In this document: positions 1-64,000 of the stretch, piece by piece
Layout: each line of letters starts with the position of its first letter
Numbering within the stretch: position 1 is the first letter of the stretch
From: Oscillospiraceae bacterium
Lineage (GTDB): Bacteria; Bacillota; Clostridia; Oscillospirales; Acutalibacteraceae
Reading direction: 5' to 3'
DNA length: 64,000 bases
Assembly (NCBI GenBank): GCA_902762875.1
Contig: CACWPS010000009.1
Coordinates: 1-64,000 of the forward strand
Program-made: the position numbers and the translations under genes
Notes under the pieces: model-generated
The model's database searches: none
Seen by the model: the letters and a program-made list of their open reading frames with translations, nothing else
What the model was told of the DNA's origin: nothing

Positions 1-91
1 CAATGTTGGAAAAGGAATTGAAGTGACTGCGACAAACGCTCAAACCCCTTGAAAATACAGGCTTTTCCCGTTTGTCTTTATTATACCGTAG

Positions 92-562
92 CGGCACACC
101 TTCGCTACAACAGCACTTGCCAATGGTATGGATGTGAAAACCCTGTCCTCGATCATAGGCCATGTATCATCCCAAACCACGCTTGATATATACCTGCACA
201 GCACTCAAGAAATGAGGCGGCAGGCAGCAAAGAAAATTGACAGCGGTATCGGCAAAAATGACGGCGTTAGCACCGAAGACGAGCAAACACCCGACCAAGA
301 CACAAACGAGCCGTGTAAACCGAAATTTGAAGCCGTACAAGGCAAAATACGAAAGGCAGGTACGGGATGTCTGTATCAAGTGAGTGAAAACCTTTGGGAA
401 GGCAGCTACTTCCCAAGACTTGCCGATGGCAAACGAAAGAAATTTAATGTATATGCCAAAACGAGAGAGGAATGTGAAGTCCTTCTCGCAGAGATGATTC
501 CAAAAGTCAAAGCTGAGATTGCAGAAGCAAAGGCAAATCGAAAAGTATCACAGTCGGCATAA
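92..562 (+). pseudogene. Tyrosine recombinase, C-terminal remnant
   Basis: Codons from 92 read R-H-T-F-A and continue into a typical recombinase tail with the GH motif and the catalytic tyrosine (sequence TLDIYLHST, Tyr at about 170-190). Directly before the R-H there is an in-frame TAG at 89-91 preceded by CCG, where intact relatives have P-H-D-L-R-H. The HxxR box therefore seems to have lost its His and a few bases, and the N-terminal half is absent. An ATG at 128 could start a 144-residue remnant. The last 75 residues (GKIRKAGTGCLYQV onward) look like an integrase arm-type DNA-binding domain placed at the C-terminus, as in some integrases of clostridial mobile elements. The first 52 bases hold another frame that ends at TGA 50-52. 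An assembly scar cannot be excluded. Confidence 0.7.
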
Positions 563-608
563 CTCACACGGCGGTAAGGAACAAAATCCTTACCGCCGCA
601 AATCGATT

Positions 609-2267
609 TTAAATATTACCAATCAAATCTATAATTTGATTGATATTTTTCTTACCGAATGAAACCTTATCATCGTTAATAACGAGGCAAGGCACACTCA
701 TCACATTGTATTTGTTTTTGAGTTCTTCAAAATGCTGAAGATCGTATGCTTCGGCACGGATATTGGGATTTTCTGTTGCGATGCGTTGACAGGCAACGAC
801 CAGATCGGGACACATTGTACAGGATAACGATACCAACACCTTCATATCCACTGAGTTCTTAATATCTCGAATTTCTCGGTAGGTCTGATCGTCGATTTTT
901 TGTCCCGGACCGGAAGCGTTGTAAAGGCCAAGAATAAAGGATGTGAATTCATGTCCGCCAGGGACACCGTGAAACGCAATGCCCGTATCTTCGCCGTTTT
1001 CGAGATAGACCCGAACACAAGGCGCTTGGTTACTCGAATCGTGTTTTTCGGCTACCGTCACGGTGAGCTTGTCCGAAATCTCTGAAAGCTTTGTTATAAA
1101 GCTTTCGAGCTCGGCGGAAATAGGACGGTTATCGAGAAACAGTTTCAGCAGCAAACGGCGTTCCATCTTGCTGAACACGCCCTCTAACTGCTCTTTCATC
1201 TCAGCCGTAAAAGTTTCGCCGGAGGTATCCGCCTGGTGAGAGCTTTCGCTTACAGTGACTTCTTTTGGTTCTTTGGCGACGGGCGGTTTGGGACGCAAGC
1301 CCGTTTTTCTCTGTATGGTCGCCACATATTTTTCAAGCTCCGTAGCCGCCAGAGCACCGTCTCCGGTTGCTGTTACGACCTGTCGCAACGGTTTAATGCA
1401 CACATCACCGGCAGCATACAGTCCATCCATACTGGTTTTTTGCGCCGGGTCGGTGATAATATAACCTTGCTCGTTCAGCTCAACAATTCCCTTAATAAGT
1501 GCCGTATCTGGAGAATATCCGGCAAACACAAATACGCCGAAGGTGTCGCCGGCGTCTGCACGGTATTCTGTAACCTCGCCGGTTTTGGTGTTTTTATAGC
1601 GGATATAATCGAGCCCGTTTTCGCCCGCTACTTCTTCCACAATGGTATTGGTCAAGATGGTGATTTTATCGTGCTTTTTAGCCGGCTCTGCCACCGATGC
1701 TGCACAGGTAAAATCCTCGTCGCGGATGAGAATCGTTACATGGCGGGCAAATTTCGTTAAGAATACGCTTTCCTCGGCGGCAGCATAACCGCCGCCAATA
1801 ACAAAGATCTCTTTTCCGGTGAAAAATTCTCCGTCGCAGGTGGCGCAATACGCCACGCCGCGACCCTTGTGATCTTCTTCGCCCTTGAAACCAATCATTC
1901 TCGGGTGCGCACCGGTTGCGATCAAAATACCGAGACAATCATGATCACCACGGTTGGTATGAACGGTTTTTACATTGCCATCTATATCCAAACCGGTGGC
2001 TTCTGCCAACAGAAACTCGGCCCCGAAGGCTTCTGCCTGACGACGCATCGTCTCGGTAAGTGCCTTGCCGCTTATCTTTCCAAGCCCCGGATAATTTACT
2101 ACCTCATCTGTGATGGTGATTTGTCCGCCAAACTGCTCTTTTTCGAGGACTAATACGCGGTATTTTGCCCTTGTCAGATACAGGGAGGCGGTAAGCCCCG
2201 CAGGGCCACCGCCAACCACCACCACATCATATAAATTATCGGGGCTATAGTTTTTTGCGCTCTCCAT
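609..2267 (-). CDS. ahpF: AhpF-type peroxiredoxin reductase with inverted domain order
   Basis: A 552-residue flavoprotein expected to pass electrons from NAD(P)H to AhpC in the cytoplasm. Residues 1-315 are a thioredoxin-reductase module: FAD-binding GGGPAG at 19-24, redox CATC at 141-144, and a second nucleotide site GGGYAAAEE near 158. A Pro/Ser-rich linker follows (about 320-355). Residues 356-552 resemble the tandem thioredoxin-fold NTD of enterobacterial AhpF, including the GHEFTS stretch and a redox CTMC at 483-486. In classical AhpF that domain comes first; here it is last. The ATG overlaps the ahpC stop by one base (TAATG), so the two are translationally coupled and the partner is surely AhpC. 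It could also be called a thioredoxin-reductase/glutaredoxin-like fusion. Confidence 0.88.
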   Translation of the reverse strand: MESAKNYSPDNLYDVVVVGGGPAGLTASLYLTRAKYRVLVLEKEQFGGQITITDEVVNYPGLGKISGKALTETMRRQAEAFGAEFLLAEATGLDIDGNVKTVHTNRGDHDCLGILIATGAHPRMIGFKGEEDHKGRGVAYCATCDGEFFTGKEIFVIGGGYAAAEESVFLTKFARHVTILIRDEDFTCAASVAEPAKKHDKITILTNTIVEEVAGENGLDYIRYKNTKTGEVTEYRADAGDTFGVFVFAGYSPDTALIKGIVELNEQGYIITDPAQKTSMDGLYAAGDVCIKPLRQVVTATGDGALAATELEKYVATIQRKTGLRPKPPVAKEPKEVTVSESSHQADTSGETFTAEMKEQLEGVFSKMERRLLLKLFLDNRPISAELESFITKLSEISDKLTVTVAEKHDSSNQAPCVRVYLENGEDTGIAFHGVPGGHEFTSFILGLYNASGPGQKIDDQTYREIRDIKNSVDMKVLVSLSCTMCPDLVVACQRIATENPNIRAEAYDLQHFEELKNKYNVMSVPCLVINDDKVSFGKKNINQIIDLIGNI

Positions 2268-2830
2268 TATAACTGGCCCACAAGATCAAGACTGGGTTTT
2301 AATGTCTCGGCACCCGGCTTCCAGTTGGCAGGGCACACCTGATCACCGTGCGCATGAACAAATTGGCATGCCTGTACTTTGCGGAAAAGCTCCTCGGCGT
2401 TTCTGCCGACATTTCCGGCCGTTACCTCATAGCCTACAATTTTGCCTTCGGGATTGATGATAAAGGTGCCACGCTCAGCCAAACCGTCCGCCTCAATGAG
2501 AACCTCAAAATCCTTCGAGATTGCATGCGTTGGATCGGCAAGCATAGGATAGCCTATCTTTTTAATGCGCTCGGAAGCATCGTGCCATGCTTTATGCACG
2601 AAATGCGTGTCGGTGGATACAGAATACACCTCGCACCCTACATTTCTGAATTCTTCATATTTGTTTGCCAAATCCTCAAGCTCTGTAGGGCAAACGAAGG
2701 TAAAGTCAGCAGGATAGAAGAAGAAAACACTCCATTTACCAAGAATATCTTCCTTAGAAACAGTCTTAAACTCCCCTGCGTGAAATGCGTAGGTCTTAAA
2801 ATCAGAAACCTCTTTGTTAATAATTGACAT
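2267..2830 (-). CDS. ahpC: Alkyl hydroperoxide reductase subunit C (2-Cys peroxiredoxin)
   Basis: A 187-residue typical 2-Cys peroxiredoxin that reduces H2O2, organic peroxides and peroxynitrite in the cytoplasm. The peroxidatic Cys47 lies in FVCPTE, and the resolving Cys166 in QVCPANWKPG near the C-terminus. Length and both motifs are normal for the AhpC class. It sits 24 bases downstream of the desulfoferrodoxin gene and overlaps the reductase gene by one base, so dfx-ahpC-ahpF reads as a single oxidative-stress operon. A good ribosome site (AAGGAGAA) precedes the ATG. I saw no clear PerR box, but the short upstream region was only inspected by eye. Confidence 0.95.
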   Translation of the reverse strand: MSIINKEVSDFKTYAFHAGEFKTVSKEDILGKWSVFFFYPADFTFVCPTELEDLANKYEEFRNVGCEVYSVSTDTHFVHKAWHDASERIKKIGYPMLADPTHAISKDFEVLIEADGLAERGTFIINPEGKIVGYEVTAGNVGRNAEELFRKVQACQFVHAHGDQVCPANWKPGAETLKPSLDLVGQL

Positions 2831-2854
2831 AGTAATTCTCCTTATTGTAATTTG

Positions 2855-3229
2855 TTACGCCTTCCAAAGGCTGTGTTTATTGCAAAAAGCGTATACAGCT
2901 TTTATTTTATCTTTTTCGGATATTAAAAAAGAAACGCTCGGTGCCATATTCGGCTTTAATTGTTTATATTGAAAGCCGTCTTCGGTTTCTAAGCATACCC
3001 ATTCAATATAATGTTCGGGTGTCATGGGATGCTCCGCCTCTCCAACGGTAACGGTAACTTCTCCGTTCTTTACTTCATAAACGGGAACATGCTTTTCTTC
3101 TGCTCCATCACTTGTTCCAGGAACAATCTCCTTCATTTTTTCTCCGCAGCACTGCACGGCAACCCCCTCATCACGTATCATCACGATAATGTTGCCGCAA
3201 TGCTCACAAATAAAGAATCGTTTTTCCAA
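2855..3229 (-). CDS. dfx: Desulfoferrodoxin (superoxide reductase)
   Basis: A 124-residue two-domain superoxide reductase: it reduces superoxide to peroxide without making O2, as expected in an anaerobe, and feeds AhpC downstream. The N-terminal desulforedoxin domain has Cys8, Cys11, Cys27 and Cys28 for the FeS4 centre. The catalytic neelaredoxin-like domain has His47, His67, His73, Cys116 and His119, the full ligand set of the Fe(His)4Cys site. It is the first gene of the dfx-ahpC-ahpF group, transcribed away from the MFS transporter across a 93-base gap. The start is preceded by AAAGGAGGAATTGC. Electron donors are probably rubredoxin-like proteins, none encoded here. Confidence 0.95.
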   Translation of the reverse strand: MEKRFFICEHCGNIIVMIRDEGVAVQCCGEKMKEIVPGTSDGAEEKHVPVYEVKNGEVTVTVGEAEHPMTPEHYIEWVCLETEDGFQYKQLKPNMAPSVSFLISEKDKIKAVYAFCNKHSLWKA

Positions 3230-3322
3230 AGCAATTCCTCCTTTCTATGGGAAGTATGCCCGCAAATGAACAAATAAATACATCATAACAAGGTTATACT
3301 ATCCACAGAACGAGGTGATTTT

Positions 3323-4741
3323 TTGAATACAAACAACAGATCAAACTATTTATCGGGTTTTGTTCCCTTTGCCCTCGCCGCCTTTCTTGTCGGCATTATA
3401 GGCGGGTTTACCACCGTGCTGGGTCCCGCTTTTGTGAAGAGCTTAAATCTTGATTATAACAATACCACTTGGACGGCACTGGCAATGGCTATATCGACAG
3501 CAACCGGCGCTCCTATACTTGGTAAACTGGGAGATGTCATCGGTCGAAGAACCACATTACTCATCGGAATCGCGGTTTTTTTACTTGGAAATGTTTTGAC
3601 CGCTGTAGCGCCGTCGCTTCTTTTTATGCTGATTGCGCGTTTTATCGTCGGTATTGGCAGTGCCGCAATAGCACCTGTGGTCATGTCCTATATCGTAACG
3701 GATTTTCCGCCCGAAAAACAGGCAAAGGGCTTTTCGCTTTATATGCTTATATCAAGCTGCGCCGTTATCTTTGGCCCGACACTCGGCGGTTTACTGATTG
3801 AGTTTTACGGATGGCGCATTATGATGTGGGTGTGCGTTGCCATCTGCGCCTTTGTTTTTTTGCTATGTCTTTTAATCCCTATAAATGCTTCATCGAAACA
3901 AAATAACCTTAAAGGCTTTGATAAATTAGGCGCTTTATTTGTCTTTATCTTTTTTGGCATTCTTCTTTGTGTACCATCGTTCGGGCAAAACTTTGGTTGG
4001 AAGTCCAATTTGTTTATTTTGATCTTAATAGCAGCAGTTTTATCGTTTTTTGGTCTTTTATTTGCGGAAAAAAGAGCAGAAAATCCGATTTTACAATGGA
4101 ACTTTATGAAACGTAAGGTGTTCATTTTCTCGGTACTCGCGCTATTTTTGACGCAAGGACTTATGCAGGCGAATATGACGAATATCATTGTGTTTGTCAA
4201 CTACACGCAACCGGAAAACACCGTTATATCCGGATACGCTATTTCGATTATGTATATCGGAATGGCTTTAGGCTCTGTTTTGATAGGACCACTTGCGGAC
4301 AAATATGAGCCCAAATATGTGCTCACCGGTTCACTGACTCTTACAGGGATCGGTTGTGCGCTTATGCTGTTATTCACTACCGATTCCTCCGTGGTGTTGC
4401 TGGCTGCTTCGCTTGGTATTTTGGGATTTGGATTGGGCGGCAATGCTACGATTTTTATGAAGGCAGTCCTATCGGGAGTGCCAAACGAAACAGCAGGCTC
4501 AGGAACGGGCACATACGGACTTTTCAGAGATCTGGCGGCACCTCTCGGTGTAGCTGTGTTCGTACCATTGTTTACCAATCGTGTCGCGGCTAATGTAGAA
4601 AGCGGTTTAACGGAAACCGTCTCCGCCGTGAATTCCATTAAACTTATCAGTTTTATTGAAATTATTTGTGTTGCTATAGGTATATTTATTGTATTTTTAT
4701 TACCGAGAATTTACAAAAAGAATAAAGGAGTAAGTATATGA
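3323..4741 (+). CDS. MFS transporter, probable steroid/bile-acid or drug exporter
   Basis: A 472-residue inner-membrane major facilitator protein. Its length and hydrophobicity suggest 14 helices (DHA2-like). The loop after helix 2 has the family signature GKLGDVIGRR, and a motif-C-like GPTLGG occurs near residue 155. The start is TTG at 3323 with GAGGTGAT upstream; no ATG fits better. Its last four bases overlap the next gene (ATGA), so it is coupled to the hydroxysteroid-dehydrogenase-like SDR. In bile-acid organisms MFS carriers such as BaiG are linked to steroid oxidoreductases. On that basis I infer bile-acid transport here, but the protein itself does not reveal its substrate and multidrug efflux is equally possible. 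Confidence 0.85.
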   Translation: MNTNNRSNYLSGFVPFALAAFLVGIIGGFTTVLGPAFVKSLNLDYNNTTWTALAMAISTATGAPILGKLGDVIGRRTTLLIGIAVFLLGNVLTAVAPSLLFMLIARFIVGIGSAAIAPVVMSYIVTDFPPEKQAKGFSLYMLISSCAVIFGPTLGGLLIEFYGWRIMMWVCVAICAFVFLLCLLIPINASSKQNNLKGFDKLGALFVFIFFGILLCVPSFGQNFGWKSNLFILILIAAVLSFFGLLFAEKRAENPILQWNFMKRKVFIFSVLALFLTQGLMQANMTNIIVFVNYTQPENTVISGYAISIMYIGMALGSVLIGPLADKYEPKYVLTGSLTLTGIGCALMLLFTTDSSVVLLAASLGILGFGLGGNATIFMKAVLSGVPNETAGSGTGTYGLFRDLAAPLGVAVFVPLFTNRVAANVESGLTETVSAVNSIKLISFIEIICVAIGIFIVFLLPRIYKKNKGVSI

Positions 4742-5535
4742 GATTAAAGGATAAAGTCGTTTTGGTTACAGCGTCTACCAGAGGTATCGGTCTTGCTATT
4801 GTTAAGGCTTGCGCAAAAGAAGGCGCCTGCGTTTATATGGCGGCGAGGAATTTGGATCTTGCCAAAGAAGAAGCAGATAAGCTTATTTCGCAGGGGTATA
4901 CAGTAAAATACGTTTATAACGATGCCGGAAGGCCAGAATCGTATGCTTCTATGGTGGAAGAAGTCATAAAAAGTGCCGGGCGTATTGATGTTCTTGTCAA
5001 TAACTTTGGCACATCGAATCCGGGCAAAGATATGGACTTTAGCGCTACAGATACTGAAGTTTTCTTTGACACGGTCAATATCAATCTCAGAAGTGTGTTT
5101 ATGGGAAGCAAGGAAGCAGTTAAATATATGTCCAAGCAAGGCGGCGGAAGCATCATTAACATTTCTTCCGTGGGTGGACTTGTGCCAGATATTTCGCAGG
5201 TAGCATACGGAACAAGTAAAGCGGCTATCAATTATCTCACCAAATTGATCGCGGTGCACGAGGCAAAGAATAACATTCGTTGCAACGCCGTTCTTCCCGG
5301 CATGACCGCTACCGATGCAGTTGAAAAGAATCTGACAGAGGAATTTAGAAAACTGTTTTTGCGGCACATCCCCTTAAAAAGAATGGGCAGACCCGAGGAA
5401 ATTGCCGAGGCTGTCGTTTATTTTGCAAGTGACGAGTCTGCCTATACCACCGGACAAATACTCACTGTGTCAGGCGGATTCGGTTTGGCTACGCCTGTAT
5501 ACGGGGATCTGTCGGATAAGAAGAGTCGCAGATAA
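4738..5535 (+). CDS. SDR oxidoreductase, probable 7alpha-hydroxysteroid dehydrogenase-like
   Basis: A 265-residue classical short-chain dehydrogenase. The cofactor loop TASTRGIG is at 11-18, Arg37 after beta-2 suggests NADP(H), NNFGTSN follows beta-4, and the catalytic set is Ser144, Tyr157 and Lys161 (YGTSK). The stretches LVTASTRGIG, GRIDVLVNN, VPDIS, NNIRCNAVLPG and the GGFGLATP tail closely recall, from memory, the NADP-dependent 7alpha-hydroxysteroid dehydrogenases of Clostridium absonum/sordellii, rather than FabG. It would oxidise or reduce a bile-acid hydroxyl in the cytoplasm. It is coupled by a 4-base overlap to an MFS transporter and followed 58 bases later by trxA. The regio-specificity (7alpha, 12alpha or other) is not readable from sequence. 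Confidence 0.72.
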   Translation: MRLKDKVVLVTASTRGIGLAIVKACAKEGACVYMAARNLDLAKEEADKLISQGYTVKYVYNDAGRPESYASMVEEVIKSAGRIDVLVNNFGTSNPGKDMDFSATDTEVFFDTVNINLRSVFMGSKEAVKYMSKQGGGSIINISSVGGLVPDISQVAYGTSKAAINYLTKLIAVHEAKNNIRCNAVLPGMTATDAVEKNLTEEFRKLFLRHIPLKRMGRPEEIAEAVVYFASDESAYTTGQILTVSGGFGLATPVYGDLSDKKSRR

Positions 5536-5593
5536 TATCTGTCCTGGTAGCACGTTTTAAGTGTAATCGCAAAAGCAAAGAGAGGAAAGAATT

Positions 5594-5902
5594 ATGTCCG
5601 TAATCAGTGTAAATGAAAATAATTTTGATGAAATTAAAAACAGTGAAAAAATCATTTTGCTTGATTTCTATGCCGATTGGTGCGGTCCCTGCCGTATGGT
5701 TTCGCCCATTGTAGATGAAATTGCAAAAGAAAATCCAGATTACCTTGTTGGAAAGATCAATGTAGACAACGAACCTAAATTAGCACAGGATTTCGATGTT
5801 TCAAGCATTCCGGTGTTGCTCGTAATGAGAGACGGAAAGATCGTCAATCAATCGGTCGGAGCAAAGACAAAACAACAAATTCTTGCTATGATTGAGGATT
5901 AA
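5594..5902 (+). CDS. trxA: Thioredoxin
   Basis: A 102-residue single-domain cytosolic thioredoxin. The active site WCGPC has Cys30 and Cys33, and the cis-Pro loop SIPVLLV is at the usual place. It reduces protein disulfides and possibly peroxiredoxins. The gene has its own ribosome site (AGAGGAAAG) and is followed after six bases by a thioredoxin reductase, its obvious partner. The location, next to a steroid-dehydrogenase-like SDR and opposite the AhpCF operon, suggests a shared role in tolerating redox or bile stress. That link is an inference from position only. Confidence 0.95.
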   Translation: MSVISVNENNFDEIKNSEKIILLDFYADWCGPCRMVSPIVDEIAKENPDYLVGKINVDNEPKLAQDFDVSSIPVLLVMRDGKIVNQSVGAKTKQQILAMIED

Positions 5903-5908
5903 ATAGCA

Positions 5909-6826
5909 ATGCACATTTACGATATGATTATTATCGGCGGGGGTCCCGCCGGATACACCGCTGCCTTATATGCCGTACGTGCCGGCCTTGATACCGTTTT
6001 GTTTGAAAAACTGTCTGCAGGCGGGCAAATGGCGCTAACCGGTGATATCGATAATTATCCCGGATTTGAGGAAGGGATAGACGGCTTTACCCTTAGTGTG
6101 AAAATGCAACAAGGCGCAGAACGGTTTGGAGCCAAAACGGAATATGATGAGGTGTCGAATGTCGACTTTTCTGAACCAATAAAAAGGGTTAGAACTGCTA
6201 ACGGTATTTTTCACGGAAAAACAGTTGTTATTGCCAGCGGTGCCAATCCGCGTGAACTTGGAGTTGAAGATGAGCAAAAGCTGATCGGCAAAGGCGTTCA
6301 TTACTGTGCACATTGTGACGGCAGATTTTACAAAGATAAGACCGTGGTTGTTGTGGGAGGAGGAAATTCCGCTGCGGCAGATGCACTTTATCTTTCACGG
6401 CTTGCCAAAAAGGTATATGTAGTTCACCGCAGAGATACGCTGAGAGCAACCAATGTCTATCATGAGCCGCTTTTAAAAGCAGAAAATGTAGAATTCATCT
6501 GGAATAGTACGGTTGAGCAGTTTATCTCTGATACCAGTGTAAAGGGAATAAAAACAAAAAATGTCACAGACAAAACTCTCAAAGAGCTTGCCTGTGATGG
6601 TGTTTTTGTCAGCATTGGGAGAAAGCCTGCGACCGAATTTTTGAAAGAAGCGGTTAACCTCGATGAAAACGGTTATGTGGTCGCCGATGAATCAACAAGA
6701 ACAAATGTGGACGGTGTATATGCGATTGGCGATGTTCGCACAAAGGTTCTTCGTCAGGTTGTGACGGCGGTGTCAGATGGTGCTGTAGCCGTACATTATG
6801 CCGAAGAATATCTGTCAAAAAGTTAA
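5909..6826 (+). CDS. trxB: Thioredoxin reductase
   Basis: A 305-residue low-Mr flavoprotein that transfers electrons from NADPH to thioredoxin. FAD-binding GGGPAGYT starts at residue 10, the redox pair Cys133/Cys136 lies in CAHCD, the pyridine-nucleotide motif GGGNSAAAD follows, and the C-terminal FAD motif YAIGDVR is present. Length and motif order are standard. It is six bases downstream of trxA and clearly co-transcribed. It is the second TrxR-type enzyme in the island, since the AhpF-like protein carries the same module. A hairpin terminator at 6877-6914 lies between it and the tRNA-Pro gene. Confidence 0.95.
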   Translation: MHIYDMIIIGGGPAGYTAALYAVRAGLDTVLFEKLSAGGQMALTGDIDNYPGFEEGIDGFTLSVKMQQGAERFGAKTEYDEVSNVDFSEPIKRVRTANGIFHGKTVVIASGANPRELGVEDEQKLIGKGVHYCAHCDGRFYKDKTVVVVGGGNSAAADALYLSRLAKKVYVVHRRDTLRATNVYHEPLLKAENVEFIWNSTVEQFISDTSVKGIKTKNVTDKTLKELACDGVFVSIGRKPATEFLKEAVNLDENGYVVADESTRTNVDGVYAIGDVRTKVLRQVVTAVSDGAVAVHYAEEYLSKS

Positions 6827-6876
6827 TACTTGGGTAGTATAAAAATCACTACGCATTAACCAAAGAATAAGGCATA

Positions 6877-6914
6877 AAAAATCCGTGCTTCCCATAGAGG
6901 AAACACGGATTTTT
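6877..6914. terminator. Bidirectional terminator between trxB and tRNA-Pro
   Basis: Inverted repeat AAAATCCGTG ... CACGGATTTT with A/T runs on both flanks. It can end trxB transcripts on the plus strand and tRNA-Pro transcripts on the minus strand. Its right arm ends exactly at the tRNA CCA end. Confidence 0.85.
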
Positions 6915-6990
6915 GGTCGAGGCGACAGGATTTGAACCTGCGGCCTCTGCGTCCCGAACGCAGCGCTCTACCAAACTGAGCCACGCCTCG
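6914..6990 (-). tRNA. tRNA-Pro (anticodon CGG)
   Basis: A complete cloverleaf on the minus strand: acceptor CGAGGCG/CGCCTCG, D arm GCTC...GAGC, anticodon stem CTGCG/CGCAG with loop TTCGGGA (anticodon CGG), T arm GCAGG/CCTGT with loop TTCAAAT, discriminator A, and CCA encoded at 6914-6916. The 3' end faces the recombinase remnant and the redox/steroid gene block, the usual geometry for an element inserted at a tRNA. Fragments of its 5' half recur at 7163 and 7354. Confidence 0.97.
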
Positions 6991-7056
6991 ATCTCTATTA
7001 AATTTTCACCACAAAATTACAGTAAATTTCGTATCTGTGGGATTATATGTGGTCGT

Positions 7057-7079
7057 AGCGGTATTTACCGCTATTTTTT
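7057..7079 (+). terminator. Small intrinsic terminator
   Basis: Perfect 7-bp stem AGCGGTA/TACCGCT with a 2-nt spacer, followed by ATTTTTT. It is on the plus strand upstream of the tRNA on the opposite strand, with no gene directly before it. Confidence 0.5.
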
Positions 7080-7162
7080 ATATACTGTGCCACCGATGAA
7101 GTGGCTGTTTGTAAGGGATTGTCGCAGTTCGGCAGATTTTACTCTAACCGTTCGGTATGGTA

Positions 7163-7201
7163 TCCCGAACGCAGCGCTCTACCAAACTGAGCCACACCTC
7201 G
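7163..7201 (-). repeat. Partial tRNA-Pro copy 1 (5' half)
   Basis: 39 bases match the anticodon loop, D arm and 5' acceptor of the tRNA-Pro at 6914-6990 with one visible change (GCCACGCCTCG becomes GCCACACCTCG). The T arm and 3' acceptor are missing, so it cannot be a working tRNA. Confidence 0.85.
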
Positions 7202-7353
7202 TTATTAAATTTTATTTGTCATTAACTTACTTTTCCACTGTCTTTTCGCACTGCTACGCAGCTTACTCTTGCGGTGCCCGAAAAATTCTTTGCCTTGGAG
7301 CGGCAAAATTTTTCGACCGCTGCGCCTTTTCGTACTTGCTTTCTCTGCCTCAG

Positions 7354-7395
7354 GCAGCGCTCGCACTCAAAGCTACCAAACTGAGCCACACCTCG
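7354..7395 (-). repeat. Partial tRNA-Pro copy 2 (5' third, diverged)
   Basis: CTACCAAACTGAGCCACACC at 7373-7392 matches the D arm and 5' acceptor of the nearby tRNA-Pro and shares the GCCACACCTCG variant and the following GTTATTAA with copy 1. An upstream GCAGCGCTC also matches, but the part between is diverged. It is not a functional tRNA. Confidence 0.75.
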
Positions 7396-7505
7396 TTATT
7401 AAGCTATTAATACACAGCCTAATAATTATATATTTATTTCACTTAAATGTCAACATTTTTCTTCAAAATATTTAATATTTATTTATGTCAATGATAAGTC
7501 AATTA

Positions 7506-7991
7506 TCATATATCTCCGAAAAGCACTTTAGGCACTTCTTCGGGAGGAATATCAAGTGCCGCCGCAAGCTCACCGAACAATAGCTCTTCGGTGCGTTTTA
7601 GGTATTTTTCGTCAATAAATCCAAGCTTCTTTTTAGCCTTTTTTACCGCTTGCTTTTTAGAATATATTTTAACCGCAAGCTCTAAAAGCTCATTACAGCT
7701 ATGGCTTTCAAGCATAGCCCTGTAATCTTCCTCACCCTGCGCATCAAGTACCTTGTTACAAATCTCGGGCACTGTCTCAACAAGCTTTTGTGCATCGGTT
7801 TTTGAGATAATTGCACGAATAAAAACCTTATCGCTATCAACAGGCGCATATATAACATTATTTTGCTGATACAGCGGTTTCAAGGTATAATAAAGCCGTT
7901 TAATATTTTTGGTGAGCATCTTTTCCGAAATTTCTTCCACAACACAAACACCTGTCTGACCGTAAAATACCTTATCTCCCTTGTTAAACAT
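7506..7991 (-). CDS. CarD/CdnL-family transcription regulator
   Basis: A 161-residue protein with an N-terminal CarD/TRCF RNA-polymerase-interacting domain: it opens with FNKGDKVFYGQTGVCVV, followed by YYTLKPL and IYAPVDSDKVFIR, typical of the Tudor-like fold that binds the polymerase beta subunit. The C-terminal helical half (about 75-161) is rich in Lys and Glu and ends in a CarD-type helix set. Such proteins stabilise open promoter complexes and often affect rRNA or stress genes. It appears to be a single-gene unit. The ATG lies 3' of the ABC operon terminator at 8018-8059. The specific regulon is unknown. Confidence 0.85.
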   Translation of the reverse strand: MFNKGDKVFYGQTGVCVVEEISEKMLTKNIKRLYYTLKPLYQQNNVIYAPVDSDKVFIRAIISKTDAQKLVETVPEICNKVLDAQGEEDYRAMLESHSCNELLELAVKIYSKKQAVKKAKKKLGFIDEKYLKRTEELLFGELAAALDIPPEEVPKVLFGDI

Positions 7992-8017
7992 TTTTTACCT
8001 CTCATTCAAAAATCCGT

Positions 8018-8059
8018 TTAAAAAAATTATTCCGACAACCGAATTTTCGCCTGTCGGAA
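8018..8059 (-). terminator. Terminator of the purine/nucleoside ABC operon
   Basis: On the minus strand the stem TTCCGACA/TGTCGGAA encloses a 14-nt loop and is followed by TAATTTTTTT. It lies just downstream of the last permease gene and upstream of the CarD-like gene. Confidence 0.85.
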
Positions 8060-8114
8060 CAACCCGTTGCAATATTATTTTAGCACATTTAAAAATTAAA
8101 TGTAAGCAAAATTT

Positions 8115-9098
8115 TTATCTTTCCTCACGGAAATATGAGAGACCCAAATGCGCAGGAGGCTGATTTTCACGCTTTTTGCGCATACTTATTATTACAAGAA
8201 CAATTATTGTAACAAGATACGGCAACATATTAATAAGCTCCTTAGCACTGCTTGAAAGCCCCGGAATATAAACGCAAAGGATATAAAGTCCGCCGAAAAG
8301 GAAGGAGCTTAAAATTGCCATACTCGGTCTCCAGATTGCGAAAATAACTATTGCAATCGCAAGCCAGCCTCGGTCGCCGAAGCCGTTATTTGTCCAGGCG
8401 CCGCCGGTATAATCCATAACAAAGTACAGACCGCCCAAGCCCGCAATCGCTCCGCCGATAACGGTTGAGAGATATTTATATTTAGGTACGCTTATGCCCG
8501 CCGCATCCGCAGTAGCGGGATTTTCGCCCACAGCACGCAGATTAAGTCCCACACGGGTGCGATTAAGGATATAAGAGGTCAAAAGCGCAATAATAATCGC
8601 CGCATACGCCAAAAAGCCGAGGGATAAAAAGGTTTTACCGAAAATCCCCAGCTTATCCGCAAAGGGCAGACTTGCTTTATAGTAGCTGCCTGTAGTAATA
8701 AGCGAAATTGAGCCGCTTTCGCCGAAAAAGCTTAAAAGCGAGCCGCCGAAAAAGTTTCCGACGCCCATTCCGAAGGTTGTAAGTGCAAGACCCGTAACAT
8801 TTTGATTTACCCTAAGAGTGATTGTTAAAAAGCTGTAAATCAAAGCCATAAGAGCCGAGCCTGCAATCGAACAGATAAGCGGAATAAGAATGCACCAAAG
8901 TGCCACAGGATTATCGGTAGAATGCTCATAAAGATAGCCACCGATAATGCCTGAAATACCTCCGATATACATAATTCCCGGTATACCGAGGTTCAAATTT
9001 CCGCTTTTTTCGGTGATAATTTCGCCCGTCGCTCCGTAAAGCAGGGGGATTCCCTGAATAATGGCGGCGTTTATAAATGCAAATACTGTACTAAGCAT
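8115..9098 (-). CDS. Nucleoside-type ABC transporter permease (YufQ/NupC-like)
   Basis: A 327-residue inner-membrane permease of the branched-chain/simple-sugar family, with 8-10 hydrophobic helices. The N-terminal segment GATGEIITEKSGNLNLGIPG is typical of the second permease of BMP-type nucleoside importers, and the ALLTSYILNRTRVGLNLRAV region near the middle is the ATPase-contacting loop. It is coupled by TAATG to the preceding permease gene. Substrates of related systems are purine and pyrimidine nucleosides; here the guanine riboswitch and xpt upstream point to purines. It ends in a Lys/Arg-rich cytoplasmic tail. Confidence 0.9.
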   Translation of the reverse strand: MLSTVFAFINAAIIQGIPLLYGATGEIITEKSGNLNLGIPGIMYIGGISGIIGGYLYEHSTDNPVALWCILIPLICSIAGSALMALIYSFLTITLRVNQNVTGLALTTFGMGVGNFFGGSLLSFFGESGSISLITTGSYYKASLPFADKLGIFGKTFLSLGFLAYAAIIIALLTSYILNRTRVGLNLRAVGENPATADAAGISVPKYKYLSTVIGGAIAGLGGLYFVMDYTGGAWTNNGFGDRGWLAIAIVIFAIWRPSMAILSSFLFGGLYILCVYIPGLSSSAKELINMLPYLVTIIVLVIISMRKKRENQPPAHLGLSYFREER

Positions 9099-10204
9099 TA
9101 TTTTGCCTCCTTCTGCTTTGAGCGCTTGTTAATTTGATAATTGATGAAGAATTCACAGCCGATTATGAAGAAAATGATAATTCCCGTAAGAATATCCGCA
9201 ACGCTTTCGTTAAGACGGAAGGCTGTGGCAATCTCCCCCGCTCCCCTTTGCAGGAATACAATCAGGAATGAGGTTATTACCATAATTATCGGGTTAAACT
9301 TTGCAAGCCAGGACACCATAATCGCAGTAAAACCCATACCCCCCGCCAATTCCTTTGAAATGGTATGGTTAGTACCTGAAACAAGCAGGAAGCCCGCAAG
9401 ACCGCATACAGCACCCGAAATAATCATTGTACGGATAATAACCTTTTTTACATTTATTCCGATATAGCGTGCGGTATTCTCGCTCTCGCCTACAACCGAA
9501 ATTTCGTAGCCCTGTTTGCTGAATTTAAGGTAGATAAACATAACAACGGTCAAAACCGCAACTATAAGTATATTAAACAAATACTTCTTGCCGAATAAAT
9601 CAGGCATCCAACCACTGCCCGAAGCCTGATTTATAACACCCATTACGCTTGAACCGCTGGGAACCCAGACCATAATGAAAAATGAAACGAGCTGAATTGC
9701 AACATAGTTCATCATAAGGGTAAAAAGGCTTTCGTTAGTCCCCCAATTTGCCTTAAAGAAGGCAGGAATAAGCCCCCATATAACGCCGCCCAAAAGACTG
9801 GCTACAAGCATTACAATAATCAAAAGCCAGTTTGGCATACTGTCTTTAACATAAAACATACACGCCGCACTTGCAAGACCGCCTATAAGCACCTGACCCT
9901 CTGCACCAAGGTTCCAGAATTTCATTTTAAATGCGGGGGTAACAGCCAGCGATATGCACAAGAGCATTGCGAGATTTTGGAGTAAAATCCAAACCTTACG
10001 CTCCGAGCCAAAGCTACCCTCAAACATGGTTTTGTAAACCTGAAGCGGGTTGTAATCGGTTATCGTTACTATTACAACAGCGCAGACGAAAAGTGCCGCT
10101 ACTATCGCCACAAGGCGTACAAGCCATGCCTTCCACCAAACTATATCCGCACGCTTTGTAATATGGAAAAGCGGCTCATGGATATGCTTTTCATTATTAT
10201 TCAT
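9098..10204 (-). CDS. Nucleoside-type ABC transporter permease (YufP/NupB-like)
   Basis: A 368-residue inner-membrane permease, larger partner of the one encoded next. About 9-10 helices are visible. NLGAEGQVLIGGL near residue 120 and GYEISVVGESENTARYIGIN near 240 are characteristic of BMP-type transporter permeases. The ATG follows GGAGGCGGCGAAA and overlaps the end of the ATPase gene by eight bases, so ATPase and permeases are translated together. It should heterodimerise with the second permease to form the channel for purine nucleosides or bases. Confidence 0.9.
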   Translation of the reverse strand: MNNNEKHIHEPLFHITKRADIVWWKAWLVRLVAIVAALFVCAVVIVTITDYNPLQVYKTMFEGSFGSERKVWILLQNLAMLLCISLAVTPAFKMKFWNLGAEGQVLIGGLASAACMFYVKDSMPNWLLIIVMLVASLLGGVIWGLIPAFFKANWGTNESLFTLMMNYVAIQLVSFFIMVWVPSGSSVMGVINQASGSGWMPDLFGKKYLFNILIVAVLTVVMFIYLKFSKQGYEISVVGESENTARYIGINVKKVIIRTMIISGAVCGLAGFLLVSGTNHTISKELAGGMGFTAIMVSWLAKFNPIIMVITSFLIVFLQRGAGEIATAFRLNESVADILTGIIIFFIIGCEFFINYQINKRSKQKEAK

Positions 10205-11738
10205 TTTCGCCGCCTCCTTTAGTATTGGTCATCATCAAACCTATATTATTCTTGTCGGCAGTTCTGCCGTCAACTATTCCTGCTATTTTGCCGGAGCCTA
10301 TTACCATAATGCGGTCACAAAGCTCGATAAGCACATCCAAATCTTCACCCACAAAAATAACCGCAACTCCGTTTTCCTTTTGCTGATTCAAAAGATTGTA
10401 AATAGCATAGGAAGAATTTATGTCAAGTCCTCTTACAGGATACGCCGCCATAAGCACGGTGGGAGCCGCCGCTATTTCACGGCCTACAAGCACCTTTTGA
10501 ACATTTCCCCCCGAAAGCTTCCTTACGGGTGTAGATGCGCTGGGGGTTACTACCTCAAGCTGTTCAATAATGGTTTCTGCAAGGTCTCTCGGTGATTTGC
10601 GCTCCAAGAACATTGACTTGCCCTTACGGTAGCTTCTAAGCATCATATTGTCCACAATATCCATATTGCCCACAAGTCCCATACCGAGCCTATCCTCAGG
10701 CACAAAGGAAAGCCTTACTCCAAGGTCCCTTATCTGCAGGGGAGTTTTGTCTCGCAGATTATCTGCAGAGCCTGTTTTGGGGTTATTATAAATAATTTCG
10801 CCCTCGTCAATATGCTGAAGTCCCGCAATAGCTTCAAGCAGCTCACGCTGACCGCTTCCCGCAATTCCCGCAATTCCCAAAATCTCGCCTGAGCGTGCGG
10901 TGAATGAGACATTATCAAGCACATTTACGCCCTCACGGTCTTTACAGCTTATATTCTTTACAACGAGCCTGTCCTGCGGATTTTGAGGCTCGGTGCGCTC
11001 AATATTAAGCTCGATTTTTTTGCCCACCATCATTTCGGTAAGCTCTGCTTCGTTGGTCTTGGCGGTTTCTACAGTGCCTATGTACTCGCCCTTGCGAAGT
11101 ACAGCCACACGGTCGGAAAGAGAAAGCACCTCATGGAGCTTATGGGTTATAATGATTATCGCCTTTCCGTCCTCCCTCATTCTGCGAAGAACATCAAATA
11201 GCTTCTGCGTTTCCTGTGGAGTAAGCACCGCCGTCGGCTCATCAAGAATTAGAATATCCGCCCCACGGTAAAGCACCTTTATGATTTCCACCGTCTGCTT
11301 TTCGGAAACCGACATCTCATATATTTTCTTATCGGGGTTAATATCAAAGCCGTATTTCTCGCTTATCTCGGCAACCTTAGAGCTTACCTTTTTAATATCA
11401 TAACTGCCCTGTTCCTTAAGGCCCAGCACCACATTTTCAGCCGCAGAAAAAACATCTATAAGCTTGAAATGCTGGTGAATCATTCCGATTTTATATTTAA
11501 AAGCATCCTTAGGAGAGCGAATAACCGCCTCCTCGCCGTTTATAAAAATCTGCCCCTCATCGGGATAGTAAATACCCGAAATCATATTCATAAGGGTGGT
11601 TTTGCCGCTTCCGTTTTCCCCTAAAAGGGACAAAATCTCCCCGCCGTAGACCGACAGATTTACATTTCTGTTAGCAACAACATTGCCGAAGCGCTTGGTT
11701 ATGCCCCGCAATTCAATCGCCGCACTGCCCACACACAT
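10197..11738 (-). CDS. ABC transporter ATPase with two nucleotide-binding domains (YufO/NupA-like)
   Basis: About 513 residues with tandem ATPase domains, as in sugar and nucleoside importers. The first has Walker A GENGSGKTT, Q-loop IHQHFKL, and Walker B ILILDEPTAVL, but the signature is unusual (EMSVSEKQ for LSGGQ). The second has a degenerate Walker A (GIAGSGQRE), signature LSGGNVQK and AAYPVRGLD in place of a normal Walker B/D-loop, as is usual in this family. I chose the ATG at 11738 (AAAGGTGAG just upstream) over the TTG at 11759; a GTG at 11732 is also possible. It powers the two permeases encoded downstream. Confidence 0.92.
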   Translation of the reverse strand: MCVGSAAIELRGITKRFGNVVANRNVNLSVYGGEILSLLGENGSGKTTLMNMISGIYYPDEGQIFINGEEAVIRSPKDAFKYKIGMIHQHFKLIDVFSAAENVVLGLKEQGSYDIKKVSSKVAEISEKYGFDINPDKKIYEMSVSEKQTVEIIKVLYRGADILILDEPTAVLTPQETQKLFDVLRRMREDGKAIIIITHKLHEVLSLSDRVAVLRKGEYIGTVETAKTNEAELTEMMVGKKIELNIERTEPQNPQDRLVVKNISCKDREGVNVLDNVSFTARSGEILGIAGIAGSGQRELLEAIAGLQHIDEGEIIYNNPKTGSADNLRDKTPLQIRDLGVRLSFVPEDRLGMGLVGNMDIVDNMMLRSYRKGKSMFLERKSPRDLAETIIEQLEVVTPSASTPVRKLSGGNVQKVLVGREIAAAPTVLMAAYPVRGLDINSSYAIYNLLNQQKENGVAVIFVGEDLDVLIELCDRIMVIGSGKIAGIVDGRTADKNNIGLMMTNTKGGGENE

Positions 11739-11829
11739 CTCACCTTTCTTAAAAATCAATCTTCAAAACAAAGTATCCCAAAATACCCTCTTTTCAGGAT
11801 TGAATTCTTATATTATTTAAAAGTATTCA

Positions 11830-11856
11830 AGGCGGAGCGTTTCTCGCCCCGCCCGA
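11830..11856 (-). terminator. GC-rich hairpin between lipoprotein and ATPase genes
   Basis: On the minus strand GGCGGGGCG and CGCTCCGCC flank a short A-rich loop in the 134-nt gap after the binding-protein gene. There is no strong T run, so it may be a partial terminator or an mRNA-stabilising end that lets the binding protein be made in excess over the membrane subunits. Confidence 0.5.
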
Positions 11857-11872
11857 ATATGAATTCAATTAA

Positions 11873-13135
11873 TTATTCGCTGATACCGTCGATATACTTA
11901 ATATCAAAGTAAGGAGCGGATCTGTCGCTGGATTCAGCAAATGCGCCGTCCTTAATAGCTTCGCTGTCCGGTACGAAATCGCCGTTGTCAACGATGTCTG
12001 CGGTGTAGCTTTCAAGCTTCTTGCCGTCTACGGTGAAGGTGTCGGTATCGAATACCTTGATTTCGCCCTTCATAAGCTTCTGCTTAACTTCGTCAAGCTT
12101 TTCCTGTGTGCCTGCGGCGGCAACCTTGGTGTTGAGCTCGGTAAGAGCTACATAACCCTCTGCCATAGTTCCGCAGTAATCAGACTCGATTGTGCCGCCC
12201 TCAAGAGCCGCATTTATAATCTTCTTGAAGTAGGGAGCCCAGTCAATCTTTGAAGAAATCAAAGCGGTGTTCGGTCCCATAGAGATAGTGCTGATGTTGT
12301 AAGCAACATTCGGTACGCCCTTCTCTTCGCATGCCTTCGGAGCACCCTCAGAGTCAGCGTGCTGGCTGATAAGAACACAGCCGGAGTTGATAAGGTTAAG
12401 AGCCGCCTCTTTCTCCTTAGCAATATCGAACCAAGAGTTGGTGTAGGTAACCTTCATTGTAGCGGATTTGCAAACAGAGCGTGCGCCGAGGAAGAAAGAT
12501 GTCATACCCGAAACAACCTCTGCATAGTTGAAAGCGCCTACATAACCGATTACAGCCTTATCAGCAGTAATGGTGCCTTTTTCGATCATTTCGTTGAGCT
12601 TCATACCGGCGGCAACGCCTGCGAGGTAACGACCCTCATAGATAGCCGCAAAAGCATTGTGGAAGTTGGCAACCTTAGCGGTTTGAGCCTTTGTTCCGGT
12701 AGCGTGGCAGAACTGAACATCAGGATACTCCTGAGCCGCCTGAATCATAAAGCTTTCGTGACCGAAAGAATCTGCAAAGATTACATTGCAGCCATCGTCA
12801 GCAAGCTGAGCTGCCGCTTCATAGCAAGCACTGCTCTCTTCAATGTTGGTTTTAATAAGAACCTGATCGTCTTTAAGACCGAGCTCAGCCTGAGCAGCCT
12901 TTAATGCCTGAATGAAGTTGTTGTCATAGGTAGAGTTTTCGTCGTGCAGGCAGATAAGACCGATTTTGAAGTTTGCCTTTTCAACCTTTTCCATTTTAGC
13001 AGGTACAGTCTTCTCAACCTCGTCGATTGTCACAACCTTGGCATCGCTGCCGTCGGAGCTTGTGTCCTTGCTACCGCAGCCTGCAAAAGCAAAGAGCATT
13101 GCAAGGCACAGAAGCATTGCTGTAATTTTTTTCAT
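11873..13135 (-). CDS. BMP-family purine-nucleoside-binding lipoprotein
   Basis: A 420-residue extracytoplasmic binding protein. The signal peptide is MKKITAMLLCLAMLFAFAGC with lipobox FAGC (Cys20), then a Ser/Asp/Gly-rich linker. The mature domain starts around residue 55 with FKIGLICLHDENSTYDNNF, and contains GCNVIFADSFGHE and the VANFHNAFAAIYEGRYLAG block typical of PnrA/BmpA/Med proteins, which bind purine nucleosides. It is 54 bases downstream of xpt and upstream of the ATPase and permeases, so one riboswitch may control the whole set. The exact ligand (guanosine, inosine or a base) is an inference. Confidence 0.92.
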   Translation of the reverse strand: MKKITAMLLCLAMLFAFAGCGSKDTSSDGSDAKVVTIDEVEKTVPAKMEKVEKANFKIGLICLHDENSTYDNNFIQALKAAQAELGLKDDQVLIKTNIEESSACYEAAAQLADDGCNVIFADSFGHESFMIQAAQEYPDVQFCHATGTKAQTAKVANFHNAFAAIYEGRYLAGVAAGMKLNEMIEKGTITADKAVIGYVGAFNYAEVVSGMTSFFLGARSVCKSATMKVTYTNSWFDIAKEKEAALNLINSGCVLISQHADSEGAPKACEEKGVPNVAYNISTISMGPNTALISSKIDWAPYFKKIINAALEGGTIESDYCGTMAEGYVALTELNTKVAAAGTQEKLDEVKQKLMKGEIKVFDTDTFTVDGKKLESYTADIVDNGDFVPDSEAIKDGAFAESSDRSAPYFDIKYIDGISE

Positions 13136-13189
13136 AATTTTTCTTCCTCCAAAAAAATTTATGATAAGCGGAATTACCGCATATATCCT

Positions 13190-13765
13190 TTACTGTTTGC
13201 GGAAAACGATTTTGCCGTCCTCCATACTGTCTATAATGGCGAGGGATTCAACCCTTATACCGTCAGCTCTAAGCTCGTCCCCACCATGCTGGAAGCCTTT
13301 TTCTATAGCGCAAACAGCACCTGCAGAAGAAGCACCCGCCTGAGCAACAATATCAAGAAGTCCCTTTAAAGCCTTGCCGTTTGCAAGGAAATCGTCTACA
13401 ATAAGCACATTATCCTTATCGCTTAAATAATCGCTTTCGACAACGACGGTATAATCCGTACCGTGGGTATATGAATGAACCACCGTTTTATATACATCGC
13501 CCGAGACATTGCTTGTCTTATGCTTTTTGGCGAAAACAACGGGAATGTGCATTGCCGCTCCCGCCGCAAAGGCAATAGGAATACCCGAGGTCTCAATAGT
13601 AAGGATTTTTGTCACCTTTTCGTTTGCAAAAAGCCTTGCTATCTCCCTGCCCATCTCCATAATAAAGTCAGCATCAAGCTGATGATTTAAAAAAGAGCCG
13701 ACCTTTAAAATATTGCCGGGCAGTACTTTACCCTCTTTAAGTATCTTTTCCTCTAAAGCTACCAT
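13190..13765 (-). CDS. xpt: Xanthine phosphoribosyltransferase
   Basis: A 191-residue cytosolic purine salvage enzyme that makes XMP from xanthine and PRPP. The PRPP motif NVLIVDDFLANGKAL is near residue 120, and the N-terminal LEEKILKEGKVLPGNILKV is characteristic of Xpt rather than Hpt or Apt. Length is standard. It is the first gene after a guanine-class riboswitch and a terminator, the same arrangement as Bacillus xpt-pbuX, with a BMP-type ABC importer in place of PbuX. The ATG follows a GAGGAG ribosome site. Confidence 0.95.
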   Translation of the reverse strand: MVALEEKILKEGKVLPGNILKVGSFLNHQLDADFIMEMGREIARLFANEKVTKILTIETSGIPIAFAAGAAMHIPVVFAKKHKTSNVSGDVYKTVVHSYTHGTDYTVVVESDYLSDKDNVLIVDDFLANGKALKGLLDIVAQAGASSAGAVCAIEKGFQHGGDELRADGIRVESLAIIDSMEDGKIVFRKQ

Positions 13766-13785
13766 TTATAAAATACTCCTCAATC

Positions 13786-13817
13786 AAAAAGGCAGACTTA
13801 TACAATATAAGTCTGCC
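13786..13817 (-). terminator. Riboswitch-controlled terminator before xpt
   Basis: Perfect 12-bp stem GGCAGACTTATA/TATAAGTCTGCC with a TTG loop and a TTTTT run, between the aptamer and the xpt start. It should form when purine binds the aptamer. Its GGCAG arm is complementary to CTGCC at the 5' edge of the aptamer, so an alternative pairing is possible. Confidence 0.9.
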
Positions 13818-13835
13818 GATTAAGCTTGTCCAAAA

Positions 13836-13902
13836 GCCAATAGTCGCAGCTTAGTGGCGTGCGGTAGAAACATTTGGGCCATACATCCAAACCTATACTG
13901 GC
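13836..13902 (-). promoter_or_regulatory. Purine (guanine-class) riboswitch aptamer
   Basis: On the minus strand P1 is GCCAGTA/TATTGGC, and the conserved core includes TATGG in the L2 region, GTTTCTACC in J2/3 and GACTAT closing the junction. The C of GACTAT corresponds to position 74 and predicts guanine/hypoxanthine rather than adenine recognition. L2 reads GATGTATGG where GATATGG is usual, and the P3 stem is weak (GCA/TGC), so it is a divergent member. A transcription terminator follows at 13786-13817. Confidence 0.88.
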
Positions 13903-14045
13903 AGATATTAAATAATATACTGTTATCGTATCACATTAACCCGTCAAAGTCAACAAAATAGAATTTCTTTTTAAAAATTTGTTCATATTTACAATTTAAG
14001 TGTATCTTAAAAGGACAAATTGTCGAAAAACAACAATAATTCAAT

Positions 14046-14110
14046 TTAGATGTTAGATGAAACAAAGAGGCGGGTGCAAGCACCCGCCTTCTAAATTCTA
14101 ATGTCTAATT
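14046..14110. repeat. Heptamer repeats flanking a terminator
   Basis: Two TTAGATG units (14046-14059) lie on one side and three TCTAANN units (14090-14110) on the other side of the hairpin at 14069-14088. The right set covers the last codons of the FAD dehydrogenase gene. The two sets are inverted and can extend the terminator stem. Related heptamers occur at 42806-42840. Confidence 0.7.
14069..14088 (-). terminator. Terminator of the FAD dehydrogenase gene
   Basis: Perfect 9-bp GC-rich stem GGCGGGTGC/GCACCCGCC, followed on the minus strand by TCTTTGTTT. It starts about ten bases beyond the stop codon of the gene at 14098. Confidence 0.85.
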
Positions 14111-15483
14111 TCCGCAATACAATCAGCAACATATATACCCATAGCGCCGGATTGGGAAAGTCCACGGCAGATACCGCTACCGTCACCGATAATGTAAACA
14201 CCGTCAATAAGCTCGAATTTATCGTTCATAAACTCGGGGCGGATTGAATAGTATTTGCTTTCACAGCCGTAAAGCAGGGTATCGTCATTTGCGGTTCCGG
14301 GCGCTACACGGTCAAGGGCATAAACCGTCTCAATAATATTGGTAAGTATTCTGTGGGGCAGCACAAGCGAAATATCACCCGCAGTAGCCTTCAGAGTAGG
14401 AGTAACGGTGTTTTGACCTAATCTGTGGTCATTTGTTCTTCTGCCGCGCACCAAATCGCCGAAGCGCTGAACCAGCACATTTCCGTTTCCTATCATATTA
14501 GCAAGGCGTGAAATACTCTCGGCGTACTCGGTGGGCTGATTAAAGGGCTCGGTAAAACGAATACTCGAAAGAATTGCAAAGTTGCAGTTATCGGTCTTCT
14601 TGTCATTATCGGCAAAGGAGTGACCGTTAGCGGTTATAATGCCGTGGTTATTCTCGGCAGAGACAAGTCCGCCCTTGTTAAAGCAGAACATACGGCAGCG
14701 GTCTTCAAAGGTCTTTGTTTTGTAAAGAATTTTCGGCTCGTAAATTTGGTCGGAAAATTCCTTCCAGATTATATCCTTCATCTCTACCCTTACGCCGATA
14801 TCAACATGGTTTGAACGCATATGAACGCCAAAGGAACGGCAGAAATCCGCAACAAAGTTAGCCCCGCCGCGTCCTGTAGCAATAATTATCTTCTCGGCCT
14901 CAATAGTCTCGCCGTTTGTGTAGTAAAGCTTATAGCCGCCGTCAGCCTTCTCTACCCTTTCGCAATCGTAGAAAGCCAGCATCTCGGTGCCGCTTTCGGC
15001 TAAGGCATTAATAAGATTCTGCATTGTGATGAAGTTCTTATCCGTACCCAAGTGCTTTACATTCATATCAAGCAAACGCAGATTGTTTTGTAAGCATTTA
15101 AGCTTTAAGGCTTCGTTTGATTTGTAAACCTTAGGCTCGCCCGAGGTACAGTAGGTATTTAAAATCTTATCTACCTCATCAATATATTTATTGGCGGTGT
15201 CGTCACCAAGCTCCTCGCCAAGGGTTCCGCCGTATGCCGTACCGAGATTGAATTTACCGTCCGAAAAGGCGCCTGCTCCCGCATAACCGCTCGTAATAGA
15301 GCAATGCTTACAGTGTACGCAGGTATTGTTCTTACCTGCAGGACAATGCCTGTTTTCAAGGGTATTTCCCCGTTCGGTAATTACAATTTTAATATCGGGA
15401 ATATTATTGTGCAGACGGTAAGCCGCCATAAGTCCGCCTATTCCCCCGCCGATTATTGCAACATCGTATTTTTTCTGGGACAT
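14098..15483 (-). CDS. FAD-dependent dehydrogenase (COG2509-like)
   Basis: A 461-residue predicted cytosolic flavoprotein. The N-terminal Rossmann fold has GGGIGGLMAA at about 11-20, followed by a Cys-rich stretch (CPAG...CVHCKHC, about 47-62) that might bind metal or iron-sulfur. GAGAFSDGKFN near 71 and the C-terminal FAD motif YIIGDGSGICRGL near 435 are typical of uncharacterised FAD-dependent dehydrogenases in Clostridia. No substrate can be named. It stands alone between the purine riboswitch and the Gld-like cluster, with its own terminator. Function is unknown beyond flavin-linked redox chemistry. Confidence 0.82.
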   Translation of the reverse strand: MSQKKYDVAIIGGGIGGLMAAYRLHNNIPDIKIVITERGNTLENRHCPAGKNNTCVHCKHCSITSGYAGAGAFSDGKFNLGTAYGGTLGEELGDDTANKYIDEVDKILNTYCTSGEPKVYKSNEALKLKCLQNNLRLLDMNVKHLGTDKNFITMQNLINALAESGTEMLAFYDCERVEKADGGYKLYYTNGETIEAEKIIIATGRGGANFVADFCRSFGVHMRSNHVDIGVRVEMKDIIWKEFSDQIYEPKILYKTKTFEDRCRMFCFNKGGLVSAENNHGIITANGHSFADNDKKTDNCNFAILSSIRFTEPFNQPTEYAESISRLANMIGNGNVLVQRFGDLVRGRRTNDHRLGQNTVTPTLKATAGDISLVLPHRILTNIIETVYALDRVAPGTANDDTLLYGCESKYYSIRPEFMNDKFELIDGVYIIGDGSGICRGLSQSGAMGIYVADCIAEIRH

Positions 15484-15523
15484 TTCATATCATCCTTTAA
15501 AAAATTTTACAGCGCAATAAATC

Positions 15524-15556
15524 GGGCTGCGCTTTTCATTCCGAAAGCACAGCCCC
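15524..15556 (-). terminator. Terminator of the Gld-like operon
   Basis: On the minus strand GGGGCTGTGCTTT pairs with AAAAGCGCAGCCC (one G-T), about 50 bases past the DUF4340 stop codon. The T-rich tail is modest. Confidence 0.75.
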
Positions 15557-15607
15557 TACTGCCTTCATATTTTAAACTAAAAGTTTTGTTTTGTCAACTG
15601 TTTTTTA

Positions 15608-17218
15608 TTAATACTGTGAATCTATAGTTTCTCCGTTTGCGACCTTTTCAACCAGTCTCAAAACTTTTTTCAATTCAGTAGCATTCACCTTTCCCATATC
15701 CGTACCGTTGATGCTATATTGATATTTAGTTTCGCTTGATTTTACAAAATCTACGGTAACAGCATTGCGTGAAGGCTCTGAATATGAGAAAATCAGCGAC
15801 ATTTCCGGTTCTCCGCCAAGCTTTTCAATAGTATAATCCGAGCAGGAAAGCCTGATACACACTTCATAGAAGTTCTGGAAATTTTTCGCAATAAGCTTTT
15901 TACCCTCATAGGTGATAACATAGGTTTCCTCTGCATCCTCGCTGTCATCGTAAACAATGTCAAAGCTATAGGTTTTATCGGGTGTTTTGACCGTGAAATT
16001 CGACAACTCATTTATCGCCTGTAAACACACCCAATCAGCATAATAATCGGTGGTTTTGTAATCGATAAAGGGAATATTGGCCACCGTTATCTTTTTTATA
16101 AGCTTTGCGCCGTCATACCATATTGCGTAGTTTCCGTCCTCCTGCTGTTTAAAAAGATAAGTGGTAGTAAAGGAACCGATTTTTATTGTAGCTGTAAGGT
16201 CGGGATTATCAAGGCCAAGCTGTTTACGGGCAGCAGCGGAATTGTCAAAGGAATATGCGCCCGAAGCCGAAACGCCGTTTTTAAAAAGGCTGAATATATC
16301 CGAAACATTATCGGCAATTCTCTTTGTGGGTGAAACCACCAAATAAGAGGCATAATCCGAAAAAATTTCGTCTGTATTAGGTGTCAAAACTACCTTTTCA
16401 GGATAATTTTTGCCTGTAATGGTTATTGTATCAAAGGAGGTGAGCTCTCCCTCATTGGTATAATCCGCCATAGCGTCGGTCACGGTAATAGCGGGCACCT
16501 GGCTTTTTTCAGCAAGACTCAGTGCGTCAAAGGTAAAATTATCCTTAACGGTGCCTTCTGTTACATATATTTTGTCATCAGCTGAAAGCTTAACATAAAT
16601 TCCCGTGCCGTCAGGTGATTCGGTTCCCACTAATATTGAAAATTCCGAGCCGTCATTTTTAACGACATCTACCTTAATCACAGGTGCTTCAAGACCGCAC
16701 TCAGCGGCAGTTTTAGAGGTGATTTCTCTTGAAGCCGAAAGCAAAGCGGCATCACCCGCAATATTGCCGATTGTCAATGAATCGACAAGTTCCTTATCAT
16801 AGCCGTCAAGGTACCAATTAATTTCGGTCGTTGAGCCAGACGAGTCGGAGGAATCGGTTTCGACTGTCTCTTCTTCCGAATACAGCTTAAAGGTGCCGTT
16901 TTCGTTTGTAACGGTAACCGTTTTATAATCATCCGAATTCTCATTGATTACCTTTATAGTCTCTATAGAAGGAGTGGAAGAGCCCTCTTCACGTTCAGGT
17001 ATTAGCTTTATAACCGCAACCGTTCCTCCCGCAAGTACAGCAACAGCAAGAACGGCTGAAATAATTACAGGCAAAAGCTTTTTCTTATGTCTTACAGTTG
17101 TTTTTTTATGCTCTGCAGGGTCAGAAAAGACGGTTGAGCCTTCCTCCCCGGGCGCAGATTCGGTTTCCGACTGTAAAGTTTCCTCAACTATATTTTCTTT
17201 TTCGGGAAAATCACTCAT
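15608..17218 (-). CDS. DUF4340-domain membrane-anchored protein
   Basis: A 536-residue protein with one N-terminal transmembrane helix at about 46-70 (LLPVIISAVLAVAVLAGGTV), preceded by an acidic then basic cytoplasmic segment, so most of it is outside. The rest is a set of beta-rich repeats with sequences such as SREITSKTAAECGLE and ARKQLGLDNPD, typical of DUF4340 proteins found beside Gld-like ABC systems. The start overlaps the GldG-like stop (TAATG), so it belongs to the same operon. It may act as an extracytoplasmic accessory of the transporter. Its biochemical role is unknown. Confidence 0.82.
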   Translation of the reverse strand: MSDFPEKENIVEETLQSETESAPGEEGSTVFSDPAEHKKTTVRHKKKLLPVIISAVLAVAVLAGGTVAVIKLIPEREEGSSTPSIETIKVINENSDDYKTVTVTNENGTFKLYSEEETVETDSSDSSGSTTEINWYLDGYDKELVDSLTIGNIAGDAALLSASREITSKTAAECGLEAPVIKVDVVKNDGSEFSILVGTESPDGTGIYVKLSADDKIYVTEGTVKDNFTFDALSLAEKSQVPAITVTDAMADYTNEGELTSFDTITITGKNYPEKVVLTPNTDEIFSDYASYLVVSPTKRIADNVSDIFSLFKNGVSASGAYSFDNSAAARKQLGLDNPDLTATIKIGSFTTTYLFKQQEDGNYAIWYDGAKLIKKITVANIPFIDYKTTDYYADWVCLQAINELSNFTVKTPDKTYSFDIVYDDSEDAEETYVITYEGKKLIAKNFQNFYEVCIRLSCSDYTIEKLGGEPEMSLIFSYSEPSRNAVTVDFVKSSETKYQYSINGTDMGKVNATELKKVLRLVEKVANGETIDSQY

Positions 17219-18876
17219 TACGCATTCTTTCTCCTAATAAAGATGTAAATACCTATAACAACACAGGCAATCGGGAATATAATCATAAATATAGCCCTTA
17301 CAACTCTTGATGAAGATTCGGTTACTGAATCCGCAAAGCTTTCATTTGTTATGGTCTTTGAAACAAAGGAAATGCCTGTGTCCTCTGCACCCACTGCCCG
17401 TTCTGCTGCGGCAAGGGTTATATTCTTGTTTGAAACTGAGGACTGCTCGTTATAGGATGAATAAATAAACTCAACGCTGCTGAAAGCAAAAACATAGCTT
17501 TTAAGCTCATTGTTGTCACTGTCATAGTTTACGGTTTTCGACTGAACTACAGATGAATAACTCTGTTTTGGATACTCGTCTGCACCGGTCCAATTAGCGG
17601 CTGTTCCTACGGGAGCTGCCACCACCGATTCGGGTGTACTCATAAGCGAGGTTACGGTAATACGGCCCTCGGCTTCAAAAGCGGCGGTAATAGGCACATT
17701 ATAGCCTGTAATACAGAGATTCATACCCTTTGTAATATCATTATCGCTGCTTGTGGGATAGGTGCCCATTGTCATCGGGTCTTCCGGCATATAGTTTTGA
17801 GAATTTGTTTCAAACAATATTCCTTCGCCTACGGCAATTCCCCATTCTCCAAGGAAATCGTAAAAATTCGTAAGATACGGCGCTGATGCGTCGGCAAAGA
17901 AGATAAGTCCCTTACCGAGCTTTCCGTCATTATCGAGGAATTCCGAGAGAGCCTCAAGCTCAGAGCCTAAAAAGTCGGTGGTGGGCGCCGGTATAATAAC
18001 CGCATCATACTCTTTTGATATACTGCCTATCATACTGTCGGAAATCACGGTGATTTCGTAATTATTATCCCTTAAGAGCGCCTGATAATCGGATGTATAA
18101 TCCTGCTTTGAATGGCCTGTTAAAAGCGCTACATTTTTAATTTTATCGCTTGTGACATAAGCAATCGCACTTGTAACCGCCGTCTCAATGTTATTTCCTG
18201 CTACGGTATTAGTGGTATAGCCGTAAGAAGCATAGGTGGTATCCTCATTAAGCTCATATATATCTTCAAATCCAACTATCTTATAATGCTCGTTTTCGGT
18301 GCAGGATACTATAATGTCGCCGTAGGTGAGGCTTTCATTGGAATATTTCGAGGAAATCTCGGTAAATTCCGAGTCCTGAGTATCAACATAACGAAGGGTT
18401 ATCTTGTTATTATATGCGGAATATTTATCAAGCAGATTAACGGTCTGCTTGTAGTAATCGGTTGCATCGCCAGAGACGCTGTAAAGCTTTTGAGCATAAT
18501 AATCCATATAACCGCCCACATAATCATCGGGCGTAGCGCATACAGTTATCTCAATCTCTGTTTTAAGGCCTTTTATGTAATCAATGTTTTCCTCGCTCAT
18601 AGAGTTTTCTTTCTCTGCGCTCATATCAAATTCTAATACAAAACGATTGGAAAGTGCCCCTACAAGGACATTAAACAGTATAATTCCTGCCAAAACCGCC
18701 GCTGTTATAGCAACAGAAAAGCTTCCCTTGCGTAAAAGCGCCTGATTTTTAAGCTTTTTTGCTTTCTTTTCCTTTTTGGCTTTTCTATCCTCTTTGGAAG
18801 TCGTATCGGCAGTCTTGTTTTCAACTGCATCAACATTCTCCTCTGTTTCGGGTGTCAAATTCTTATTTTCTTCCAT
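17218..18876 (-). CDS. GldG-like ABC-associated protein
   Basis: About 552 residues. A Lys-rich cytoplasmic N-terminus is followed by a transmembrane helix at about 50-72, a large external domain and a C-terminal helix (AIFMIIFPIACVVIGIYIFI) ending in RRKNA. The external part has the GldG/IFT52-like ABC-type domain, with ALLTGHSKQDY near 255 and PAPTTDFLGSELEAL near 300. I chose the ATG at 18876, behind GGAGGGAAAGCAAA, rather than the upstream 18900. It is the auxiliary subunit of the transporter encoded by the two genes before it. The cargo is unknown; in Bacteroidetes the homologues are tied to gliding, which is not expected here. Confidence 0.85.
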   Translation of the reverse strand: MEENKNLTPETEENVDAVENKTADTTSKEDRKAKKEKKAKKLKNQALLRKGSFSVAITAAVLAGIILFNVLVGALSNRFVLEFDMSAEKENSMSEENIDYIKGLKTEIEITVCATPDDYVGGYMDYYAQKLYSVSGDATDYYKQTVNLLDKYSAYNNKITLRYVDTQDSEFTEISSKYSNESLTYGDIIVSCTENEHYKIVGFEDIYELNEDTTYASYGYTTNTVAGNNIETAVTSAIAYVTSDKIKNVALLTGHSKQDYTSDYQALLRDNNYEITVISDSMIGSISKEYDAVIIPAPTTDFLGSELEALSEFLDNDGKLGKGLIFFADASAPYLTNFYDFLGEWGIAVGEGILFETNSQNYMPEDPMTMGTYPTSSDNDITKGMNLCITGYNVPITAAFEAEGRITVTSLMSTPESVVAAPVGTAANWTGADEYPKQSYSSVVQSKTVNYDSDNNELKSYVFAFSSVEFIYSSYNEQSSVSNKNITLAAAERAVGAEDTGISFVSKTITNESFADSVTESSSRVVRAIFMIIFPIACVVIGIYIFIRRKNA

Positions 18877-18890
18877 TTTGCTTTCCCTCC

Positions 18891-19592
18891 TTATGCCCAT
18901 CTTCTCTTATCAAGCGAACGCACGCACAGGAAAAGGAAGGCGGCGCTGATGCTTACGAAATAAACCACATCGGATACCGAAAATACATTTGCTCCAAAGT
19001 TGTCAAATACATTAATAAATGCAGCTTTTTCAAGAATATTAGCAAGCCATGTTGCATTTACCATACCGGCAAAGCTTGACATATAAAGTACAAGAATATT
19101 GATTACTAAGGTCAAAATCGCCGAAACCACCGAGCTTTCGGTGAGAGAGGATATAAACATACCGATGGAAATAAGAGCGCTTCCCAAAAGGAGCATACCA
19201 AGCAAGGCATAAATATACGACATTATGTTTACGCTGACATAGGACAGCACAATTATTTCAAATATAACCGTCGGAGCGAAGGCTACTGCCAAAAGCGCCA
19301 GTGCCGCAAAGAACTTACCCATTACAATAGCTGTAAGGCTTACGGGAGCTGTAAGCAAAGCCTGATCAACCTTCTGACGCCTGTCCTCGCTCATAAGGCG
19401 CATTGTAATAACCGGCATTGTAAACACTATTACAGTTGCCATAGCCATTATAACCTCGGACACTTCGGGACTGCCGAAGCTGTAAATCATTGAAAAATAT
19501 AATCCTAAAAAGAAATAGCATACCGCTAAAACAATAAATCCTATCGGCGTGGAAAAATAGGATCGAAATTCTCTTTTAAATACCGCGCGCAT
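18891..19592 (-). CDS. ABC-2 type permease, GldF-like
   Basis: A 233-residue membrane protein with six predicted helices and the N-terminal signature REFRSYFSTPIGFIVLAV typical of GldF/NosY-like permeases. The cytoplasmic loop MRLMSEDRRQKVDQALLTAP is the family's conserved coupling region. Its start overlaps the ATPase stop by one base, and the GldG-like gene follows with a 14-nt gap. It should form the membrane pore or mechanical unit driven by the ATPase. No signal peptide is present. Confidence 0.9.
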   Translation of the reverse strand: MRAVFKREFRSYFSTPIGFIVLAVCYFFLGLYFSMIYSFGSPEVSEVIMAMATVIVFTMPVITMRLMSEDRRQKVDQALLTAPVSLTAIVMGKFFAALALLAVAFAPTVIFEIIVLSYVSVNIMSYIYALLGMLLLGSALISIGMFISSLTESSVVSAILTLVINILVLYMSSFAGMVNATWLANILEKAAFINVFDNFGANVFSVSDVVYFVSISAAFLFLCVRSLDKRRWA

Positions 19593-20650
19593 TATTTCTC
19601 CTCCTCATTGCTGTTTTCCGTCTTCACGGCGACGGTGTCTGAGTCCGTAATTTCAATATTAACCTTTTCCGATTGCGGGGTCTCAGCAACGCCTAAAAGA
19701 CGCCTTGCCTCGTCATTGTCCGCTGCCTCTGTAAGGCGCAGGAATATCTGCTCCAAGGACACCTTGTTGCTTGTAAGAGACAAAAGGGTTCTGCCCCTTG
19801 CGGCCACACGCTTAAAGACCTCACTGCGAACATCCGCTCCCGCCTCGGGTTCAATAAGGAAGTCGAAGGAGTTGTCCTCCTTGCGACCAAGAGAGGTTAC
19901 GGACTTCACGCCCTTTACTGTTTTAAGCGCATCAAGCATATCCTGTTCCGCACAAACAATTCTTGCAACAAGCGAATGGTCTTGCGAGAGCTTGTTTGAA
20001 AGATTATCGGGAGTATCATCTGCAATAATCTGGCCATGATTGATAATGATTACACGCTTGCAGACCGCCTGAATTTCCGAAAGTATATGAGAAGAAAGAA
20101 TTATTGTGTGATTTTTGCCGAGTCGGGCTATAAGATTGCGTATCTCTATAATCTGCTTCGGGTCAAGACCTACCGTCGGCTCGTCCAAAATAAGTACATC
20201 GGGGTTTCCGATAAGCGCCTGCGCAAAGCCAACCCTCTGCCTGTAGCCCTTTGAAAGATTCTTAATAAGACGGTTTTGGACATTCTCGATTTTAACCAGC
20301 CTTATAATCTCGTCGATATGGGGCTTCTTTGGGAACTTCACCTTTTTAAGGTCATATATGAAATTGAGATATTCCCTTACCTTCATATCAATATAAAGCG
20401 GCGGCATTTCGGGAAGATAGCCAATACGGCGTTTCGCATCCTCGGGATACTCTGTAATATCGTATCCGTCTATGGCAACCTTGCCCTGTGTAAGGGAAAG
20501 GTATCCCGTAAGGATATTCATAATTGTAGATTTACCTGCGCCGTTGGGTCCTAAGAAACCGATAACCTCACCTTTTTCGATGTTAAAGCTGACATCTTTA
20601 ACCGCAAGATGAGTACCGTACCGTTTGCTGAGTCCGGTGACTTCAATCAT
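19592..20650 (-). CDS. ABC transporter ATPase, GldA/CcmA-like
   Basis: 352 residues from the ATG at 20650, which follows a strong GGAGG site; an upstream frame to 20704 lacks one. Walker A GPNGAGKST, signature LSKGYRQRVG, Walker B DVLILDEPTVGLD and the H-loop SSHILSE are intact. The C-terminal ~110 residues form the regulatory extension seen in ABC-2 exporters and end in a Glu-rich tail. It drives the GldF-like permease next door. It is the first gene of the four-gene operon; the 246-bp divergent region in front separates it from the nucleotidyltransferase. Confidence 0.92.
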   Translation of the reverse strand: MIEVTGLSKRYGTHLAVKDVSFNIEKGEVIGFLGPNGAGKSTIMNILTGYLSLTQGKVAIDGYDITEYPEDAKRRIGYLPEMPPLYIDMKVREYLNFIYDLKKVKFPKKPHIDEIIRLVKIENVQNRLIKNLSKGYRQRVGFAQALIGNPDVLILDEPTVGLDPKQIIEIRNLIARLGKNHTIILSSHILSEIQAVCKRVIIINHGQIIADDTPDNLSNKLSQDHSLVARIVCAEQDMLDALKTVKGVKSVTSLGRKEDNSFDFLIEPEAGADVRSEVFKRVAARGRTLLSLTSNKVSLEQIFLRLTEAADNDEARRLLGVAETPQSEKVNIEITDSDTVAVKTENSNEEEK

Positions 20651-20835
20651 TTGTATTCCTCCAAGAAAAATTTTCACTGTCTGTCGGGCGCAAAACGCCC
20701 CCAAGTATTGTATATAATATCAAACAAATTTCCGAAAAAATTTAACAAACTGTGAATATTTCTATTATAGCGTACAAAATGCATCATAGCAAGAAGAAAT
20801 TTATGTGCGGATATCAACAATATTAAATATCATAA

Positions 20836-20864
20836 TTGCAATTAAGTTAATTGTATGCTATAAT
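20836..20864 (+). promoter_or_regulatory. Sigma-A promoter of nucleotidyltransferase-nagA
   Basis: TTGCAA, a 17-nt spacer, then TATAAT, ending 33 bases before the ATG at 20898. GGGGGGC forms the ribosome site. Confidence 0.82.
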
Positions 20865-20897
20865 TAAAACATAAAAAACTTTACGGGGGGCATAAAT

Positions 20898-21779
20898 ATG
20901 AACGATAATATCACATTGGTTGTTATGGCGGCGGGAATGGGCAGCCGTTTCGGCGGGCTTAAGCAGATTGAGCCTATCGGTAAAAACGGGGAAATACTCC
21001 TCGACTACTCTGTCTATGACGCTGTAAAAGCAGGCTTTAACAAGGTGGTTTTTGTAATAAAGCACGCAATTGAGTCCGATTTTAAAGCAGTTGTCGGCAA
21101 GCGGATTGAAAAAATGGTGAAGACAGAATATGTTTTTCAGGAAACCGACGCTCTGCCCGAGGGTTTCGTTTGCCCCTCTGACAGGGTCAAGCCCTGGGGT
21201 ACCGCCCACGCAGTGCTTTGCTGTAAGGATGTTGTAAAAGAACCCTTCGCCGTTATAAATGCGGACGATTATTACGGCAAATCCGCATTTATAAAGACTG
21301 CCGAGTTTCTTAAGAATAATGACAGCGACTACTGTATGACCGGCTTCCGCCTTGTCAACACATTAACCGAAAACGGCTATGTTTCAAGGGGTGTGTGCGA
21401 GATAGAAAACGGCGAGCTTAAGTCGGTTACCGAGCGCACAAAGATTATGGATTGCAAATACACCGAAGACGACGGTGAAAGTTGGACAGCTCTCCCTCCC
21501 GATACCGTGGTTTCAATGAATCTTTGGGGCTTTATGCCGGATTTATTCGGCTATGCCGAAAAGGGCTTTAAGGAGTTCCTTAATAACAACATCAACACTC
21601 CGAAATCCGAATACTATCTTCCCTCGGTAGTTTCCTCCCTTATTACCTCGGGCGAAAAAAAGGTTAAGGTGCTTATTGCAGAGGATAAATGGTACGGCGT
21701 CACATATAAAGAGGATAAACAAATGGTTTGCGACGCCATTAATAAAATGGCGGAGGACGGGCTCTATCCTGAGCTTTAA
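20898..21779 (+). CDS. Sugar-phosphate nucleotidyltransferase
   Basis: A 293-residue cytosolic nucleotidyltransferase. The nucleotide-binding GMGSRFGGLKQ near 14-24 is the G-X-G-X-R-x-K signature, with GTAHAV near 101 and the metal-binding NADDYYGK near 120. It should condense a sugar-1-phosphate with an NTP. The gene is ten bases upstream of nagA, so an amino-sugar role (recycling or UDP-sugar formation) is plausible, but the sugar and nucleotide are not readable from sequence. The C-terminal part has a TIM-less helical end instead of a hexapeptide acyltransferase domain, so it is not a GlmU. Confidence 0.82.
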   Translation: MNDNITLVVMAAGMGSRFGGLKQIEPIGKNGEILLDYSVYDAVKAGFNKVVFVIKHAIESDFKAVVGKRIEKMVKTEYVFQETDALPEGFVCPSDRVKPWGTAHAVLCCKDVVKEPFAVINADDYYGKSAFIKTAEFLKNNDSDYCMTGFRLVNTLTENGYVSRGVCEIENGELKSVTERTKIMDCKYTEDDGESWTALPPDTVVSMNLWGFMPDLFGYAEKGFKEFLNNNINTPKSEYYLPSVVSSLITSGEKKVKVLIAEDKWYGVTYKEDKQMVCDAINKMAEDGLYPEL

Positions 21780-21788
21780 AAGATTATA

Positions 21789-22847
21789 ATGGTTATTTAC
21801 AATGCCGAAATAGGTAAAAGCTTAAAATCTGTCACAATAGAGAATGGGAAAATTGCAGATATCACCGATAATGTTAAAAACGGCGATATAGACGCAGGCG
21901 GAAACAGGCTTATTCCCGGACTTATAGATATACACACCCACGGCTGTGTAGGTCTTGATACCATGGACGCAAATTTTGAGCCTATGTGCCGTTTTTATGC
22001 CGAGCATGGTACAACCTCATTTTTACCCACTACAATGACTATGGGTTATGATTCACTCGAAAGGGTGACGAATGCCGAAACCGACTTTAAGGGTGCTAAT
22101 ATATTAGGCTTTCATTTTGAGGGGCCTTACATTTCGCCTAAGCACAAGGGTGCTCAGAATGAAAAATATATTAAAAACCCCTCTATAGCGGATTTTAAGC
22201 GTTTTAAAAATGTCAAAATGATAACTGTTGCCCCCGAAATTTACGGCTCTATGGAGTTTATAAGGGCAGTAACGCCTGACTGCGTTGTATCACTTGGGCA
22301 TACCGACTGTGACTATGAAACCGCACTCTGCGCCATAGAAAACGGCGCAAACTGTCTTACCCATACATTCAACGCTATGCCTCCCCTGCACCACCGAAAC
22401 CCCGGACCTATAGGTGCGGCGTTTGAAAAGCATATTTACGCCCAGCTCATCTGCGACGGCTTTCATATTTCAAAATCTGTGGTGCTTGCAACCTATAAAA
22501 TGTTCGGTGCCGACCGTATGACCCTTATCAGCGACAGTATACGCTGTGCGGGACTGCCTGACGGCGAGTATGAATCGGGCGGATTAAATGTCTTTTTAAA
22601 GGACGGTGCGGCAAGACTTGCTGACGGCACTATAGCAGGCAGCAGCGCAACATTACTTGATTGTGTTAAAACTGCCGTAAAATTCGGTATTCCGCTTGAG
22701 GATGCAGTGAAAATGGCAAGCGAAACCCCTGCGAATATTCTGGGTATCAAAAAAGGCCGTATTGCAAAGGGCTACGATGCGGATTTGCTTATAGTTGATG
22801 ATGAAATCAATCTTAAAACCGTTATAATAGGCGGGGAAGTTTTTTAA
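21789..22847 (+). CDS. nagA: N-acetylglucosamine-6-phosphate deacetylase
   Basis: A 352-residue amidohydrolase that converts GlcNAc-6-P to GlcN-6-P in the cytoplasm. The metal site includes IDIHTHG near residue 47, the catalytic-face Glu in HFEGPYISPKHKGAQN, LGHTD near 177, and THTFNAMPPLHHRNPG near 200. The proton-transfer Asp is in LISDSIRCAG. Family length is about 360-390, so this is normal. The ribosome site is weak (AAGATTATA). It is probably co-transcribed with the nucleotidyltransferase in front. No nagB or PTS lies nearby, so GlcN-6-P is handled elsewhere. Confidence 0.93.
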   Translation: MVIYNAEIGKSLKSVTIENGKIADITDNVKNGDIDAGGNRLIPGLIDIHTHGCVGLDTMDANFEPMCRFYAEHGTTSFLPTTMTMGYDSLERVTNAETDFKGANILGFHFEGPYISPKHKGAQNEKYIKNPSIADFKRFKNVKMITVAPEIYGSMEFIRAVTPDCVVSLGHTDCDYETALCAIENGANCLTHTFNAMPPLHHRNPGPIGAAFEKHIYAQLICDGFHISKSVVLATYKMFGADRMTLISDSIRCAGLPDGEYESGGLNVFLKDGAARLADGTIAGSSATLLDCVKTAVKFGIPLEDAVKMASETPANILGIKKGRIAKGYDADLLIVDDEINLKTVIIGGEVF

Positions 22848-22857
22848 ATTCTTTTAT

Positions 22858-22962
22858 CAGCGCCAAGGCGCTTGATATATTAAGGCTTTTGCCGCACGCC
22901 GAAAGAGGCGGCGGCGGTAGGTTCAAAAGAGCCGTACCGCAGAAAGGAATCAGGTGAACATC
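22858..22962 (+). ncRNA. Structured 5' leader, unassigned
   Basis: A GC-rich leader with GCGCCAAGGCGC (22860), then GCCGCACGCC-GAAAGA-GGCGGCGGC and GGTAGGTTC-AAAA-GAGCCGTACC, two adjacent stem-loops, directly before the ribosome site of the small gene at 22963. It did not match any riboswitch consensus I could recall (TPP, FMN, SAM, cobalamin, lysine, glycine, THF, ZTP, fluoride, guanidine, Mn). It may be a leader element or a small RNA. Confidence 0.45.
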
Positions 22963-23196
22963 ATGAAAAAGGTTATTTGCAAGGTAGAGTATGACACCGA
23001 AAACTCCGAGCTCATTTTGAAAAAAACCTCGGGTAATTTCGGCGAGCCTGACGGCTATGAAGAAGCTCTCTACAAGACCGAAGGCGGCAAGTATTTTCTT
23101 TATGTAAACGGCGGCGAGGAATCCCCCTACACCAAAGAGGATATCAAGCGTATGGCGGCTGACAAGGCAGAGCTTTGGGTTAAAGAAAATTCATAA
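22963..23196 (+). CDS. Small acidic protein of unknown function
   Basis: A 77-residue protein starting MKKVICKVEYDTENSELILK. It is acidic, with alternating charged and hydrophobic residues suggesting three beta strands followed by a helix (YTKEDIKRMAADKAELWVKE). It has no cysteine cluster, signal or membrane segment, and I do not recognise the family. A GTG at 22954 would add three residues; AGGTG fits the ATG better. The stop codon lies inside the start of a structured repeat at 23193-23307. A leader with strong hairpins precedes it. The short length and good ribosome site make a real gene likely. Confidence 0.7.
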   Translation: MKKVICKVEYDTENSELILKKTSGNFGEPDGYEEALYKTEGGKYFLYVNGGEESPYTKEDIKRMAADKAELWVKENS

Positions 23197-23307
23197 TAAT
23201 CACCATTTCTTTGCAAGACACAAAATGCGATGAAAAATCACCGAAATGGTGATTATTATATCGCATCTGTTTCGGTTGCCTTTGGCAACAGTGATTTTTC
23301 ACGCTAA
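23193..23307 (+). repeat. Structured interspersed repeat, copy 1
   Basis: About 115 nt. Complementary arms: AATAATCACCATTTC (23195) with GAAATGGTGATTATT (23243); ATGCGAT (23225) with ATCGCAT (23260); GAAAAATCAC (23232) with GTGATTTTTC (23291); hairpin GTTGCC/GGCAAC (23275-23289). The arms interleave, so they form either a pseudoknot or alternative folds. A copy in opposite orientation is at 59935-60083. Confidence 0.85.
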
Positions 23308-23316
23308 CACTTTAAA

Positions 23317-23352
23317 AAATCGCCCTGAATGCAAAAGCATTCAGGGCGATTT
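23317..23352 (-). terminator. Terminator of proS
   Basis: Perfect 16-bp stem AAATCGCCCTGAATGC/GCATTCAGGGCGATTT with an AAAA (TTTT) loop. A/T runs on both sides allow use in both directions. Confidence 0.9.
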
Positions 23353-23368
23353 AATTTTATATTAATAT

Positions 23369-24802
23369 TTAATATGCCTTACCCCAATAAAGCATATGCT
23401 TAGCCTTCTTGCCGCAGCATACGCACTTGCCGTCAAGCTCCTCCTGTTCAAAGGGAATACAGCGTGAAGAAACTCCTGCATAATCCTTAAGCTTGTCCTC
23501 ACACTCACGGTCGCCGCACCACATAGCACGGATAAAGCCCGGCTTATTGTCGGCTATTTCTTTCATTTCATCAAGGTCGTGAGCATCAAAGGTCATATTT
23601 GCTCTGCGTTCGAGAGCCTTATTGTAAAGTCCGTCGTGTACCGCCTTTAAAAGCTCGGTAAGCTTTTCTTCAAGCTCGTCAAGGGATACAACCGTCTTTT
23701 CCCCGTTATCACGGCGTACAACAACACAGCAGTTGTTTTCAATATCCTTCGGTCCAAGCTCAACTCTAAGCGGAACGCCCTTCATTTCATACTCGGCAAA
23801 CTTCCAACCCGGAGACTGCTCGCCTGCGTCAATTTTAGCACGGCAAACCTTCTTCATTCGCTCGTATACCTCGTTTGCCTTATCAAGCACGCCCTCCTTG
23901 TGGGAAGCAATCGGAATAAGCACCGCCTGTATAGGAGCGATGGCAGGCGGAAGCACCAAACCGTTATCGTCACCATGGGTCATAATTATAGCGCCTATAA
24001 GTCTTGTAGATATACCCCATGAGGTTTCAAAGGGGGTTACGGAGTTGTTGTTTTTATCGGTATACTCAATTTCAAACGCCTTTGCAAAGCCGTCCCCGAA
24101 ATAATGGGAGGTTCCGCTCTGTAAGGCTTTACCGTCGTGCATAAGCGCCTCTATTGTATAAGTAGCCTCCGCTCCCGCAAAACGCTCTTTAGCGGTCTTT
24201 TCGCCCTTGATTACGGGTATGCACAAAAACTCCTCGGCAAAGCGGGCATAAATGTTAAGCATCTGCACAGTCTCTGCCTTTGCTTCCTCGGAGGTTGCGT
24301 GAAGGGTGTGTCCCTCCTGCCACAAAAACTCCCGAGAGCGCAGGAAGGGTCTTGTGGTCTTCTCCCAACGCACAACACTGCACCACTGGTTATAAAGCTT
24401 CGGCAGGTCACGATATGAATGAACTATATTTTTAAAATGGTCGCAGAAAAGGGTTTCGGAGGTAGGTCTTACGCAAAGCCTCTCCTCTAATTCCTCCTCT
24501 CCCCCGTGGGTCACCCAAGCAACCTCGGGAGCGAAGCCCTCAACATGATCCTTTTCCTTTTGAAGCAGGCTTTCGGGAATAAACATAGGCATATATACAT
24601 TTTCGTGCCCCGTTTCCTTGAACATACCGTCTACAATATGCTGAATGTTTTCCCAAATCGCATAGCCGTAGGGTCTTATTATCATACAGCCCTTAACCGA
24701 TGAATAATCAATTAAGTCTGCCTTAAGCACAACATCCGTATACCATTTAGCAAAATCCTCATCCATAGAGGTAATTGACTTAACAAGCTTTTCTTTTGCC
24801 AT
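23369..24802 (-). CDS. proS: Prolyl-tRNA synthetase (archaeal/eukaryote-like short type)
   Basis: About 477 residues; charges tRNA-Pro in the cytoplasm. It is the short ProS type without the bacterial INS editing insertion. Motif 2 region [22 protein letters not shown] and the anticodon-binding C-terminus are clear, and the end has the zinc-type cysteines CVCCGKK. I prefer the ATG at 24802 ([13 protein letters not shown]), although it lacks a clear ribosome site; a GTG at 24835 has weak support. The leader has GGAGCG/CGCTCC, able to form a hairpin before the ATG. I saw no T-box. Its substrate tRNA gene lies at 6914. Confidence 0.95.
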
Positions 24803-24945
24803 ACAAGGGAGCGTACAAACCGCTCCGCTTCCCACCTTTCATATCCGTAAATACATAACAATAAAACTATTATAAAGCAAATCTTTTAAATTTGCAACAT
24901 TTTTTAAATACTAATGTATAATTTTCAAAAAAGCATAAAAATCTA

Positions 24946-24974
24946 TTGACAAATAGCCAAAAAAAACATATTAT
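24946..24974 (+). promoter_or_regulatory. Sigma-A promoter of acpP
   Basis: TTGACA, a 17-nt spacer, and TATTAT, followed by an imperfect hairpin (GCCCACGGC...GCGGGC) and AGGAGGC ahead of acpP. Confidence 0.85.
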
Positions 24975-25044
24975 CTATTTATCAAGATTTAAAGCCCACG
25001 GCTTTTGCGGGCATATTCTTGTAAATTTTCAGGAGGCATAAATT

Positions 25045-25272
25045 ATGGTATTTGAAAAAATTAAAGAAATATTAGCGGAGCAGCTCGACGCTAACGCAGA
25101 AGAGATGACAATGGAGACCAGAATCGACGAGGATTTGGGTGCTGACAGTCTTGATGTTGTAGAACTGCTTATGTCAATAGAGGATGAGTTTGAGGTTGAA
25201 ATTCCCGATGAGGAAATTGAAAACCTTAAAACCATCGGCGATGTTGTAGAGTATATTCAAAGTAATATGTAA
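25045..25272 (+). CDS. acpP: Acyl carrier protein
   Basis: A 75-residue acidic four-helix protein that carries acyl chains on phosphopantetheine. The attachment serine lies in GADSLDVVELLMSIEDEF, the invariant DSL motif at about 34-36. Length and composition are typical of fatty-acid ACP. No fab genes are adjacent; instead an SGNH hydrolase follows after 14 bases. It may be the housekeeping ACP or a dedicated one for the neighbour. A strong promoter at 24946 and AGGAGGC upstream suggest high expression. Confidence 0.93.
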   Translation: MVFEKIKEILAEQLDANAEEMTMETRIDEDLGADSLDVVELLMSIEDEFEVEIPDEEIENLKTIGDVVEYIQSNM

Positions 25273-25286
25273 TAAGGATTAAAGCT

Positions 25287-25928
25287 ATGAGTTTAAAGAA
25301 TGTTCTCATTTTTGGGGATAGCTATTCTACCTTTGAAGGCTATATACCCGAGGGGTATGCTACCTATTACTCAAGCCTCGGCAGAGAAGAAACCGATGTG
25401 AGAGCTGTGGAAGATACCTGGTGGAATCCCCTGATTAATGAGACCGATTCAAAGCTTATCCAAAACAACAGCTGGTCCGGCTCTACAATATGCCATACCG
25501 GATATAACGGCAGTGACTGCTCGGAAACTTCCTCGTTTATATGCAGATTAAACAAGCTTCAGGACGCGGGATTTTTTAAGGAAAACGAGATAAACACCGT
25601 TTTTGTTTTCGGCGGCACTAATGACAGTTGGGCAAATTCACCTGTAGGCGAGCTTAAATACTCCAATTTGGAAAAAGCCGATCTTTTTTCGGTTTTGCCC
25701 GCCTTTTGCTACTTTATAAATGAACTAAAGTCCACACTTCCCAATGCCGATATTATTCCTATAATCAACACCGAATTAAAGTGCGAGATTGAGGAAGGCT
25801 TTAAGTCCGCCTGTGCAAATTACGGTATTAAACCCGTTGTTTTGCAGAATATTGATAAACGCTGCGGCCACCCTACAATTAAGGGTATGGAACAAATCAA
25901 AAATCAAATTATAGACAGCTTAGGCTGA
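25287..25928 (+). CDS. SGNH/GDSL-family hydrolase
   Basis: A 213-residue predicted esterase. Block I is LIFGDSYSTFEGY (Ser about 12), block III GGTND near 107, and the C-terminal block V GHPTIKG supplies the catalytic Asp/His region. There is no signal peptide, so it is cytosolic. It is only 14 bases behind acpP and shares its promoter, which invites a role in acyl-ester or carbohydrate-ester hydrolysis. The substrate is unknown. A bidirectional terminator follows. Confidence 0.85.
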   Translation: MSLKNVLIFGDSYSTFEGYIPEGYATYYSSLGREETDVRAVEDTWWNPLINETDSKLIQNNSWSGSTICHTGYNGSDCSETSSFICRLNKLQDAGFFKENEINTVFVFGGTNDSWANSPVGELKYSNLEKADLFSVLPAFCYFINELKSTLPNADIIPIINTELKCEIEEGFKSACANYGIKPVVLQNIDKRCGHPTIKGMEQIKNQIIDSLG

Positions 25929-25933
25929 TAAAA

Positions 25934-25964
25934 AATCGGGCAATCCATTTTGGATTGCCCGATT
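25934..25964. terminator. Bidirectional terminator
   Basis: Perfect 13-bp stem AATCGGGCAATCC/GGATTGCCCGATT with a 5-nt loop, between the convergent SGNH hydrolase and AbrB-like genes. Confidence 0.9.
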
Positions 25965-25978
25965 GCTTATTTAATAAC

Positions 25979-26239
25979 CTATTCAGCTTTATCCTTAATA
26001 CTATAGAGCTTTTCAATACAGTCCTTGCAGACATTATATCCCTCAAATTGGACGCTGTCCGCTAACGAATCACAGAAAATACAGGTAGGCTGGTACTTTT
26101 TAAGTACAACCTTATCACCGTCCATATAAATCTCAAAGCTGTCAACATCGTTTTCAACCTTAAGCTGCTTGCGGATTTCCTTCGGTATTACAACACGCCC
26201 CATTTTATCAACCGAGCGAACCATTCCCGTAGACTTCAT
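25979..26239 (-). CDS. AbrB/SpoVT-type regulator with C-terminal zinc ribbon
   Basis: An 86-residue DNA-binding protein. Residues 1-52 are a swapped-hairpin AbrB domain (MVRSVDKMGRVVIPKEIRK ... VVLKKYQP). Residues 53-80 add CIFC...CKDC, a likely zinc ribbon. AbrB proteins repress stationary-phase and sporulation genes by binding as multimers. Proteins with this added ribbon are common in Clostridia. It is convergent with the hydrolase and on its own, with AGGAGGTTATAAA before the ATG. Its regulon is unknown. Confidence 0.9.
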   Translation of the reverse strand: MKSTGMVRSVDKMGRVVIPKEIRKQLKVENDVDSFEIYMDGDKVVLKKYQPTCIFCDSLADSVQFEGYNVCKDCIEKLYSIKDKAE

Positions 26240-26322
26240 TTTATAACCTCCTTTTAATTTGCCTTATTTTAACATATTTAGTCATAATTTGTCAATAATG
26301 TTTTCGGAAGTTTACAATTTAT

Positions 26323-26991
26323 TTACAAATTTTCCCAATGAATTGTCTCTATGCCGTTTTGCTCAAGCAACGCATTTGCTTTTGAAAAATGCTTGCATCC
26401 CAAAAATCCCCTGTAAGCCGAAAGGGGGCTTGGATGGGGTGCGGTGAGCTTATAGTGCTTCGGATTGGTTATAACCGAAGCCTTTTTCACGGCGTTAGCC
26501 CCCCAAAGCAGAAAAACAATCGGCTGTTCCTTTTTATTTAGCTCCGAAATAATACGGTCGGTGAAGGTTTCCCAACCCTTATCCTTATGGCTGTTAGGTC
26601 TTCCTTCCCTTACGGTAAGCACGGTGTTAAGCAGCAGCACTCCCTGCCTTGCCCAACCCGTAAGCTCGCCGTGTTCAGGCATAGCCACCCTCAAATCATC
26701 GGTTATTTCCTTGTAAATATTAACAAGCGAGGGTGGAAGCGGAACTCCTTTTTTTACCGAAAAGCAAAGTCCGTGGGCCTGACCCGCCCCGTGATACGGG
26801 TCCTGCCCTATTATTACCACCCTTGTATCGGAAAACGAAGTGTATTTAAGGGCGTTAAAAATATCGTACATATCGGGATAAATACGCTGTGACGAATATT
26901 CGCTCTTTAAAAAGGAATGAAGCTGTTTATAGTAGGGCTTTTCCCACTCGTCGGCCAATATCCCGTCCCAATCGTTTCCTAATTTCACCAT
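26323..26991 (-). CDS. ung: Uracil-DNA glycosylase
   Basis: A 222-residue family-1 UDG that removes uracil from DNA. The water-activating Asp64 is in GQDPYHG, and the leucine loop motif HPSPLSAYRGF is near residue 190. It also has LLLNTVLTV and FLLWG, which are typical. Length is normal. It is one base downstream of the XRE regulator gene and probably in the same transcript, an unusual neighbour without clear meaning. Confidence 0.96.
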   Translation of the reverse strand: MVKLGNDWDGILADEWEKPYYKQLHSFLKSEYSSQRIYPDMYDIFNALKYTSFSDTRVVIIGQDPYHGAGQAHGLCFSVKKGVPLPPSLVNIYKEITDDLRVAMPEHGELTGWARQGVLLLNTVLTVREGRPNSHKDKGWETFTDRIISELNKKEQPIVFLLWGANAVKKASVITNPKHYKLTAPHPSPLSAYRGFLGCKHFSKANALLEQNGIETIHWENL

Positions 26992-26992
26992 A

Positions 26993-27559
26993 CTATTTCA
27001 CCAACCGCCACCATAAAAGTGCACCTGCCTGAAGCGGAACTCCGATTCCTAAAATCATCCATATATTATAATTCAAAAATTGCAGGCAAAAACAAAGCAA
27101 CAGCGACCACATAAGAAGTGATACCACAAGAAAAAACAGCTTTTTCCTATGCCATATAACATCGAAAACCAATGTTACAACAAGTGATGCAGGCACCGCC
27201 CAGCAAAAAGCAAGCCAAGGCTTCACACCTGCAATAATATCGCAGAATATGTATATAACCGTGACCAAAAGCCAAACCGCCAGCACCGATAAAAGTGTGA
27301 TTATATTATATTTTCGCCTCGCCGTAGGAGCGGGAGCGGTTTTTGCGGTTTCCTCGCCTACAATATAGTCAAGGCTTACCCCGTAAAGCTTGCTTAATTT
27401 ATAAAGCACCTCAACGCCGGGCAGAGATTCGCCCTTTTCCCACTTTGACACCGCCTTGTCGGAATAATTAAGCTTCTCGGCAAGCTCCGCTTGAGTAAAC
27501 CCGTTCTTCTTACGCAGGTCGGAAAGATTTTTTGAAACAATATAATTTAAGTTATCCAT
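26993..27559 (-). CDS. Membrane-anchored XRE-family regulator
   Basis: 188 residues from the ATG at 27559; an upstream frame to 27583 lacks support. Residues 1-60 form a Cro/CI HTH (LSDLRKKNGFTQAELAEKLN, then KAVSKWEKG). After a linker, four hydrophobic helices occupy about 85-185. Regulators of this layout bind DNA while tethered to the membrane and often govern nearby transporters or stress genes. None is adjacent here: ung is downstream and a HAD phosphatase upstream. The signal sensed is unknown. Confidence 0.85.
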   Translation of the reverse strand: MDNLNYIVSKNLSDLRKKNGFTQAELAEKLNYSDKAVSKWEKGESLPGVEVLYKLSKLYGVSLDYIVGEETAKTAPAPTARRKYNIITLLSVLAVWLLVTVIYIFCDIIAGVKPWLAFCWAVPASLVVTLVFDVIWHRKKLFFLVVSLLMWSLLLCFCLQFLNYNIWMILGIGVPLQAGALLWWRLVK

Positions 27560-27601
27560 ATAAAAATTATAGCATAAAAGCAAATGTTAGTCAATTTAAA
27601 A

Positions 27602-28312
27602 CTACAGCGACTGTTTTTCAATAAATTCCAGAAGCTCTCTAAAGCCGCCGCACGGATATTCGCTTATATCTATCCCCTTTTTGTTTATAAGGCAATCGGT
27701 AAGCAGGAAAACCTCAATTCCAACTGCTTTTGCCGCAGTATCCTCTGCGGCGTCATTACCAACCATAAGACACTCCGATGGGTTTAGAGAAAGCTTTTTT
27801 AGAATTTCCGAATAATATGCCGGGTTAGGCTTGCAGTAATGGGAGTTTTCATAGGTTGTGTAAAGCTCAAAATCCCTCTTGTCAAGCCCCGCCCATTCAA
27901 TTCTACTTTCGGTTGCAACAGCGGGAAAAATGGGATTAGTTGCAAGAATAAGCTTATATCCATTTTCCTTTAATTTCTTTACTGTTGCAGCAGCCTCGGG
28001 ATTAAAACCGCAGTCGGACTTTACCTCATTAAATTCGTTGCGGTAATACTCATCAAAAATCGGCTTATCATCATTTACCTTTTCGCCAAAAATTTCTTTA
28101 AACTTAATCCAAAATGCCTCTTCATTGGTACGCTTGCCGTCATTCTTCACCATTGCCGCCGTACCCGCCCATATGCCGTCAACGGTTCTTTGCGGCTCGT
28201 AGCCGAGGGGAGCAAGTTTTTTTACAAGCCGGCTAAAATATCCGTTTGCAAACCTGTCCTGATCCATCGGCAAAAGAGTGCCGTCCAAATCAAAGAGAAT
28301 GTTTTTAATCAT
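27602..28312 (-). CDS. HAD-superfamily phosphatase
   Basis: 236 residues from the ATG at 28312. The nucleophile motif is LFDLDGTLLP, motif II ILATNP, then a lysine near 170 and motif IV VGNDAAEDTAA, all in order. A helical cap lies between motifs I and II, so it is a C1-cap HAD hydrolase. The substrate is probably a small phosphometabolite and cannot be named. It is transcribed in the same direction as the XRE gene with a 42-nt gap. Confidence 0.88.
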   Translation of the reverse strand: MIKNILFDLDGTLLPMDQDRFANGYFSRLVKKLAPLGYEPQRTVDGIWAGTAAMVKNDGKRTNEEAFWIKFKEIFGEKVNDDKPIFDEYYRNEFNEVKSDCGFNPEAAATVKKLKENGYKLILATNPIFPAVATESRIEWAGLDKRDFELYTTYENSHYCKPNPAYYSEILKKLSLNPSECLMVGNDAAEDTAAKAVGIEVFLLTDCLINKKGIDISEYPCGGFRELLEFIEKQSL

Positions 28313-28420
28313 TAAAATCACCCGATTACATTTTAGCATTTAAGTGCGTTTTGTCAAGAAAATATGTAAAAAAAGTATATCTTAGCATACCTTGGCAATA
28401 ATACAGACGAGGTGATTTTA

Positions 28421-28873
28421 ATGCAATTAACACAAAAGGAAACTGAATTATTAAAGGATTTAAAATCTCAGGAAAAGCTTTGTGCGGAAAAATATATGCA
28501 GTATTCCCAATCCGCCAAAGACCCACAGCTTAAAAATCTATTTTCACAGATAGGCGGTGTAGAACAGAACCATTTAAAAACAATCGAACAGCTGGAAAGC
28601 GGAACAGTTCCGACTCCGTCGGGCGGTTCTCCCTCTCAACCGACATTTACCGCAAACTATGCGGTTGCCGAGACAGAGGACAAAAAGCACGACTGCTATC
28701 TCTGTACCGACGCATTAACAACCGAAAAGCACGCTTCCCACCTGTATGACACCTGCATATTTGAGTTTAAGCAGGAAAATGTAAGGACACTTCTTAACGG
28801 TATTCAAAAGGAAGAGCAAAACCACGGTAAGATGATTTACGATTATATGTCCGCAAATTCAATGTACGCTTAA
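28421..28873 (+). CDS. Coat-F/ferritin-like spore coat protein
   Basis: A 150-residue protein in two homologous helical halves joined by a Pro/Ser/Gly linker (about 72-85). The first half carries KSQEKLCAEKYMQYSQSAKDP and the second KHASHLYDTCIFEFKQENVRT, each with E/H patterns of the ferritin-like CotF family. A CYLC near 97-100 could bind metal. The ATG at 28421 follows GAGGTGATTTTA. It probably coats the spore and supports the sporulation inferred from Spo0A and YpeB. It is monocistronic with a terminator behind. Confidence 0.8.
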   Translation: MQLTQKETELLKDLKSQEKLCAEKYMQYSQSAKDPQLKNLFSQIGGVEQNHLKTIEQLESGTVPTPSGGSPSQPTFTANYAVAETEDKKHDCYLCTDALTTEKHASHLYDTCIFEFKQENVRTLLNGIQKEEQNHGKMIYDYMSANSMYA

Positions 28874-28877
28874 AGAT

Positions 28878-28914
28878 AAAAGACTGTTGTCTGATTGAGG
28901 CAACAGTCTTTTTT
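28878..28914 (+). terminator. Terminator of the coat protein gene
   Basis: AAAGACTGTTG/CAACAGTCTTT stem (11 bp) with an 11-nt loop and a T run, ending before the tRNA-Gly promoter region. Confidence 0.9.
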
Positions 28915-28989
28915 AGAAAAAATTTAAAAAATAGTTTCAAAAACTCTTGACTTATTTAAGCTATTGTGATAATATATTAAAGTCATTTT

Positions 28990-29064
28990 GCGGGTGTAGT
29001 TCAATGGCTAGAATCCCAGCCTTCCAAGCTGGTCGTGTGGGTTCGATTCCCATCACCCGCTCCA
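28990..29064 (+). tRNA. tRNA-Gly (anticodon TCC)
   Basis: Complete cloverleaf: acceptor GCGGGTG/CACCCGC, D arm GTTC...GAAT (one G-T), anticodon stem CAGCC/AGCTG-side with loop CTTCCAA (anticodon TCC), T arm GTGGG/CCCAT with loop TTCGATT, discriminator T and encoded CCA. The terminator begins directly behind it. Confidence 0.97.
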
Positions 29065-29098
29065 AAAATCCCTTAGACGATAGTCTAAGGGATTTTTA
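29064..29098 (+). terminator. Terminator of tRNA-Gly
   Basis: Perfect 15-bp stem AAAAATCCCTTAGAC/GTCTAAGGGATTTTT with a GATA loop. The tRNA CCA end touches its 5' arm. Confidence 0.92.
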
Positions 29099-29110
29099 CT
29101 TTTTTACCTC

Positions 29111-29131
29111 TTCACTATTCACTCTTCACTT
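29111..29131 (+). repeat. Heptamer tandem repeat (TTCACTN x3)
   Basis: TTCACTA TTCACTC TTCACTT, three perfect 7-nt units, 12 nt after the tRNA-Gly terminator. It lies in the convergent space before the AraC gene end. Confidence 0.8.
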
Positions 29132-29156
29132 TTATATACTTTTCTGCGGAATTTCT

Positions 29157-29957
29157 TCAATATTCATTAAAACGACGGCAAAATTCCCGAGGTGAGCTTC
29201 CCTCCGACTTGCAGAACGCCTTAGAAAAATACAAAGGGTCTGTAAATCCGCAGGAAAGTGCGGTCGCCTTTACCGACACTCCCCTCTTTAAAAGCTCTTT
29301 AGCCCGCTCTATTCTGTACTCCGCAAGATAAGCTCCAGGTGAAATACCACAGCTTTTTACAAAGCTTCGGTGCAGGGTTACACGGCTTATATTAAGCTCT
29401 TTGCATATCGATTCAAGCCCGAATTCCGACTTGTGGTATGAACTGCGGATCATTACGCAGGCAGAATCAAAATAAACGCTTTCACACATTTTTTGCCCGC
29501 TTTTCGGGAACCGCTCGGAATAGACCGAAAGAATGGCGCTTACAACATTTTCCGATGTATCGGAAAAGCGTATTCCGCCTGTAGGCTTATATATATTGCG
29601 AAGATAATCAAATAAGGGCAAAATTAATTCGGGCTTAACATAATCTATTACATAGCCACCGTCGCAAAGCTTAATTTTATCCAGCAAAAGCAAAAAATCT
29701 TCCCCCAAAAATTCTATCCAGGTATACTCCCACGGGTCATTTTTGTCGGGATAGTAATGCACCTCGGTAAAGGGGCGTATCAAAAAGCTTTGACCGGCAG
29801 TTATATAATTAACTTTCCCTTCGCAAATATAATATCCGCTTCCCCTGATTATATAGTGAATAATATACTGGGTTCTAAAGCAGGGCCCAAAGGAATGCAT
29901 ATCGGCACAGTCTTGCCTTCCGCAAACAATATGATTCATTTTTTTACTGCTTTTCAT
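29157..29957 (-). CDS. AraC-family transcriptional regulator
   Basis: A 266-residue regulator. The N-terminal cupin sensing domain (about 15-120, including RGSGYYICEGKVNYITAG and SFLIRPFTEVHYYP) should bind a sugar. The C-terminal ~100 residues hold two HTH motifs (LESICKELNISRVTLHRSF and VKATALSCGFTDPLYFSKAF). It is transcribed divergently from the GH27 alpha-galactosidase, and a long inverted repeat sits between them, so it is most likely the galactoside-responsive activator of that gene and perhaps of itself. Confidence 0.93.
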   Translation of the reverse strand: MKSSKKMNHIVCGRQDCADMHSFGPCFRTQYIIHYIIRGSGYYICEGKVNYITAGQSFLIRPFTEVHYYPDKNDPWEYTWIEFLGEDFLLLLDKIKLCDGGYVIDYVKPELILPLFDYLRNIYKPTGGIRFSDTSENVVSAILSVYSERFPKSGQKMCESVYFDSACVMIRSSYHKSEFGLESICKELNISRVTLHRSFVKSCGISPGAYLAEYRIERAKELLKRGVSVKATALSCGFTDPLYFSKAFCKSEGSSPREFCRRFNEY

Positions 29958-29987
29958 ATCTGCTTACTCCTGTTAATGTGAAACAAT

Positions 29988-30020
29988 TTTCCATATTTTT
30001 GAAACAAAAAAATATGGAAA
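29988..30020. promoter_or_regulatory. Inverted-repeat operator between araC-type gene and galactosidase
   Basis: TTTCCATATTTTT and AAAAATATGGAAA, 13-bp perfect arms with a 7-nt centre. The right arm covers the -35 of the galactosidase promoter, as a regulator binding site would. Confidence 0.8.
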
Positions 30021-30043
30021 TTAAAGGTGTTCTAATATATAAT
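30015..30043 (+). promoter_or_regulatory. Promoter of the GH27 gene
   Basis: TGGAAA (poor -35), 17-nt spacer, TATAAT. The weak -35 overlapped by the operator fits activator dependence. Confidence 0.7.
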
Positions 30044-30078
30044 CAGTTTACAATATTTTTTAATGGAGGTCAATAGCA

Positions 30079-31206
30079 ATGATTAAAAACACACCGCCTA
30101 TGGGCTGGAATTCATGGAACACCTTTGGAGCAAACATTAACGAACAGCTGATTTTTGATACCGCCGATAAAATAGTTGAAACGGGACTTCTAGAGCTCGG
30201 ATATGAATACCTTGTAATTGACGATTGCTGGTCGCTGAAGGAACGCGACGAAAACGGACGTCTTGTAGCTGATCCCCAAAAATTCCCTCACGGAATGAAG
30301 ACGGTTGCCGATTACGTACATTCAAAGGGTCTTAAATTCGGTATGTATTCCTGCGCGGGAAACCTTACCTGCGCAGGCTATCCGGGAAGCTTTGAGCACG
30401 AGTTTATTGATGCGAAAACCTTTGCCGAATGGGGCGTAGATTTCCTTAAATACGACTATTGCTATCACAGCAATATAATCCACGGCAAATATCTCTTCCG
30501 CCGTATGGGACTTGCCCTTAAAAACTGCGGTAGAGACATTCTTTTCAGCGCCTGTACCTGGGGTGCGGACAATACCGCCGAGTGGATTCGTGAAACGGGA
30601 GCTAATATGTGGCGTTCAACCGGTGATATTGTTGATACATGGCAATCCGTAAAGAACCTGACTGAACAGCAGGAGGCAATTTTCCCTTACGGCGGTGCAG
30701 GTTCCTTTAACGATATGGATATGCTTATTGTGGGAATGTACGGCAAGGGTAATGTAGGTATTGACGGTCTTAACGACACACAGTACAAAACTCATTTTTC
30801 TATCTGGGCGATGCTGGGCTCTCCCCTTATGATAGGCTGTGATATCCGTAATATGAACAAGGAAACCCTTGATATTCTTTCAAACAAAGAGCTTATCAAG
30901 TTTAATCAGGATGCCGATTGCCGTCAGGTAATCAAGCTTTCACTTTTTGAAGGCAGTAATATTAAAGCCTATGCCCGCACCCTTGAAAACGGCGATATAG
31001 CAGTTGGTTTCTTCAATTTAACCGATAAAAAGGTGACTGTAAAGTTTTTACTTGACGAATTGGGACTCCCTGAAAGCACGGGTAAAACTCTCGAAATGCA
31101 CGAGGTTTGGACCGGAGAAACCGTAACTGTTAAAAACGGAACATTAATTAGGGGCATAGAGGCGTTTGATTCATTGGTATACCGTTGCAAGGTGGTTGAC
31201 GCATAA
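30079..31206 (+). CDS. Alpha-galactosidase, glycoside hydrolase family 27
   Basis: A 375-residue (beta/alpha)8 retaining hydrolase that removes alpha-galactosyl residues from raffinose-family sugars or galactomannan fragments. The opening MGWNSWNTFG, VIDDCW near 50, nucleophile Asp126 in LKYDYC, and acid/base Asp183 in WRSTGDI are all GH27 features. A C-terminal beta domain follows (from about 295). It has no signal peptide, so it acts on imported oligosaccharides. It is regulated by the divergent AraC-type protein and shares a TAATG overlap with a small zinc-finger gene. Confidence 0.95.
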   Translation: MIKNTPPMGWNSWNTFGANINEQLIFDTADKIVETGLLELGYEYLVIDDCWSLKERDENGRLVADPQKFPHGMKTVADYVHSKGLKFGMYSCAGNLTCAGYPGSFEHEFIDAKTFAEWGVDFLKYDYCYHSNIIHGKYLFRRMGLALKNCGRDILFSACTWGADNTAEWIRETGANMWRSTGDIVDTWQSVKNLTEQQEAIFPYGGAGSFNDMDMLIVGMYGKGNVGIDGLNDTQYKTHFSIWAMLGSPLMIGCDIRNMNKETLDILSNKELIKFNQDADCRQVIKLSLFEGSNIKAYARTLENGDIAVGFFNLTDKKVTVKFLLDELGLPESTGKTLEMHEVWTGETVTVKNGTLIRGIEAFDSLVYRCKVVDA

Positions 31207-31397
31207 TGTCCTGCTGTATTCGATGCGGAAAAGAGCTTAACAGCATTGATATAGGCGCTCATAAAAAGTTCATAAACCGAGGCAGTACCGAGTTTATGTG
31301 CAAAAGCTGTTTGGCTGACGAGCTAAAAGTGCCCGAAAAGCTAATCGATAAAAAAATCGAACATTTCAAAAAGCAGGGCTGTACTCTGTTTTTATAG
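31206..31397 (+). CDS. Small zinc-binding protein
   Basis: A 63-residue protein. CIRC at 4-7 and CKSC near 37-40 form a four-cysteine zinc site, and a fifth Cys lies near the C-terminus (KKQGCTLFL). The C-terminal half is a basic amphipathic helix (LKVPEKLIDKKIEHFKKQG). Its ATG overlaps the galactosidase stop (TAATG), so it is translationally coupled to it. A nucleic-acid or protein-binding role is possible; nothing in the sequence ties it to galactosides except position. Confidence 0.8.
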   Translation: MSCCIRCGKELNSIDIGAHKKFINRGSTEFMCKSCLADELKVPEKLIDKKIEHFKKQGCTLFL

Positions 31398-31400
31398 CGA

Positions 31401-31445
31401 AAAAAGATTGCAATCTTGACTTTCCGTCTTGATTGCAATCTTTTT
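31401..31445. terminator. Terminator between galactosidase unit and clpX
   Basis: AAAAAGATTGCAATC and GATTGCAATCTTTTT, 15-bp arms with a 15-nt loop, T runs on both strands. It serves the convergent clpX as well. Confidence 0.9.
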
Positions 31446-31457
31446 ATTGTATACGCT

Positions 31458-32699
31458 TTAAGAAGCCTTCCTTGTTATAACCGCTTCGCCGTTTTCTACG
31501 GTATCGGCTGTTATTGTGATTTCGGTAATATCGCTTTCCGACGGTGAGGAGAACATCAAGGGCTGTAAAACCCCCTCGATAATAGAGCGAAGTCCTCTGG
31601 CTCCCGTCTTGCGCTCAATAGTAAGGTCGGCAATTTTTTTAAGCGCGCTTTCGTCAAACCGAAGCTCTATATTATCCATTTTGAAAAGCGCCTGATACTG
31701 CTTTATTATGGAGTTTTGAGGCTCGGCCATAATCTTTATAAGGGTTTCCTTATCCATACCCTTTAAAGCGGTTATTACAGGCAGTCTGCCCACAAGCTCG
31801 GGTATCATACCGAACTTCACCAAATCCTGATGGGTTGCGGTCATACCTACCGCCTGAGCCTCAAGGGATTTAGGCGACTTAACATCCGCCCCGAAGCCTA
31901 AGCTGCTGCCGCCGATTCTGCGTTCGATAACCTTTTCGATTCCGTCAAAAGCACCTGCGCAGATAAACAGAATATTGGTTGTATCAATCTGTATAAATTC
32001 CTGCTGGGGATGCTTTCTGCCGCCCTGCGGGGGAACATTGGAAACCGTTCCCTCAAGTATTTTAAGCAGAGCCTGCTGAACTCCCTCGCCGCTTACATCA
32101 CGGGTGATAGAGGCATTTTCCGATTTGCGGGCAATCTTGTCAATCTCGTCAACATAGATTATTCCCCGCTCGGCACGCTCAATATCGTAGTCCGCCGCCT
32201 GTATCAAGCGAAGCAAAATATTCTCGACATCCTCGCCTACATAGCCCGCCTCAGTAAGGGTGGTGGCGTCGGTAATCGCAATCGGAACATCAAGTATCTT
32301 TGCCAGGGTCTGTGCAAGCAGGGTTTTGCCAACGCCCGTAGGCCCCAACATCAAAACATTGCTCTTGCTTAACTCCACATCGGAATTATCCTTCTTGAAA
32401 ATACGCTTATAGTGGTTGTAAACCGCTACTGCAAGGGTCTTTTTAGCCTCATCCTGACCTATAACATAACGGTCAAGCTGTTCCTTAATCTCCTTGGGTT
32501 TAGGAAGTACAAATTCCTCTGCCTTTTTGTTTTTGCCCCGTTTCTTAGCGCCCGCCTCGTCATCGAAAAGCAGGCTGTTGCAAAATTCAATACAGCTGTC
32601 GCAGATATAAACTCCCGGGCCCTCAACAAGCCGTACTACCTCGTCCTGAGTTTTGCCGCAGAACGAGCAGCGTATCTCCATATCCTTGTCATTCGGCAT
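31458..32699 (-). CDS. clpX: ATP-dependent Clp protease ATP-binding subunit ClpX
   Basis: A 413-residue AAA+ unfoldase that feeds ClpP. The N-terminal zinc domain has Cys11, Cys14, Cys33 and Cys36, Walker A is GPTGVGKT near 125, Walker [11 protein letters not shown], and the ClpP-docking IGF loop is represented by SLGFGA. The pore loop and sensor 2 region are typical. It is ten bases downstream of clpP, in the order tig-clpP-clpX common in Firmicutes. Length is normal. Confidence 0.97.
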
Positions 32700-32709
32700 T
32701 ATGCTACCT

Positions 32710-33297
32710 CTATCTCTTGGAAATTACTTTATCGATAAGACCGTACTCGGCAGCCTCCGCCGCAGTCATAAAGTTGTCACGCTCGGTGTCAAGCTGAATC
32801 TGCTCAAGGGGCTTGCCTGTTTCGGCGGCTAAAATCTCGTTAATATTAGCCCTTATTCTTTCAATATGGTGGGCGTGGATAAGAATATCGGTAGCCTGAC
32901 CCTTTGCCTGACCGAGGGGCTGGTGAATCATAATCTCGCTGTTAGGCAAAGCCAAACGCTTACCCTTTGTACCCGCCGCCAAAAGGAAGGCACCCATACT
33001 TGCCGCCATACCCATACATATGGTGCTTACATCGCACTTAATGTATTGCATAGTATCGTAAATAGCCATACCGTCGGTTACAGAGCCGCCGGGGCTGTTG
33101 ATGTAAAAATTAATATCCTTATCGGGGTCCTGACCCTCAAGATAGAGCATCTGCGCAATAATTACCCCCGCCGAGGCGCTGTTTACCTCGTCATTGAGCA
33201 TAATTATACGGTCGTTTAAAAGTCGTGAAAAAATGTCGTAAGAGCGTTCGCCCCTGCTGGTTTGTTCCAATACATAGGGTACTAAGGTCATATCCAT
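32710..33297 (-). CDS. clpP: ATP-dependent Clp protease proteolytic subunit
   Basis: A 195-residue serine protease that forms the ClpP barrel. Catalytic Ser100 ([10 protein letters not shown]), His125 (MIHQPLG) and Asp174 are present. [11 protein letters not shown] near 68 is the substrate-binding glycine-rich loop. It is followed by clpX and preceded by tig. No CtsR box was noticed, but the upstream 90 bases hold only a hairpin. Confidence 0.97.
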
Positions 33298-33324
33298 AAT
33301 AAATACCTCCGTTTTAAAATGTGC

Positions 33325-33348
33325 TTAGGCTGACTTTCGCCAGCCTAA
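33325..33348 (-). terminator. Hairpin between tig and clpP
   Basis: TTAGGCTG/CAGCCTAA, an 8-bp stem with an 8-nt loop, without a T run on the minus strand. It may be an attenuator or RNA-processing site rather than a full terminator. Confidence 0.55.
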
Positions 33349-33389
33349 ATAAATTATGGACTTCAGAACAGATTAATAATCAAAGATTA

Positions 33390-34712
33390 TTATTCCTCTG
33401 TGCTTTCTTCCGCTTTTTTCTCCTCAACCTCGGTGATTACCGCATTTTCCTTAACAAGGTCGATAGCCTTTCCTACCGCTACATCCTTAGTGATTTCCTC
33501 TACGGGGATAACCGCCTTAACCTTTTCAACCTCTACGCCGTAGCCTTCGGCAAGCTTAGCGAACTCGGCTTCAAGCTCCTCATCACTTGGGGTGATATTT
33601 TCAAGCTCAACTATTTTTTCAAGGGCGAGGCGGAACTTAACCTGACCCTCAGCCTGGGGACGGAAGGACTTTTTGAACTCGTCAATAGTTGAATTGGTGT
33701 ACTTAAGATACATATCAAGGCTGAGCCCTTGACTCTGGAGTCTGTAAGCATAATCCTCTGTCAACTGCTCAAGACGGTTTTCGTACATAGCCTCGGGGAT
33801 TTCGCCCTTAATGCCGTCAACAATCTGCTGAACAAGAGCATTTTCCACAGCCTCGCCTGCCGCCTTTGTCTTGCGCTCAAGTGCCTTTTTCTCAAGGTCT
33901 GCCTTAAGCTCGTCAAGGGTATCAAACTCGCTTACATCCTTTGCGAACTCATCGTCAACCGTCGGCAGCTCACGAACCTTAATCTCGTGAAGCTTAACCT
34001 TAAATACAGCTTCCTTTCCTGCAAGGTCTTCGGCGCCGTAATCCTCGGGGAAGGTTACATTTACATCGAACTCATCGCCGATGTTCTTGCCAACAATCTG
34101 GTCCTCAAAGCCGGGGATAAACTGACCCGAACCGAGGGTTAAGGAGTGACCCTCACCCTTGCCGCCGTCAAAAGCAACTCCGTCCTTAAAGCCTTCAAAG
34201 TCGATAATAACGGTGTCGCCGTTTTCTGCGGCACGGTCTTCAACAGATACCATTCTGGCGTTTCTTTCAGCCATTGAATTTACTTCTGCCTCAACCTCTT
34301 CGGGAGTAACCTTAACAGCTACCTTTTCAGCCTTTAAGCCCTTGTACTCGCCGAGTTCAATTTCAGGATAGGTTGTAACCGAAACCTTGAAATCTACGCC
34401 GTCCTCTTTAGAGATGGAAACCATTTCAAAATCCATTTTGTCGTTAATAACCTTAAGACCGGATTCCTTAATAGCGTCCTCAACAAGGTCATTGTAAAGA
34501 AGGTTAAGGGCATCCTCAAAGAAAATCTCGGTGCCGTAGTACTTCTCGATAAGGTGAAGGGGTGCTTTACCCTTTCTAAAGCCCGGTACATTTATTTTCT
34601 TGCCGTTTTTCTTGTAAGCCTCCGCAATAGCCTCACGGAACTTTTCACCGTCCACGGTGATTTCAAGCTGATGCCTATTGGTATCAATCTTTTTTGTTTC
34701 TTTTAAACTCAT
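33390..34712 (-). CDS. tig: Trigger factor
   Basis: A 440-residue ribosome-associated chaperone and prolyl isomerase. The ribosome-binding signature is GFRKGKAP near 44-51. The FKBP domain lies at about 150-245 (GDTVIIDFEGF ... GHSLTLGSGQFIPGFEDQIVG). The C-terminal helical arms carry an acidic tail ending EEKKAEESTEE. Length is normal for Firmicutes. It precedes clpP-clpX in the same direction. Confidence 0.97.
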   Translation of the reverse strand: MSLKETKKIDTNRHQLEITVDGEKFREAIAEAYKKNGKKINVPGFRKGKAPLHLIEKYYGTEIFFEDALNLLYNDLVEDAIKESGLKVINDKMDFEMVSISKEDGVDFKVSVTTYPEIELGEYKGLKAEKVAVKVTPEEVEAEVNSMAERNARMVSVEDRAAENGDTVIIDFEGFKDGVAFDGGKGEGHSLTLGSGQFIPGFEDQIVGKNIGDEFDVNVTFPEDYGAEDLAGKEAVFKVKLHEIKVRELPTVDDEFAKDVSEFDTLDELKADLEKKALERKTKAAGEAVENALVQQIVDGIKGEIPEAMYENRLEQLTEDYAYRLQSQGLSLDMYLKYTNSTIDEFKKSFRPQAEGQVKFRLALEKIVELENITPSDEELEAEFAKLAEGYGVEVEKVKAVIPVEEITKDVAVGKAIDLVKENAVITEVEEKKAEESTEE

Positions 34713-34840
34713 TTTTATACCTCCGCATTGTAAAACGCCCTTTTACTCGTTTCACAGTAGTTCAAATTATTATATCACAACTTAAAGTATTTTTCTACAT
34801 ATTTTTTAAATATTTTGTAAATTCTTTGAAAATCAATAAA

Positions 34841-35518
34841 TCAGGCAATAAATTGAGGGGTAAAATCAACACAATCGCAGGATATTAGTTTAAATTCCAC
34901 CCCGTCATATTCCTTTACGGCGTTATTAAAGCCTGAGCCGTGAATATGCCCGTGATACACCTGCTTTACACCGTGATTTTTAAGTATATCAAAAATTTCG
35001 TGACAGACAAATTCTCCGTATACCGGCGGATAATGAAGAAAGACTAAAACAGGAAGTCCCGTTTTTTCGGCGGCACAAAGGGAAGCTTCAAGCCGTCCCG
35101 CCTCACGGGCGAGCACCTTTTTATCGGCGGTATTATCATAAAACCAACCCCGTGTTCCCGCTATGGCAAAGCCCTCGGCGACAGCACAGTTATTATAGAT
35201 AATATCAACCGAAGAAAAATTATTTTGCAAGAAAAATTCGTGAAGCTTTTTTGATGTGCTCCACCATAAATCGTGATTGCCTTTAATAAGCAGTTTTTTA
35301 CCCGGAAGCGACTCTAAAAATTCAAAATCCTTTTTTGTTTCCTCAAGTTTCAGCCCCCAAGAAAAATCGCCAGGCAAAATAACCGTATCGTTTTCCTTTA
35401 TAAGGCGCTTCCAATTAGCGGTAATACGCTCGGTATAATTATCCCAGCCTCTAAAAATATTCATGGGCTTATCTACGCCGAAGGATAAATGCAAATCCGA
35501 AATCCCATAAATGCTCAA
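34841..35518 (-). CDS. Calcineurin-like metallophosphoesterase
   Basis: About 225 residues from a TTG at 35518 (SIYGISDLHLSFG), which sits behind AGGAGG; the frame extends upstream to 35563 without a better signal. Metal motifs are SDLHLSFG, PGDFSWG, KGNHDLWW, FLHYPP and HGHIHGSG, the full set of this family. The substrate is unknown; relatives include YfcE-type phosphodiesterases and 'YmdB-like' enzymes. It is a single gene upstream of a short DUF1540 gene on the other strand. Confidence 0.88.
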   Translation of the reverse strand: MSIYGISDLHLSFGVDKPMNIFRGWDNYTERITANWKRLIKENDTVILPGDFSWGLKLEETKKDFEFLESLPGKKLLIKGNHDLWWSTSKKLHEFFLQNNFSSVDIIYNNCAVAEGFAIAGTRGWFYDNTADKKVLAREAGRLEASLCAAEKTGLPVLVFLHYPPVYGEFVCHEIFDILKNHGVKQVYHGHIHGSGFNNAVKEYDGVEFKLISCDCVDFTPQFIA

Positions 35519-35574
35519 AGCTCTGTTTCGCCTCCTTTTTACATAATAAAAATTTTTTTGCACATACTAAGCTT

Positions 35575-35589
35575 GACCTTAATAAGGTC
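35575..35589. promoter_or_regulatory. Palindrome upstream of the DUF1540 gene
   Basis: GACCTTA-A-TAAGGTC, a perfect 15-nt palindrome 18 bases before the chosen TTG start. It could be an operator or a short mRNA hairpin. Confidence 0.5.
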
Positions 35590-35607
35590 GGAAAGGACTT
35601 GATTGAT

Positions 35608-35772
35608 TTGTCAGATTGTACTTGTGAGACCAAGCTGTGCGTAGCGTGCGATGTAAAGAACTGTGTTCACCATACTCCGGACGATATGTGCTCTGCAGGC
35701 AAAATTCAAGTTGGCCACGGCGAAGCGTCCAACAGCAGTGACACCTGCTGTGACACCTTCAGAGCGAAGTAA
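35608..35772 (+). CDS. DUF1540-domain small Cys-rich protein
   Basis: A 54-residue protein. It contains CVACDVKNCVHHTPDD, CSAGKIQVG and SDTCCDTFR, the pattern of the DUF1540 proteins (conserved Cys and Asn), found in spore-forming Clostridia and thought to bind metal. No ATG is in frame; I chose a TTG at 35608, with GGAAAGG 11 bases upstream, and a TTG at 35599 is an alternative. The true N-terminus is uncertain. It is flanked by a palindrome and a strong terminator and is divergent from the phosphoesterase gene. Many Clostridia make such proteins during sporulation. Confidence 0.8.
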   Translation: MSDCTCETKLCVACDVKNCVHHTPDDMCSAGKIQVGHGEASNSSDTCCDTFRAK

Positions 35773-35791
35773 ATATCTGCTTCGTCAAAAG

Positions 35792-35820
35792 AATATCCGG
35801 CATAAAGCCGGATATTTTTA
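35792..35820. terminator. Bidirectional terminator after DUF1540 and thrC
   Basis: Perfect 10-bp stem AATATCCGGC/GCCGGATATT with an ATAAA loop and a T run. It overlaps the last codon region of the convergent thrC. Confidence 0.9.
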
Positions 35821-37305
35821 TTTTATTTTAAGTGCCGCATATACCGCATCAAGCATTTTATCCTTTTCGCAGATTTCCTTAAAGCGCACCTCAGCGTTTT
35901 CAAGAGCCAAAAGCGGAGCGGGAATCTCGGTAGAGGTCACCTCTGAAAGCAGGCGGACATTGCCGAACTCGCTGTCGGTCTTCTTGTCGGTAACGGCCTT
36001 AAGCACGCTGTCGGCAAACTTATAAGGCGAAGCGGTAGAAGCTATAACCGCAGGTCTTTCGTCCCCTGTTTCAGCCTTATACTTATTATAAACACCCACC
36101 GCAACGGCGGTGTGGGTATCGCAAAGATAGCCGTATTCCTTAAACATATCACCTATTGTAGTAAGGGTTTCTTCGTCATCACAGCAGCCGCCGTAGAAAA
36201 GCTCGGACATTTTTGCCTTGATTTCATCTGTAACCTTAAATACGCCGTCCTTTGCAAGGTCTGCCTGCATTTTGGCAACCGCCTTATCGTCGCAACCTGA
36301 AAGCTCAAAGAGCATTCTTTCAAGGTTGCTTGAAATAAGAATATCCATAGAGGGGGAAATGGTGGTGTAAAACTTACGGTTGCGGTCATAAACGCCCGTG
36401 TTTATAAAGTCGGTAAGGACATTATTTGAGTTAGATGCGCAGATAAGCTTGCTTATCGGCACGCCCATTTTCTTAGCATAGTAAGCCGCCAGAATGTTGC
36501 CGAAGTTGCCTGTGGGAACCACAACATTAAAGCCGTCCTTTAAATCCTCGCCCTTCGCCAACATATCACAGTAGGCGGATACATAATAAACAATCTGCGG
36601 AGCGAGTCTTCCCCAGTTAATAGAGTTAGCAGAGGAGAACTGCATATTATTCTCGGCTAATTTTGCCTTTACCCCATTATCTGTAAATATCTTTTTAACC
36701 CCTGTCTGTGCATCGTCAAAATTACCCTTAATGGCGATTACATGGACATTGTCACCCTTTTGGGAATCCATTTGAAGCTTCTGCATGGGGCTTACGCCGT
36801 CACTGGGATAGAATACCACAATCTCGGTATCGGGCACATCCTTAAAGCCCTCAAGTGCCGCCTTGCCTGTATCACCCGAGGTGGCAACCAAAATAACCGT
36901 CTTCTTGCCTGCCGCAGTCTTTTTAGCCGAGGTGGTAAGCAGGTAAGGCAAAAGCTGGAGGGCTAAGTCCTTAAACGCACAGGTGGGCCCGTGCCAAAGC
37001 TCCAAAACATTCGCATTCCCGCCCACAACCGAGATAGGCGCAGGCTGTTCGTTGTCGAAGCTGCCGGTATAAGCGCCCTTTACGCAGTAATCAACCTCTT
37101 CCTCGGTAAAATCGTTAAGGAAAAACTTTAAAACATATTTTGCCCTGCCGATATAATCGAGCTTCCCTAAGGCCTCAAAATCCTTATCGGTAAAACTCGG
37201 AAAGGTGTCAGGCACGAAAAGTCCGCCCTCGGCTGAAATGCCGCTTGCAATAGCCTTAGCGGCGGTGACCTTTACCGATTTATCTCTTGTACTTACATAA
37301 TTCAT
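35818..37305 (-). CDS. thrC: Threonine synthase
   Basis: A 495-residue PLP enzyme that makes threonine from O-phosphohomoserine. The cofactor lysine is Lys112 in WHGPTCAFKDLALQ. TSGDTGKAALEG and the PTGNFGNILAAYYAKKMG phosphate-binding loop are also clear. It is the long threonine synthase class (E. coli/yeast type). No hom or thrB lies next to it. The ATG is preceded by AGGAAT, a modest ribosome site. Confidence 0.95.
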   Translation of the reverse strand: MNYVSTRDKSVKVTAAKAIASGISAEGGLFVPDTFPSFTDKDFEALGKLDYIGRAKYVLKFFLNDFTEEEVDYCVKGAYTGSFDNEQPAPISVVGGNANVLELWHGPTCAFKDLALQLLPYLLTTSAKKTAAGKKTVILVATSGDTGKAALEGFKDVPDTEIVVFYPSDGVSPMQKLQMDSQKGDNVHVIAIKGNFDDAQTGVKKIFTDNGVKAKLAENNMQFSSANSINWGRLAPQIVYYVSAYCDMLAKGEDLKDGFNVVVPTGNFGNILAAYYAKKMGVPISKLICASNSNNVLTDFINTGVYDRNRKFYTTISPSMDILISSNLERMLFELSGCDDKAVAKMQADLAKDGVFKVTDEIKAKMSELFYGGCCDDEETLTTIGDMFKEYGYLCDTHTAVAVGVYNKYKAETGDERPAVIASTASPYKFADSVLKAVTDKKTDSEFGNVRLLSEVTSTEIPAPLLALENAEVRFKEICEKDKMLDAVYAALKIK

Positions 37306-37344
37306 ATTCCTTGGCTCCTAATTTTAGCATTATTCTTTATTTTA

Positions 37345-38211
37345 TTATACAGAGCGCCTTTTGTCAAAGGTTTCGAGATAATTTTCCGCATTTTTATAAA
37401 AAATTTTATCTAAAACCCTTTCACTTATACCTTTTTCCCGTAATTCCGCATATAAATACGGAATTTTTGTGATGTCACAAAGCCCCTCTGCCATATCCGC
37501 TCCGTCAAAATCGGAGCCTAACGCAATACTGTTTTCCATTTCAAGCTCTAATAAGTGAAAAATGTTTTCGTATATCTTTTGGGGAACATCTCCGCCCAAA
37601 AATTCGGGATAAAAGCAAAGCCCCACTATACCGCCCTTTTCGGCTATAAGCCTTAGCTGATTATCGCTGAGATTTCTGGGGCAGTCAAAAACCGATTTGC
37701 AGTTAGAATGGGTGGCAATCGGAAAATCCGCAAGTTCCACCGCCGAATAAAAGCTTTTCTCATTCAGGTGGGACAAATCGCACAGCATATTAAGGGAATT
37801 CATTTCCGAAATTACCCTTTTGCCGAATTCGGTCAATCCCTTATCGGTCTTGCTCCCGCCCGCTATACGGTTTTCCCCGTTCCAAGTAAGGGTAAGGGCA
37901 CATATTCCGTCCTCTTTAAGCCTATAAAGTCGGTCAATATCATCTTCAATTACCGCCCCGCCCTCTACCGAAAAATAGGGGATTAAATTATCGGGCTTAC
38001 TTTTAAGCTTTTCCTTAAAATCCTTTAAAATTGCTCTATAAAGGGTATACGGTTCATCTAAATCGTCCCTTATCCAAAGGGCGAAAACCTGCTTCCAGTT
38101 TTCAAATACCGTTCCCTTTTCACCCGAAAGGGCAAGGTTGTTTTTTAAAAAATCCTGCTTTTTAAAATAACATTCGTAGGGCGTATCACAATGAAGGTCA
38201 AAGTAATTCAA
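37345..38211 (-). CDS. Membrane dipeptidase-like peptidase, family M19
   Basis: A 288-residue zinc peptidase without a signal peptide. FDLHCDTP near 4-11 supplies the first His/Asp metal ligands, YFSVEGGA near 75 the bridging Glu, and DLSHLN and THSNCKS the later His ligands. It should hydrolyse dipeptides, probably including D-containing or cell-wall peptides. It is slightly short for the family (about 310-400). It precedes the yraN-rnhB-rbgA group and is probably in the same transcript. Confidence 0.85.
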   Translation of the reverse strand: MNYFDLHCDTPYECYFKKQDFLKNNLALSGEKGTVFENWKQVFALWIRDDLDEPYTLYRAILKDFKEKLKSKPDNLIPYFSVEGGAVIEDDIDRLYRLKEDGICALTLTWNGENRIAGGSKTDKGLTEFGKRVISEMNSLNMLCDLSHLNEKSFYSAVELADFPIATHSNCKSVFDCPRNLSDNQLRLIAEKGGIVGLCFYPEFLGGDVPQKIYENIFHLLELEMENSIALGSDFDGADMAEGLCDITKIPYLYAELREKGISERVLDKIFYKNAENYLETFDKRRSV

Positions 38212-38222
38212 TTAAAACACCC

Positions 38223-38585
38223 CTAAAAAGCGTTTTTAATGTAATGGAGCTTATACCCGTCGGTGCCGTCGGACTTCTTAAAAACCGTAACCTCCGCCAC
38301 ATCAAAGCGGGGTTGGAGCTCGGTTTCATACTTTGAGAGAAAATCCTCGGCAGTTAATATTATTCGCCTTTGTTTGTGAGCGTCCACCGCCTCGGCAGGT
38401 GAAACAAGGCTATCCTCACGGCGGGTTTTAACCTCGGTAAAGATTATATATTCCTTATTCTCTGCGATTATGTCAATTTCACCGTAACGGCAATGATAGT
38501 TACGCTTTACAATGACAAATCCGTTTTTTCTTAAAAATTCTGCGGTAAGGCTCTCACCCATACCGCCTGTCTTCCCAATATTCAT
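38223..38585 (-). CDS. YraN-family endonuclease-like protein
   Basis: A 120-residue protein of the UPF0102 family with a PD-(D/E)XK fold: GESLTAEFLRKNGF at the N-terminus, YGEIDIIAE with the Asp, and IIFTEVKTRR with the E-x-K. Function is unproven; it is often thought to process Holliday-like or recombination structures. The order rbgA-rnhB-yraN is conserved in Firmicutes, and a 4-nt gap separates it from rnhB. Confidence 0.9.
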   Translation of the reverse strand: MNIGKTGGMGESLTAEFLRKNGFVIVKRNYHCRYGEIDIIAENKEYIIFTEVKTRREDSLVSPAEAVDAHKQRRIILTAEDFLSKYETELQPRFDVAEVTVFKKSDGTDGYKLHYIKNAF

Positions 38586-38589
38586 ACCG

Positions 38590-39192
38590 TCACCCTAATA
38601 TATTTTTAAGAAAGGAAAGACGGTGTATCGGGGAGGGGCCGTACTGCTTCAAAAGCTCGGTGTGCTCCTTTGTGCCGTAGCCCTTGTGCTTTTTGAAGTT
38701 ATACTGCGGGTACTTTTCATCATATGTAAGCATAAGGCGGTCACGGGTAACCTTGGCAAGCACCGAAGCCGCCGCCACCGACATAGATTTTGAATCCCCC
38801 TTAACCAGCGTTGCGCAGGGAATTTTAATACCTTTAGGCACTCGGTTGCCGTCAATTATGGCAAAATCGGGCTTTACTTTAAGCCCGTCAATCGCCCTGT
38901 TCATTGCAAGAAATGTCGCCTCTAAAATATTCACGCTTTCTATTTCTTCAAGGGTGCCGTAGGCTACAGAGTATGCGACAGCCTTTTTAGTTATCTCATC
39001 ATAAAGGCGCTCTCTTTTTTTCTCGCTTAGCTTTTTGGAATCGTCAAGCCCCTCTATTACTGTGTCTTCAGGCAGTATAACCGCCGCCGCACAGACAGGG
39101 CCCGCAAGAGGACCTCTGCCCGCCTCGTCAACTCCGCAGACAGTATTAAAGCCGCTTGAAACTGCGGCTTTTTCGTATTCATAATCAGGCAT
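38590..39192 (-). CDS. rnhB: Ribonuclease HII
   Basis: A 200-residue enzyme that cuts the RNA strand of RNA-DNA hybrids and single ribonucleotides in DNA. Catalytic residues Asp22 and Glu23 lie in GVDEAGRGPLAGP, with further acidic residues in LDDSKKLS and FAIIDGN. Length is standard. It lies 4 bases downstream of rbgA and 4 bases upstream of yraN. Confidence 0.95.
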   Translation of the reverse strand: MPDYEYEKAAVSSGFNTVCGVDEAGRGPLAGPVCAAAVILPEDTVIEGLDDSKKLSEKKRERLYDEITKKAVAYSVAYGTLEEIESVNILEATFLAMNRAIDGLKVKPDFAIIDGNRVPKGIKIPCATLVKGDSKSMSVAAASVLAKVTRDRLMLTYDEKYPQYNFKKHKGYGTKEHTELLKQYGPSPIHRLSFLKNILG

Positions 39193-39196
39193 TTTA

Positions 39197-40051
39197 TCAA
39201 ACCCTTTCCAAGGTTATTCGTCCTATTTTACAGTTTCGGTATTCCTCAAGGAGCATATTTGCCGCCCTTTCGGTATCGGTCTCGCCGCCCCTTATAAGCA
39301 TACCTCGCTTTTTGCCCACCTCGCAAAGTAAATCGTAGCCGTCATTTTCAAGGTTAAGCTCGCCGTAACGGGCGGTAAGCTTATCGGGCGCAGTTTTAGC
39401 TAAAAGCTCGGCAAGCCGCATACCCAAAAGCTCGGTATCGAGAATATTGTCCTTAACCGCTCCCGTAAAGGCTAAATGCTCGCCCACGGTATTATCCTCA
39501 AACTTAGGCCATAGAACGCCGGGAGTGTCAAGCAGCTCCAACTGCTTATCAATAGTAAACCATTGATTACCCCTTGTGACGCCCGGGCGGTTTTCAGCCT
39601 TTGCCTTATTGTTCCCCGCAATTCGGTTAATAAAGGTAGACTTACCTATGTTAGGAATACCTACAACCATTACCCTAAGAGGCTTTCCTACCATTCCCTT
39701 TTCGGCATAGTATTTAAGTCTGTCAGATAGGGCGGTTTTAACCGTATCCTTAAATAAATTAATGCCTTTTCCCGTTTTGCAGTCGGTAGCGATAGCGGAA
39801 ATACCCTGCGATTTATAATATTTTATCCATTCCTCGGTAGCCTTAGGGTCTGCCATATCGCACTTGTTAAGAAGTATTATAAGGGGCTTATCCCCTATAA
39901 GGCTTTTAAGCTCGGGGTTACGGCTGCTTACTGGTATTCTTGCGTCAACAACCTCTGCCACCGCATCGATAAGGGGCAGTATCTCCTTGATTTTACGGCG
40001 GGTTTTCGCCATATGGCCCGGAAACCACTGAATATTTTGTGTGTTACTCAT
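39197..40051 (-). CDS. rbgA: Ribosome biogenesis GTPase RbgA (YlqF)
   Basis: A 284-residue circularly permuted GTPase required for late 50S assembly. G4 is NKCDM near 60, G1 GIPNIGKST near 127, G3 DTPGVLWP. FPGHMAKTRR at the N-terminus is the family's opening. The start overlaps the lepB end by eight bases. It is followed by rnhB, as in B. subtilis. Confidence 0.96.
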   Translation of the reverse strand: MSNTQNIQWFPGHMAKTRRKIKEILPLIDAVAEVVDARIPVSSRNPELKSLIGDKPLIILLNKCDMADPKATEEWIKYYKSQGISAIATDCKTGKGINLFKDTVKTALSDRLKYYAEKGMVGKPLRVMVVGIPNIGKSTFINRIAGNNKAKAENRPGVTRGNQWFTIDKQLELLDTPGVLWPKFEDNTVGEHLAFTGAVKDNILDTELLGMRLAELLAKTAPDKLTARYGELNLENDGYDLLCEVGKKRGMLIRGGETDTERAANMLLEEYRNCKIGRITLERV

Positions 40052-40745
40052 CTAAAAGACTCCCAATGCTGTTAAAGGGGAAAACACGGAAAACAGCGTG
40101 ACCTAAAACATAGCGAGTATCAATGAGACCGCCATCGCCTATACGGCTGTCACGGCTATCGGTAGAATTATTCCTGTTATCGCCCAGCACAAATATATAG
40201 CCCTCCGGCACATAGAGCGGGAACTGTACATCAAAGCTTCTTACGGTGGGGGTTTTGGCGTAGGGTTCCACAAGCTCGACCCCATCAACCGAGACGACTC
40301 CACGCTCAAAATCAATATCCACCGTTTGACCGCCCACGGCGATAACACGCTTTATAATAGGATCCTGACCGTTCTGGGCATCCTCGGCGGAATTGTTAAT
40401 ATTCCTTGAGACAACCACTATATCCCCCTGCTTAGGAGTATACCCAAGGTTCGAAATTATCACCCTGTCCCCCGTAAAGAGGGTATTTTGCATAGACGGG
40501 CCCTCAATAGTAGCAATCCTGCAAATCAGGCTGAAAATTATAACAACCGCAATTATAGCGGTAGAAAGCACATCAAGCCATTCGAAAATTTCCTCAGCGG
40601 CGGTGGGCTTTTTCTCTTCTTCAGGGGTATTAGGCAGACTGTCAGCATATTCGGTATTCACCTTAAAGCCGTCCTCCCCGTTGCCGCTGTTTGCGGCAGA
40701 AATAATAATATTTTTAAGTTTTTCAGTATTACTTATGCCGTCCAT
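40044..40745 (-). CDS. lepB: Signal peptidase I
   Basis: About 233 residues from ATG 40745 (MDGISNTEKLKN); the open frame extends to 40919 over the rplS terminator and is not the start. After an acidic cytoplasmic N-terminus of about 70 residues, a transmembrane helix VLSTAIIAVVIIFSLI is followed by the catalytic Ser in EGPSMQNTL and Lys in DPIIKRVIAVGG. VLGDNRNNSTDSRD is box D/E. It removes signal peptides at the outer membrane face. The order rplS-lepB-rbgA is typical of Firmicutes. Confidence 0.95.
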   Translation of the reverse strand: MDGISNTEKLKNIIISAANSGNGEDGFKVNTEYADSLPNTPEEEKKPTAAEEIFEWLDVLSTAIIAVVIIFSLICRIATIEGPSMQNTLFTGDRVIISNLGYTPKQGDIVVVSRNINNSAEDAQNGQDPIIKRVIAVGGQTVDIDFERGVVSVDGVELVEPYAKTPTVRSFDVQFPLYVPEGYIFVLGDNRNNSTDSRDSRIGDGGLIDTRYVLGHAVFRVFPFNSIGSLLDE

Positions 40746-40771
40746 ACAGTCACCGTTACCTTGAATTAAGC

Positions 40772-40804
40772 AAAAAGGGGGAACAGTGCAAAACCCGTTC
40801 CCCC
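40772..40804 (-). terminator. Terminator of rplS
   Basis: GGGGGAAC/GTTCCCCC stem with a 12-nt loop followed on the minus strand by TTTTTGC. It separates rplS from lepB, so lepB has another promoter or readthrough. Confidence 0.85.
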
Positions 40805-40821
40805 CTCTTAAAGCCTTATTA

Positions 40822-41166
40822 TTAACCGATAAGCTCTTTAACCTTGGCAGCCTTACCAACTCTGTCACGCAGATAGTAGAGCTTCGCTCTGCGAACCTGA
40901 CCCTTGCGTACAAGCTCAACCTTAGCTACGCTTGGTGAATGTACGGGGAATACACGCTCAACGCCTACACCGTAGGAAACACGGCGCACGGTAAAGGTTT
41001 CAGCAATTCCGCTGTTGTTCTTGGCAATAACTGTGCCCTCGAACACCTGAATTCTTTCCTTTTCGCCCTCCTTAATTCTTACATGTACCTTAACAGTACT
41101 ACCGATAAGAATTTCGGGAACATCCTTTTTGAGCATATCAGCTGTAAGTTCCTTGATAGCGTCCAT
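40822..41166 (-). CDS. rplS: 50S ribosomal protein L19
   Basis: A 114-residue ribosomal protein at the 30S-50S interface. [21 protein letters not shown] and the [23 protein letters not shown] stretch are diagnostic. The C-terminal [20 protein letters not shown] is typical. A long structured leader lies upstream, in keeping with L19 autoregulation in Firmicutes. The ATG follows AGGAGGAAAA. Confidence 0.97.
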
Positions 41167-41330
41167 CTTTTTTTCCTCCTTAATTAATACCAGGCGTTCG
41201 TACTCCTAAAGGACAGAGGACCACCCGCTTCAATGTCGATTTTCGGCAATGAACCCACCCGTAAGGCTCGGGTGAAATCAAATGCACATACGCTCAAAAC
41301 GGCATAAAAAACCTTGCCGTCCTGAACAGC
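41167..41330 (-). promoter_or_regulatory. Probable structured leader of rplS
   Basis: From the promoter at 41337 to the rplS start the minus strand holds CACCCG-AGCCTTA-CGGGTG, the complementary-looking pair TTCATTG and CAATGT/ATTGAA segments, and GGTCCTCTGTCCTTT. Known L19 leaders of Firmicutes bind L19 and repress; I cannot confirm the consensus here. Confidence 0.5.
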
Positions 41331-41336
41331 TTTACT

Positions 41337-41365
41337 ATTCTAACACATCTTTCCAAAAAAATCAA
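41337..41365 (-). promoter_or_regulatory. Sigma-A promoter of rplS
   Basis: On the minus strand TTGATT, 17-nt spacer, TAGAAT. It starts just after the ypeB stop codon at 41369. Confidence 0.8.
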
Positions 41366-41368
41366 GTA

Positions 41369-42694
41369 TTATTTTGCAAGAGTTCCGCCGTCACTTTTCA
41401 AAAGGACTAAAATATCCTCTTCCTCCCCTGTTACGGCGTTTATATACACAAGAATTTCCCGACCATCTTCGGTTTCGCAGACAAATTCGTAGCACCTTTT
41501 TTCATTACCGCCCTTTGTGGGAATAAGTGCCAAGGCGGTTTCTCTTATATTAAGCCTTGGGCTTACGGCTTTTGCCGCCTCCTCGGGTTCTATCGCCGCA
41601 CTTTCAAAGGCTCGGTCGGTGTGATTTACAATATATCCGCTTGCCTCGTAAAGCATTATTTCCCCAGTATCCATGGCAACACCCACCTTTACAAGGTCGG
41701 TATAGCAAATAGTTTTTCCGTCAAGGAAGGCAAAGTTTATAACGCAAACGCCCTCGTCGGTAAAATAATAAGTCTCGGTAAAGCCGCTCATTCCTATTCG
41801 CTCAAGGTATCTTTTCGCCTTATCAACAGCCTGACGGTACTCAAGGACAAAGTCCCCCATTTCACGACTTTTTCGCATATAGACGGCATACCCACCGGCA
41901 CGGCTTACCGTAACGCTGACATTATCCCCCGAAAAGCGGTAAGCGGGGATTTTTCCGTCTACCGTACCGTCCAATAATAGCGTTTCCTTATCGCATTCAC
42001 AAATTTCGGCGGCTTTTTTAAGTGCCTCGTTCTCAGTAACATTTTCGGCGTTTTTAAGCATATGGGGCTCTTTTTCCAAAATGTGGTCGGAATAGGGCCC
42101 GTCATACACAAGGGTGGGGTAATCGGAAAGACTTCCCTCAAGAACATCAAGGGTACTGCTTAGTGAATCCTTACCAACACTTTCAGAAAGCTTGCTATCA
42201 AGGTCATCTGCCCAAGCGGTGGGATTATCATAGGCAACAGAGGAATTGCTCACCGCCTCGGAGATTTTTTGCGCAGTACTTTTGAGGGCTGTGATATTAG
42301 CTGCATACTCATCATCAAGGCTTTCCCCGCCGATAAGCCTTTCCGAAACCGAAAGGGCATAGTTACCCACCTGAGAGAGAAATCGGTTTAAAACATCCAA
42401 ATTTTCCCCCGCAGGAAGGCTTGAAATCGCCGCCTTTGCGCTTTGAGCCTCGCTTAAAAGCTGTGCCGACATCTGGCTTAACTGTTTCGCTGTGGTTACA
42501 TACTCCGCCTTTTCAAGAATCAATGAAATATTGTTAATACTTGAATTAAGGGTATCAAGCGTTCCCGCATAACTGTTTTTAACTTCAAGCTTATATCTGT
42601 TCAAATCATTATTTGTGCGCACCGCAAACACAGCGGAAACAATAACTGCGGCGGCACAGAATGATATAATCCTAACAGCATTCCTTTTTTTCAT
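41369..42694 (-). CDS. ypeB: Germination protein YpeB-like
   Basis: A 441-residue protein. Residues 10-25 form an N-terminal membrane anchor or uncleaved signal, 30-200 are a long helical domain (KAEYVTTAKQLSQMSAQLLSEAQSAKA), and the C-terminal ~230 residues contain PepSY-like repeats (ENEALKKAAEICE and later copies). This layout matches YpeB, the partner that holds the cortex-lytic enzyme SleB in spores. sleB itself is not adjacent, unlike in Bacillus. It supports a spore-forming host. Confidence 0.85.
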   Translation of the reverse strand: MKKRNAVRIISFCAAAVIVSAVFAVRTNNDLNRYKLEVKNSYAGTLDTLNSSINNISLILEKAEYVTTAKQLSQMSAQLLSEAQSAKAAISSLPAGENLDVLNRFLSQVGNYALSVSERLIGGESLDDEYAANITALKSTAQKISEAVSNSSVAYDNPTAWADDLDSKLSESVGKDSLSSTLDVLEGSLSDYPTLVYDGPYSDHILEKEPHMLKNAENVTENEALKKAAEICECDKETLLLDGTVDGKIPAYRFSGDNVSVTVSRAGGYAVYMRKSREMGDFVLEYRQAVDKAKRYLERIGMSGFTETYYFTDEGVCVINFAFLDGKTICYTDLVKVGVAMDTGEIMLYEASGYIVNHTDRAFESAAIEPEEAAKAVSPRLNIRETALALIPTKGGNEKRCYEFVCETEDGREILVYINAVTGEEEDILVLLKSDGGTLAK

Positions 42695-42754
42695 AATTTC
42701 CCCTCCGTTTTTACATATTATTGCCTTTTTAAAGGGAAATTATTAAAAAATAAC

Positions 42755-42793
42755 ACCCGCACCCACTCAAAAAATAATTTGAGTGGGTGCGGG
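42755..42793 (-). terminator. Terminator of groESL
   Basis: CCCGCACCCACTCAAA pairs with TTTGAGTGGGTGCGGG (16 bp) with a 6-nt loop, followed by TTATTTTTT on the minus strand. Confidence 0.92.
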
Positions 42794-42805
42794 GTTTTAT
42801 AGATG

Positions 42806-42839
42806 TCTAATATCTAGCGTCTAATGTCTAACATCTAAA

Positions 42840-42840
<1 letters not shown>
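42806..42840. repeat. Heptamer tandem repeat (TCTARNN x5)
   Basis: TCTAATA TCTAGCG TCTAATG TCTAACA TCTAAAT, five units in exact 7-nt phase, between the groEL stop codon and its terminator. Related units flank the terminator at 14069. Confidence 0.85.
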
Positions 42841-44489
<1,649 letters not shown>

Positions 44490-44492
44490 CTA

Positions 44493-44777
44493 TTATTCAA
44501 CGATTGCCAAAATATCGGACTGATGAAGGATTGTGTATTCTTCATTATCAATCTTAATATCGGTTCCCGAATACTTAGCGGCGATAACCTTATCCCCCGC
44601 CTTTACGGTCATTTTGACCTCTTTACCGTCAACCGTTCCTCCCGGTCCTACGGCAACTACAACCGCAACCTGCGGTTTTTCCTTAGCGGCAGATGTAAGA
44701 ACAATACCGCTCTTTGTGGTTTCCTCTGCTTCTGTCGCCTTGATAACGACATTGTCAGCCAAAGGCTTAATGTTCAT
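44493..44777 (-). CDS. groS: Co-chaperonin GroES (10 kDa)
   Basis: A 94-residue heptameric lid of GroEL. The mobile loop is EAEETTKSGIVLTS near 17-30, and GGTVDGKEVKMTVKAGDKVIAAKYSGT follows. Length is normal. It is the first gene of groES-groEL. The ATG is preceded by GGGAGGAATT. No CIRCE element was seen upstream. Confidence 0.97.
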   Translation of the reverse strand: MNIKPLADNVVIKATEAEETTKSGIVLTSAAKEKPQVAVVVAVGPGGTVDGKEVKMTVKAGDKVIAAKYSGTDIKIDNEEYTILHQSDILAIVE

Positions 44778-44856
44778 AAAAAATTCCTCCCAAATGAATT
44801 TTAATAAGCGAGTATAAAACGCTTCAAAATTATGCGTTTTCCCGTTTGCGAGTTTA

Positions 44857-44884
44857 ATTATACACTAAAGTCAGGAAAAGTCAA
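44857..44884 (-). promoter_or_regulatory. Sigma-A promoter of groES-groEL
   Basis: On the minus strand TTGACT, 16-nt spacer, TATAAT. Downstream at 44816-44840 an imperfect inverted repeat AAAACGC...GCGTTTT lies in the leader; it does not match the CIRCE consensus TTAGCACTC-N9-GAGTGCTAA. Confidence 0.82.
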
Positions 44885-44941
44885 TACCTAAAATTAAAAT
44901 TCAAATTATGTTAATAAATTAATAAGGTTTTTGTTAATAAA

Positions 44942-45376
44942 TCAATTATTTTCCAGAGTTTTATATATTTTATCAAATATATTATCAAGTATAAAGCGCT
45001 CCTCGGGGGTTAAATCCTTTATTAAACCCTCATAATACTTCTGCTGTGCCATACTGATTGACTTTGCGATTATTCCCCCCTTGCCCGTAATCTTAATGCG
45101 TTGCATACGGCGGTCTTCCCCGTCACAGGTTATTTCAATAAGCCCGTTACTAAGGAGCTGTTCAATCGCCTTAGAGGCGTATGCCTTTGAAAAGCCCCGC
45201 ATTTTAACGGCATCACAAGCAAGGGTATAATCGGGATTATTAAAAAAGAAGACCAGCACATCCGCCTCCTGCTTTGTAATCCCCGAACGCTTCGCCGCAG
45301 ACTCTATAGCCTCGGAATAAGACTCGGCAATCGCCTTTTGAGTCTTTAAAAATTTTGTTATTTCCGCTTTGTTCAT
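44942..45376 (-). CDS. MarR-family transcriptional regulator
   Basis: 144 residues from ATG 45376; the frame runs to 45409. The winged-helix core KRSGITKQEADVLVFFFNNPDYTLACDAVKMRGFSK is followed by the wing (GLIEITCDGEDRRMQR) and a C-terminal dimerisation helix. It is transcribed away from the TauE-like exporter, and a palindrome over the shared promoter is the likely site. It probably represses the exporter gene and itself. The ligand (perhaps sulfite, sulfoacetate or a phenolic) is unknown. Confidence 0.9.
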   Translation of the reverse strand: MNKAEITKFLKTQKAIAESYSEAIESAAKRSGITKQEADVLVFFFNNPDYTLACDAVKMRGFSKAYASKAIEQLLSNGLIEITCDGEDRRMQRIKITGKGGIIAKSISMAQQKYYEGLIKDLTPEERFILDNIFDKIYKTLENN

Positions 45377-45399
45377 AAAATGTTTTTTCACTCCTACTA

Positions 45400-45428
45400 T
45401 TGACAACAAAATAGTTTCTGTGTAAACT
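45400..45428 (+). promoter_or_regulatory. Promoter of the TauE-like gene
   Basis: TTGACA, 17-nt spacer and TAAACT, with the palindrome at 45406-45437 covering the spacer and the -10. Confidence 0.75.
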
Positions 45429-45437
45429 ATATTTTGT
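45406..45437. promoter_or_regulatory. MarR-type operator
   Basis: ACAAAATAGTTT ... AAACTATATTTTGT, an inverted repeat with 6 nt between arms (the right arm has two extra bases). It sits over the promoter in the divergent region, as expected for MarR autoregulation. Confidence 0.78.
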
Positions 45438-45473
45438 ACATTTATATTTTAACCTTTTTAGGAGTGTTTGTAA

Positions 45474-46244
45474 ATGCTTAATTTTATAATTTATTTAATA
45501 GCGGCCTTAGGTGCGGGAATAGGCACGGGTCTTGCGGGGCTTTCTGCGGCGGCGGTTATCTCGCCGATGCTTATTACATTTCTTCACTTTGATGCATATG
45601 AGGCGGTGGGTATTGCTCTTGCCTCTGATGTTCTCGCTTCTGCGGTATCATCATATACATATGCCAAAAATAAAAATATAGACATTAAAAACGGGCTTGT
45701 GATGCTCTTTTCCACCCTTGTTTTTACAGTTATAGGCAGCTTTTTAGCCTCCCTTGTGCCCAACTCTACAATGGGCGGATTTTCGGTTGTAATGACCTTT
45801 ATTTTGGGGTTGCGCTTTATCTTCAAGCCCGTTATGACCGAAAAGGACAAGGTGACAAACAAAACCCGCAAGCAAGCGGTTATACAATCCCTTATATGCG
45901 GGTGTGTAATAGGAAGTATCTGCGGTTTTATAGGTGCCGGCGGCGGTATGATGATGCTCCTTATTTTAACGAGCGTATTAGGCTACAAGCTTAAAACGGC
46001 TGTGGGAACAAGCGTGTTTATAATGACATTTACCGCCCTTACAGGCGCTGTTTCCCACTTTGCAATAGGCTCTCTGCCCGATATAACGGCGCTTATCTGC
46101 TGTGTGATTTTCACCCTTGTCGGCGCACGGATTGCGGCGGTCTTTGCCAACAAAGCCTCCGCCCGCAGGCTTAATCTTGTCACGGGTATAGTTTTAGCCA
46201 CCTTGGGGCTTGCAATGATTATTATGAAATTCTTTATTAAATAA
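45474..46244 (+). CDS. TauE/SafE-type anion exporter
   Basis: A 256-residue membrane protein with about eight helices. It carries the family repeats: AALGAGIGTGLAGLSAA at the start and CGFIGAGGGMMMLLILT in the second half. Related proteins export sulfite, sulfoacetate or other organosulfur anions. It is preceded by AGGAGTG and faces the MarR gene, which presumably controls it. The actual substrate is not readable from sequence. Confidence 0.88.
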   Translation: MLNFIIYLIAALGAGIGTGLAGLSAAAVISPMLITFLHFDAYEAVGIALASDVLASAVSSYTYAKNKNIDIKNGLVMLFSTLVFTVIGSFLASLVPNSTMGGFSVVMTFILGLRFIFKPVMTEKDKVTNKTRKQAVIQSLICGCVIGSICGFIGAGGGMMMLLILTSVLGYKLKTAVGTSVFIMTFTALTGAVSHFAIGSLPDITALICCVIFTLVGARIAAVFANKASARRLNLVTGIVLATLGLAMIIMKFFIK

Positions 46245-46252
46245 CCTGCAAA

Positions 46253-46274
46253 AAGGGACGGTATACCGTCCCTT
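46253..46274. terminator. Bidirectional terminator before spo0A end
   Basis: Perfect palindrome GGGACGGTATACCGTCCC with flanking A/T runs, between the TauE-like gene and the convergent spo0A. Confidence 0.88.
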
Positions 46275-46286
46275 ATATTATGTATA

Positions 46287-47063
46287 TCAGCTTATTTTAA
46301 GCCTTAGTCTTAACTTATCACTTATCATTGCGATAAACTCGCTGTTGGTGGGCTTTCCTCGGTCATTCTGGATTGTATAACCGAAATAGGAATTAAGCAC
46401 ATCAATGTCTCCCCTGTCCCATGCGACCTCAATAGCGTGGCGTATAGCCCTCTCAACCCTTGAAGAGGTGGTATTGTAGGTTTTAGCGACGGTGGGGTAC
46501 AACAGCTTGGTTACGGAATTTATTATATCGCTGTTTTTAACCGAAAGAATTATTGCTTCCCTTAAATAATGGTAGCCCTTGATGTGTGCAGGCACCCCTA
46601 TTTGGTGGATAATCTCGGTCACCATAAGCTCAAGCTCGGGGTCGGTCACCACATTGTCCTTTACAACTACGGGGGAAATTTCGTTTTTCCAGCCCGAAAG
46701 CTGAATAATGCGCTCTGCCATAGTGTTAATGTCAAAGGGCTTTAGAAAATAATAGCTAGCCCCCGCATCAAGGGTTTCTTTTTCAAGCCTTGGATTATCA
46801 AAGCTGGACATAGCCATAACCATAGGCCTCTCCTTGCCGTCCATATCTCGAATTCCGTTTAAAACGCCTATAATATCAAGATTCGGCATAAACACATCCG
46901 CAAGTACAACATCGAGCTTCTGGGACCGTACCGCATTCAAAACCTGCTGACCGTCCTTTTGACATAAAACCACCTCCATTCCGTAGCCTTTGAGTGCTTT
47001 CGCACAATTTTGCCCTAATTCCGTAGAATCATCCGCAATGACAATTTTTAATTTTTTTCTCAT
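46287..47063 (-). CDS. spo0A: Sporulation master regulator Spo0A
   Basis: 258 residues from ATG 47063; the longer frame to 47117 is upstream. The receiver domain has the acidic pair Asp11/Asp12, phospho-acceptor Asp56 in LADVFMPN, and Lys in YFLKPF. The C-terminal output domain has the DNA-recognition helix [15 protein letters not shown] and ends with [17 protein letters not shown], highly specific for Spo0A. It binds 0A boxes and controls entry into sporulation. The promoter is at 47130-47157. Confidence 0.97.
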
Positions 47064-47129
47064 CAAATTTCTGCCTCCGATATTAATTTTTACATATATT
47101 ACCACGATTTCACGCAAATTGCAAGCTTT

Positions 47130-47157
47130 ATTATAAAATTAGTGTAATAGTTGCCAA
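47130..47157 (-). promoter_or_regulatory. Promoter of spo0A
   Basis: On the minus strand TTGGCA, 16-nt spacer, TATAAT, followed by about 65 nt of leader. I did not see a clear 0A box (TTGTCGAA) near it. Confidence 0.75.
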
Positions 47158-47267
47158 ATATTGCTTGAAATTGCACATTAAGTCTTTTTATGACATTCAA
47201 TTAATACATTTTTCGTGCTTTTTCTCCTGCTTTTTTATGGTACAACTAAGCCCGTAAATTTAAAGCG

Positions 47268-47310
47268 AAAAAAATACCGCAGACCAAGCTTTCGGTCTGC
47301 GGTATTTTTT
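47268..47310. terminator. Bidirectional terminator before the zinc-ribbon gene end
   Basis: ATACCGCAGACC/GGTCTGCGGTAT, 12-bp stem with an 8-nt loop, A run before and T run after. It ends the zinc-ribbon gene on the minus strand. Confidence 0.9.
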
Positions 47311-47320
47311 ATGAGAAAAA

Positions 47321-47611
47321 TTATTCCTCTGTGTTTTCTTCTTCCTTCATTTTTGCAAAGCATTCGCTGCAATATACGGGACGGTCGTCACGGGGAACAA
47401 AGGGAACCTTAGCAACTCCTCCGCAAGCGGCACAAACAGCCTCGTGCATCTCTCTGGGTGCTCTTCCCGCATTCTTGCGCTTGTCACGGCAAGGCTTACA
47501 GCGCTGGGGCTCGTTTACAAAGCCCTTGGATTCGTAAAACTCCTGTTCTCTTGCAGTGAATACGAACTCCTCGCCGCAATCTTTGCAAACTAATGTCTTG
47601 TCTTCAAACAT
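47321..47611 (-). CDS. Zinc-ribbon protein (CxxC repeats)
   Basis: A 96-residue protein with four CxxC pairs: CKDC, CKPC, CAAC and CSEC, separated by about 20-25 residues, so two zinc sites. DKTLVCKDCGEEFVFTAREQEFYESKGF is typical of the small CxxC-type zinc ribbon family of Firmicutes and cyanobacteria. The function is unknown. A tRNA-like sequence and a small hairpin lie in its upstream region. Confidence 0.88.
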   Translation of the reverse strand: MFEDKTLVCKDCGEEFVFTAREQEFYESKGFVNEPQRCKPCRDKRKNAGRAPREMHEAVCAACGGVAKVPFVPRDDRPVYCSECFAKMKEEENTEE

Positions 47612-47638
47612 CTTTTTTACCTCTCTCGGTTGTTTTTT

Positions 47639-47703
47639 AGCCCCGGACGGAATCGCACCGACATCTTTGTATTCAACGCTCTGCTGGTTTAAGCTACATG
47701 GGC
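47639..47703 (-). other. tRNA-like sequence lacking a normal anticodon arm
   Basis: On the minus strand GCCCATG..., a D-arm-like GCTTAAACCAGCAGAGC, a very short stem TTG-AATA-CAA in place of the anticodon arm, a T-arm GTCGG-TGCGATT-CCGTC, and 3' CGGGGC. Only about 65 nt, with mismatches in the acceptor and no GG in the D loop. It is most likely a tRNA-derived remnant or a structural leader of the zinc-ribbon gene. Confidence 0.45.
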
Positions 47704-47710
47704 ATATATT

Positions 47711-47726
47711 AAGCGCAAAAGCGCTT
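47711..47726 (-). terminator. Short hairpin at the end of the sigma-factor gene
   Basis: AAGCGC-AAAA-GCGCTT directly at the sigma-factor stop codon. It has only six base pairs and a weak tail, so termination is doubtful. Confidence 0.4.
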
Positions 47727-48291
47727 ATTTATTTTTCAATTTTTTTCTGATGCGTAAAAGCGCATTATTAACGGATTTTTCGGTAATTGACAGCCTTTTT
47801 GCTATATCTATGTATTTATTACCCTCAAGAAAAAGCTGTAAAACACTGTATTCAAGCCCCGAAAGCTCAAGCCTTATGCTATCCGTTAAATTTTTAAAGC
47901 TTTCCTTGTCAAAAAAGATTTTTTCCGGACTGTTGGAATCGGTTATCTCAACCTCATCAATAGGAGACAAAAGCTCGTCCGGAATATTCTTACGACGCTT
48001 TGACTGCTTTAGAGATGCTATGACCGAACGCTTTATACAAAGGGCGGCAAAGGTTGAAAAGGAAGACTTTTTGCCGTCAAAATTTTTAGCAGCGGAATAA
48101 AGAGCATATGTTGCCTCCTGTACCGCATCCTCCCGCTCATTCTCGGCACAATAACTGCCCACATAGTAATGTATACGAGGAAGATAGCGGGCAATTATCA
48201 CCTGCAAAAGCTCAAAATCGCCGCCGTTAATTAAGCCGACAATCTCTTCATCGGTCAAATTTTCGTAATTTTCGACAAAATCTATACTCAT
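47725..48291 (-). CDS. SigH-like sigma-70 family factor
   Basis: A 188-residue sigma factor. Region 2 includes DAVQEATYALYSAAKNFD and FSTFAALCIKRSVIASLKQ, and region 4 at the C-terminus is IAKRLSITEKSVNNALLRIRKK. The length and the 'E-N-E-R-E-D-A-V-Q-E' region fit SigH/Spo0H-type proteins, which link growth state to sporulation. No anti-sigma gene is adjacent. It could instead be another alternative sigma factor of the same family. Confidence 0.85.
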   Translation of the reverse strand: MSIDFVENYENLTDEEIVGLINGGDFELLQVIIARYLPRIHYYVGSYCAENEREDAVQEATYALYSAAKNFDGKKSSFSTFAALCIKRSVIASLKQSKRRKNIPDELLSPIDEVEITDSNSPEKIFFDKESFKNLTDSIRLELSGLEYSVLQLFLEGNKYIDIAKRLSITEKSVNNALLRIRKKLKNK

Positions 48292-48417
48292 TACGGCTCC
48301 GTAATAGTGTTACTTGCTAAATAATAATACATTATCGAATAAATAAAGTCAAGCACAAAATTATGTAATCCTTATTTTTTTACTAAATTGTGAAAATTGC
48401 CTAGCAATTTTTGGTGA

Positions 48418-49050
48418 TTATACTGTCAAAAGCTCGGTGCCGCCCTGCCAAATAACCAGCGCCGTACCTCTGCCGATTTTTATTAATGCTTTTTCACCCG
48501 TAAATTCGTTGCTCACCCCAAGGGGAAAACCGCTTTCAATAGTGGCGTTTTCAAGGGGATAAAGAAGTCCTTTTAAATCTACATTTCGGACGGCTTCGCT
48601 TAATGCGAAAACCGAGACGGTACCCTTTGCACCTTTTTTAAAAGAAAGCTCACCGTCTGTTATCACCGTCGCAGTAAAGCCGCACAAATCAAGAAAGCCC
48701 TGCCCGCCGTGCCGTACTATATATGTAAGGGTTTGAATATTTGCAAAGGTGTGGTCGGGTCTTCCGCCCGCACCACCGTACAGCATAAATTTTGTGTACC
48801 CATTTTCAAAACCGGTTTTAACAGCCAGTATCATATCGGTATCATTTTTCATTACGGGGTGCTTAATTATTTCATCACAATCGGGTACAAAACCTAAGGA
48901 ATCGAAGTCTCCCACGGCTATATCGGGCTTTATTCTTAGCTTTTCAAGGTTTTTAATCCCTGCGTCCGCCGCAATAACGATGTCGTCCTTTTTTCGTCTA
49001 AAGCTTTTCGGCAAGCCTTCACCCGCCCCGAATATATAACAAATTCCCAT
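48418..49050 (-). CDS. thiN: Thiamine diphosphokinase
   Basis: A 210-residue enzyme that phosphorylates thiamine to TPP with ATP. It has AGEGLP, the acidic VIAADAGIKNLEK, DIAVGDFDS and KNDTDMILAVKTGFENG, all TPK signatures, followed by GGAGGRPDHT. Length is normal. It is a single gene divergent from the amidase gene across 145 bases. No TPP riboswitch was seen. Confidence 0.94.
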   Translation of the reverse strand: MGICYIFGAGEGLPKSFRRKKDDIVIAADAGIKNLEKLRIKPDIAVGDFDSLGFVPDCDEIIKHPVMKNDTDMILAVKTGFENGYTKFMLYGGAGGRPDHTFANIQTLTYIVRHGGQGFLDLCGFTATVITDGELSFKKGAKGTVSVFALSEAVRNVDLKGLLYPLENATIESGFPLGVSNEFTGEKALIKIGRGTALVIWQGGTELLTV

Positions 49051-49195
49051 TATATCTTCTCCGTTACAAAATGTTACAGTATATTACATTTTTCGTCTTT
49101 ATCTTGCAAAACTCTTAATGATTTAATATAATATCCTTTGCATATTATATTATACCAAATAAATTATCAAAATGGAATAATCAATCGGAGTAAAA

Positions 49196-51250
49196 ATGAA
49201 ACACATATTTAAAAAACATATTTTTTATTTATTATTAATCCTTATTGCCATAATTTTTTTGTTGCCCCTCTCTGCCTGCCGAAAGGAAAATGATGTGAGT
49301 TCCTCTTCAAGCCCTGACTCGTCGGTTTCGGAGCCGCCCGTCTCCTCTGAGGAGTCTGTAGTGCCTGTAGTATCCGAGGAGCCTGTAGATAACGGAATAC
49401 GGCTTGTTATCTCTTCACCCGCCAAGCGTACGCAGACCGTAACAGAGCCTGATTTCACATTCTCGGGAACCTCAGACCCCGCAGAGTCCCTTACCGTAAA
49501 CGGCGCAGAAATCGAGCGCGGAGCAGACGGTATATTCAGCCATCAGGTAACGCTCAGCGTTGGTAAAAACACCTTTAGCTTTGCCCACAAGGGAGAGACA
49601 AAAACCTATTATATAACCTACAGATATGTTATTATAGAAAGCTTTTCCCCCTCTGATGCGCAGACCTATCCCAGCGGCTCAACCCTTGTAGTAAACGCTA
49701 CTGCACGAAACGGAAGCCTTGTTACCGCTGTCTTTAACGGTCAAACAGTTGAATTAACAAAAGAAAACACCGATGAGGAGGTAAGCGGAGAATTTGTTTC
49801 CTACAACGGAGTTTTCCGTCTACCGAGCGATAATATACAGGACTTAAAGCTCGGCAAAATCACATTTAATGCCACCCATGACAGCAAAAGCGAAAGCTTT
49901 TCATCGGGCGAAATTACCTGCCAAAAAACCGACGCTATTGTGGACTACGACCCGAACGCCACACCCACAGGCGGCAAATACATAAATGTAGGCTCGGGAT
50001 ATATTGCGGAAATAGTTGAATACAACGCCGAGACCTTTGACGGTAATGTATCGGATGCGGCGCTTAAAAATGGCTCGGTGGATTGGTCTAGACCTACAAA
50101 TAATTATCTTCCCAAGGGTACGCTTGACTACTGCTCCACAAGCCATGTCAACTATAAGGATTTTAATTATGTGACGCTTAGGGCGGGCTACAGAGTATAT
50201 CTTGAACGTCAGGATAAGCCCTATGACGGCAAAAAGCCTGTTGTAAGGCAGTATATCGGCTCTCTGCCCGACCACAACGAAATCAGCACAGCGGAATACA
50301 CAAACAACGGCACCCACACTATTATTAGCTTTAACACGCTATGGAAAGCACCCTTTTACTTTGATATTCTCCCGCAATCATACAACAACCCGTCCACCAG
50401 AGATTATACGGTAAGCTCGGTTACATATAATTATATAGATATAACCTTTTGCTACGCAACTCTATTTACGGGCGAAATAGCAATACCCGAGGATGACCCC
50501 CTCTTTAAATCGGCACAGGTTATCGAAAACAAAAACGCCGACGGAACAGGGGTAAGGGATTATACCCTAAGGCTGTTCCTTAAAAAGCAGGGCGGCTTTT
50601 ACGGCTGGGATTCCTATTATAATGAAAACGGTCAGCTCTGCTTTGAATTTTTAAACCCAAAAGCCGTAACGGCAGAGAAAAATGAATACGGCGTAAATTT
50701 AAACGGTGCTAAAATACTTATAGATGTAGGTCACGGCGGCAAGGACTGCGGTGCTCCGGGATTTGATGTCAACAATCACAGCGAAGCGACACAAAATCTA
50801 TTTTTGGCAAATAAATTAAAGGCCGAGCTTGAAAAAATCGGTGCAGAGGTTACTCTTACAAGAAACGATAACTCCACCAGCTCCACCGATGACAAAATAA
50901 CCCTTATGAAAAAAATCAAGCCCGATTACTGTATAGCAATACATCACGACTCCAATAACAAGTCCTCGCTAAACGGCTTCGGTGCCTACTATTTTAATGC
51001 CTTTTCGGCAAAAGCCTCGGGTTTTGTGCTTTCACAGACCCAAAACTCCACCGATATTTACAAAAACTTTACCTTCAAATGGCATTACTATTTTATGTGC
51101 CGTTCAACCAACTGCCCCGTTGTGCTCACCGAAAACGGCTATATTTCTAATTCCTACGATTACGGAAATATTATAAATGAGGAAAAAAATATCCTTAAAG
51201 CAAAGGCTATAACAAGGGGAATTGTTGATTATTTCAATTACATACAATAA
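49196..51250 (+). CDS. Lipoprotein N-acetylmuramoyl-L-alanine amidase
   Basis: A 684-residue secreted cell-wall hydrolase. The N-terminus is a signal with lipobox LSAC (Cys28), then a Ser/Glu/Val-rich low-complexity linker (35-65), several beta-sandwich-like segments to about 500, and the Amidase_3 domain from 505 to the end. Zinc ligands are in ILIDVGHGGKDCG (His), NHSEATQN (Glu) and CIAIHHDSN (His), with the catalytic Glu in VVLTENGYISN. The large middle region may bind wall polymers. It is probably involved in cell separation or spore cortex work. Confidence 0.88.
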   Translation: MKHIFKKHIFYLLLILIAIIFLLPLSACRKENDVSSSSSPDSSVSEPPVSSEESVVPVVSEEPVDNGIRLVISSPAKRTQTVTEPDFTFSGTSDPAESLTVNGAEIERGADGIFSHQVTLSVGKNTFSFAHKGETKTYYITYRYVIIESFSPSDAQTYPSGSTLVVNATARNGSLVTAVFNGQTVELTKENTDEEVSGEFVSYNGVFRLPSDNIQDLKLGKITFNATHDSKSESFSSGEITCQKTDAIVDYDPNATPTGGKYINVGSGYIAEIVEYNAETFDGNVSDAALKNGSVDWSRPTNNYLPKGTLDYCSTSHVNYKDFNYVTLRAGYRVYLERQDKPYDGKKPVVRQYIGSLPDHNEISTAEYTNNGTHTIISFNTLWKAPFYFDILPQSYNNPSTRDYTVSSVTYNYIDITFCYATLFTGEIAIPEDDPLFKSAQVIENKNADGTGVRDYTLRLFLKKQGGFYGWDSYYNENGQLCFEFLNPKAVTAEKNEYGVNLNGAKILIDVGHGGKDCGAPGFDVNNHSEATQNLFLANKLKAELEKIGAEVTLTRNDNSTSSTDDKITLMKKIKPDYCIAIHHDSNNKSSLNGFGAYYFNAFSAKASGFVLSQTQNSTDIYKNFTFKWHYYFMCRSTNCPVVLTENGYISNSYDYGNIINEEKNILKAKAITRGIVDYFNYIQ

Positions 51251-51268
51251 ATTTTTCAGGAGAAGTCT

Positions 51269-52612
51269 ATGCAGGAAAACACCTTTTTAAAGGGCAAAAT
51301 TTTGCCGCCGCTTATAAAATTTGCCCTGCCGCTTATGCTTTCCCAGCTTTTGCAGGCACTTTACGGTGCGGTGGATTTGATAGTGGTAGGCCATTTCGGG
51401 AATACTGCCGATTTTTCCGCAGTAGCCACCGCAAGCCAGCTTATGCAGGGAATAACAGGTATAATAATCGGCCTTACAACGGGAGTGACCGTCCTTATAG
51501 GACAGGCTTTGGGCTCCGGCAACAGCAAAAGAGCGGGGGAAATTACCGCAGGAATGACCAAGCTCTTAATAATAATTTCTTTTGCTCTTTTTGCAGTGCT
51601 CACCCTTTTTGCACCGCAGGCCCTCGCTCTTCTTAAAATACCCGCCGCCGCTAAGGGTGCGGGAACGCTATATATTAGAATTTGTGCGGCGGGCGTAGTA
51701 TTTATTTCCGCCTACAACGCAATAAGCGGACTATTTAGGGGAGTCGGGGACTCCAAAATGCCCTTAATTTTTATTCTTGTGGCCTGTATTGTGAATATTA
51801 TCGGCGATTTGCTGCTGGTCGGGACCTTCAAAATGGGGGCGGCGGGGGCGGCCCTCGCCACGGTTTTAGCACAGACTGTAAGCGTCATTTTCTCGGTAAT
51901 ATATATCTTAAAAGGCGGTCTTCCCTTTAAAATAACAAGGGAAAGCTTTAAAAACCGAGGTTCAGTGGGCAGAATTTTGAAAATAGGCGTACCCATAGCC
52001 CTTCAAGACTTTTTAACAAGAATATCCTTTTTGATATTAACCGCAATATTAAACTCTTTGGGTCTTGTGGCCTCGGCAAGTATAGGAATTTCCGAAAAGC
52101 TGTTTTTATTCCTTTCCATTATTCCTATTTCCTTTATGTCGGCTTTGTCGGCGTTTGTTGCGCAAAATGTAGGTGCGGGCAATAAAAAGCGTGCCTATAA
52201 ATCGTTAAAAATTTGTATGGCTATTTCCTTTGTTTTCGGTATTCTAACATTTATTGCAACCTTCTTCTTCCCCGAAATTTTAGCCGCCGCATTTGAAAAA
52301 AATCCCGAGGTTATAGCCTCGGCGGCAAGGTATCAGCGAGGCTGTGCGGCGGAGCATCTGTTTATAAGCCTGTTTTTCTGTATGCTGGGCTATTTCAACG
52401 GGCTAGGCAAAACAGACTTTGTTATGATACAGGGCATTTTCACCGCCTTTGCGGTGCGTATTCCCCTGTCCTATCTGTTAAGCCGCGGCGCTTCCCCCGA
52501 CCTCTTTAAAATCGGGCTTGCAGTTCCCGCTTCGGCAATAGTATCCCTTATAATGTGTACGGTATATCTTATTTATTTAAATAAAAAGGAAAAAAGCAAA
52601 TCAAACTCTTGA
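51269..52612 (+). CDS. MATE-family efflux protein
   Basis: A 447-residue membrane protein with about 12 helices in two halves. The N-terminal KFALPLMLSQLLQALYGAVD and the mid-protein SAYNAISGLFRGVGDSKMPL are typical of the DinF/NorM-like MATE group. It expels drugs or metabolites with Na+ or H+ exchange. It is 18 bases after the amidase stop and could be co-transcribed with it. The substrate is unknown. Confidence 0.92.
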   Translation: MQENTFLKGKILPPLIKFALPLMLSQLLQALYGAVDLIVVGHFGNTADFSAVATASQLMQGITGIIIGLTTGVTVLIGQALGSGNSKRAGEITAGMTKLLIIISFALFAVLTLFAPQALALLKIPAAAKGAGTLYIRICAAGVVFISAYNAISGLFRGVGDSKMPLIFILVACIVNIIGDLLLVGTFKMGAAGAALATVLAQTVSVIFSVIYILKGGLPFKITRESFKNRGSVGRILKIGVPIALQDFLTRISFLILTAILNSLGLVASASIGISEKLFLFLSIIPISFMSALSAFVAQNVGAGNKKRAYKSLKICMAISFVFGILTFIATFFFPEILAAAFEKNPEVIASAARYQRGCAAEHLFISLFFCMLGYFNGLGKTDFVMIQGIFTAFAVRIPLSYLLSRGASPDLFKIGLAVPASAIVSLIMCTVYLIYLNKKEKSKSNS

Positions 52613-52637
52613 ATTATATAAATTTTCATTGTATAAT
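52609..52637 (+). promoter_or_regulatory. Sigma-A promoter of purA
   Basis: TTGAAT, 17-nt spacer, TATAAT. The -35 overlaps the stop codon of the MATE gene. Confidence 0.8.
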
Positions 52638-52693
52638 GAAATGTAACTGTGCAAAAACGGTTACGCAGTATTTTGAAATGAGGTACTCGAATT

Positions 52694-53971
52694 ATGGTTA
52701 AAGCTGTTGTAGGCGCTAACTGGGGCGACGAAGGTAAAGGTAAGATTACCGATATGTTAGCAGGAAATGCTGATATTGTAGTCCGTTTTCAGGGCGGTGC
52801 AAATGCCGGTCACACAATAAAGAACAAATACGGTAAATTTGCGCTTCACACTCTGCCGTCGGGCGTTTTTAACGAGGGTGTTATTAACTGCATCGGAAAC
52901 GGCGTTGCCCTTGATGTTGATAAGCTTTTGAATGAATATAATTCCGTTGTGGAAAAGGGCGTTCCCGCTCCTCGGCTTATGGTTTCCGAGCGTTGCCAGA
53001 TGGTTATGCCCTATCATGTCCTCTTTGATGTTTACGAGGAAGAGAGACTCGGCAAGGCAAGCTTCGGTTCAACCAAATCGGGTATTGCCCCATTCTATTC
53101 GGATAAATATGCTAAAATCGGATTCCAAGTCTGCGAGCTGTTTGACGAAAAGGCGCTCAAAGAAAAATTAGAGCGTGTTTTAGAGGTTAAGAACATTCTT
53201 ATTAAAAATCTTTACCATAAGGATCCCCTTTCGGTTGATGAAATTTTTAACAAAATGATGGAATGGAAAAAGGGTATTGAACCCTTTGTAGGGGATGTAA
53301 GAAAGCTTGTATACGAGGCTGATAAGTCGGGTAAAACCGTGCTTTTAGAGGGTCAGCTGGGCACCTTAAAGGATACCGACCACGGCATTTATCCCATGGT
53401 TACATCATCTAACACAATAGCGGGCTACGGTGCTGTAGGCGCAGGCGTTCCCCCTTACGCAATAAAGGAAATTTATACCGTTATAAAGGCTTATTCCTCT
53501 GCTGTAGGCGCAGGTGCCTTTGTAAGCGAGATTTTCGGTGACGAGGCTAAGGCTATGCGGGATCACGGCGGCGACGGCGGCGAATACGGCGCTACCACCG
53601 GCAGACCCCGCAGAATGGGGTGGTTTGACTGCGTTGCCACACGCTACGGCTGTGAGGTTCAGGGTACAACCCACGCTGTACTTACTGTTGTTGATGCCCT
53701 TTCCTACCTTGACGAGATTAAGGTTTGCGTAGGGTACGAAATTGACGGCAAGGTTACAAAGGACTTCCCCGTTACCGGACTGCTGGAAAAGGCAAAGCCT
53801 GTTTTGGTAACTCTCCCCGGCTGGAAGTGCGATATTACGGGAATTAAGAATTACGCTGACCTGCCCGAAAATTGCAGAGCCTACATAGAATTCATCGAAA
53901 AAGAAATCGGCTTTAAGATTGTAATGGTAAGTAACGGTCCTGCCCGTGAAAACATCATAATTAAAGATTAA
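52694..53971 (+). CDS. purA: Adenylosuccinate synthetase
   Basis: A 425-residue GTP-dependent enzyme joining IMP and aspartate, the first step from IMP to AMP. GANWGDEGKGK near 7-17 and QGGANAGHTI near 33-42 hold the catalytic Asp and His, and the tail TRYGCEVQGTTHAVLT is conserved. Length is normal. It starts a plus-strand group followed by yhaM with an 11-nt gap. Confidence 0.97.
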   Translation: MVKAVVGANWGDEGKGKITDMLAGNADIVVRFQGGANAGHTIKNKYGKFALHTLPSGVFNEGVINCIGNGVALDVDKLLNEYNSVVEKGVPAPRLMVSERCQMVMPYHVLFDVYEEERLGKASFGSTKSGIAPFYSDKYAKIGFQVCELFDEKALKEKLERVLEVKNILIKNLYHKDPLSVDEIFNKMMEWKKGIEPFVGDVRKLVYEADKSGKTVLLEGQLGTLKDTDHGIYPMVTSSNTIAGYGAVGAGVPPYAIKEIYTVIKAYSSAVGAGAFVSEIFGDEAKAMRDHGGDGGEYGATTGRPRRMGWFDCVATRYGCEVQGTTHAVLTVVDALSYLDEIKVCVGYEIDGKVTKDFPVTGLLEKAKPVLVTLPGWKCDITGIKNYADLPENCRAYIEFIEKEIGFKIVMVSNGPARENIIIKD

Positions 53972-53982
53972 CGGAGAACAAT

Positions 53983-54954
53983 ATGAATTTTACTCCTATT
54001 GACGGCAGCGGTCTTGTTGACGGCTTCTGTCTCATAAAAAGCATTGACCAAAAGACCTCCTCAAAGGGTGACACATACCTTGATATGACCCTTTCGGACT
54101 CGGACGGGGAGATTAATGCCAAGCTCTGGCGCTACAATAAGGCTACCCACGGCGAATATGGGATTAATGACCTTGTTAAAATTCGGGGGATGATTTCCCA
54201 GTACAACGGCGCAGACCAATTAAAGATTGAAAAAATCAGGCCCGTAACCCCCGAGGACGGCGTTAATATCTCCGATTTTGTAAAGTCGGCAGATTATTCA
54301 GGCGAGCAGATGTTTGGGGAGCTCTACAGGCTTGCTGAAAGCTTCTGTGACGAGGATTTAAGAAAAATTGTAACCGCTATACTTGAGGATAACCGCTTAG
54401 CTCTGCTTTATTGGCCCGCCGCCTTTAAGCTTCACCATGCGGTGCGGGGAGGACTGCTCCTTCACACCCTTTCGATAGTGCGGCTTGCCGAGGGCGTTTG
54501 CAGGGTATACCCCTTTGTTGACCGTGAGCTGTTAATTTCGGGCGCAATACTTCACGATATTGCAAAGCTTTCGGAATTCAAGGTTGCGGACACAGGCATA
54601 GCCACGGGATATTCGGCAGAGGGCAACCTTTTAGGACACCTTGCAATGGGGGCTATGGTAATAGATAAGTATGCCGAAAAGCTTAATATCAACCCCAAAA
54701 CCGCAATGCTTCTTGAGCATATGGTGCTTTCCCACCACGGCGAGCCCGAGTTCGGTGCGGCGGTAAGACCTATGTTTATTGAGGCAGAGCTTTTAAGCGA
54801 GCTTGACCTTATGGACTCCCGTATTTACGAAATGCGTGAGGCGGTATCTGCCGCTCCGGCAGAGGATTTTTCCGCAAGGGTCTGGGCTATGGAAAACCGC
54901 AAGCTTTACAACCACACAAGAACGGATTTGAATAAAAAAACAGAACTGTTTTAA
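53983..54954 (+). CDS. yhaM: 3'-5' exoribonuclease YhaM-like
   Basis: A 323-residue protein with an N-terminal OB-fold (about 1-90: DMTLSDSDGEINAKLWR) and a C-terminal HD phosphohydrolase domain. His residues HHAVRGGLLLHT and the HD pair ILHDIAKL near 190 are clear, with HHGEPE further on. This is the YhaM/CBF1 exoribonuclease arrangement used in RNA turnover. It lies between purA and a DUF1858 gene. Confidence 0.9.
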   Translation: MNFTPIDGSGLVDGFCLIKSIDQKTSSKGDTYLDMTLSDSDGEINAKLWRYNKATHGEYGINDLVKIRGMISQYNGADQLKIEKIRPVTPEDGVNISDFVKSADYSGEQMFGELYRLAESFCDEDLRKIVTAILEDNRLALLYWPAAFKLHHAVRGGLLLHTLSIVRLAEGVCRVYPFVDRELLISGAILHDIAKLSEFKVADTGIATGYSAEGNLLGHLAMGAMVIDKYAEKLNINPKTAMLLEHMVLSHHGEPEFGAAVRPMFIEAELLSELDLMDSRIYEMREAVSAAPAEDFSARVWAMENRKLYNHTRTDLNKKTELF

Positions 54955-54979
54955 TAATAAAAAAGAAAGGTGATTTAAA

Positions 54980-55180
54980 ATGAAGATTACAAAGGATATG
55001 CTTATAGGCGAAGTATTGGATATGGACACAGATGCCGCTGAATACTTTTTTGAGATTGGTATGCACTGCTTAGGCTGCCCCGCATCAAGAGGAGAGAGCA
55101 TTGAGCAGGCGTGCGAGGTTCACGGAACCGACTGTGACGCACTTGTAGAAAAGCTTAACCGCTATTTTGAAAACAAATAA
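54980..55180 (+). CDS. DUF1858 small protein
   Basis: A 66-residue protein: MLIGEVLDMDTDAAEYFFE followed by GMHCLGCPASRGESIEQACE. It matches the DUF1858 / hybrid-cluster-associated small domain with a CxxC motif; the pair of cysteines is often proposed to bind metal or to act in disulfide exchange. It is transcribed between yhaM and trmK, overlapping trmK by one base. Function is unknown. Confidence 0.88.
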   Translation: MKITKDMLIGEVLDMDTDAAEYFFEIGMHCLGCPASRGESIEQACEVHGTDCDALVEKLNRYFENK

Positions 55181-55866
55181 TGTCTTTAAGCAAAAGACTT
55201 AAGCTTATAGCCTCCCTTGTGCCGAAAGGTGCAAGGGTTTGCGATATAGGAACAGACCACGCACGGTTGCCCATTTACTTGATTGAAAACAATATTGCCA
55301 AGGGTGTAATTGCAACCGATATTCGCCCCCTGCCCCTTGAAAACGCCAAGAAAAATGTTGCGGCTTCGGGGGTTAAGGGAATAGAATTACGCCTTTGTGA
55401 CGGGCTTTCAGCCGTAAAAAAGAGTGAAACCGATACGGTAATAATAGCGGGAATAGGCGGAGAGGTTATCTCGGGTATCATATCCCGAGGGGAGCTTTTG
55501 CTCGAACAGCCCTATCCCCTCTTAATTTTACAGCCCACCACCTCACCCGAGGCTTTAAGACGGTATCTTTATGAAAACGGTTTTGAAATTTTAACCGAAA
55601 CCCCGCTTAAAGAAAACGGAAAGCTGTATTCTGTTATGACGGCTTGTTTTACCGGTAAAGCCAAAGAAATGCCCGAACACTTTTACTTTACAGGCAAGCT
55701 TGACCCCAAAGCAGAGGACGGATATTTATACATACAAAAGCAGTACATCCGGATTAAAAATTGTGCAGACGCACTTATTGATATACCCGAAAAGCAGGCA
55801 GAATATCTGCATTATAAAAAGCTTTCCGACCAAATACTAAAATTTTTGACAGATAAGCAGGAATAA
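55180..55866 (+). CDS. trmK: tRNA (adenine22-N1)-methyltransferase
   Basis: A 228-residue SAM enzyme methylating A22 of tRNA. The SAM motif VCDIGTDHARLPIYLIE opens it, and GIGGEVISGII and LILQPTTSPEALRRYLYE follow, a pattern specific to the TrmK/YqfN family. A C-terminal helical domain from about 165 fits too. Its ATG overlaps the DUF1858 stop (TAATG). Confidence 0.92.
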   Translation: MSLSKRLKLIASLVPKGARVCDIGTDHARLPIYLIENNIAKGVIATDIRPLPLENAKKNVAASGVKGIELRLCDGLSAVKKSETDTVIIAGIGGEVISGIISRGELLLEQPYPLLILQPTTSPEALRRYLYENGFEILTETPLKENGKLYSVMTACFTGKAKEMPEHFYFTGKLDPKAEDGYLYIQKQYIRIKNCADALIDIPEKQAEYLHYKKLSDQILKFLTDKQE

Positions 55867-55868
55867 AA

Positions 55869-57554
55869 ATGGCATTTGACGGCGGTTTTTTACACCGAAT
55901 TATCCAAGAACTGAATAACGCCGACGATTCCCATGTGGACAAAATATACCAGCCCTCTAAGGACGAGCTGGTTCTTTTGTTGCGCAAAAAAGGATTTGCA
56001 AAAAGGCTTTTAATCTCTGTAAAGCAGGGCTCTGCCCGTATTCAGTTTACCGAAAATAAATACGAAAATCCCGCAACACCTCCCATGTTTTGTATGCTTA
56101 TAAGAAAATACCTTTCTGCCGCAAGGCTTATTAAGGTGACGCAACCCGCCCTCGAAAGAATAACCGAGCTTACCTTTTCATATACAAACGAAATGGGAGA
56201 TATTGCTGAAATACGCCTTATTGCTGAATTTATAGGCAATAAAACCAATATTCTGCTTGTGGGGGCAGACAGAAAGATTATAGACTGCCTTCGCAAAAGC
56301 GACCCTGAAACCGCCGACCGCCTGCTTTTACCGGGTGCCCGGTACGAATATCCCCAAAATCAGGGAAAGCTTAATCCCCTAACGGCTGATGCAGAGGAAA
56401 TATGCTCGGCGGCAATCGCTCACGGGGGAGACTCCGCCAAAGCATTGCTCGAGAGTATCGACGGCTTTTCTCCCCTTGTTTGCAGGGAGGCGGTTTATAA
56501 GTCGGAAGTCACTGGAAGTCTTAGTTCAGCATTAAGCGATATTCTAACCGATTTAAAAGAGGGCGGCACACCTGTTATCCTTATGAAAACGGACGGCACA
56601 CCCTACGATTTTTCTTATACAGATATTTCCCAGTACTCGAATGAGTTTTCAAAACAAAGCTTTGAAAGCTATTCCGAGCTTTTAGATGCTTTTTATACCG
56701 CACGGGAAAATTCCGAAAGGCTTAAGCGCTCTGCCTCAGATATAATTAAGCTTGTAACAAATCTTCGTGCCCGCACCGAAAGGAAGCTTGCAATACGGCT
56801 TAATGACCTTAAAAAGTGCGAAAATCGGGAGACCCTTAGAATTTACGGCGAGCTTTTAAAGGCAAATCTGTACAGGCTCAAAAACGGTGCGGCCTTTGCC
56901 GAGGTTGAAAACTACTACGATGAAATGAAGCCTGTAAGAATCCCTTTAAATCCCGCCCTTTCACCCCAGAAAAACGCAGACAAGTATTTTAAGGATTATA
57001 AAAAATCCTATACCGCCGAGCGCACACTCACAGACCTTACAAAAAAGGACGAGGAGGAGCTTAAATATTTCGACTCGGTGCTTGACAGCATTGCTCGAAG
57101 CGTTTCCCTTTCGGAAATTTCCGAAATAAGGGAGGAATTGGCGCTCGCAGGCTATATAAAGCAAAACGGCACACACAAAAAGAAAAGCTCTGCCGTGCCG
57201 CAGTTTAAGGAATACGCCTCGGACGAGGGATATAAAATACTTGTGGGCAAAAATAACCGCCAAAACGATTATTTAACAACCGTGCTTGCCGCAAAGAACG
57301 ATTTATGGTTTCATGTCAAGAATATCCCCGGCTCCCATGTGATAGTGATGTGCCGAGGGGGCGAGGTTTCGGAAGAAACAATAATGAAGGCGGCGGCTTT
57401 AGCGGCGGCTAATTCAAAAGCGGCAGATTCTTCGCAGGTGCCCGTGGATTACACCCCCGTAAAATTTGTCAAAAAACCGAGCGGCGCAAAACCGGGAATG
57501 GTCATCTACACAACAAATAAAACCGTTTTTGTAACACCGCAAAATTTTACTTGA
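55869..57554 (+). CDS. rqcH: Ribosome quality-control protein RqcH (NFACT)
   Basis: A 561-residue protein with NFACT-N (1-~210: AFDGGFLHRIIQEL ... RIQFTENKYENP), a long coiled coil (about 280-400) and an NFACT-R domain at the C-terminus (DLWFHVKNIPGSHVI). It binds obstructed 50S subunits and adds alanine tails to stalled peptides, with tRNA-Ala. Formerly called fibronectin-binding protein. It directly follows trmK with a 2-nt gap. Confidence 0.94.
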   Translation: MAFDGGFLHRIIQELNNADDSHVDKIYQPSKDELVLLLRKKGFAKRLLISVKQGSARIQFTENKYENPATPPMFCMLIRKYLSAARLIKVTQPALERITELTFSYTNEMGDIAEIRLIAEFIGNKTNILLVGADRKIIDCLRKSDPETADRLLLPGARYEYPQNQGKLNPLTADAEEICSAAIAHGGDSAKALLESIDGFSPLVCREAVYKSEVTGSLSSALSDILTDLKEGGTPVILMKTDGTPYDFSYTDISQYSNEFSKQSFESYSELLDAFYTARENSERLKRSASDIIKLVTNLRARTERKLAIRLNDLKKCENRETLRIYGELLKANLYRLKNGAAFAEVENYYDEMKPVRIPLNPALSPQKNADKYFKDYKKSYTAERTLTDLTKKDEEELKYFDSVLDSIARSVSLSEISEIREELALAGYIKQNGTHKKKSSAVPQFKEYASDEGYKILVGKNNRQNDYLTTVLAAKNDLWFHVKNIPGSHVIVMCRGGEVSEETIMKAAALAAANSKAADSSQVPVDYTPVKFVKKPSGAKPGMVIYTTNKTVFVTPQNFT

Positions 57555-57569
57555 GAAAGGAGTACAGCT

Positions 57570-58370
57570 GTGAAAATCGGAGTATCAACCTCTTGCTTTT
57601 ACCCTCTTGAAACCGAGGTTGCTTTAGAAAATCTCGGCAAAGCGGGAATAAAGCACACGGAAATCTTTTTCAATGCCCTAAGTGAGCTAAAGCAAAGCTT
57701 TGTGGATATGCTCCTTGACATTCAAAGTGAATACGGGATAACGGTTGCCTCTGTTCATCCCACAATGTCCCTTGCCGAGTCATTTATGATTTTTTCAAAC
57801 TATGAACGAAGATACCGTGAAGCAGAGGATCAGTTCCGCAGGTATTCCGAAATTGCGGCACAATTAGGCGCTAAATATATTATAATGCACGGCGGAAAGC
57901 CCAACGGAATATTAAGCGATGAAGAGTACTGTGAGAGGTATATGAGGCTTAAGGAAGTTACCCGCCAAAACGGCATAGATATCTTGCAGGAAAATGTCGT
58001 CCGCTTCAGGGCGGGTGAAATTGACTTTCTGCGTTCGATGAAAAATATTTTAGGCGATGAAGCCGAGCTTTGCATAGACTTAAAGCAGTCGCTTCGCTGT
58101 GGGTATAACCCGTATGACCTTATCAACGAATTTTCCGATAACATCAAGCACTACCACATAAGCGACCACAGCATTTCCTCCGACTGTCTGTTGCCCTTAA
58201 ACGGCGGCTTTGATTTTGAAAACTTTTTTTCGGTGCTTAAAAGCAAGGGCTTTAACGGCTCCTGCATCATTGAAGTTTATAAGGATTGCTACAACTCTTA
58301 TGAGAATGTTTACAATTCTTTTAATAAACTTAAAAATTGCTATTGCAATATTCTCGAAAATAGGTTATAA
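57570..58370 (+). CDS. Sugar phosphate isomerase/epimerase-like TIM-barrel protein
   Basis: A 266-residue protein of the AP-endonuclease-2/xylose-isomerase-like superfamily. KIGVSTSCFYPLE at the start, IIMHGGKPNG near 100, DILQENVVRF near 145, CIDLKQSLRCGYNPYD and the terminal CIIEVYKDCYNSYE carry the metal-binding Glu, His and Asp pattern. It probably isomerises a sugar or inositol derivative. It follows rqcH by 15 bases; no pathway partner is adjacent. Function is uncertain. Confidence 0.82.
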   Translation: MKIGVSTSCFYPLETEVALENLGKAGIKHTEIFFNALSELKQSFVDMLLDIQSEYGITVASVHPTMSLAESFMIFSNYERRYREAEDQFRRYSEIAAQLGAKYIIMHGGKPNGILSDEEYCERYMRLKEVTRQNGIDILQENVVRFRAGEIDFLRSMKNILGDEAELCIDLKQSLRCGYNPYDLINEFSDNIKHYHISDHSISSDCLLPLNGGFDFENFFSVLKSKGFNGSCIIEVYKDCYNSYENVYNSFNKLKNCYCNILENRL

Positions 58371-58406
58371 TGAGTTGTAATTGTTGAAAGGAGTTAGTGT
58401 TATACA

Positions 58407-59171
58407 GTGAATAACATATCTTTAGTAGATCTTCTCAAGCTTGCATTAAAGTATATCTATATTTTGATTGCCGTAGCCTTAGTCGCCGCCATTGTTGCGT
58501 TTTCTTACTGCAATTTTGTTGCCGAGCCAAGGTATTCTTCAACAGGCTCCATCGTTGTTACAAACGGTGCGATTATCAGCGATATCTCGGCACAAACCGC
58601 AAGCGACACAACCTCGAAAAAGGTAAGCGGTTCTGATATTTCCGCATCGCTTCTGCTCTCTAATACAATCATTGATATTCTCAATACTAATGATATTTAT
58701 AAGCAACTCGCTTCCGAATTGGGTGACAAATATTCATATACAAATTTAATGAACAGGGCTACAGTCAAGCAGCGCAATGAAGACACCCTCTTTATTGATG
58801 TTTCCTTCTCCGCCGATACACCCGAGGAGGCTCAAACTCTTGTTAATAACTTTTTAGAGATTGTTCCCGACTATATTGCAAAATTTATTCCCGGTTCTAC
58901 AGCGTCTGTAACCACAACTGCGGACAGAGCGGTAAAAATTTATCCCCAAACCTCAAGAACCGTATTTATCGCTGCAATGGCAGGTGCGGTATTATCCTAT
59001 GCAATCATTTTTATCATATCATTATTTAACACAACTATAAAAAACGAAGATGATATAAAGAATAATTATGATTTAACCGTTTTAGGCAATATTCCTGATT
59101 TTTCATCTGCGGCGGCAAATAAAAATAAATACTATGGATATTCAAGGAAGGAGTCTACGAATGTCAAATAA
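58407..59171 (+). CDS. Wzz/YveK-like polysaccharide co-polymerase
   Basis: A 254-residue membrane protein with a GTG start. Transmembrane helices lie at about 15-35 and 190-212, with the loop between them outside. The arrangement, SGYILIAVALVAAIVAF near the start and the C-terminal PQTSRTVFIAAMAGAVLSYAIIF, is that of the BY-kinase activator (CpsC/CapA type). Its cytoplasmic end should contact the kinase encoded next. The gene overlaps the following one by 11 bases, so they are coupled. Confidence 0.88.
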   Translation: MNNISLVDLLKLALKYIYILIAVALVAAIVAFSYCNFVAEPRYSSTGSIVVTNGAIISDISAQTASDTTSKKVSGSDISASLLLSNTIIDILNTNDIYKQLASELGDKYSYTNLMNRATVKQRNEDTLFIDVSFSADTPEEAQTLVNNFLEIVPDYIAKFIPGSTASVTTTADRAVKIYPQTSRTVFIAAMAGAVLSYAIIFIISLFNTTIKNEDDIKNNYDLTVLGNIPDFSSAAANKNKYYGYSRKESTNVK

Positions 59172-59874
59172 AAGTGATGTTTCTGCAGTTTCCTCCGAAA
59201 AAGAAAATAACGAGATCCAGTCTTTAAAAAAGGTGCCCTTTGCGGTTTCCGAAGCGTACAAGAATATCCGTACTAACCTGATTTCTGCGCTGGTAAAGCA
59301 AGACAAAAAAACCGTAGTGATTTCAAGTCCGAACGCTTCAGACGGTAAATCCACTACCTCAATTAATGTTGCGATTTCTCTTTCACAAATCAACAAAAAA
59401 GTGCTCCTTATTGATGCCGATGCACACCGTCCCACCATTCACACAAAGCTGAAAATGAAGAACAATGACGGTATTATAAATGTTTTAATCGGTGTTTCAA
59501 CCTTCAGCGAAGCTGTTCAGCAATATAATTCCAGGCTTGATATTTTGACCGTAGGTCCTATTCCTCAGAACGCCGCCGAAATTTTCAACGATCCCTCTTT
59601 TGACGAGTTGCTTGATGAGTTAAACGAAAAATACGATTACATAATACTTGATACTCCGCCTGTAAATCTCATTTCGGATTCACTTGTAATTGCTCAAAAG
59701 GTAGGCGGCATTATCTTTGTGGTTCGCTCAGGCTTTACAACCCGTGAGATGCTTCGCCGTGCTGTAGCAAGTGCAAAACAGCTCGATATTAACATACTCG
59801 GCGTTATACTTAACGGCACTGATTTCAGCAAAAACGGGTATCATAAAAAATATTACGGCTCTTACTACAATTAA
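59161..59874 (+). CDS. BY-type tyrosine kinase CpsD/CapB-like
   Basis: 237 residues from ATG 59161, which has AAGGAAGGAG before it. Walker A is SSPNASDGKST near 63, Walker A' VLLIDADAHRPT near 93, Walker B YIILDTPPV near 160. The C-terminal cluster of tyrosines (YHKKYYGSYYN) is the autophosphorylation site. It acts in controlling polysaccharide polymerisation with the Wzz-like protein encoded before it and is dephosphorylated by the PHP phosphatase encoded after it. Confidence 0.93.
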   Translation: MSNKSDVSAVSSEKENNEIQSLKKVPFAVSEAYKNIRTNLISALVKQDKKTVVISSPNASDGKSTTSINVAISLSQINKKVLLIDADAHRPTIHTKLKMKNNDGIINVLIGVSTFSEAVQQYNSRLDILTVGPIPQNAAEIFNDPSFDELLDELNEKYDYIILDTPPVNLISDSLVIAQKVGGIIFVVRSGFTTREMLRRAVASAKQLDINILGVILNGTDFSKNGYHKKYYGSYYN

Positions 59875-59877
59875 TTT

Positions 59878-59918
59878 AGGACGGGCGGCCGCCTATTATT
59901 TCGCGGCTGTCCGTTCCT
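59878..59918 (+). terminator. GC-rich hairpin after the kinase gene
   Basis: AGGACGGGCGGCCGC and GCGGCTGTCCGTTCCT pair imperfectly around a 10-nt loop, 4 nt after the kinase stop. There is no T run, so partial termination or a stability element is possible. Confidence 0.55.
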
Positions 59919-59934
59919 ACTATTTGGGAGGAAT

Positions 59935-60083
59935 TTAGCGTGAAAAATCACGCTAAAAATTATAAAGACGCCTGTTTCTCGCCTTTGTTACCAAAGGCAA
60001 CCGAAACAGATGCGATATAACAATCACCATTTCGGTGAATTTTCATCGCATTTTGTGTCTTGGAAAGAAATGGTGATTATTAT
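59935..60083 (-). repeat. Structured interspersed repeat, copy 2
   Basis: About 149 nt, near-identical to 23193-23307 in reverse orientation, with an insertion in the loop between GTTGCC and GTGATTTTTC. The differences A to G in the second long arm and C to T in GGTAAC keep G-U pairs in the minus-strand RNA. It also holds the palindrome TTTAGCGTGA/TCACGCTAAA. It runs into the first codons of the PHP phosphatase gene. Confidence 0.85.
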
Positions 60084-60819
60084 ATTCGACATTCATTCAC
60101 ACATACTTCCCGCTGTGGACGATGGTGCAAAGGATATAAACGAGGCCTTACAGCTTCTTGAAATGATGAAGGAAGACGGAATCACAGATGTTATAGCAAC
60201 ACCTCATTTTTATCCTGATTCCGATAATCTTGACGAATTTAAAATGCGCACCGAAGAAGCATATAAGACTTTATGCTCTGCGGCAGAGGGTAAAAATTTA
60301 CCCCGTATTTATTTTGGATGCGAGGTTTTATACTTCCGCTATTTAGGTACAAGTGAGGCTGTAACCGATTTTCGCCTTGACGGCTCAAATTATCTCCTGC
60401 TTGAGCTTACCGATGACTGCATAACAGATTCTTTTTTTGAGGATATAGCAAATTTAAAAAATAAATCAGGTATAATTCCCATAATCGCCCACATAGAAAG
60501 GTATTACAAAGCCCCCTCTTTCAGAAAGCTGTTGAAATTTGTAAAAAGTGAAAATATACCGACGCAGGTTAATGCCTCCTCCCTTTTTTCTCCGTATTAC
60601 AAAAGGATAACCGAAAAGCTCATAAAAAAGGGATATGTAAATTTTTTAGCAACCGATTCTCATTCCATAGATATCAGGCCACCACAAATGAAGAATGCCC
60701 TTAAACATATTACCGAAAAATTAGGCGAGGAATATGCAAACGGTTTAATCCGCAATTCCCGATTGCTGTTAGAAGAGATGACCCGAAAAGGAGACCTTTA
60801 TGAAAAGCAAAACGCTTAA
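60070..60819 (+). CDS. PHP-family tyrosine phosphatase (CpsB/YwqE-like)
   Basis: 249 residues from the ATG at 60070; the frame continues upstream to 60010 through the repeat without a ribosome site. FDIHSHILPAVDDG opens the PHP fold, the metal-binding His pairs recur in ATPHFYP, IAHIERY and ATDSHSI. It dephosphorylates the BY-kinase. The residues before FDIH (MVIII) are encoded by the end of the structured repeat, so the repeat supplies the start codon and leader. A start further downstream is not available in this family's usual place. Confidence 0.9.
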   Translation: MVIIIFDIHSHILPAVDDGAKDINEALQLLEMMKEDGITDVIATPHFYPDSDNLDEFKMRTEEAYKTLCSAAEGKNLPRIYFGCEVLYFRYLGTSEAVTDFRLDGSNYLLLELTDDCITDSFFEDIANLKNKSGIIPIIAHIERYYKAPSFRKLLKFVKSENIPTQVNASSLFSPYYKRITEKLIKKGYVNFLATDSHSIDIRPPQMKNALKHITEKLGEEYANGLIRNSRLLLEEMTRKGDLYEKQNA

Positions 60820-61621
60820 TATTTACGACAAAAACGGCGTTAAATATATTGCATTTCCAAAACTCGAAAAATGCGGTGCGGTGCGTCACCTCTTTTCAAC
60901 AAGAATAGGCGGCGTAAGCGAGGGACAGTATTCCTCAATGAATCTAAGCCTTACAGGCGGCGATGACAGAGAAAGCGTACTGGAAAACTATAAGCGGCTT
61001 TGCGGCTGTGTTGGAATTGATATAAACCGCCTTGTTTTAAGCCGCCAGACCCATACAAACAATGTTAAAGAGGTCACCGAAAAGGACTGCGGAACCGGTA
61101 TTTTTAAAGAATCCTTCAATGATGTTGACGGTCTTATAACCGACTGTAGCGGCGTTGCGCTTGTAACGCAATATGCCGACTGTACTCCCCTTTTATTTTG
61201 CGACCCCGTAAAAAAGGTAATTGCAACCTCCCACGCAGGCTGGCGCGGCACCGTTAAGGAAATCGGCAAGGTGACGGTTCAAAAAATGGTTTACGAGTAC
61301 GGCTGTAACCGGGGGGACATTATCGCCGCCATCGGACCCGCAATCGGCGTTTGCTGTTACGAGGTTGACGACCCCGTTATAGACGAATTTAAAAAAATTC
61401 CCTATCTGAACCTTAGCAATATAGTTTTTCCAAAGCAAAACGGAAAATATATGTTAGACCTGAAGGAGGCTAACAGGCAGATACTTGTAAATGCGGGTAT
61501 AAGCCCTGATAATATCGATGTCGCCGACCTTTGCACCTGCTGTAACAGTAAGGAGCTTCACTCCCACCGAGCTACAGGCGGAAAAAGAGGAAACCTCGCC
61601 GCAATAATAGAATTAATATAA
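60800..61621 (+). CDS. pgeF: Peptidoglycan editing factor PgeF (YfiH-like)
   Basis: A 273-residue zinc-dependent protein of the DUF152 family: it removes wrongly placed L-Ser or acts as a purine nucleoside phosphorylase-like enzyme. The metal-site motifs are LSRQTHTNNV (His), QYADCTPLLF (Cys) and ATSHAGWRGT (His). The end CCNSKELHSHRATGGKRGN is also typical. AAAGGAGACC precedes the ATG, which overlaps the phosphatase by 20 bases. Confidence 0.92.
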   Translation: MKSKTLNIYDKNGVKYIAFPKLEKCGAVRHLFSTRIGGVSEGQYSSMNLSLTGGDDRESVLENYKRLCGCVGIDINRLVLSRQTHTNNVKEVTEKDCGTGIFKESFNDVDGLITDCSGVALVTQYADCTPLLFCDPVKKVIATSHAGWRGTVKEIGKVTVQKMVYEYGCNRGDIIAAIGPAIGVCCYEVDDPVIDEFKKIPYLNLSNIVFPKQNGKYMLDLKEANRQILVNAGISPDNIDVADLCTCCNSKELHSHRATGGKRGNLAAIIELI

Positions 61622-61627
61622 CCTACC

Positions 61628-61670
61628 AAGGCATTTTTATCATTTTAGGATAAAAATGCCTTATTTTTTA
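61628..61670 (+). terminator. Terminator of the polysaccharide module and pgeF
   Basis: Perfect 14-bp stem AAGGCATTTTTATC/GATAAAAATGCCTT with a 7-nt loop and an ATTTTTT run. Confidence 0.92.
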
Positions 61671-61679
61671 AAAAAACAC

Positions 61680-61708
61680 TTTACAACTTTATCGAAATAA
61701 AGTATAAT
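61680..61708 (+). promoter_or_regulatory. Promoter with embedded palindrome, amino-acid ABC transporter
   Basis: TTTACA, 17-nt spacer, TATAAT. The spacer is CTTTAT-CGAA-ATAAAG, a palindrome (61687-61702) that could be an operator in the promoter. Confidence 0.8.
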
Positions 61709-61740
61709 GTATTCATTAAATACCAAAGGGGTAGAAGAAA

Positions 61741-62556
61741 ATGAAAAAATTATTGGCATTGTTAATGACTGCGTGTCTGCTTTTTGCTTTTGCAGGCTGC
61801 GGCGGCGAAAACACTTCAAGCGACGGCACAGTCGCTAAGTCAGACAGCGAAACCGTTAAGGAAAACGGCAAGCTTGTAATCGGAATCACCGACTACGCTC
61901 CTCTTGATTACGAAGAGACCAAGGGCAGCGGCGAATGGATTGGCTTTGATGCAGATATGGCAAGAGCCTTTGCTGAAAGCTTAGGCGTTGAAGCAGAGTT
62001 CGTTGTTATCGACTGGGACAACAAGATTATGGAGCTTAAATCCGGCAGTATCGACTGCGTATGGAACGGTATGACCATTTCCGATGAGGTTAAAAACGGA
62101 ATGTCAGTCACAAACGCCTACTTAAAGAATACTCAGGTTGTAGTAGTTCCCAAGGACAAGGCCGAGCAGTATAAGACCCTCGAAAGCGTTAAGGACTTAA
62201 ACTTTGCAGCTGAGGCAGGCTCTGCCGGCGAAGACGCCCTTGAGGCGCTTGACTACAAGGTGACCGCAGTTACCGCTCAGGCAGACGCTTTAATGGAGGT
62301 TGCGGCAGGCACCTCTGATGCGGCTGTTATCGACCTTATTATGGCGGGCGCAGTAATCGGCGAAGGCACAAGCTATGAAAACCTCACCTACACCGTAGGC
62401 GTTGCCGAGGAAGAGAATTTCGGCGTAGGCTTCAGAAAGGGCTCTGACCTTACAGAAAAGCTTAACGAGTTCTTCAAGACTACATATGCAGACGGCAGTA
62501 TGTTAGACACCGCTAAAAAATACGGCGTTCAGGAGTCAATTCTCGAACAGAAGTAA
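61741..62556 (+). CDS. Polar amino-acid ABC transporter binding lipoprotein
   Basis: A 271-residue substrate-binding protein. The signal peptide ends in lipobox FAGC (Cys20), then the linker NTSSDG, and LVIGITDYAPLDYEE starts the PBPb-type fold. GFDADMARAFAESLGVEAEFV and LKSGSIDCVWNGMTIS are typical of glutamine/cystine-type binding proteins. It should deliver a polar amino acid to the permease at 62752. A long palindromic repeat separates the two genes. The amino acid is not determined. Confidence 0.93.
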   Translation: MKKLLALLMTACLLFAFAGCGGENTSSDGTVAKSDSETVKENGKLVIGITDYAPLDYEETKGSGEWIGFDADMARAFAESLGVEAEFVVIDWDNKIMELKSGSIDCVWNGMTISDEVKNGMSVTNAYLKNTQVVVVPKDKAEQYKTLESVKDLNFAAEAGSAGEDALEALDYKVTAVTAQADALMEVAAGTSDAAVIDLIMAGAVIGEGTSYENLTYTVGVAEEENFGVGFRKGSDLTEKLNEFFKTTYADGSMLDTAKKYGVQESILEQK

Positions 62557-62574
62557 TTTGATTTCCTATAATAG

Positions 62575-62697
62575 CCTCCCAAGCCTTACGGGAGGGGGAC
62601 CGCCGAATGGCGGTGGAGGGATATATTGGGACTGTTGCATACCTAAGTATCCCCCAGTCACGGCTCCGTCGTGACAGCCCCCTTTAGGCAAGGGGGC
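62575..62697. repeat. Palindromic intergenic repeat within the ABC operon
   Basis: A cluster of hairpins: CCTCCC/GGGAGG, CCGCC-GAAT-GGCGG, GTCACG-GCTCCG-TCGTGAC and GCCCCCTT-TAGGC-AAGGGGGC. It looks like one of the mobile palindromic repeats common in gut Clostridia and lies between the binding-protein and permease genes. It may end or stabilise part of the mRNA. Confidence 0.8.
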
Positions 62698-62751
62698 CTT
62701 TAGTTTATACAACCTTCTCTTTTGACACTATACATATAAAGGAATTGAAAT

Positions 62752-63405
62752 ATGGTTTCGGTAGTATTTAAGGCACTGTGCGAGGGTTTTATTGTAACCC
62801 TGCAAATCTTCGGGCTCACCCTTTTGGGCGCTCTGCCCTTGGGGCTTATAATCGCCTTCGGCTCAATGAGCCGCTTTTTGCCACTTAAGGCACTCGTTAA
62901 AACTATAGTTTGGATTATCCGAGGCACGCCCTTAATGCTTCAATTAATAGTAATTTATTACGGTCCCGGGCTTGTTTTCGGAAATAATGTTTGGGGCGGC
63001 GGAAACGGCAGAATGACCGCAGTGCTTGTTGCCTTTATAATTAACTATTCCTGCTATTTTTCGGAGATTTACCGAGGCGGTATTGAAAGCATATCCAAGG
63101 GTCAGTCCGAGGCGGGACAGGTGCTCGGTATGACCAAGAGCCAGATATTCTTTAAGATTATTCTTTTGCAGGTGGTAAAACGCATCATACCCCCTATGAG
63201 CAACGAGATAATCACCCTTGTGAAGGACACATCCCTTGCCCGCATTATTGCGGTTTACGAGCTTATCTGGGCGGGTCAGTCCTTTATAAAGGGGGCGGGA
63301 ATTATATGGCCTCTTTTCTGTACGGCTATATTCTATCTTGCTTTCTGCGGAATTTTGACGATACTTTTCGGCTTTATCGAAAAGAAGCTTAACTACTTTT
63401 CATAA
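62752..63405 (+). CDS. Polar amino-acid ABC transporter permease
   Basis: A 217-residue inner-membrane permease with five or six helices of the HisM/GlnP type. FIVTLQIFGLTLLGALPLGL opens it, IRGTPLMLQLIVIYYG is a family signature, and the EAA loop QSEAGQVLGMTKSQIFFKI contacts the ATPase. The ATG at 62752 follows TAAAGGAATTGAAAT. The ATPase gene follows after 14 bases, so these two are co-transcribed. Confidence 0.95.
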   Translation: MVSVVFKALCEGFIVTLQIFGLTLLGALPLGLIIAFGSMSRFLPLKALVKTIVWIIRGTPLMLQLIVIYYGPGLVFGNNVWGGGNGRMTAVLVAFIINYSCYFSEIYRGGIESISKGQSEAGQVLGMTKSQIFFKIILLQVVKRIIPPMSNEIITLVKDTSLARIIAVYELIWAGQSFIKGAGIIWPLFCTAIFYLAFCGILTILFGFIEKKLNYFS

Positions 63406-63419
63406 AGGAGGGAAAACTG

Positions 63420-64000
63420 ATGCCTGTTTTAGAAATTGATAACATTAGAAAAAGCTTCGGCAAGACCGAGGTTTTAAAGGGTATAAGCTTTTCCCTTAAT
63501 AAAGGCGAGGTTCTCTCAATCATCGGCTCATCGGGTAGCGGAAAAACCACCCTGCTTCGCTGTCTTAATTTTTTAGAATTTGCCGACAGCGGGACAATCT
63601 CGGTAAACGGCGAAACGATATTTGACGGTGAAAACGCCAAAAAGCTTACCGACAGTGAAATTAGGCAAAACAGACTGCATTTCGGGCTTGTTTTCCAGTC
63701 CTTTAATCTCTTCCCTCAGTACAGCGTACTTAAAAATGTAATGCTCGCCCCCACCCTATTAAAACGGGGAACTGCCGAGGAGATTGAATCAAAGGCCCGT
63801 GCCCTTATTGACCGAGTAGGGCTGACAGAGAAAAGCGCAAACTACCCCTGCCAGCTTTCAGGCGGTCAGCAGCAAAGGGTGGCTATAGCCCGTGCCTTGG
63901 CACTTGAGCCTGATATTCTCTGCTTCGACGAGCCCACATCTGCCCTCGACCCTGAGCTTACAGGCGAGGTTTTAAAGGTTATAAAGGGTCTTAAGAATAC
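63420..64000 (+). CDS. Polar amino-acid ABC transporter ATPase (partial)
   Basis: The ATG at 63420 follows AAAGGAGGGAAAACTG. The first 193 codons are in the window and the gene runs off the right edge without a stop. It has Walker A IGSSGSGKTTLL, Q-loop VFQSFNLF, signature LSGGQQQRVA and Walker B PDILCFDEPTSALDPEL. It is a GlnQ-like ATPase that powers the adjacent permease. About 50 residues remain outside. Confidence 0.95.
   Translation, partial: MPVLEIDNIRKSFGKTEVLKGISFSLNKGEVLSIIGSSGSGKTTLLRCLNFLEFADSGTISVNGETIFDGENAKKLTDSEIRQNRLHFGLVFQSFNLFPQYSVLKNVMLAPTLLKRGTAEEIESKARALIDRVGLTEKSANYPCQLSGGQQQRVAIARALALEPDILCFDEPTSALDPELTGEVLKVIKGLKN

Follow-up and report, generated by a model that had tools for sequence, protein, structure and literature searches.

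A short mobile element of gut Clostridia inserted between the Shine-Dalgarno sequence and the start codon, with an RNA fold that may gate translation

The window analysed here comprises 64,000 nucleotides of an Oscillospiraceae contig (CACWPS010000009.1) and carries two inverted copies of a repeat (23193-23290 and 59986-60083) that share 96% identity over 98 nt. A preliminary description of this DNA had recognised these repeats as near-identical and inverted, with arms interleaved in the order a-b-c-a'-b'-c', and both the repeats and the arm order are confirmed in the sequence. It treated them as a family of two, but ten element matches are present in this genome, and copy 1 is damaged. Copy 2, which is among the ten, is a full element (Table 1), while copy 1 lacks an internal stretch that comprises part of the left hairpin and the 5' strands of P2, P3 and P4. 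The site of copy 1 is ATTATG, not a start codon, past the stop of a plus-strand gene at 22954-23196. Copy 2 lies in front of a CpsB/CapC-like gene, and in element-free sisters the same gene has the same Shine-Dalgarno sequence (SD), GGGAGG, followed by a short spacer. From comparison with these sisters, the start codon of the gene is probably either a non-ATG codon, ATT at 60079, or an ATG at 60070 that belongs to the element, and the final bases of the match (about 60079-60083) are probably native flank. The P3/P4 region holds a conserved core, CTCGCC..GGCAACCG, found again in other subfamilies. The decoy may pair alternatively with the anti-SD strand or the left hairpin, and the first bases of the anti-SD strand form a putative right guide.

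Table 1. Features of the two element copies in the window
Feature	Position	Strand	Basis
Copy 1, internally deleted	23193-23307	-	Sequence and sister sequence
Native SD GGGAGG of cpsB-like gene, now 5' of the element	59926-59931	+	Sequence
Copy 2, full element as matched	59935-60083	+	Matches and empty-site boundary
H1, left-end hairpin TTAGCGTGAAAAATCACGCTAA	59935-59956	+	Sequence; helix 1 of covariation set
Putative leader ORF, GTG to TAA, 26 codons	59940-60020	+	Reachable from native SD
P2 5' strand AAGACGC (partner 60055-60061)	59965-59971	+	Helix 2, covariation
P3 with enclosed P4	59972-60009	+	Helices 3 and 4, covariation
P3 strands	59972-59978 with 60003-60009	+	Encloses P4
P4 strands	59981-59987 with 59992-59998	+	Inside P3
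P5 5' strand ATGCGAT (partner 60045-60051)	60010-60016	+	Helix 5, covariation
Anti-SD strand ATAACAATCACCATTTC	60017-60033	+	Helix 6, covariation
Decoy GGTGAATT	60034-60041	+	Weaker covariation
SD helix 3' strand GAAATGGTGATTATTAT	60067-60083	+	Helix 6; new SD GGTGAT at 60072-60077
CpsB/CapC-like gene downstream of copy 2	60079-60819	+	PF19567, E = 7e-48

A search for more copies in the full genome and its relatives, as the preliminary description had proposed, was productive beyond the ten own matches, with 48 in one related genome, the highest number per genome. Presence across the genus is patchy (22 of 61 genomes), a positive genome being one with a fam1 blastn match, so that some negative genomes carry fam2. 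The elements are about 140-175 nt long and contain no transposase gene. They form a family of short mobile elements of gut Clostridia that have spread within the genomes of one group. Among plasmids and phages, fam1 gave just weak partial Citrobacter plasmid matches and fam3 gave none; fam2 had no match among plasmids, and two pattern scans of viral contigs did not find the element. An order-level relative was present in one Vescimonas fastidiosa record among the plasmids and in none of the phages. At gathering scores, Rfam has nothing over the element in the window. No description of the element was found in the literature covered, namely open-licence papers, mostly the starts of their abstracts.

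In the direction of the next gene, the element starts just after the native SD and closes with an SD of its own, GGTGAT, which stands a few bases 5' of the start codon. The right end is usable in 118 copies; 109 of them are placed at a start codon and oriented towards the gene, and in 92 of these the right end is exactly 4 nt from the start codon. By expectation, 6.8% of intergenic positions in the window pass the start-codon test and 0.75% lie at exactly 4 nt; 8.8% of random positions pass. An SD-like motif 5' of the element is found in only 83 of the 109 start-codon copies, and two of the ten copies in the own genome lie away from start codons. Seven sites could be compared in occupied and empty form with sister species. 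Five are SD-ATG sites, and the other two, at TATTAT or ATTATG, do not mark a start; no target-site duplication is visible in the comparisons for purE, typA, rimO, guaA and an O-acetylhomoserine sulfhydrylase gene. The element is mobile, and it usually inserts between SD and start codon. The word TATTAT alone was considered as the cause of the start-codon sites and rejected, as only 2 of the 24 intergenic TATTAT in the window stand before G. The location, together with the new SD that the element carries, is the main fact about this family and was absent from the preliminary description. For a mobile element it is unusual to invade essential genes where they are most sensitive and to substitute their initiation signal, while those genes have to remain expressed.

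The orientation of the start-codon copies towards the gene, together with a conserved RNA fold in which the SD is hidden or free, would also be expected of an ordinary riboswitch-like leader of a regulon, copied by recombination under selection and without transposition. Such a leader is very unlikely, however, as the element is absent at the same genes in sister species and some copies stand away from start codons. The downstream genes, which include valS, ddl, alr, guaA and pth, are unrelated and share no pathway, and a search of six loci against Rfam up to E = 1 gave no match over the element.

Whichever strand is taken, each of the two copies in the window folds better than its dinucleotide shuffles (z from -4.3 to -8.3), with 1, 0, 0 and 0 of 200 shuffles folding as well in the four cases. 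Base-pair covariation is strong in an alignment of 51 copies, in which 95.4% of cells are paired. The preliminary description had named copies found only as one pair with no covariation as an outcome that would speak against it; this did not arise, because 21 of the 48 pairs show changes on both sides, a value reached by 0 of 500 shuffles. The covarying helices include P2, P5 and the SD-hiding helix, in which the anti-SD strand (AATCACC in its commonest form) pairs with the new SD (GGTGAT, GGAGAT or GGTCAT). This covariation supports the earlier idea of a structured element that is mobile and whose helices compete or form a pseudoknot. The two arm differences on which that idea was based do not show selection at the RNA level. 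The change from GGCAAC to GGTAAC is not an arm change, because it falls in the loop of the small hairpin (GCCTTTG-TTAC-CAAAGGC in full copies). The change from GATTATT to GATTGTT does give a G-U pair in the orientation first proposed, but that RNA strand is opposite to the one reading into genes, and when copy 2 is read in gene sense the change puts an A-C mismatch into its SD helix. In gene sense, G-U cells are more frequent than A-C cells (90 vs 32), but the bias counted per pair, 24 vs 14, is not significant (p = 0.14), so that strand-specific selection on the RNA is offered here as a suggestion.

The best explanation, with a probability of roughly two in three, is a mobile, non-autonomous element that targets translation start sites and gates translation through its RNA. 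It enters the few bases separating SD from start codon, leaves no visible target duplication and would take initiation over; its anti-SD strand could hide the new SD in a long helix, and a competing nested fold (P2, P3, P4 and P5) would leave the SD free. In modelling, the hidden-SD form is the more stable in 40 of the 51 copies. Since essential genes carry the element, the SD must open in normal growth, perhaps through ribosomes that start at the old SD and translate into the element, through the nested fold, or through a factor acting at the CTCGCC..GGCAACCG hairpin. The leader reading frame is not conserved, and frames shift among copies, which rules out a conserved leader peptide. Leaders stop before the anti-SD strand in 17 of 53 cases; a modelled ribosome at the leader end raises SD accessibility only slightly, from 0.16 to 0.32, and above 0.6 in just 3 of 51 copies. 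If RNA gating, which we infer from this fold, holds true, transposition would have brought many unrelated genes under common translational control.

Searches of the 61 genomes with Y1_Tnp and RVT_1 profiles revealed no enzyme that would mobilise the element. The absence of a target duplication, the hairpins at the element ends and the Y1_Tnp (PF01797) matches in 42 of the 61 genomes fit a DNA-only element of the IS200/IS605 type, moved by a Y1 transposase in trans, whose end hairpins and flank pairing serve single-stranded DNA transposition and whose RNA fold would have no separate function. This reading is considered unlikely, though less so than a regulon leader. Y1 matches are equally common with and without the element (16/22 vs 26/39), which leaves the Y1 transposase without association as mobiliser; the copy-rich genomes G041 and G036 lack Y1, and transposition alone does not explain the covariation of P3 and P4 or the start-codon site. 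Reverse transcriptase was likewise rejected as mobiliser, as RVT_1 is not associated with the element (5 of 22 positive vs 11 of 39 negative genomes). Twenty partial matches that were examined proved to be truncated, diverged or contig-end copies, not a longer autonomous form, and no gene was recognised inside an element among them. An odd variant of the element stands at two contig starts of genome G007.

Several known systems resemble the element in part. BOX, RUP, SPRITE and RPE are described as short, non-autonomous, multicopy and strongly folded repeats, features shared with MITEs and with the present family, and RPEs also enter genes (PMC10969869, PMC3049150). The element differs from MITEs and these small repeats in its start-codon sites, its SD and anti-SD strand, and the absence of target duplication and inverted terminal repeats (its ends in the alignment, TAGCGTG.. 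and ..GGTGATT, are not mutually inverted). The TAACTGA repeats of marine Beggiatoaceae share the position before the starts of unrelated genes: they are described as short direct repeats of 7 nt that lie just 5' of start codons, overlap the expected ribosome-binding site, mostly lack an SD and have a proposed role in translation (PMC4679880). REP/REPIN sequences with their RAYT (TnpA-REP) and IS200/IS605 elements likewise have hairpin ends and no target duplication, whereas the present element is longer, has conserved internal helices, occupies start-codon sites and is not associated with Y1. The erm leaders and other translational attenuators combine a leader ORF, a hidden SD and alternative helices. 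The element, with its hidden SD, alternative helices and possible leader ORF, is similar to these but mobile, attached to many unrelated genes and without a conserved leader peptide.

Near both ends of the element, the internal bases of a given copy match the native flanks of that copy, although this does not hold in every subset. For the right flank, the matching was equalled in 0 of 20000 permutations for fam1, 1 of 20000 for G046 fam1 alone and 45 of 20000 for fam2, and for the left flank in 0 of 20000; significance is not reached in fam3 (4699 of 20000) or within single genomes except G046 fam1. Pairing of target-adjacent with internal bases resembles the target recognition of IS608, which is reported to choose its target by base pairing (PMC5934647), and to that extent fits the DNA-only reading as well. 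Exons pair with introns in a similar way, and the insertion separates SD from ATG, so that a small intron-like or retro-element whose RNA removal would put the SD beside the ATG again was considered. This is the least probable of the alternatives: Rfam gave no group I or II match for six loci up to E = 1, RVT_1 is absent from the copy-rich G046, G029, G041, G036, G030 and G047, and an excised intron would have no need of the SD that the element carries. For the mobile element preferred here, the pairing would help to choose the target, while later adjustment of the RNA helix may also account for the matching. A more specific version, put forward tentatively, is that the element finds start sites by pairing and replaces the native SD with its own, accompanied by an anti-SD strand as a mimic of the 16S rRNA tail; it could thereby settle in essential genes and bring dozens of them under a common translational gate. 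It would represent a compact system locating start codons by base pairing, in which one internal guide would pair with the native spacer and with the AT of ATG, and the other with the bases behind the SD.

The two repeats of the preliminary description are inverted 98-nt copies with 96% identity, and for copy 1 and copy 2 alike folding is better than that of shuffled sequences on both strands. Ten family matches were found in the window's genome (G000): six of subfamily fam1, comprising the two window copies and those on contigs C5, C2, C7 and C6, and four of fam2, on contigs C8, C14, C3 and C16. Read in gene sense, that is, towards the downstream gene, the element starts with TTAGCGTGAAAAATCACGCTAA and ends with GGTGATT; in most copies the bases after this are ATT and then the ATG of the downstream gene. 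This reading, the plus strand of the window for copy 2, is opposite to the orientation proposed earlier (plus for copy 1, minus for copy 2). A Shine-Dalgarno sequence (SD) lies immediately 5' of the element, GGGAGG at copy 2.

Locations of the element copies and of other features
Feature	Location	Strand	Observation
Copy 1	window 23193-23307 (98-nt match 23193-23290)	-	internally deleted
Copy 2	window 59935-60083 (98-nt match 59986-60083)	+	full length
CpsB-like gene	window 60079; also L244, L245		by eye, apparent start ATT in sister genomes G054 and G060, TTG in G032
Purine riboswitch aptamer	window 13821-13920	-	49 bits
Three tRNA-like 39-mers	window 6952-7395		direct repeat; first alone within scored tRNA
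ZTP riboswitch	L035:221-299 (G000 contig C8)		directly 5' of element-bearing purE

The element mostly lies directly before start codons. Copies were collected by similarity alone, and 129 were tabulated (70 by blastn and 59 by covariance model), mutually related and drawn from metagenome-derived genomes. The right end was usable in 118, and in 109 of these an open frame begins within the bases that follow (with ATG in 106 and GTG in 3), at a distance of exactly 4 nt in 92. The same test is passed by 8.8% of random window positions and by 6.8% of intergenic ones (0.75% at exactly 4 nt). Under a loose definition, an SD-like pattern is found ahead of the element in 83 of the 109. Nine usable copies failed: at copy 2 and L106 a long open frame is present, with no ATG at the expected place; five (L097, L125, L126, L288 and L305) are of doubtful status or degenerate; and L032 and copy 1 sit away from start codons, at TATTAT or ATTATG words that comparison finds to be native. 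The TATTAT word alone does not account for the start-codon sites. The start of the CpsB-like gene is possibly non-canonical, judging from the sister sequences.

Sister species provide empty sites. At purE, GGAGGAT-C-ATTATG in G054 corresponds to GGAGGAT-[element]-ATTATG in the window's genome, where the ZTP riboswitch is still present alongside the element, and the leader therefore holds two RNA control layers. The same pattern is found at typA, rimO and the O-acetylhomoserine sulfhydrylase gene (occupied in G000 but empty in G054) and, reversed, at guaA. Occupied and empty sites differ by one to three bases, and no target duplication is visible in these comparisons. At L080 (genome G046), a second element abuts the apparent right end of another.

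Among 20 downstream proteins selected by us, 18 matched NCBIfam or Pfam families: CpsB/CapC, RimO, PurE, TypA, a Clp ATPase fragment, O-acetylhomoserine sulfhydrylase, GMP synthase, 6-phosphofructokinase, D-Ala-D-Ala ligase, pyruvate carboxylase B, indolepyruvate oxidoreductase, zinc carboxypeptidase, ValS, alanine racemase, peptidyl-tRNA hydrolase, TsaD, histidinol-phosphatase and a PLDc_N protein. Those at L031 and L034 had no match in this search. Several of these proteins are usually essential, which rules out a permanent off-switch as the element's role.

In an alignment of 51 copies, 95.4% of 2421 cells are paired over the left-end hairpin H1, the internal helices P2, P3, P4 and P5, and a helix formed by the new SD at the element's 3' end with AATCACC, a strand that resembles the anti-SD tail of 16S rRNA. 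Both-sided changes occur in 21 of 48 pairs; none of 500 shuffles reached either value, and slid versions of the helices pair in 33.5-49.1% of cells. P2 and P5 cross the SD helix, so that they either make a pseudoknot with it or take its place. The SD is free in the nested fold; the SD-hidden fold is more stable in 40 of the 51 copies. A decoy strand can pair with the anti-SD strand (82.5% of cells) or with the left hairpin (89.2%), with weaker covariation. In gene sense, G-U cells number 90 versus 32 A-C cells when one pair is left out (G-U in 41 of 50 copies), and 24 versus 14 when counted per pair (p = 0.14). The RNA-level selection proposed from such differences is likely in gene sense, though this measure does not settle the point. 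Subfamily fam3 (L276-L293 and L127-L129, in G046 and G029) is distinguished by its left hairpin, GTTTGAAAGATAAATCTTCCAAAC, and by the end GGTCAT, and keeps the hairpin core and start-codon site of the rest of the family.

In 46 of 53 copies the GTG of the element has an SD-like motif 5-10 nt 5' of it, and a leader may therefore be translated. The leader stops before the anti-SD strand in 17 copies, at it in 16, within 30 nt 5' of the new SD in 16 and between these in 2, and 2 leaders read in frame into ddl. With a ribosome modelled at the leader end, the mean accessibility of the SD rose from 0.16 to 0.32; with one at the leader start it was 0.14. Coupling of leader translation to SD opening is thus possible, though its support is weak. 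Instead, the SD could be freed by the nested fold or by a factor acting at the CTCGCC..GGCAACCG hairpin, a feature also seen in other subfamilies and in order-level relatives. At L110 (G028) and L112 (G038) the reading frame of ddl continues open through the element, and an N-terminal extension of D-Ala-D-Ala ligase would follow.

The bases just inside the anti-SD strand (the putative guide) show copy-specific matching to the native right flank, e.g., ATTTTA with TAAAAT, ATAAAA with TTTTAT, ATCATA with TATGAT, and AACA with TGTT. When flanks were permuted among copies (positions 1-4, 20000 permutations), the 192 matches of fam1 versus 158.2 expected were reached in none, the 64 versus 54.5 of G046 fam1 alone in 1, and the 43 versus 36.1 of fam2 in 45. 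The small excess in fam3 (72 versus 69.7; 4699/20000) was not significant, nor were the other single-genome tests (G046 fam3, G029, G030, G000 fam1 and fam2, G036). The left flank (positions 2-4) gave 86 matches versus about 66 (0/20000). Either the guide chooses the target or the helix is tuned after insertion. The typA guide, which fits the sister's empty site better than its present flank, favors the former; the guaA guide, which fits its present flank better than the sister's, favors the latter.

As a small folded non-autonomous repeat, the element falls within a broad and familiar class; unlike MITEs, however, it has neither inverted ends nor target duplication. Within the literature searched, the start-codon site, the carried SD and anti-SD strand, and the flank matching are all new; a review of prokaryotic MITEs from 2024 (PMC10969869) does not use the terms start codon, ribosome binding or Shine-Dalgarno in its main text. 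No mobiliser was identified. By our count, with positives defined by fam1 blastn and some negatives carrying fam2, Y1_Tnp occurs in 16/22 positive versus 26/39 negative genomes and RVT_1 in 5/22 versus 11/39, without association for either, and the copy-rich G041 and G036 have neither.

The element was found in 22 of 61 genomes of the genus (blastn) and, by covariance model, in 11 of 250 genomes of the family under stricter filters (10 of 135 genera) and in one genome out of 15 belonging to other families of the order. Scanning named genomes with a pattern returned 49 stretches under the titles Clostridia, Clostridiales, Oscillospiraceae, Ruminococcaceae or Ruminococcus. The same plan is found in relatives in G320, G072 and Vescimonas fastidiosa; of their four copies seen, one (L297) lies 5' of a start codon. 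The order-level relatives L296, L297, L315 and L391 keep the CTCGCC..GGCAACCG hairpin and the end stems, and the Vescimonas fastidiosa copy is at the 3' end of a MATE transporter gene. Two contigs of genome G007 (C33 with L357, C23 with L358) start with an identical 140 nt, in which a fam2 right end follows about 91 nt of unfamiliar sequence; this may be a longer variant truncated in the assembly.
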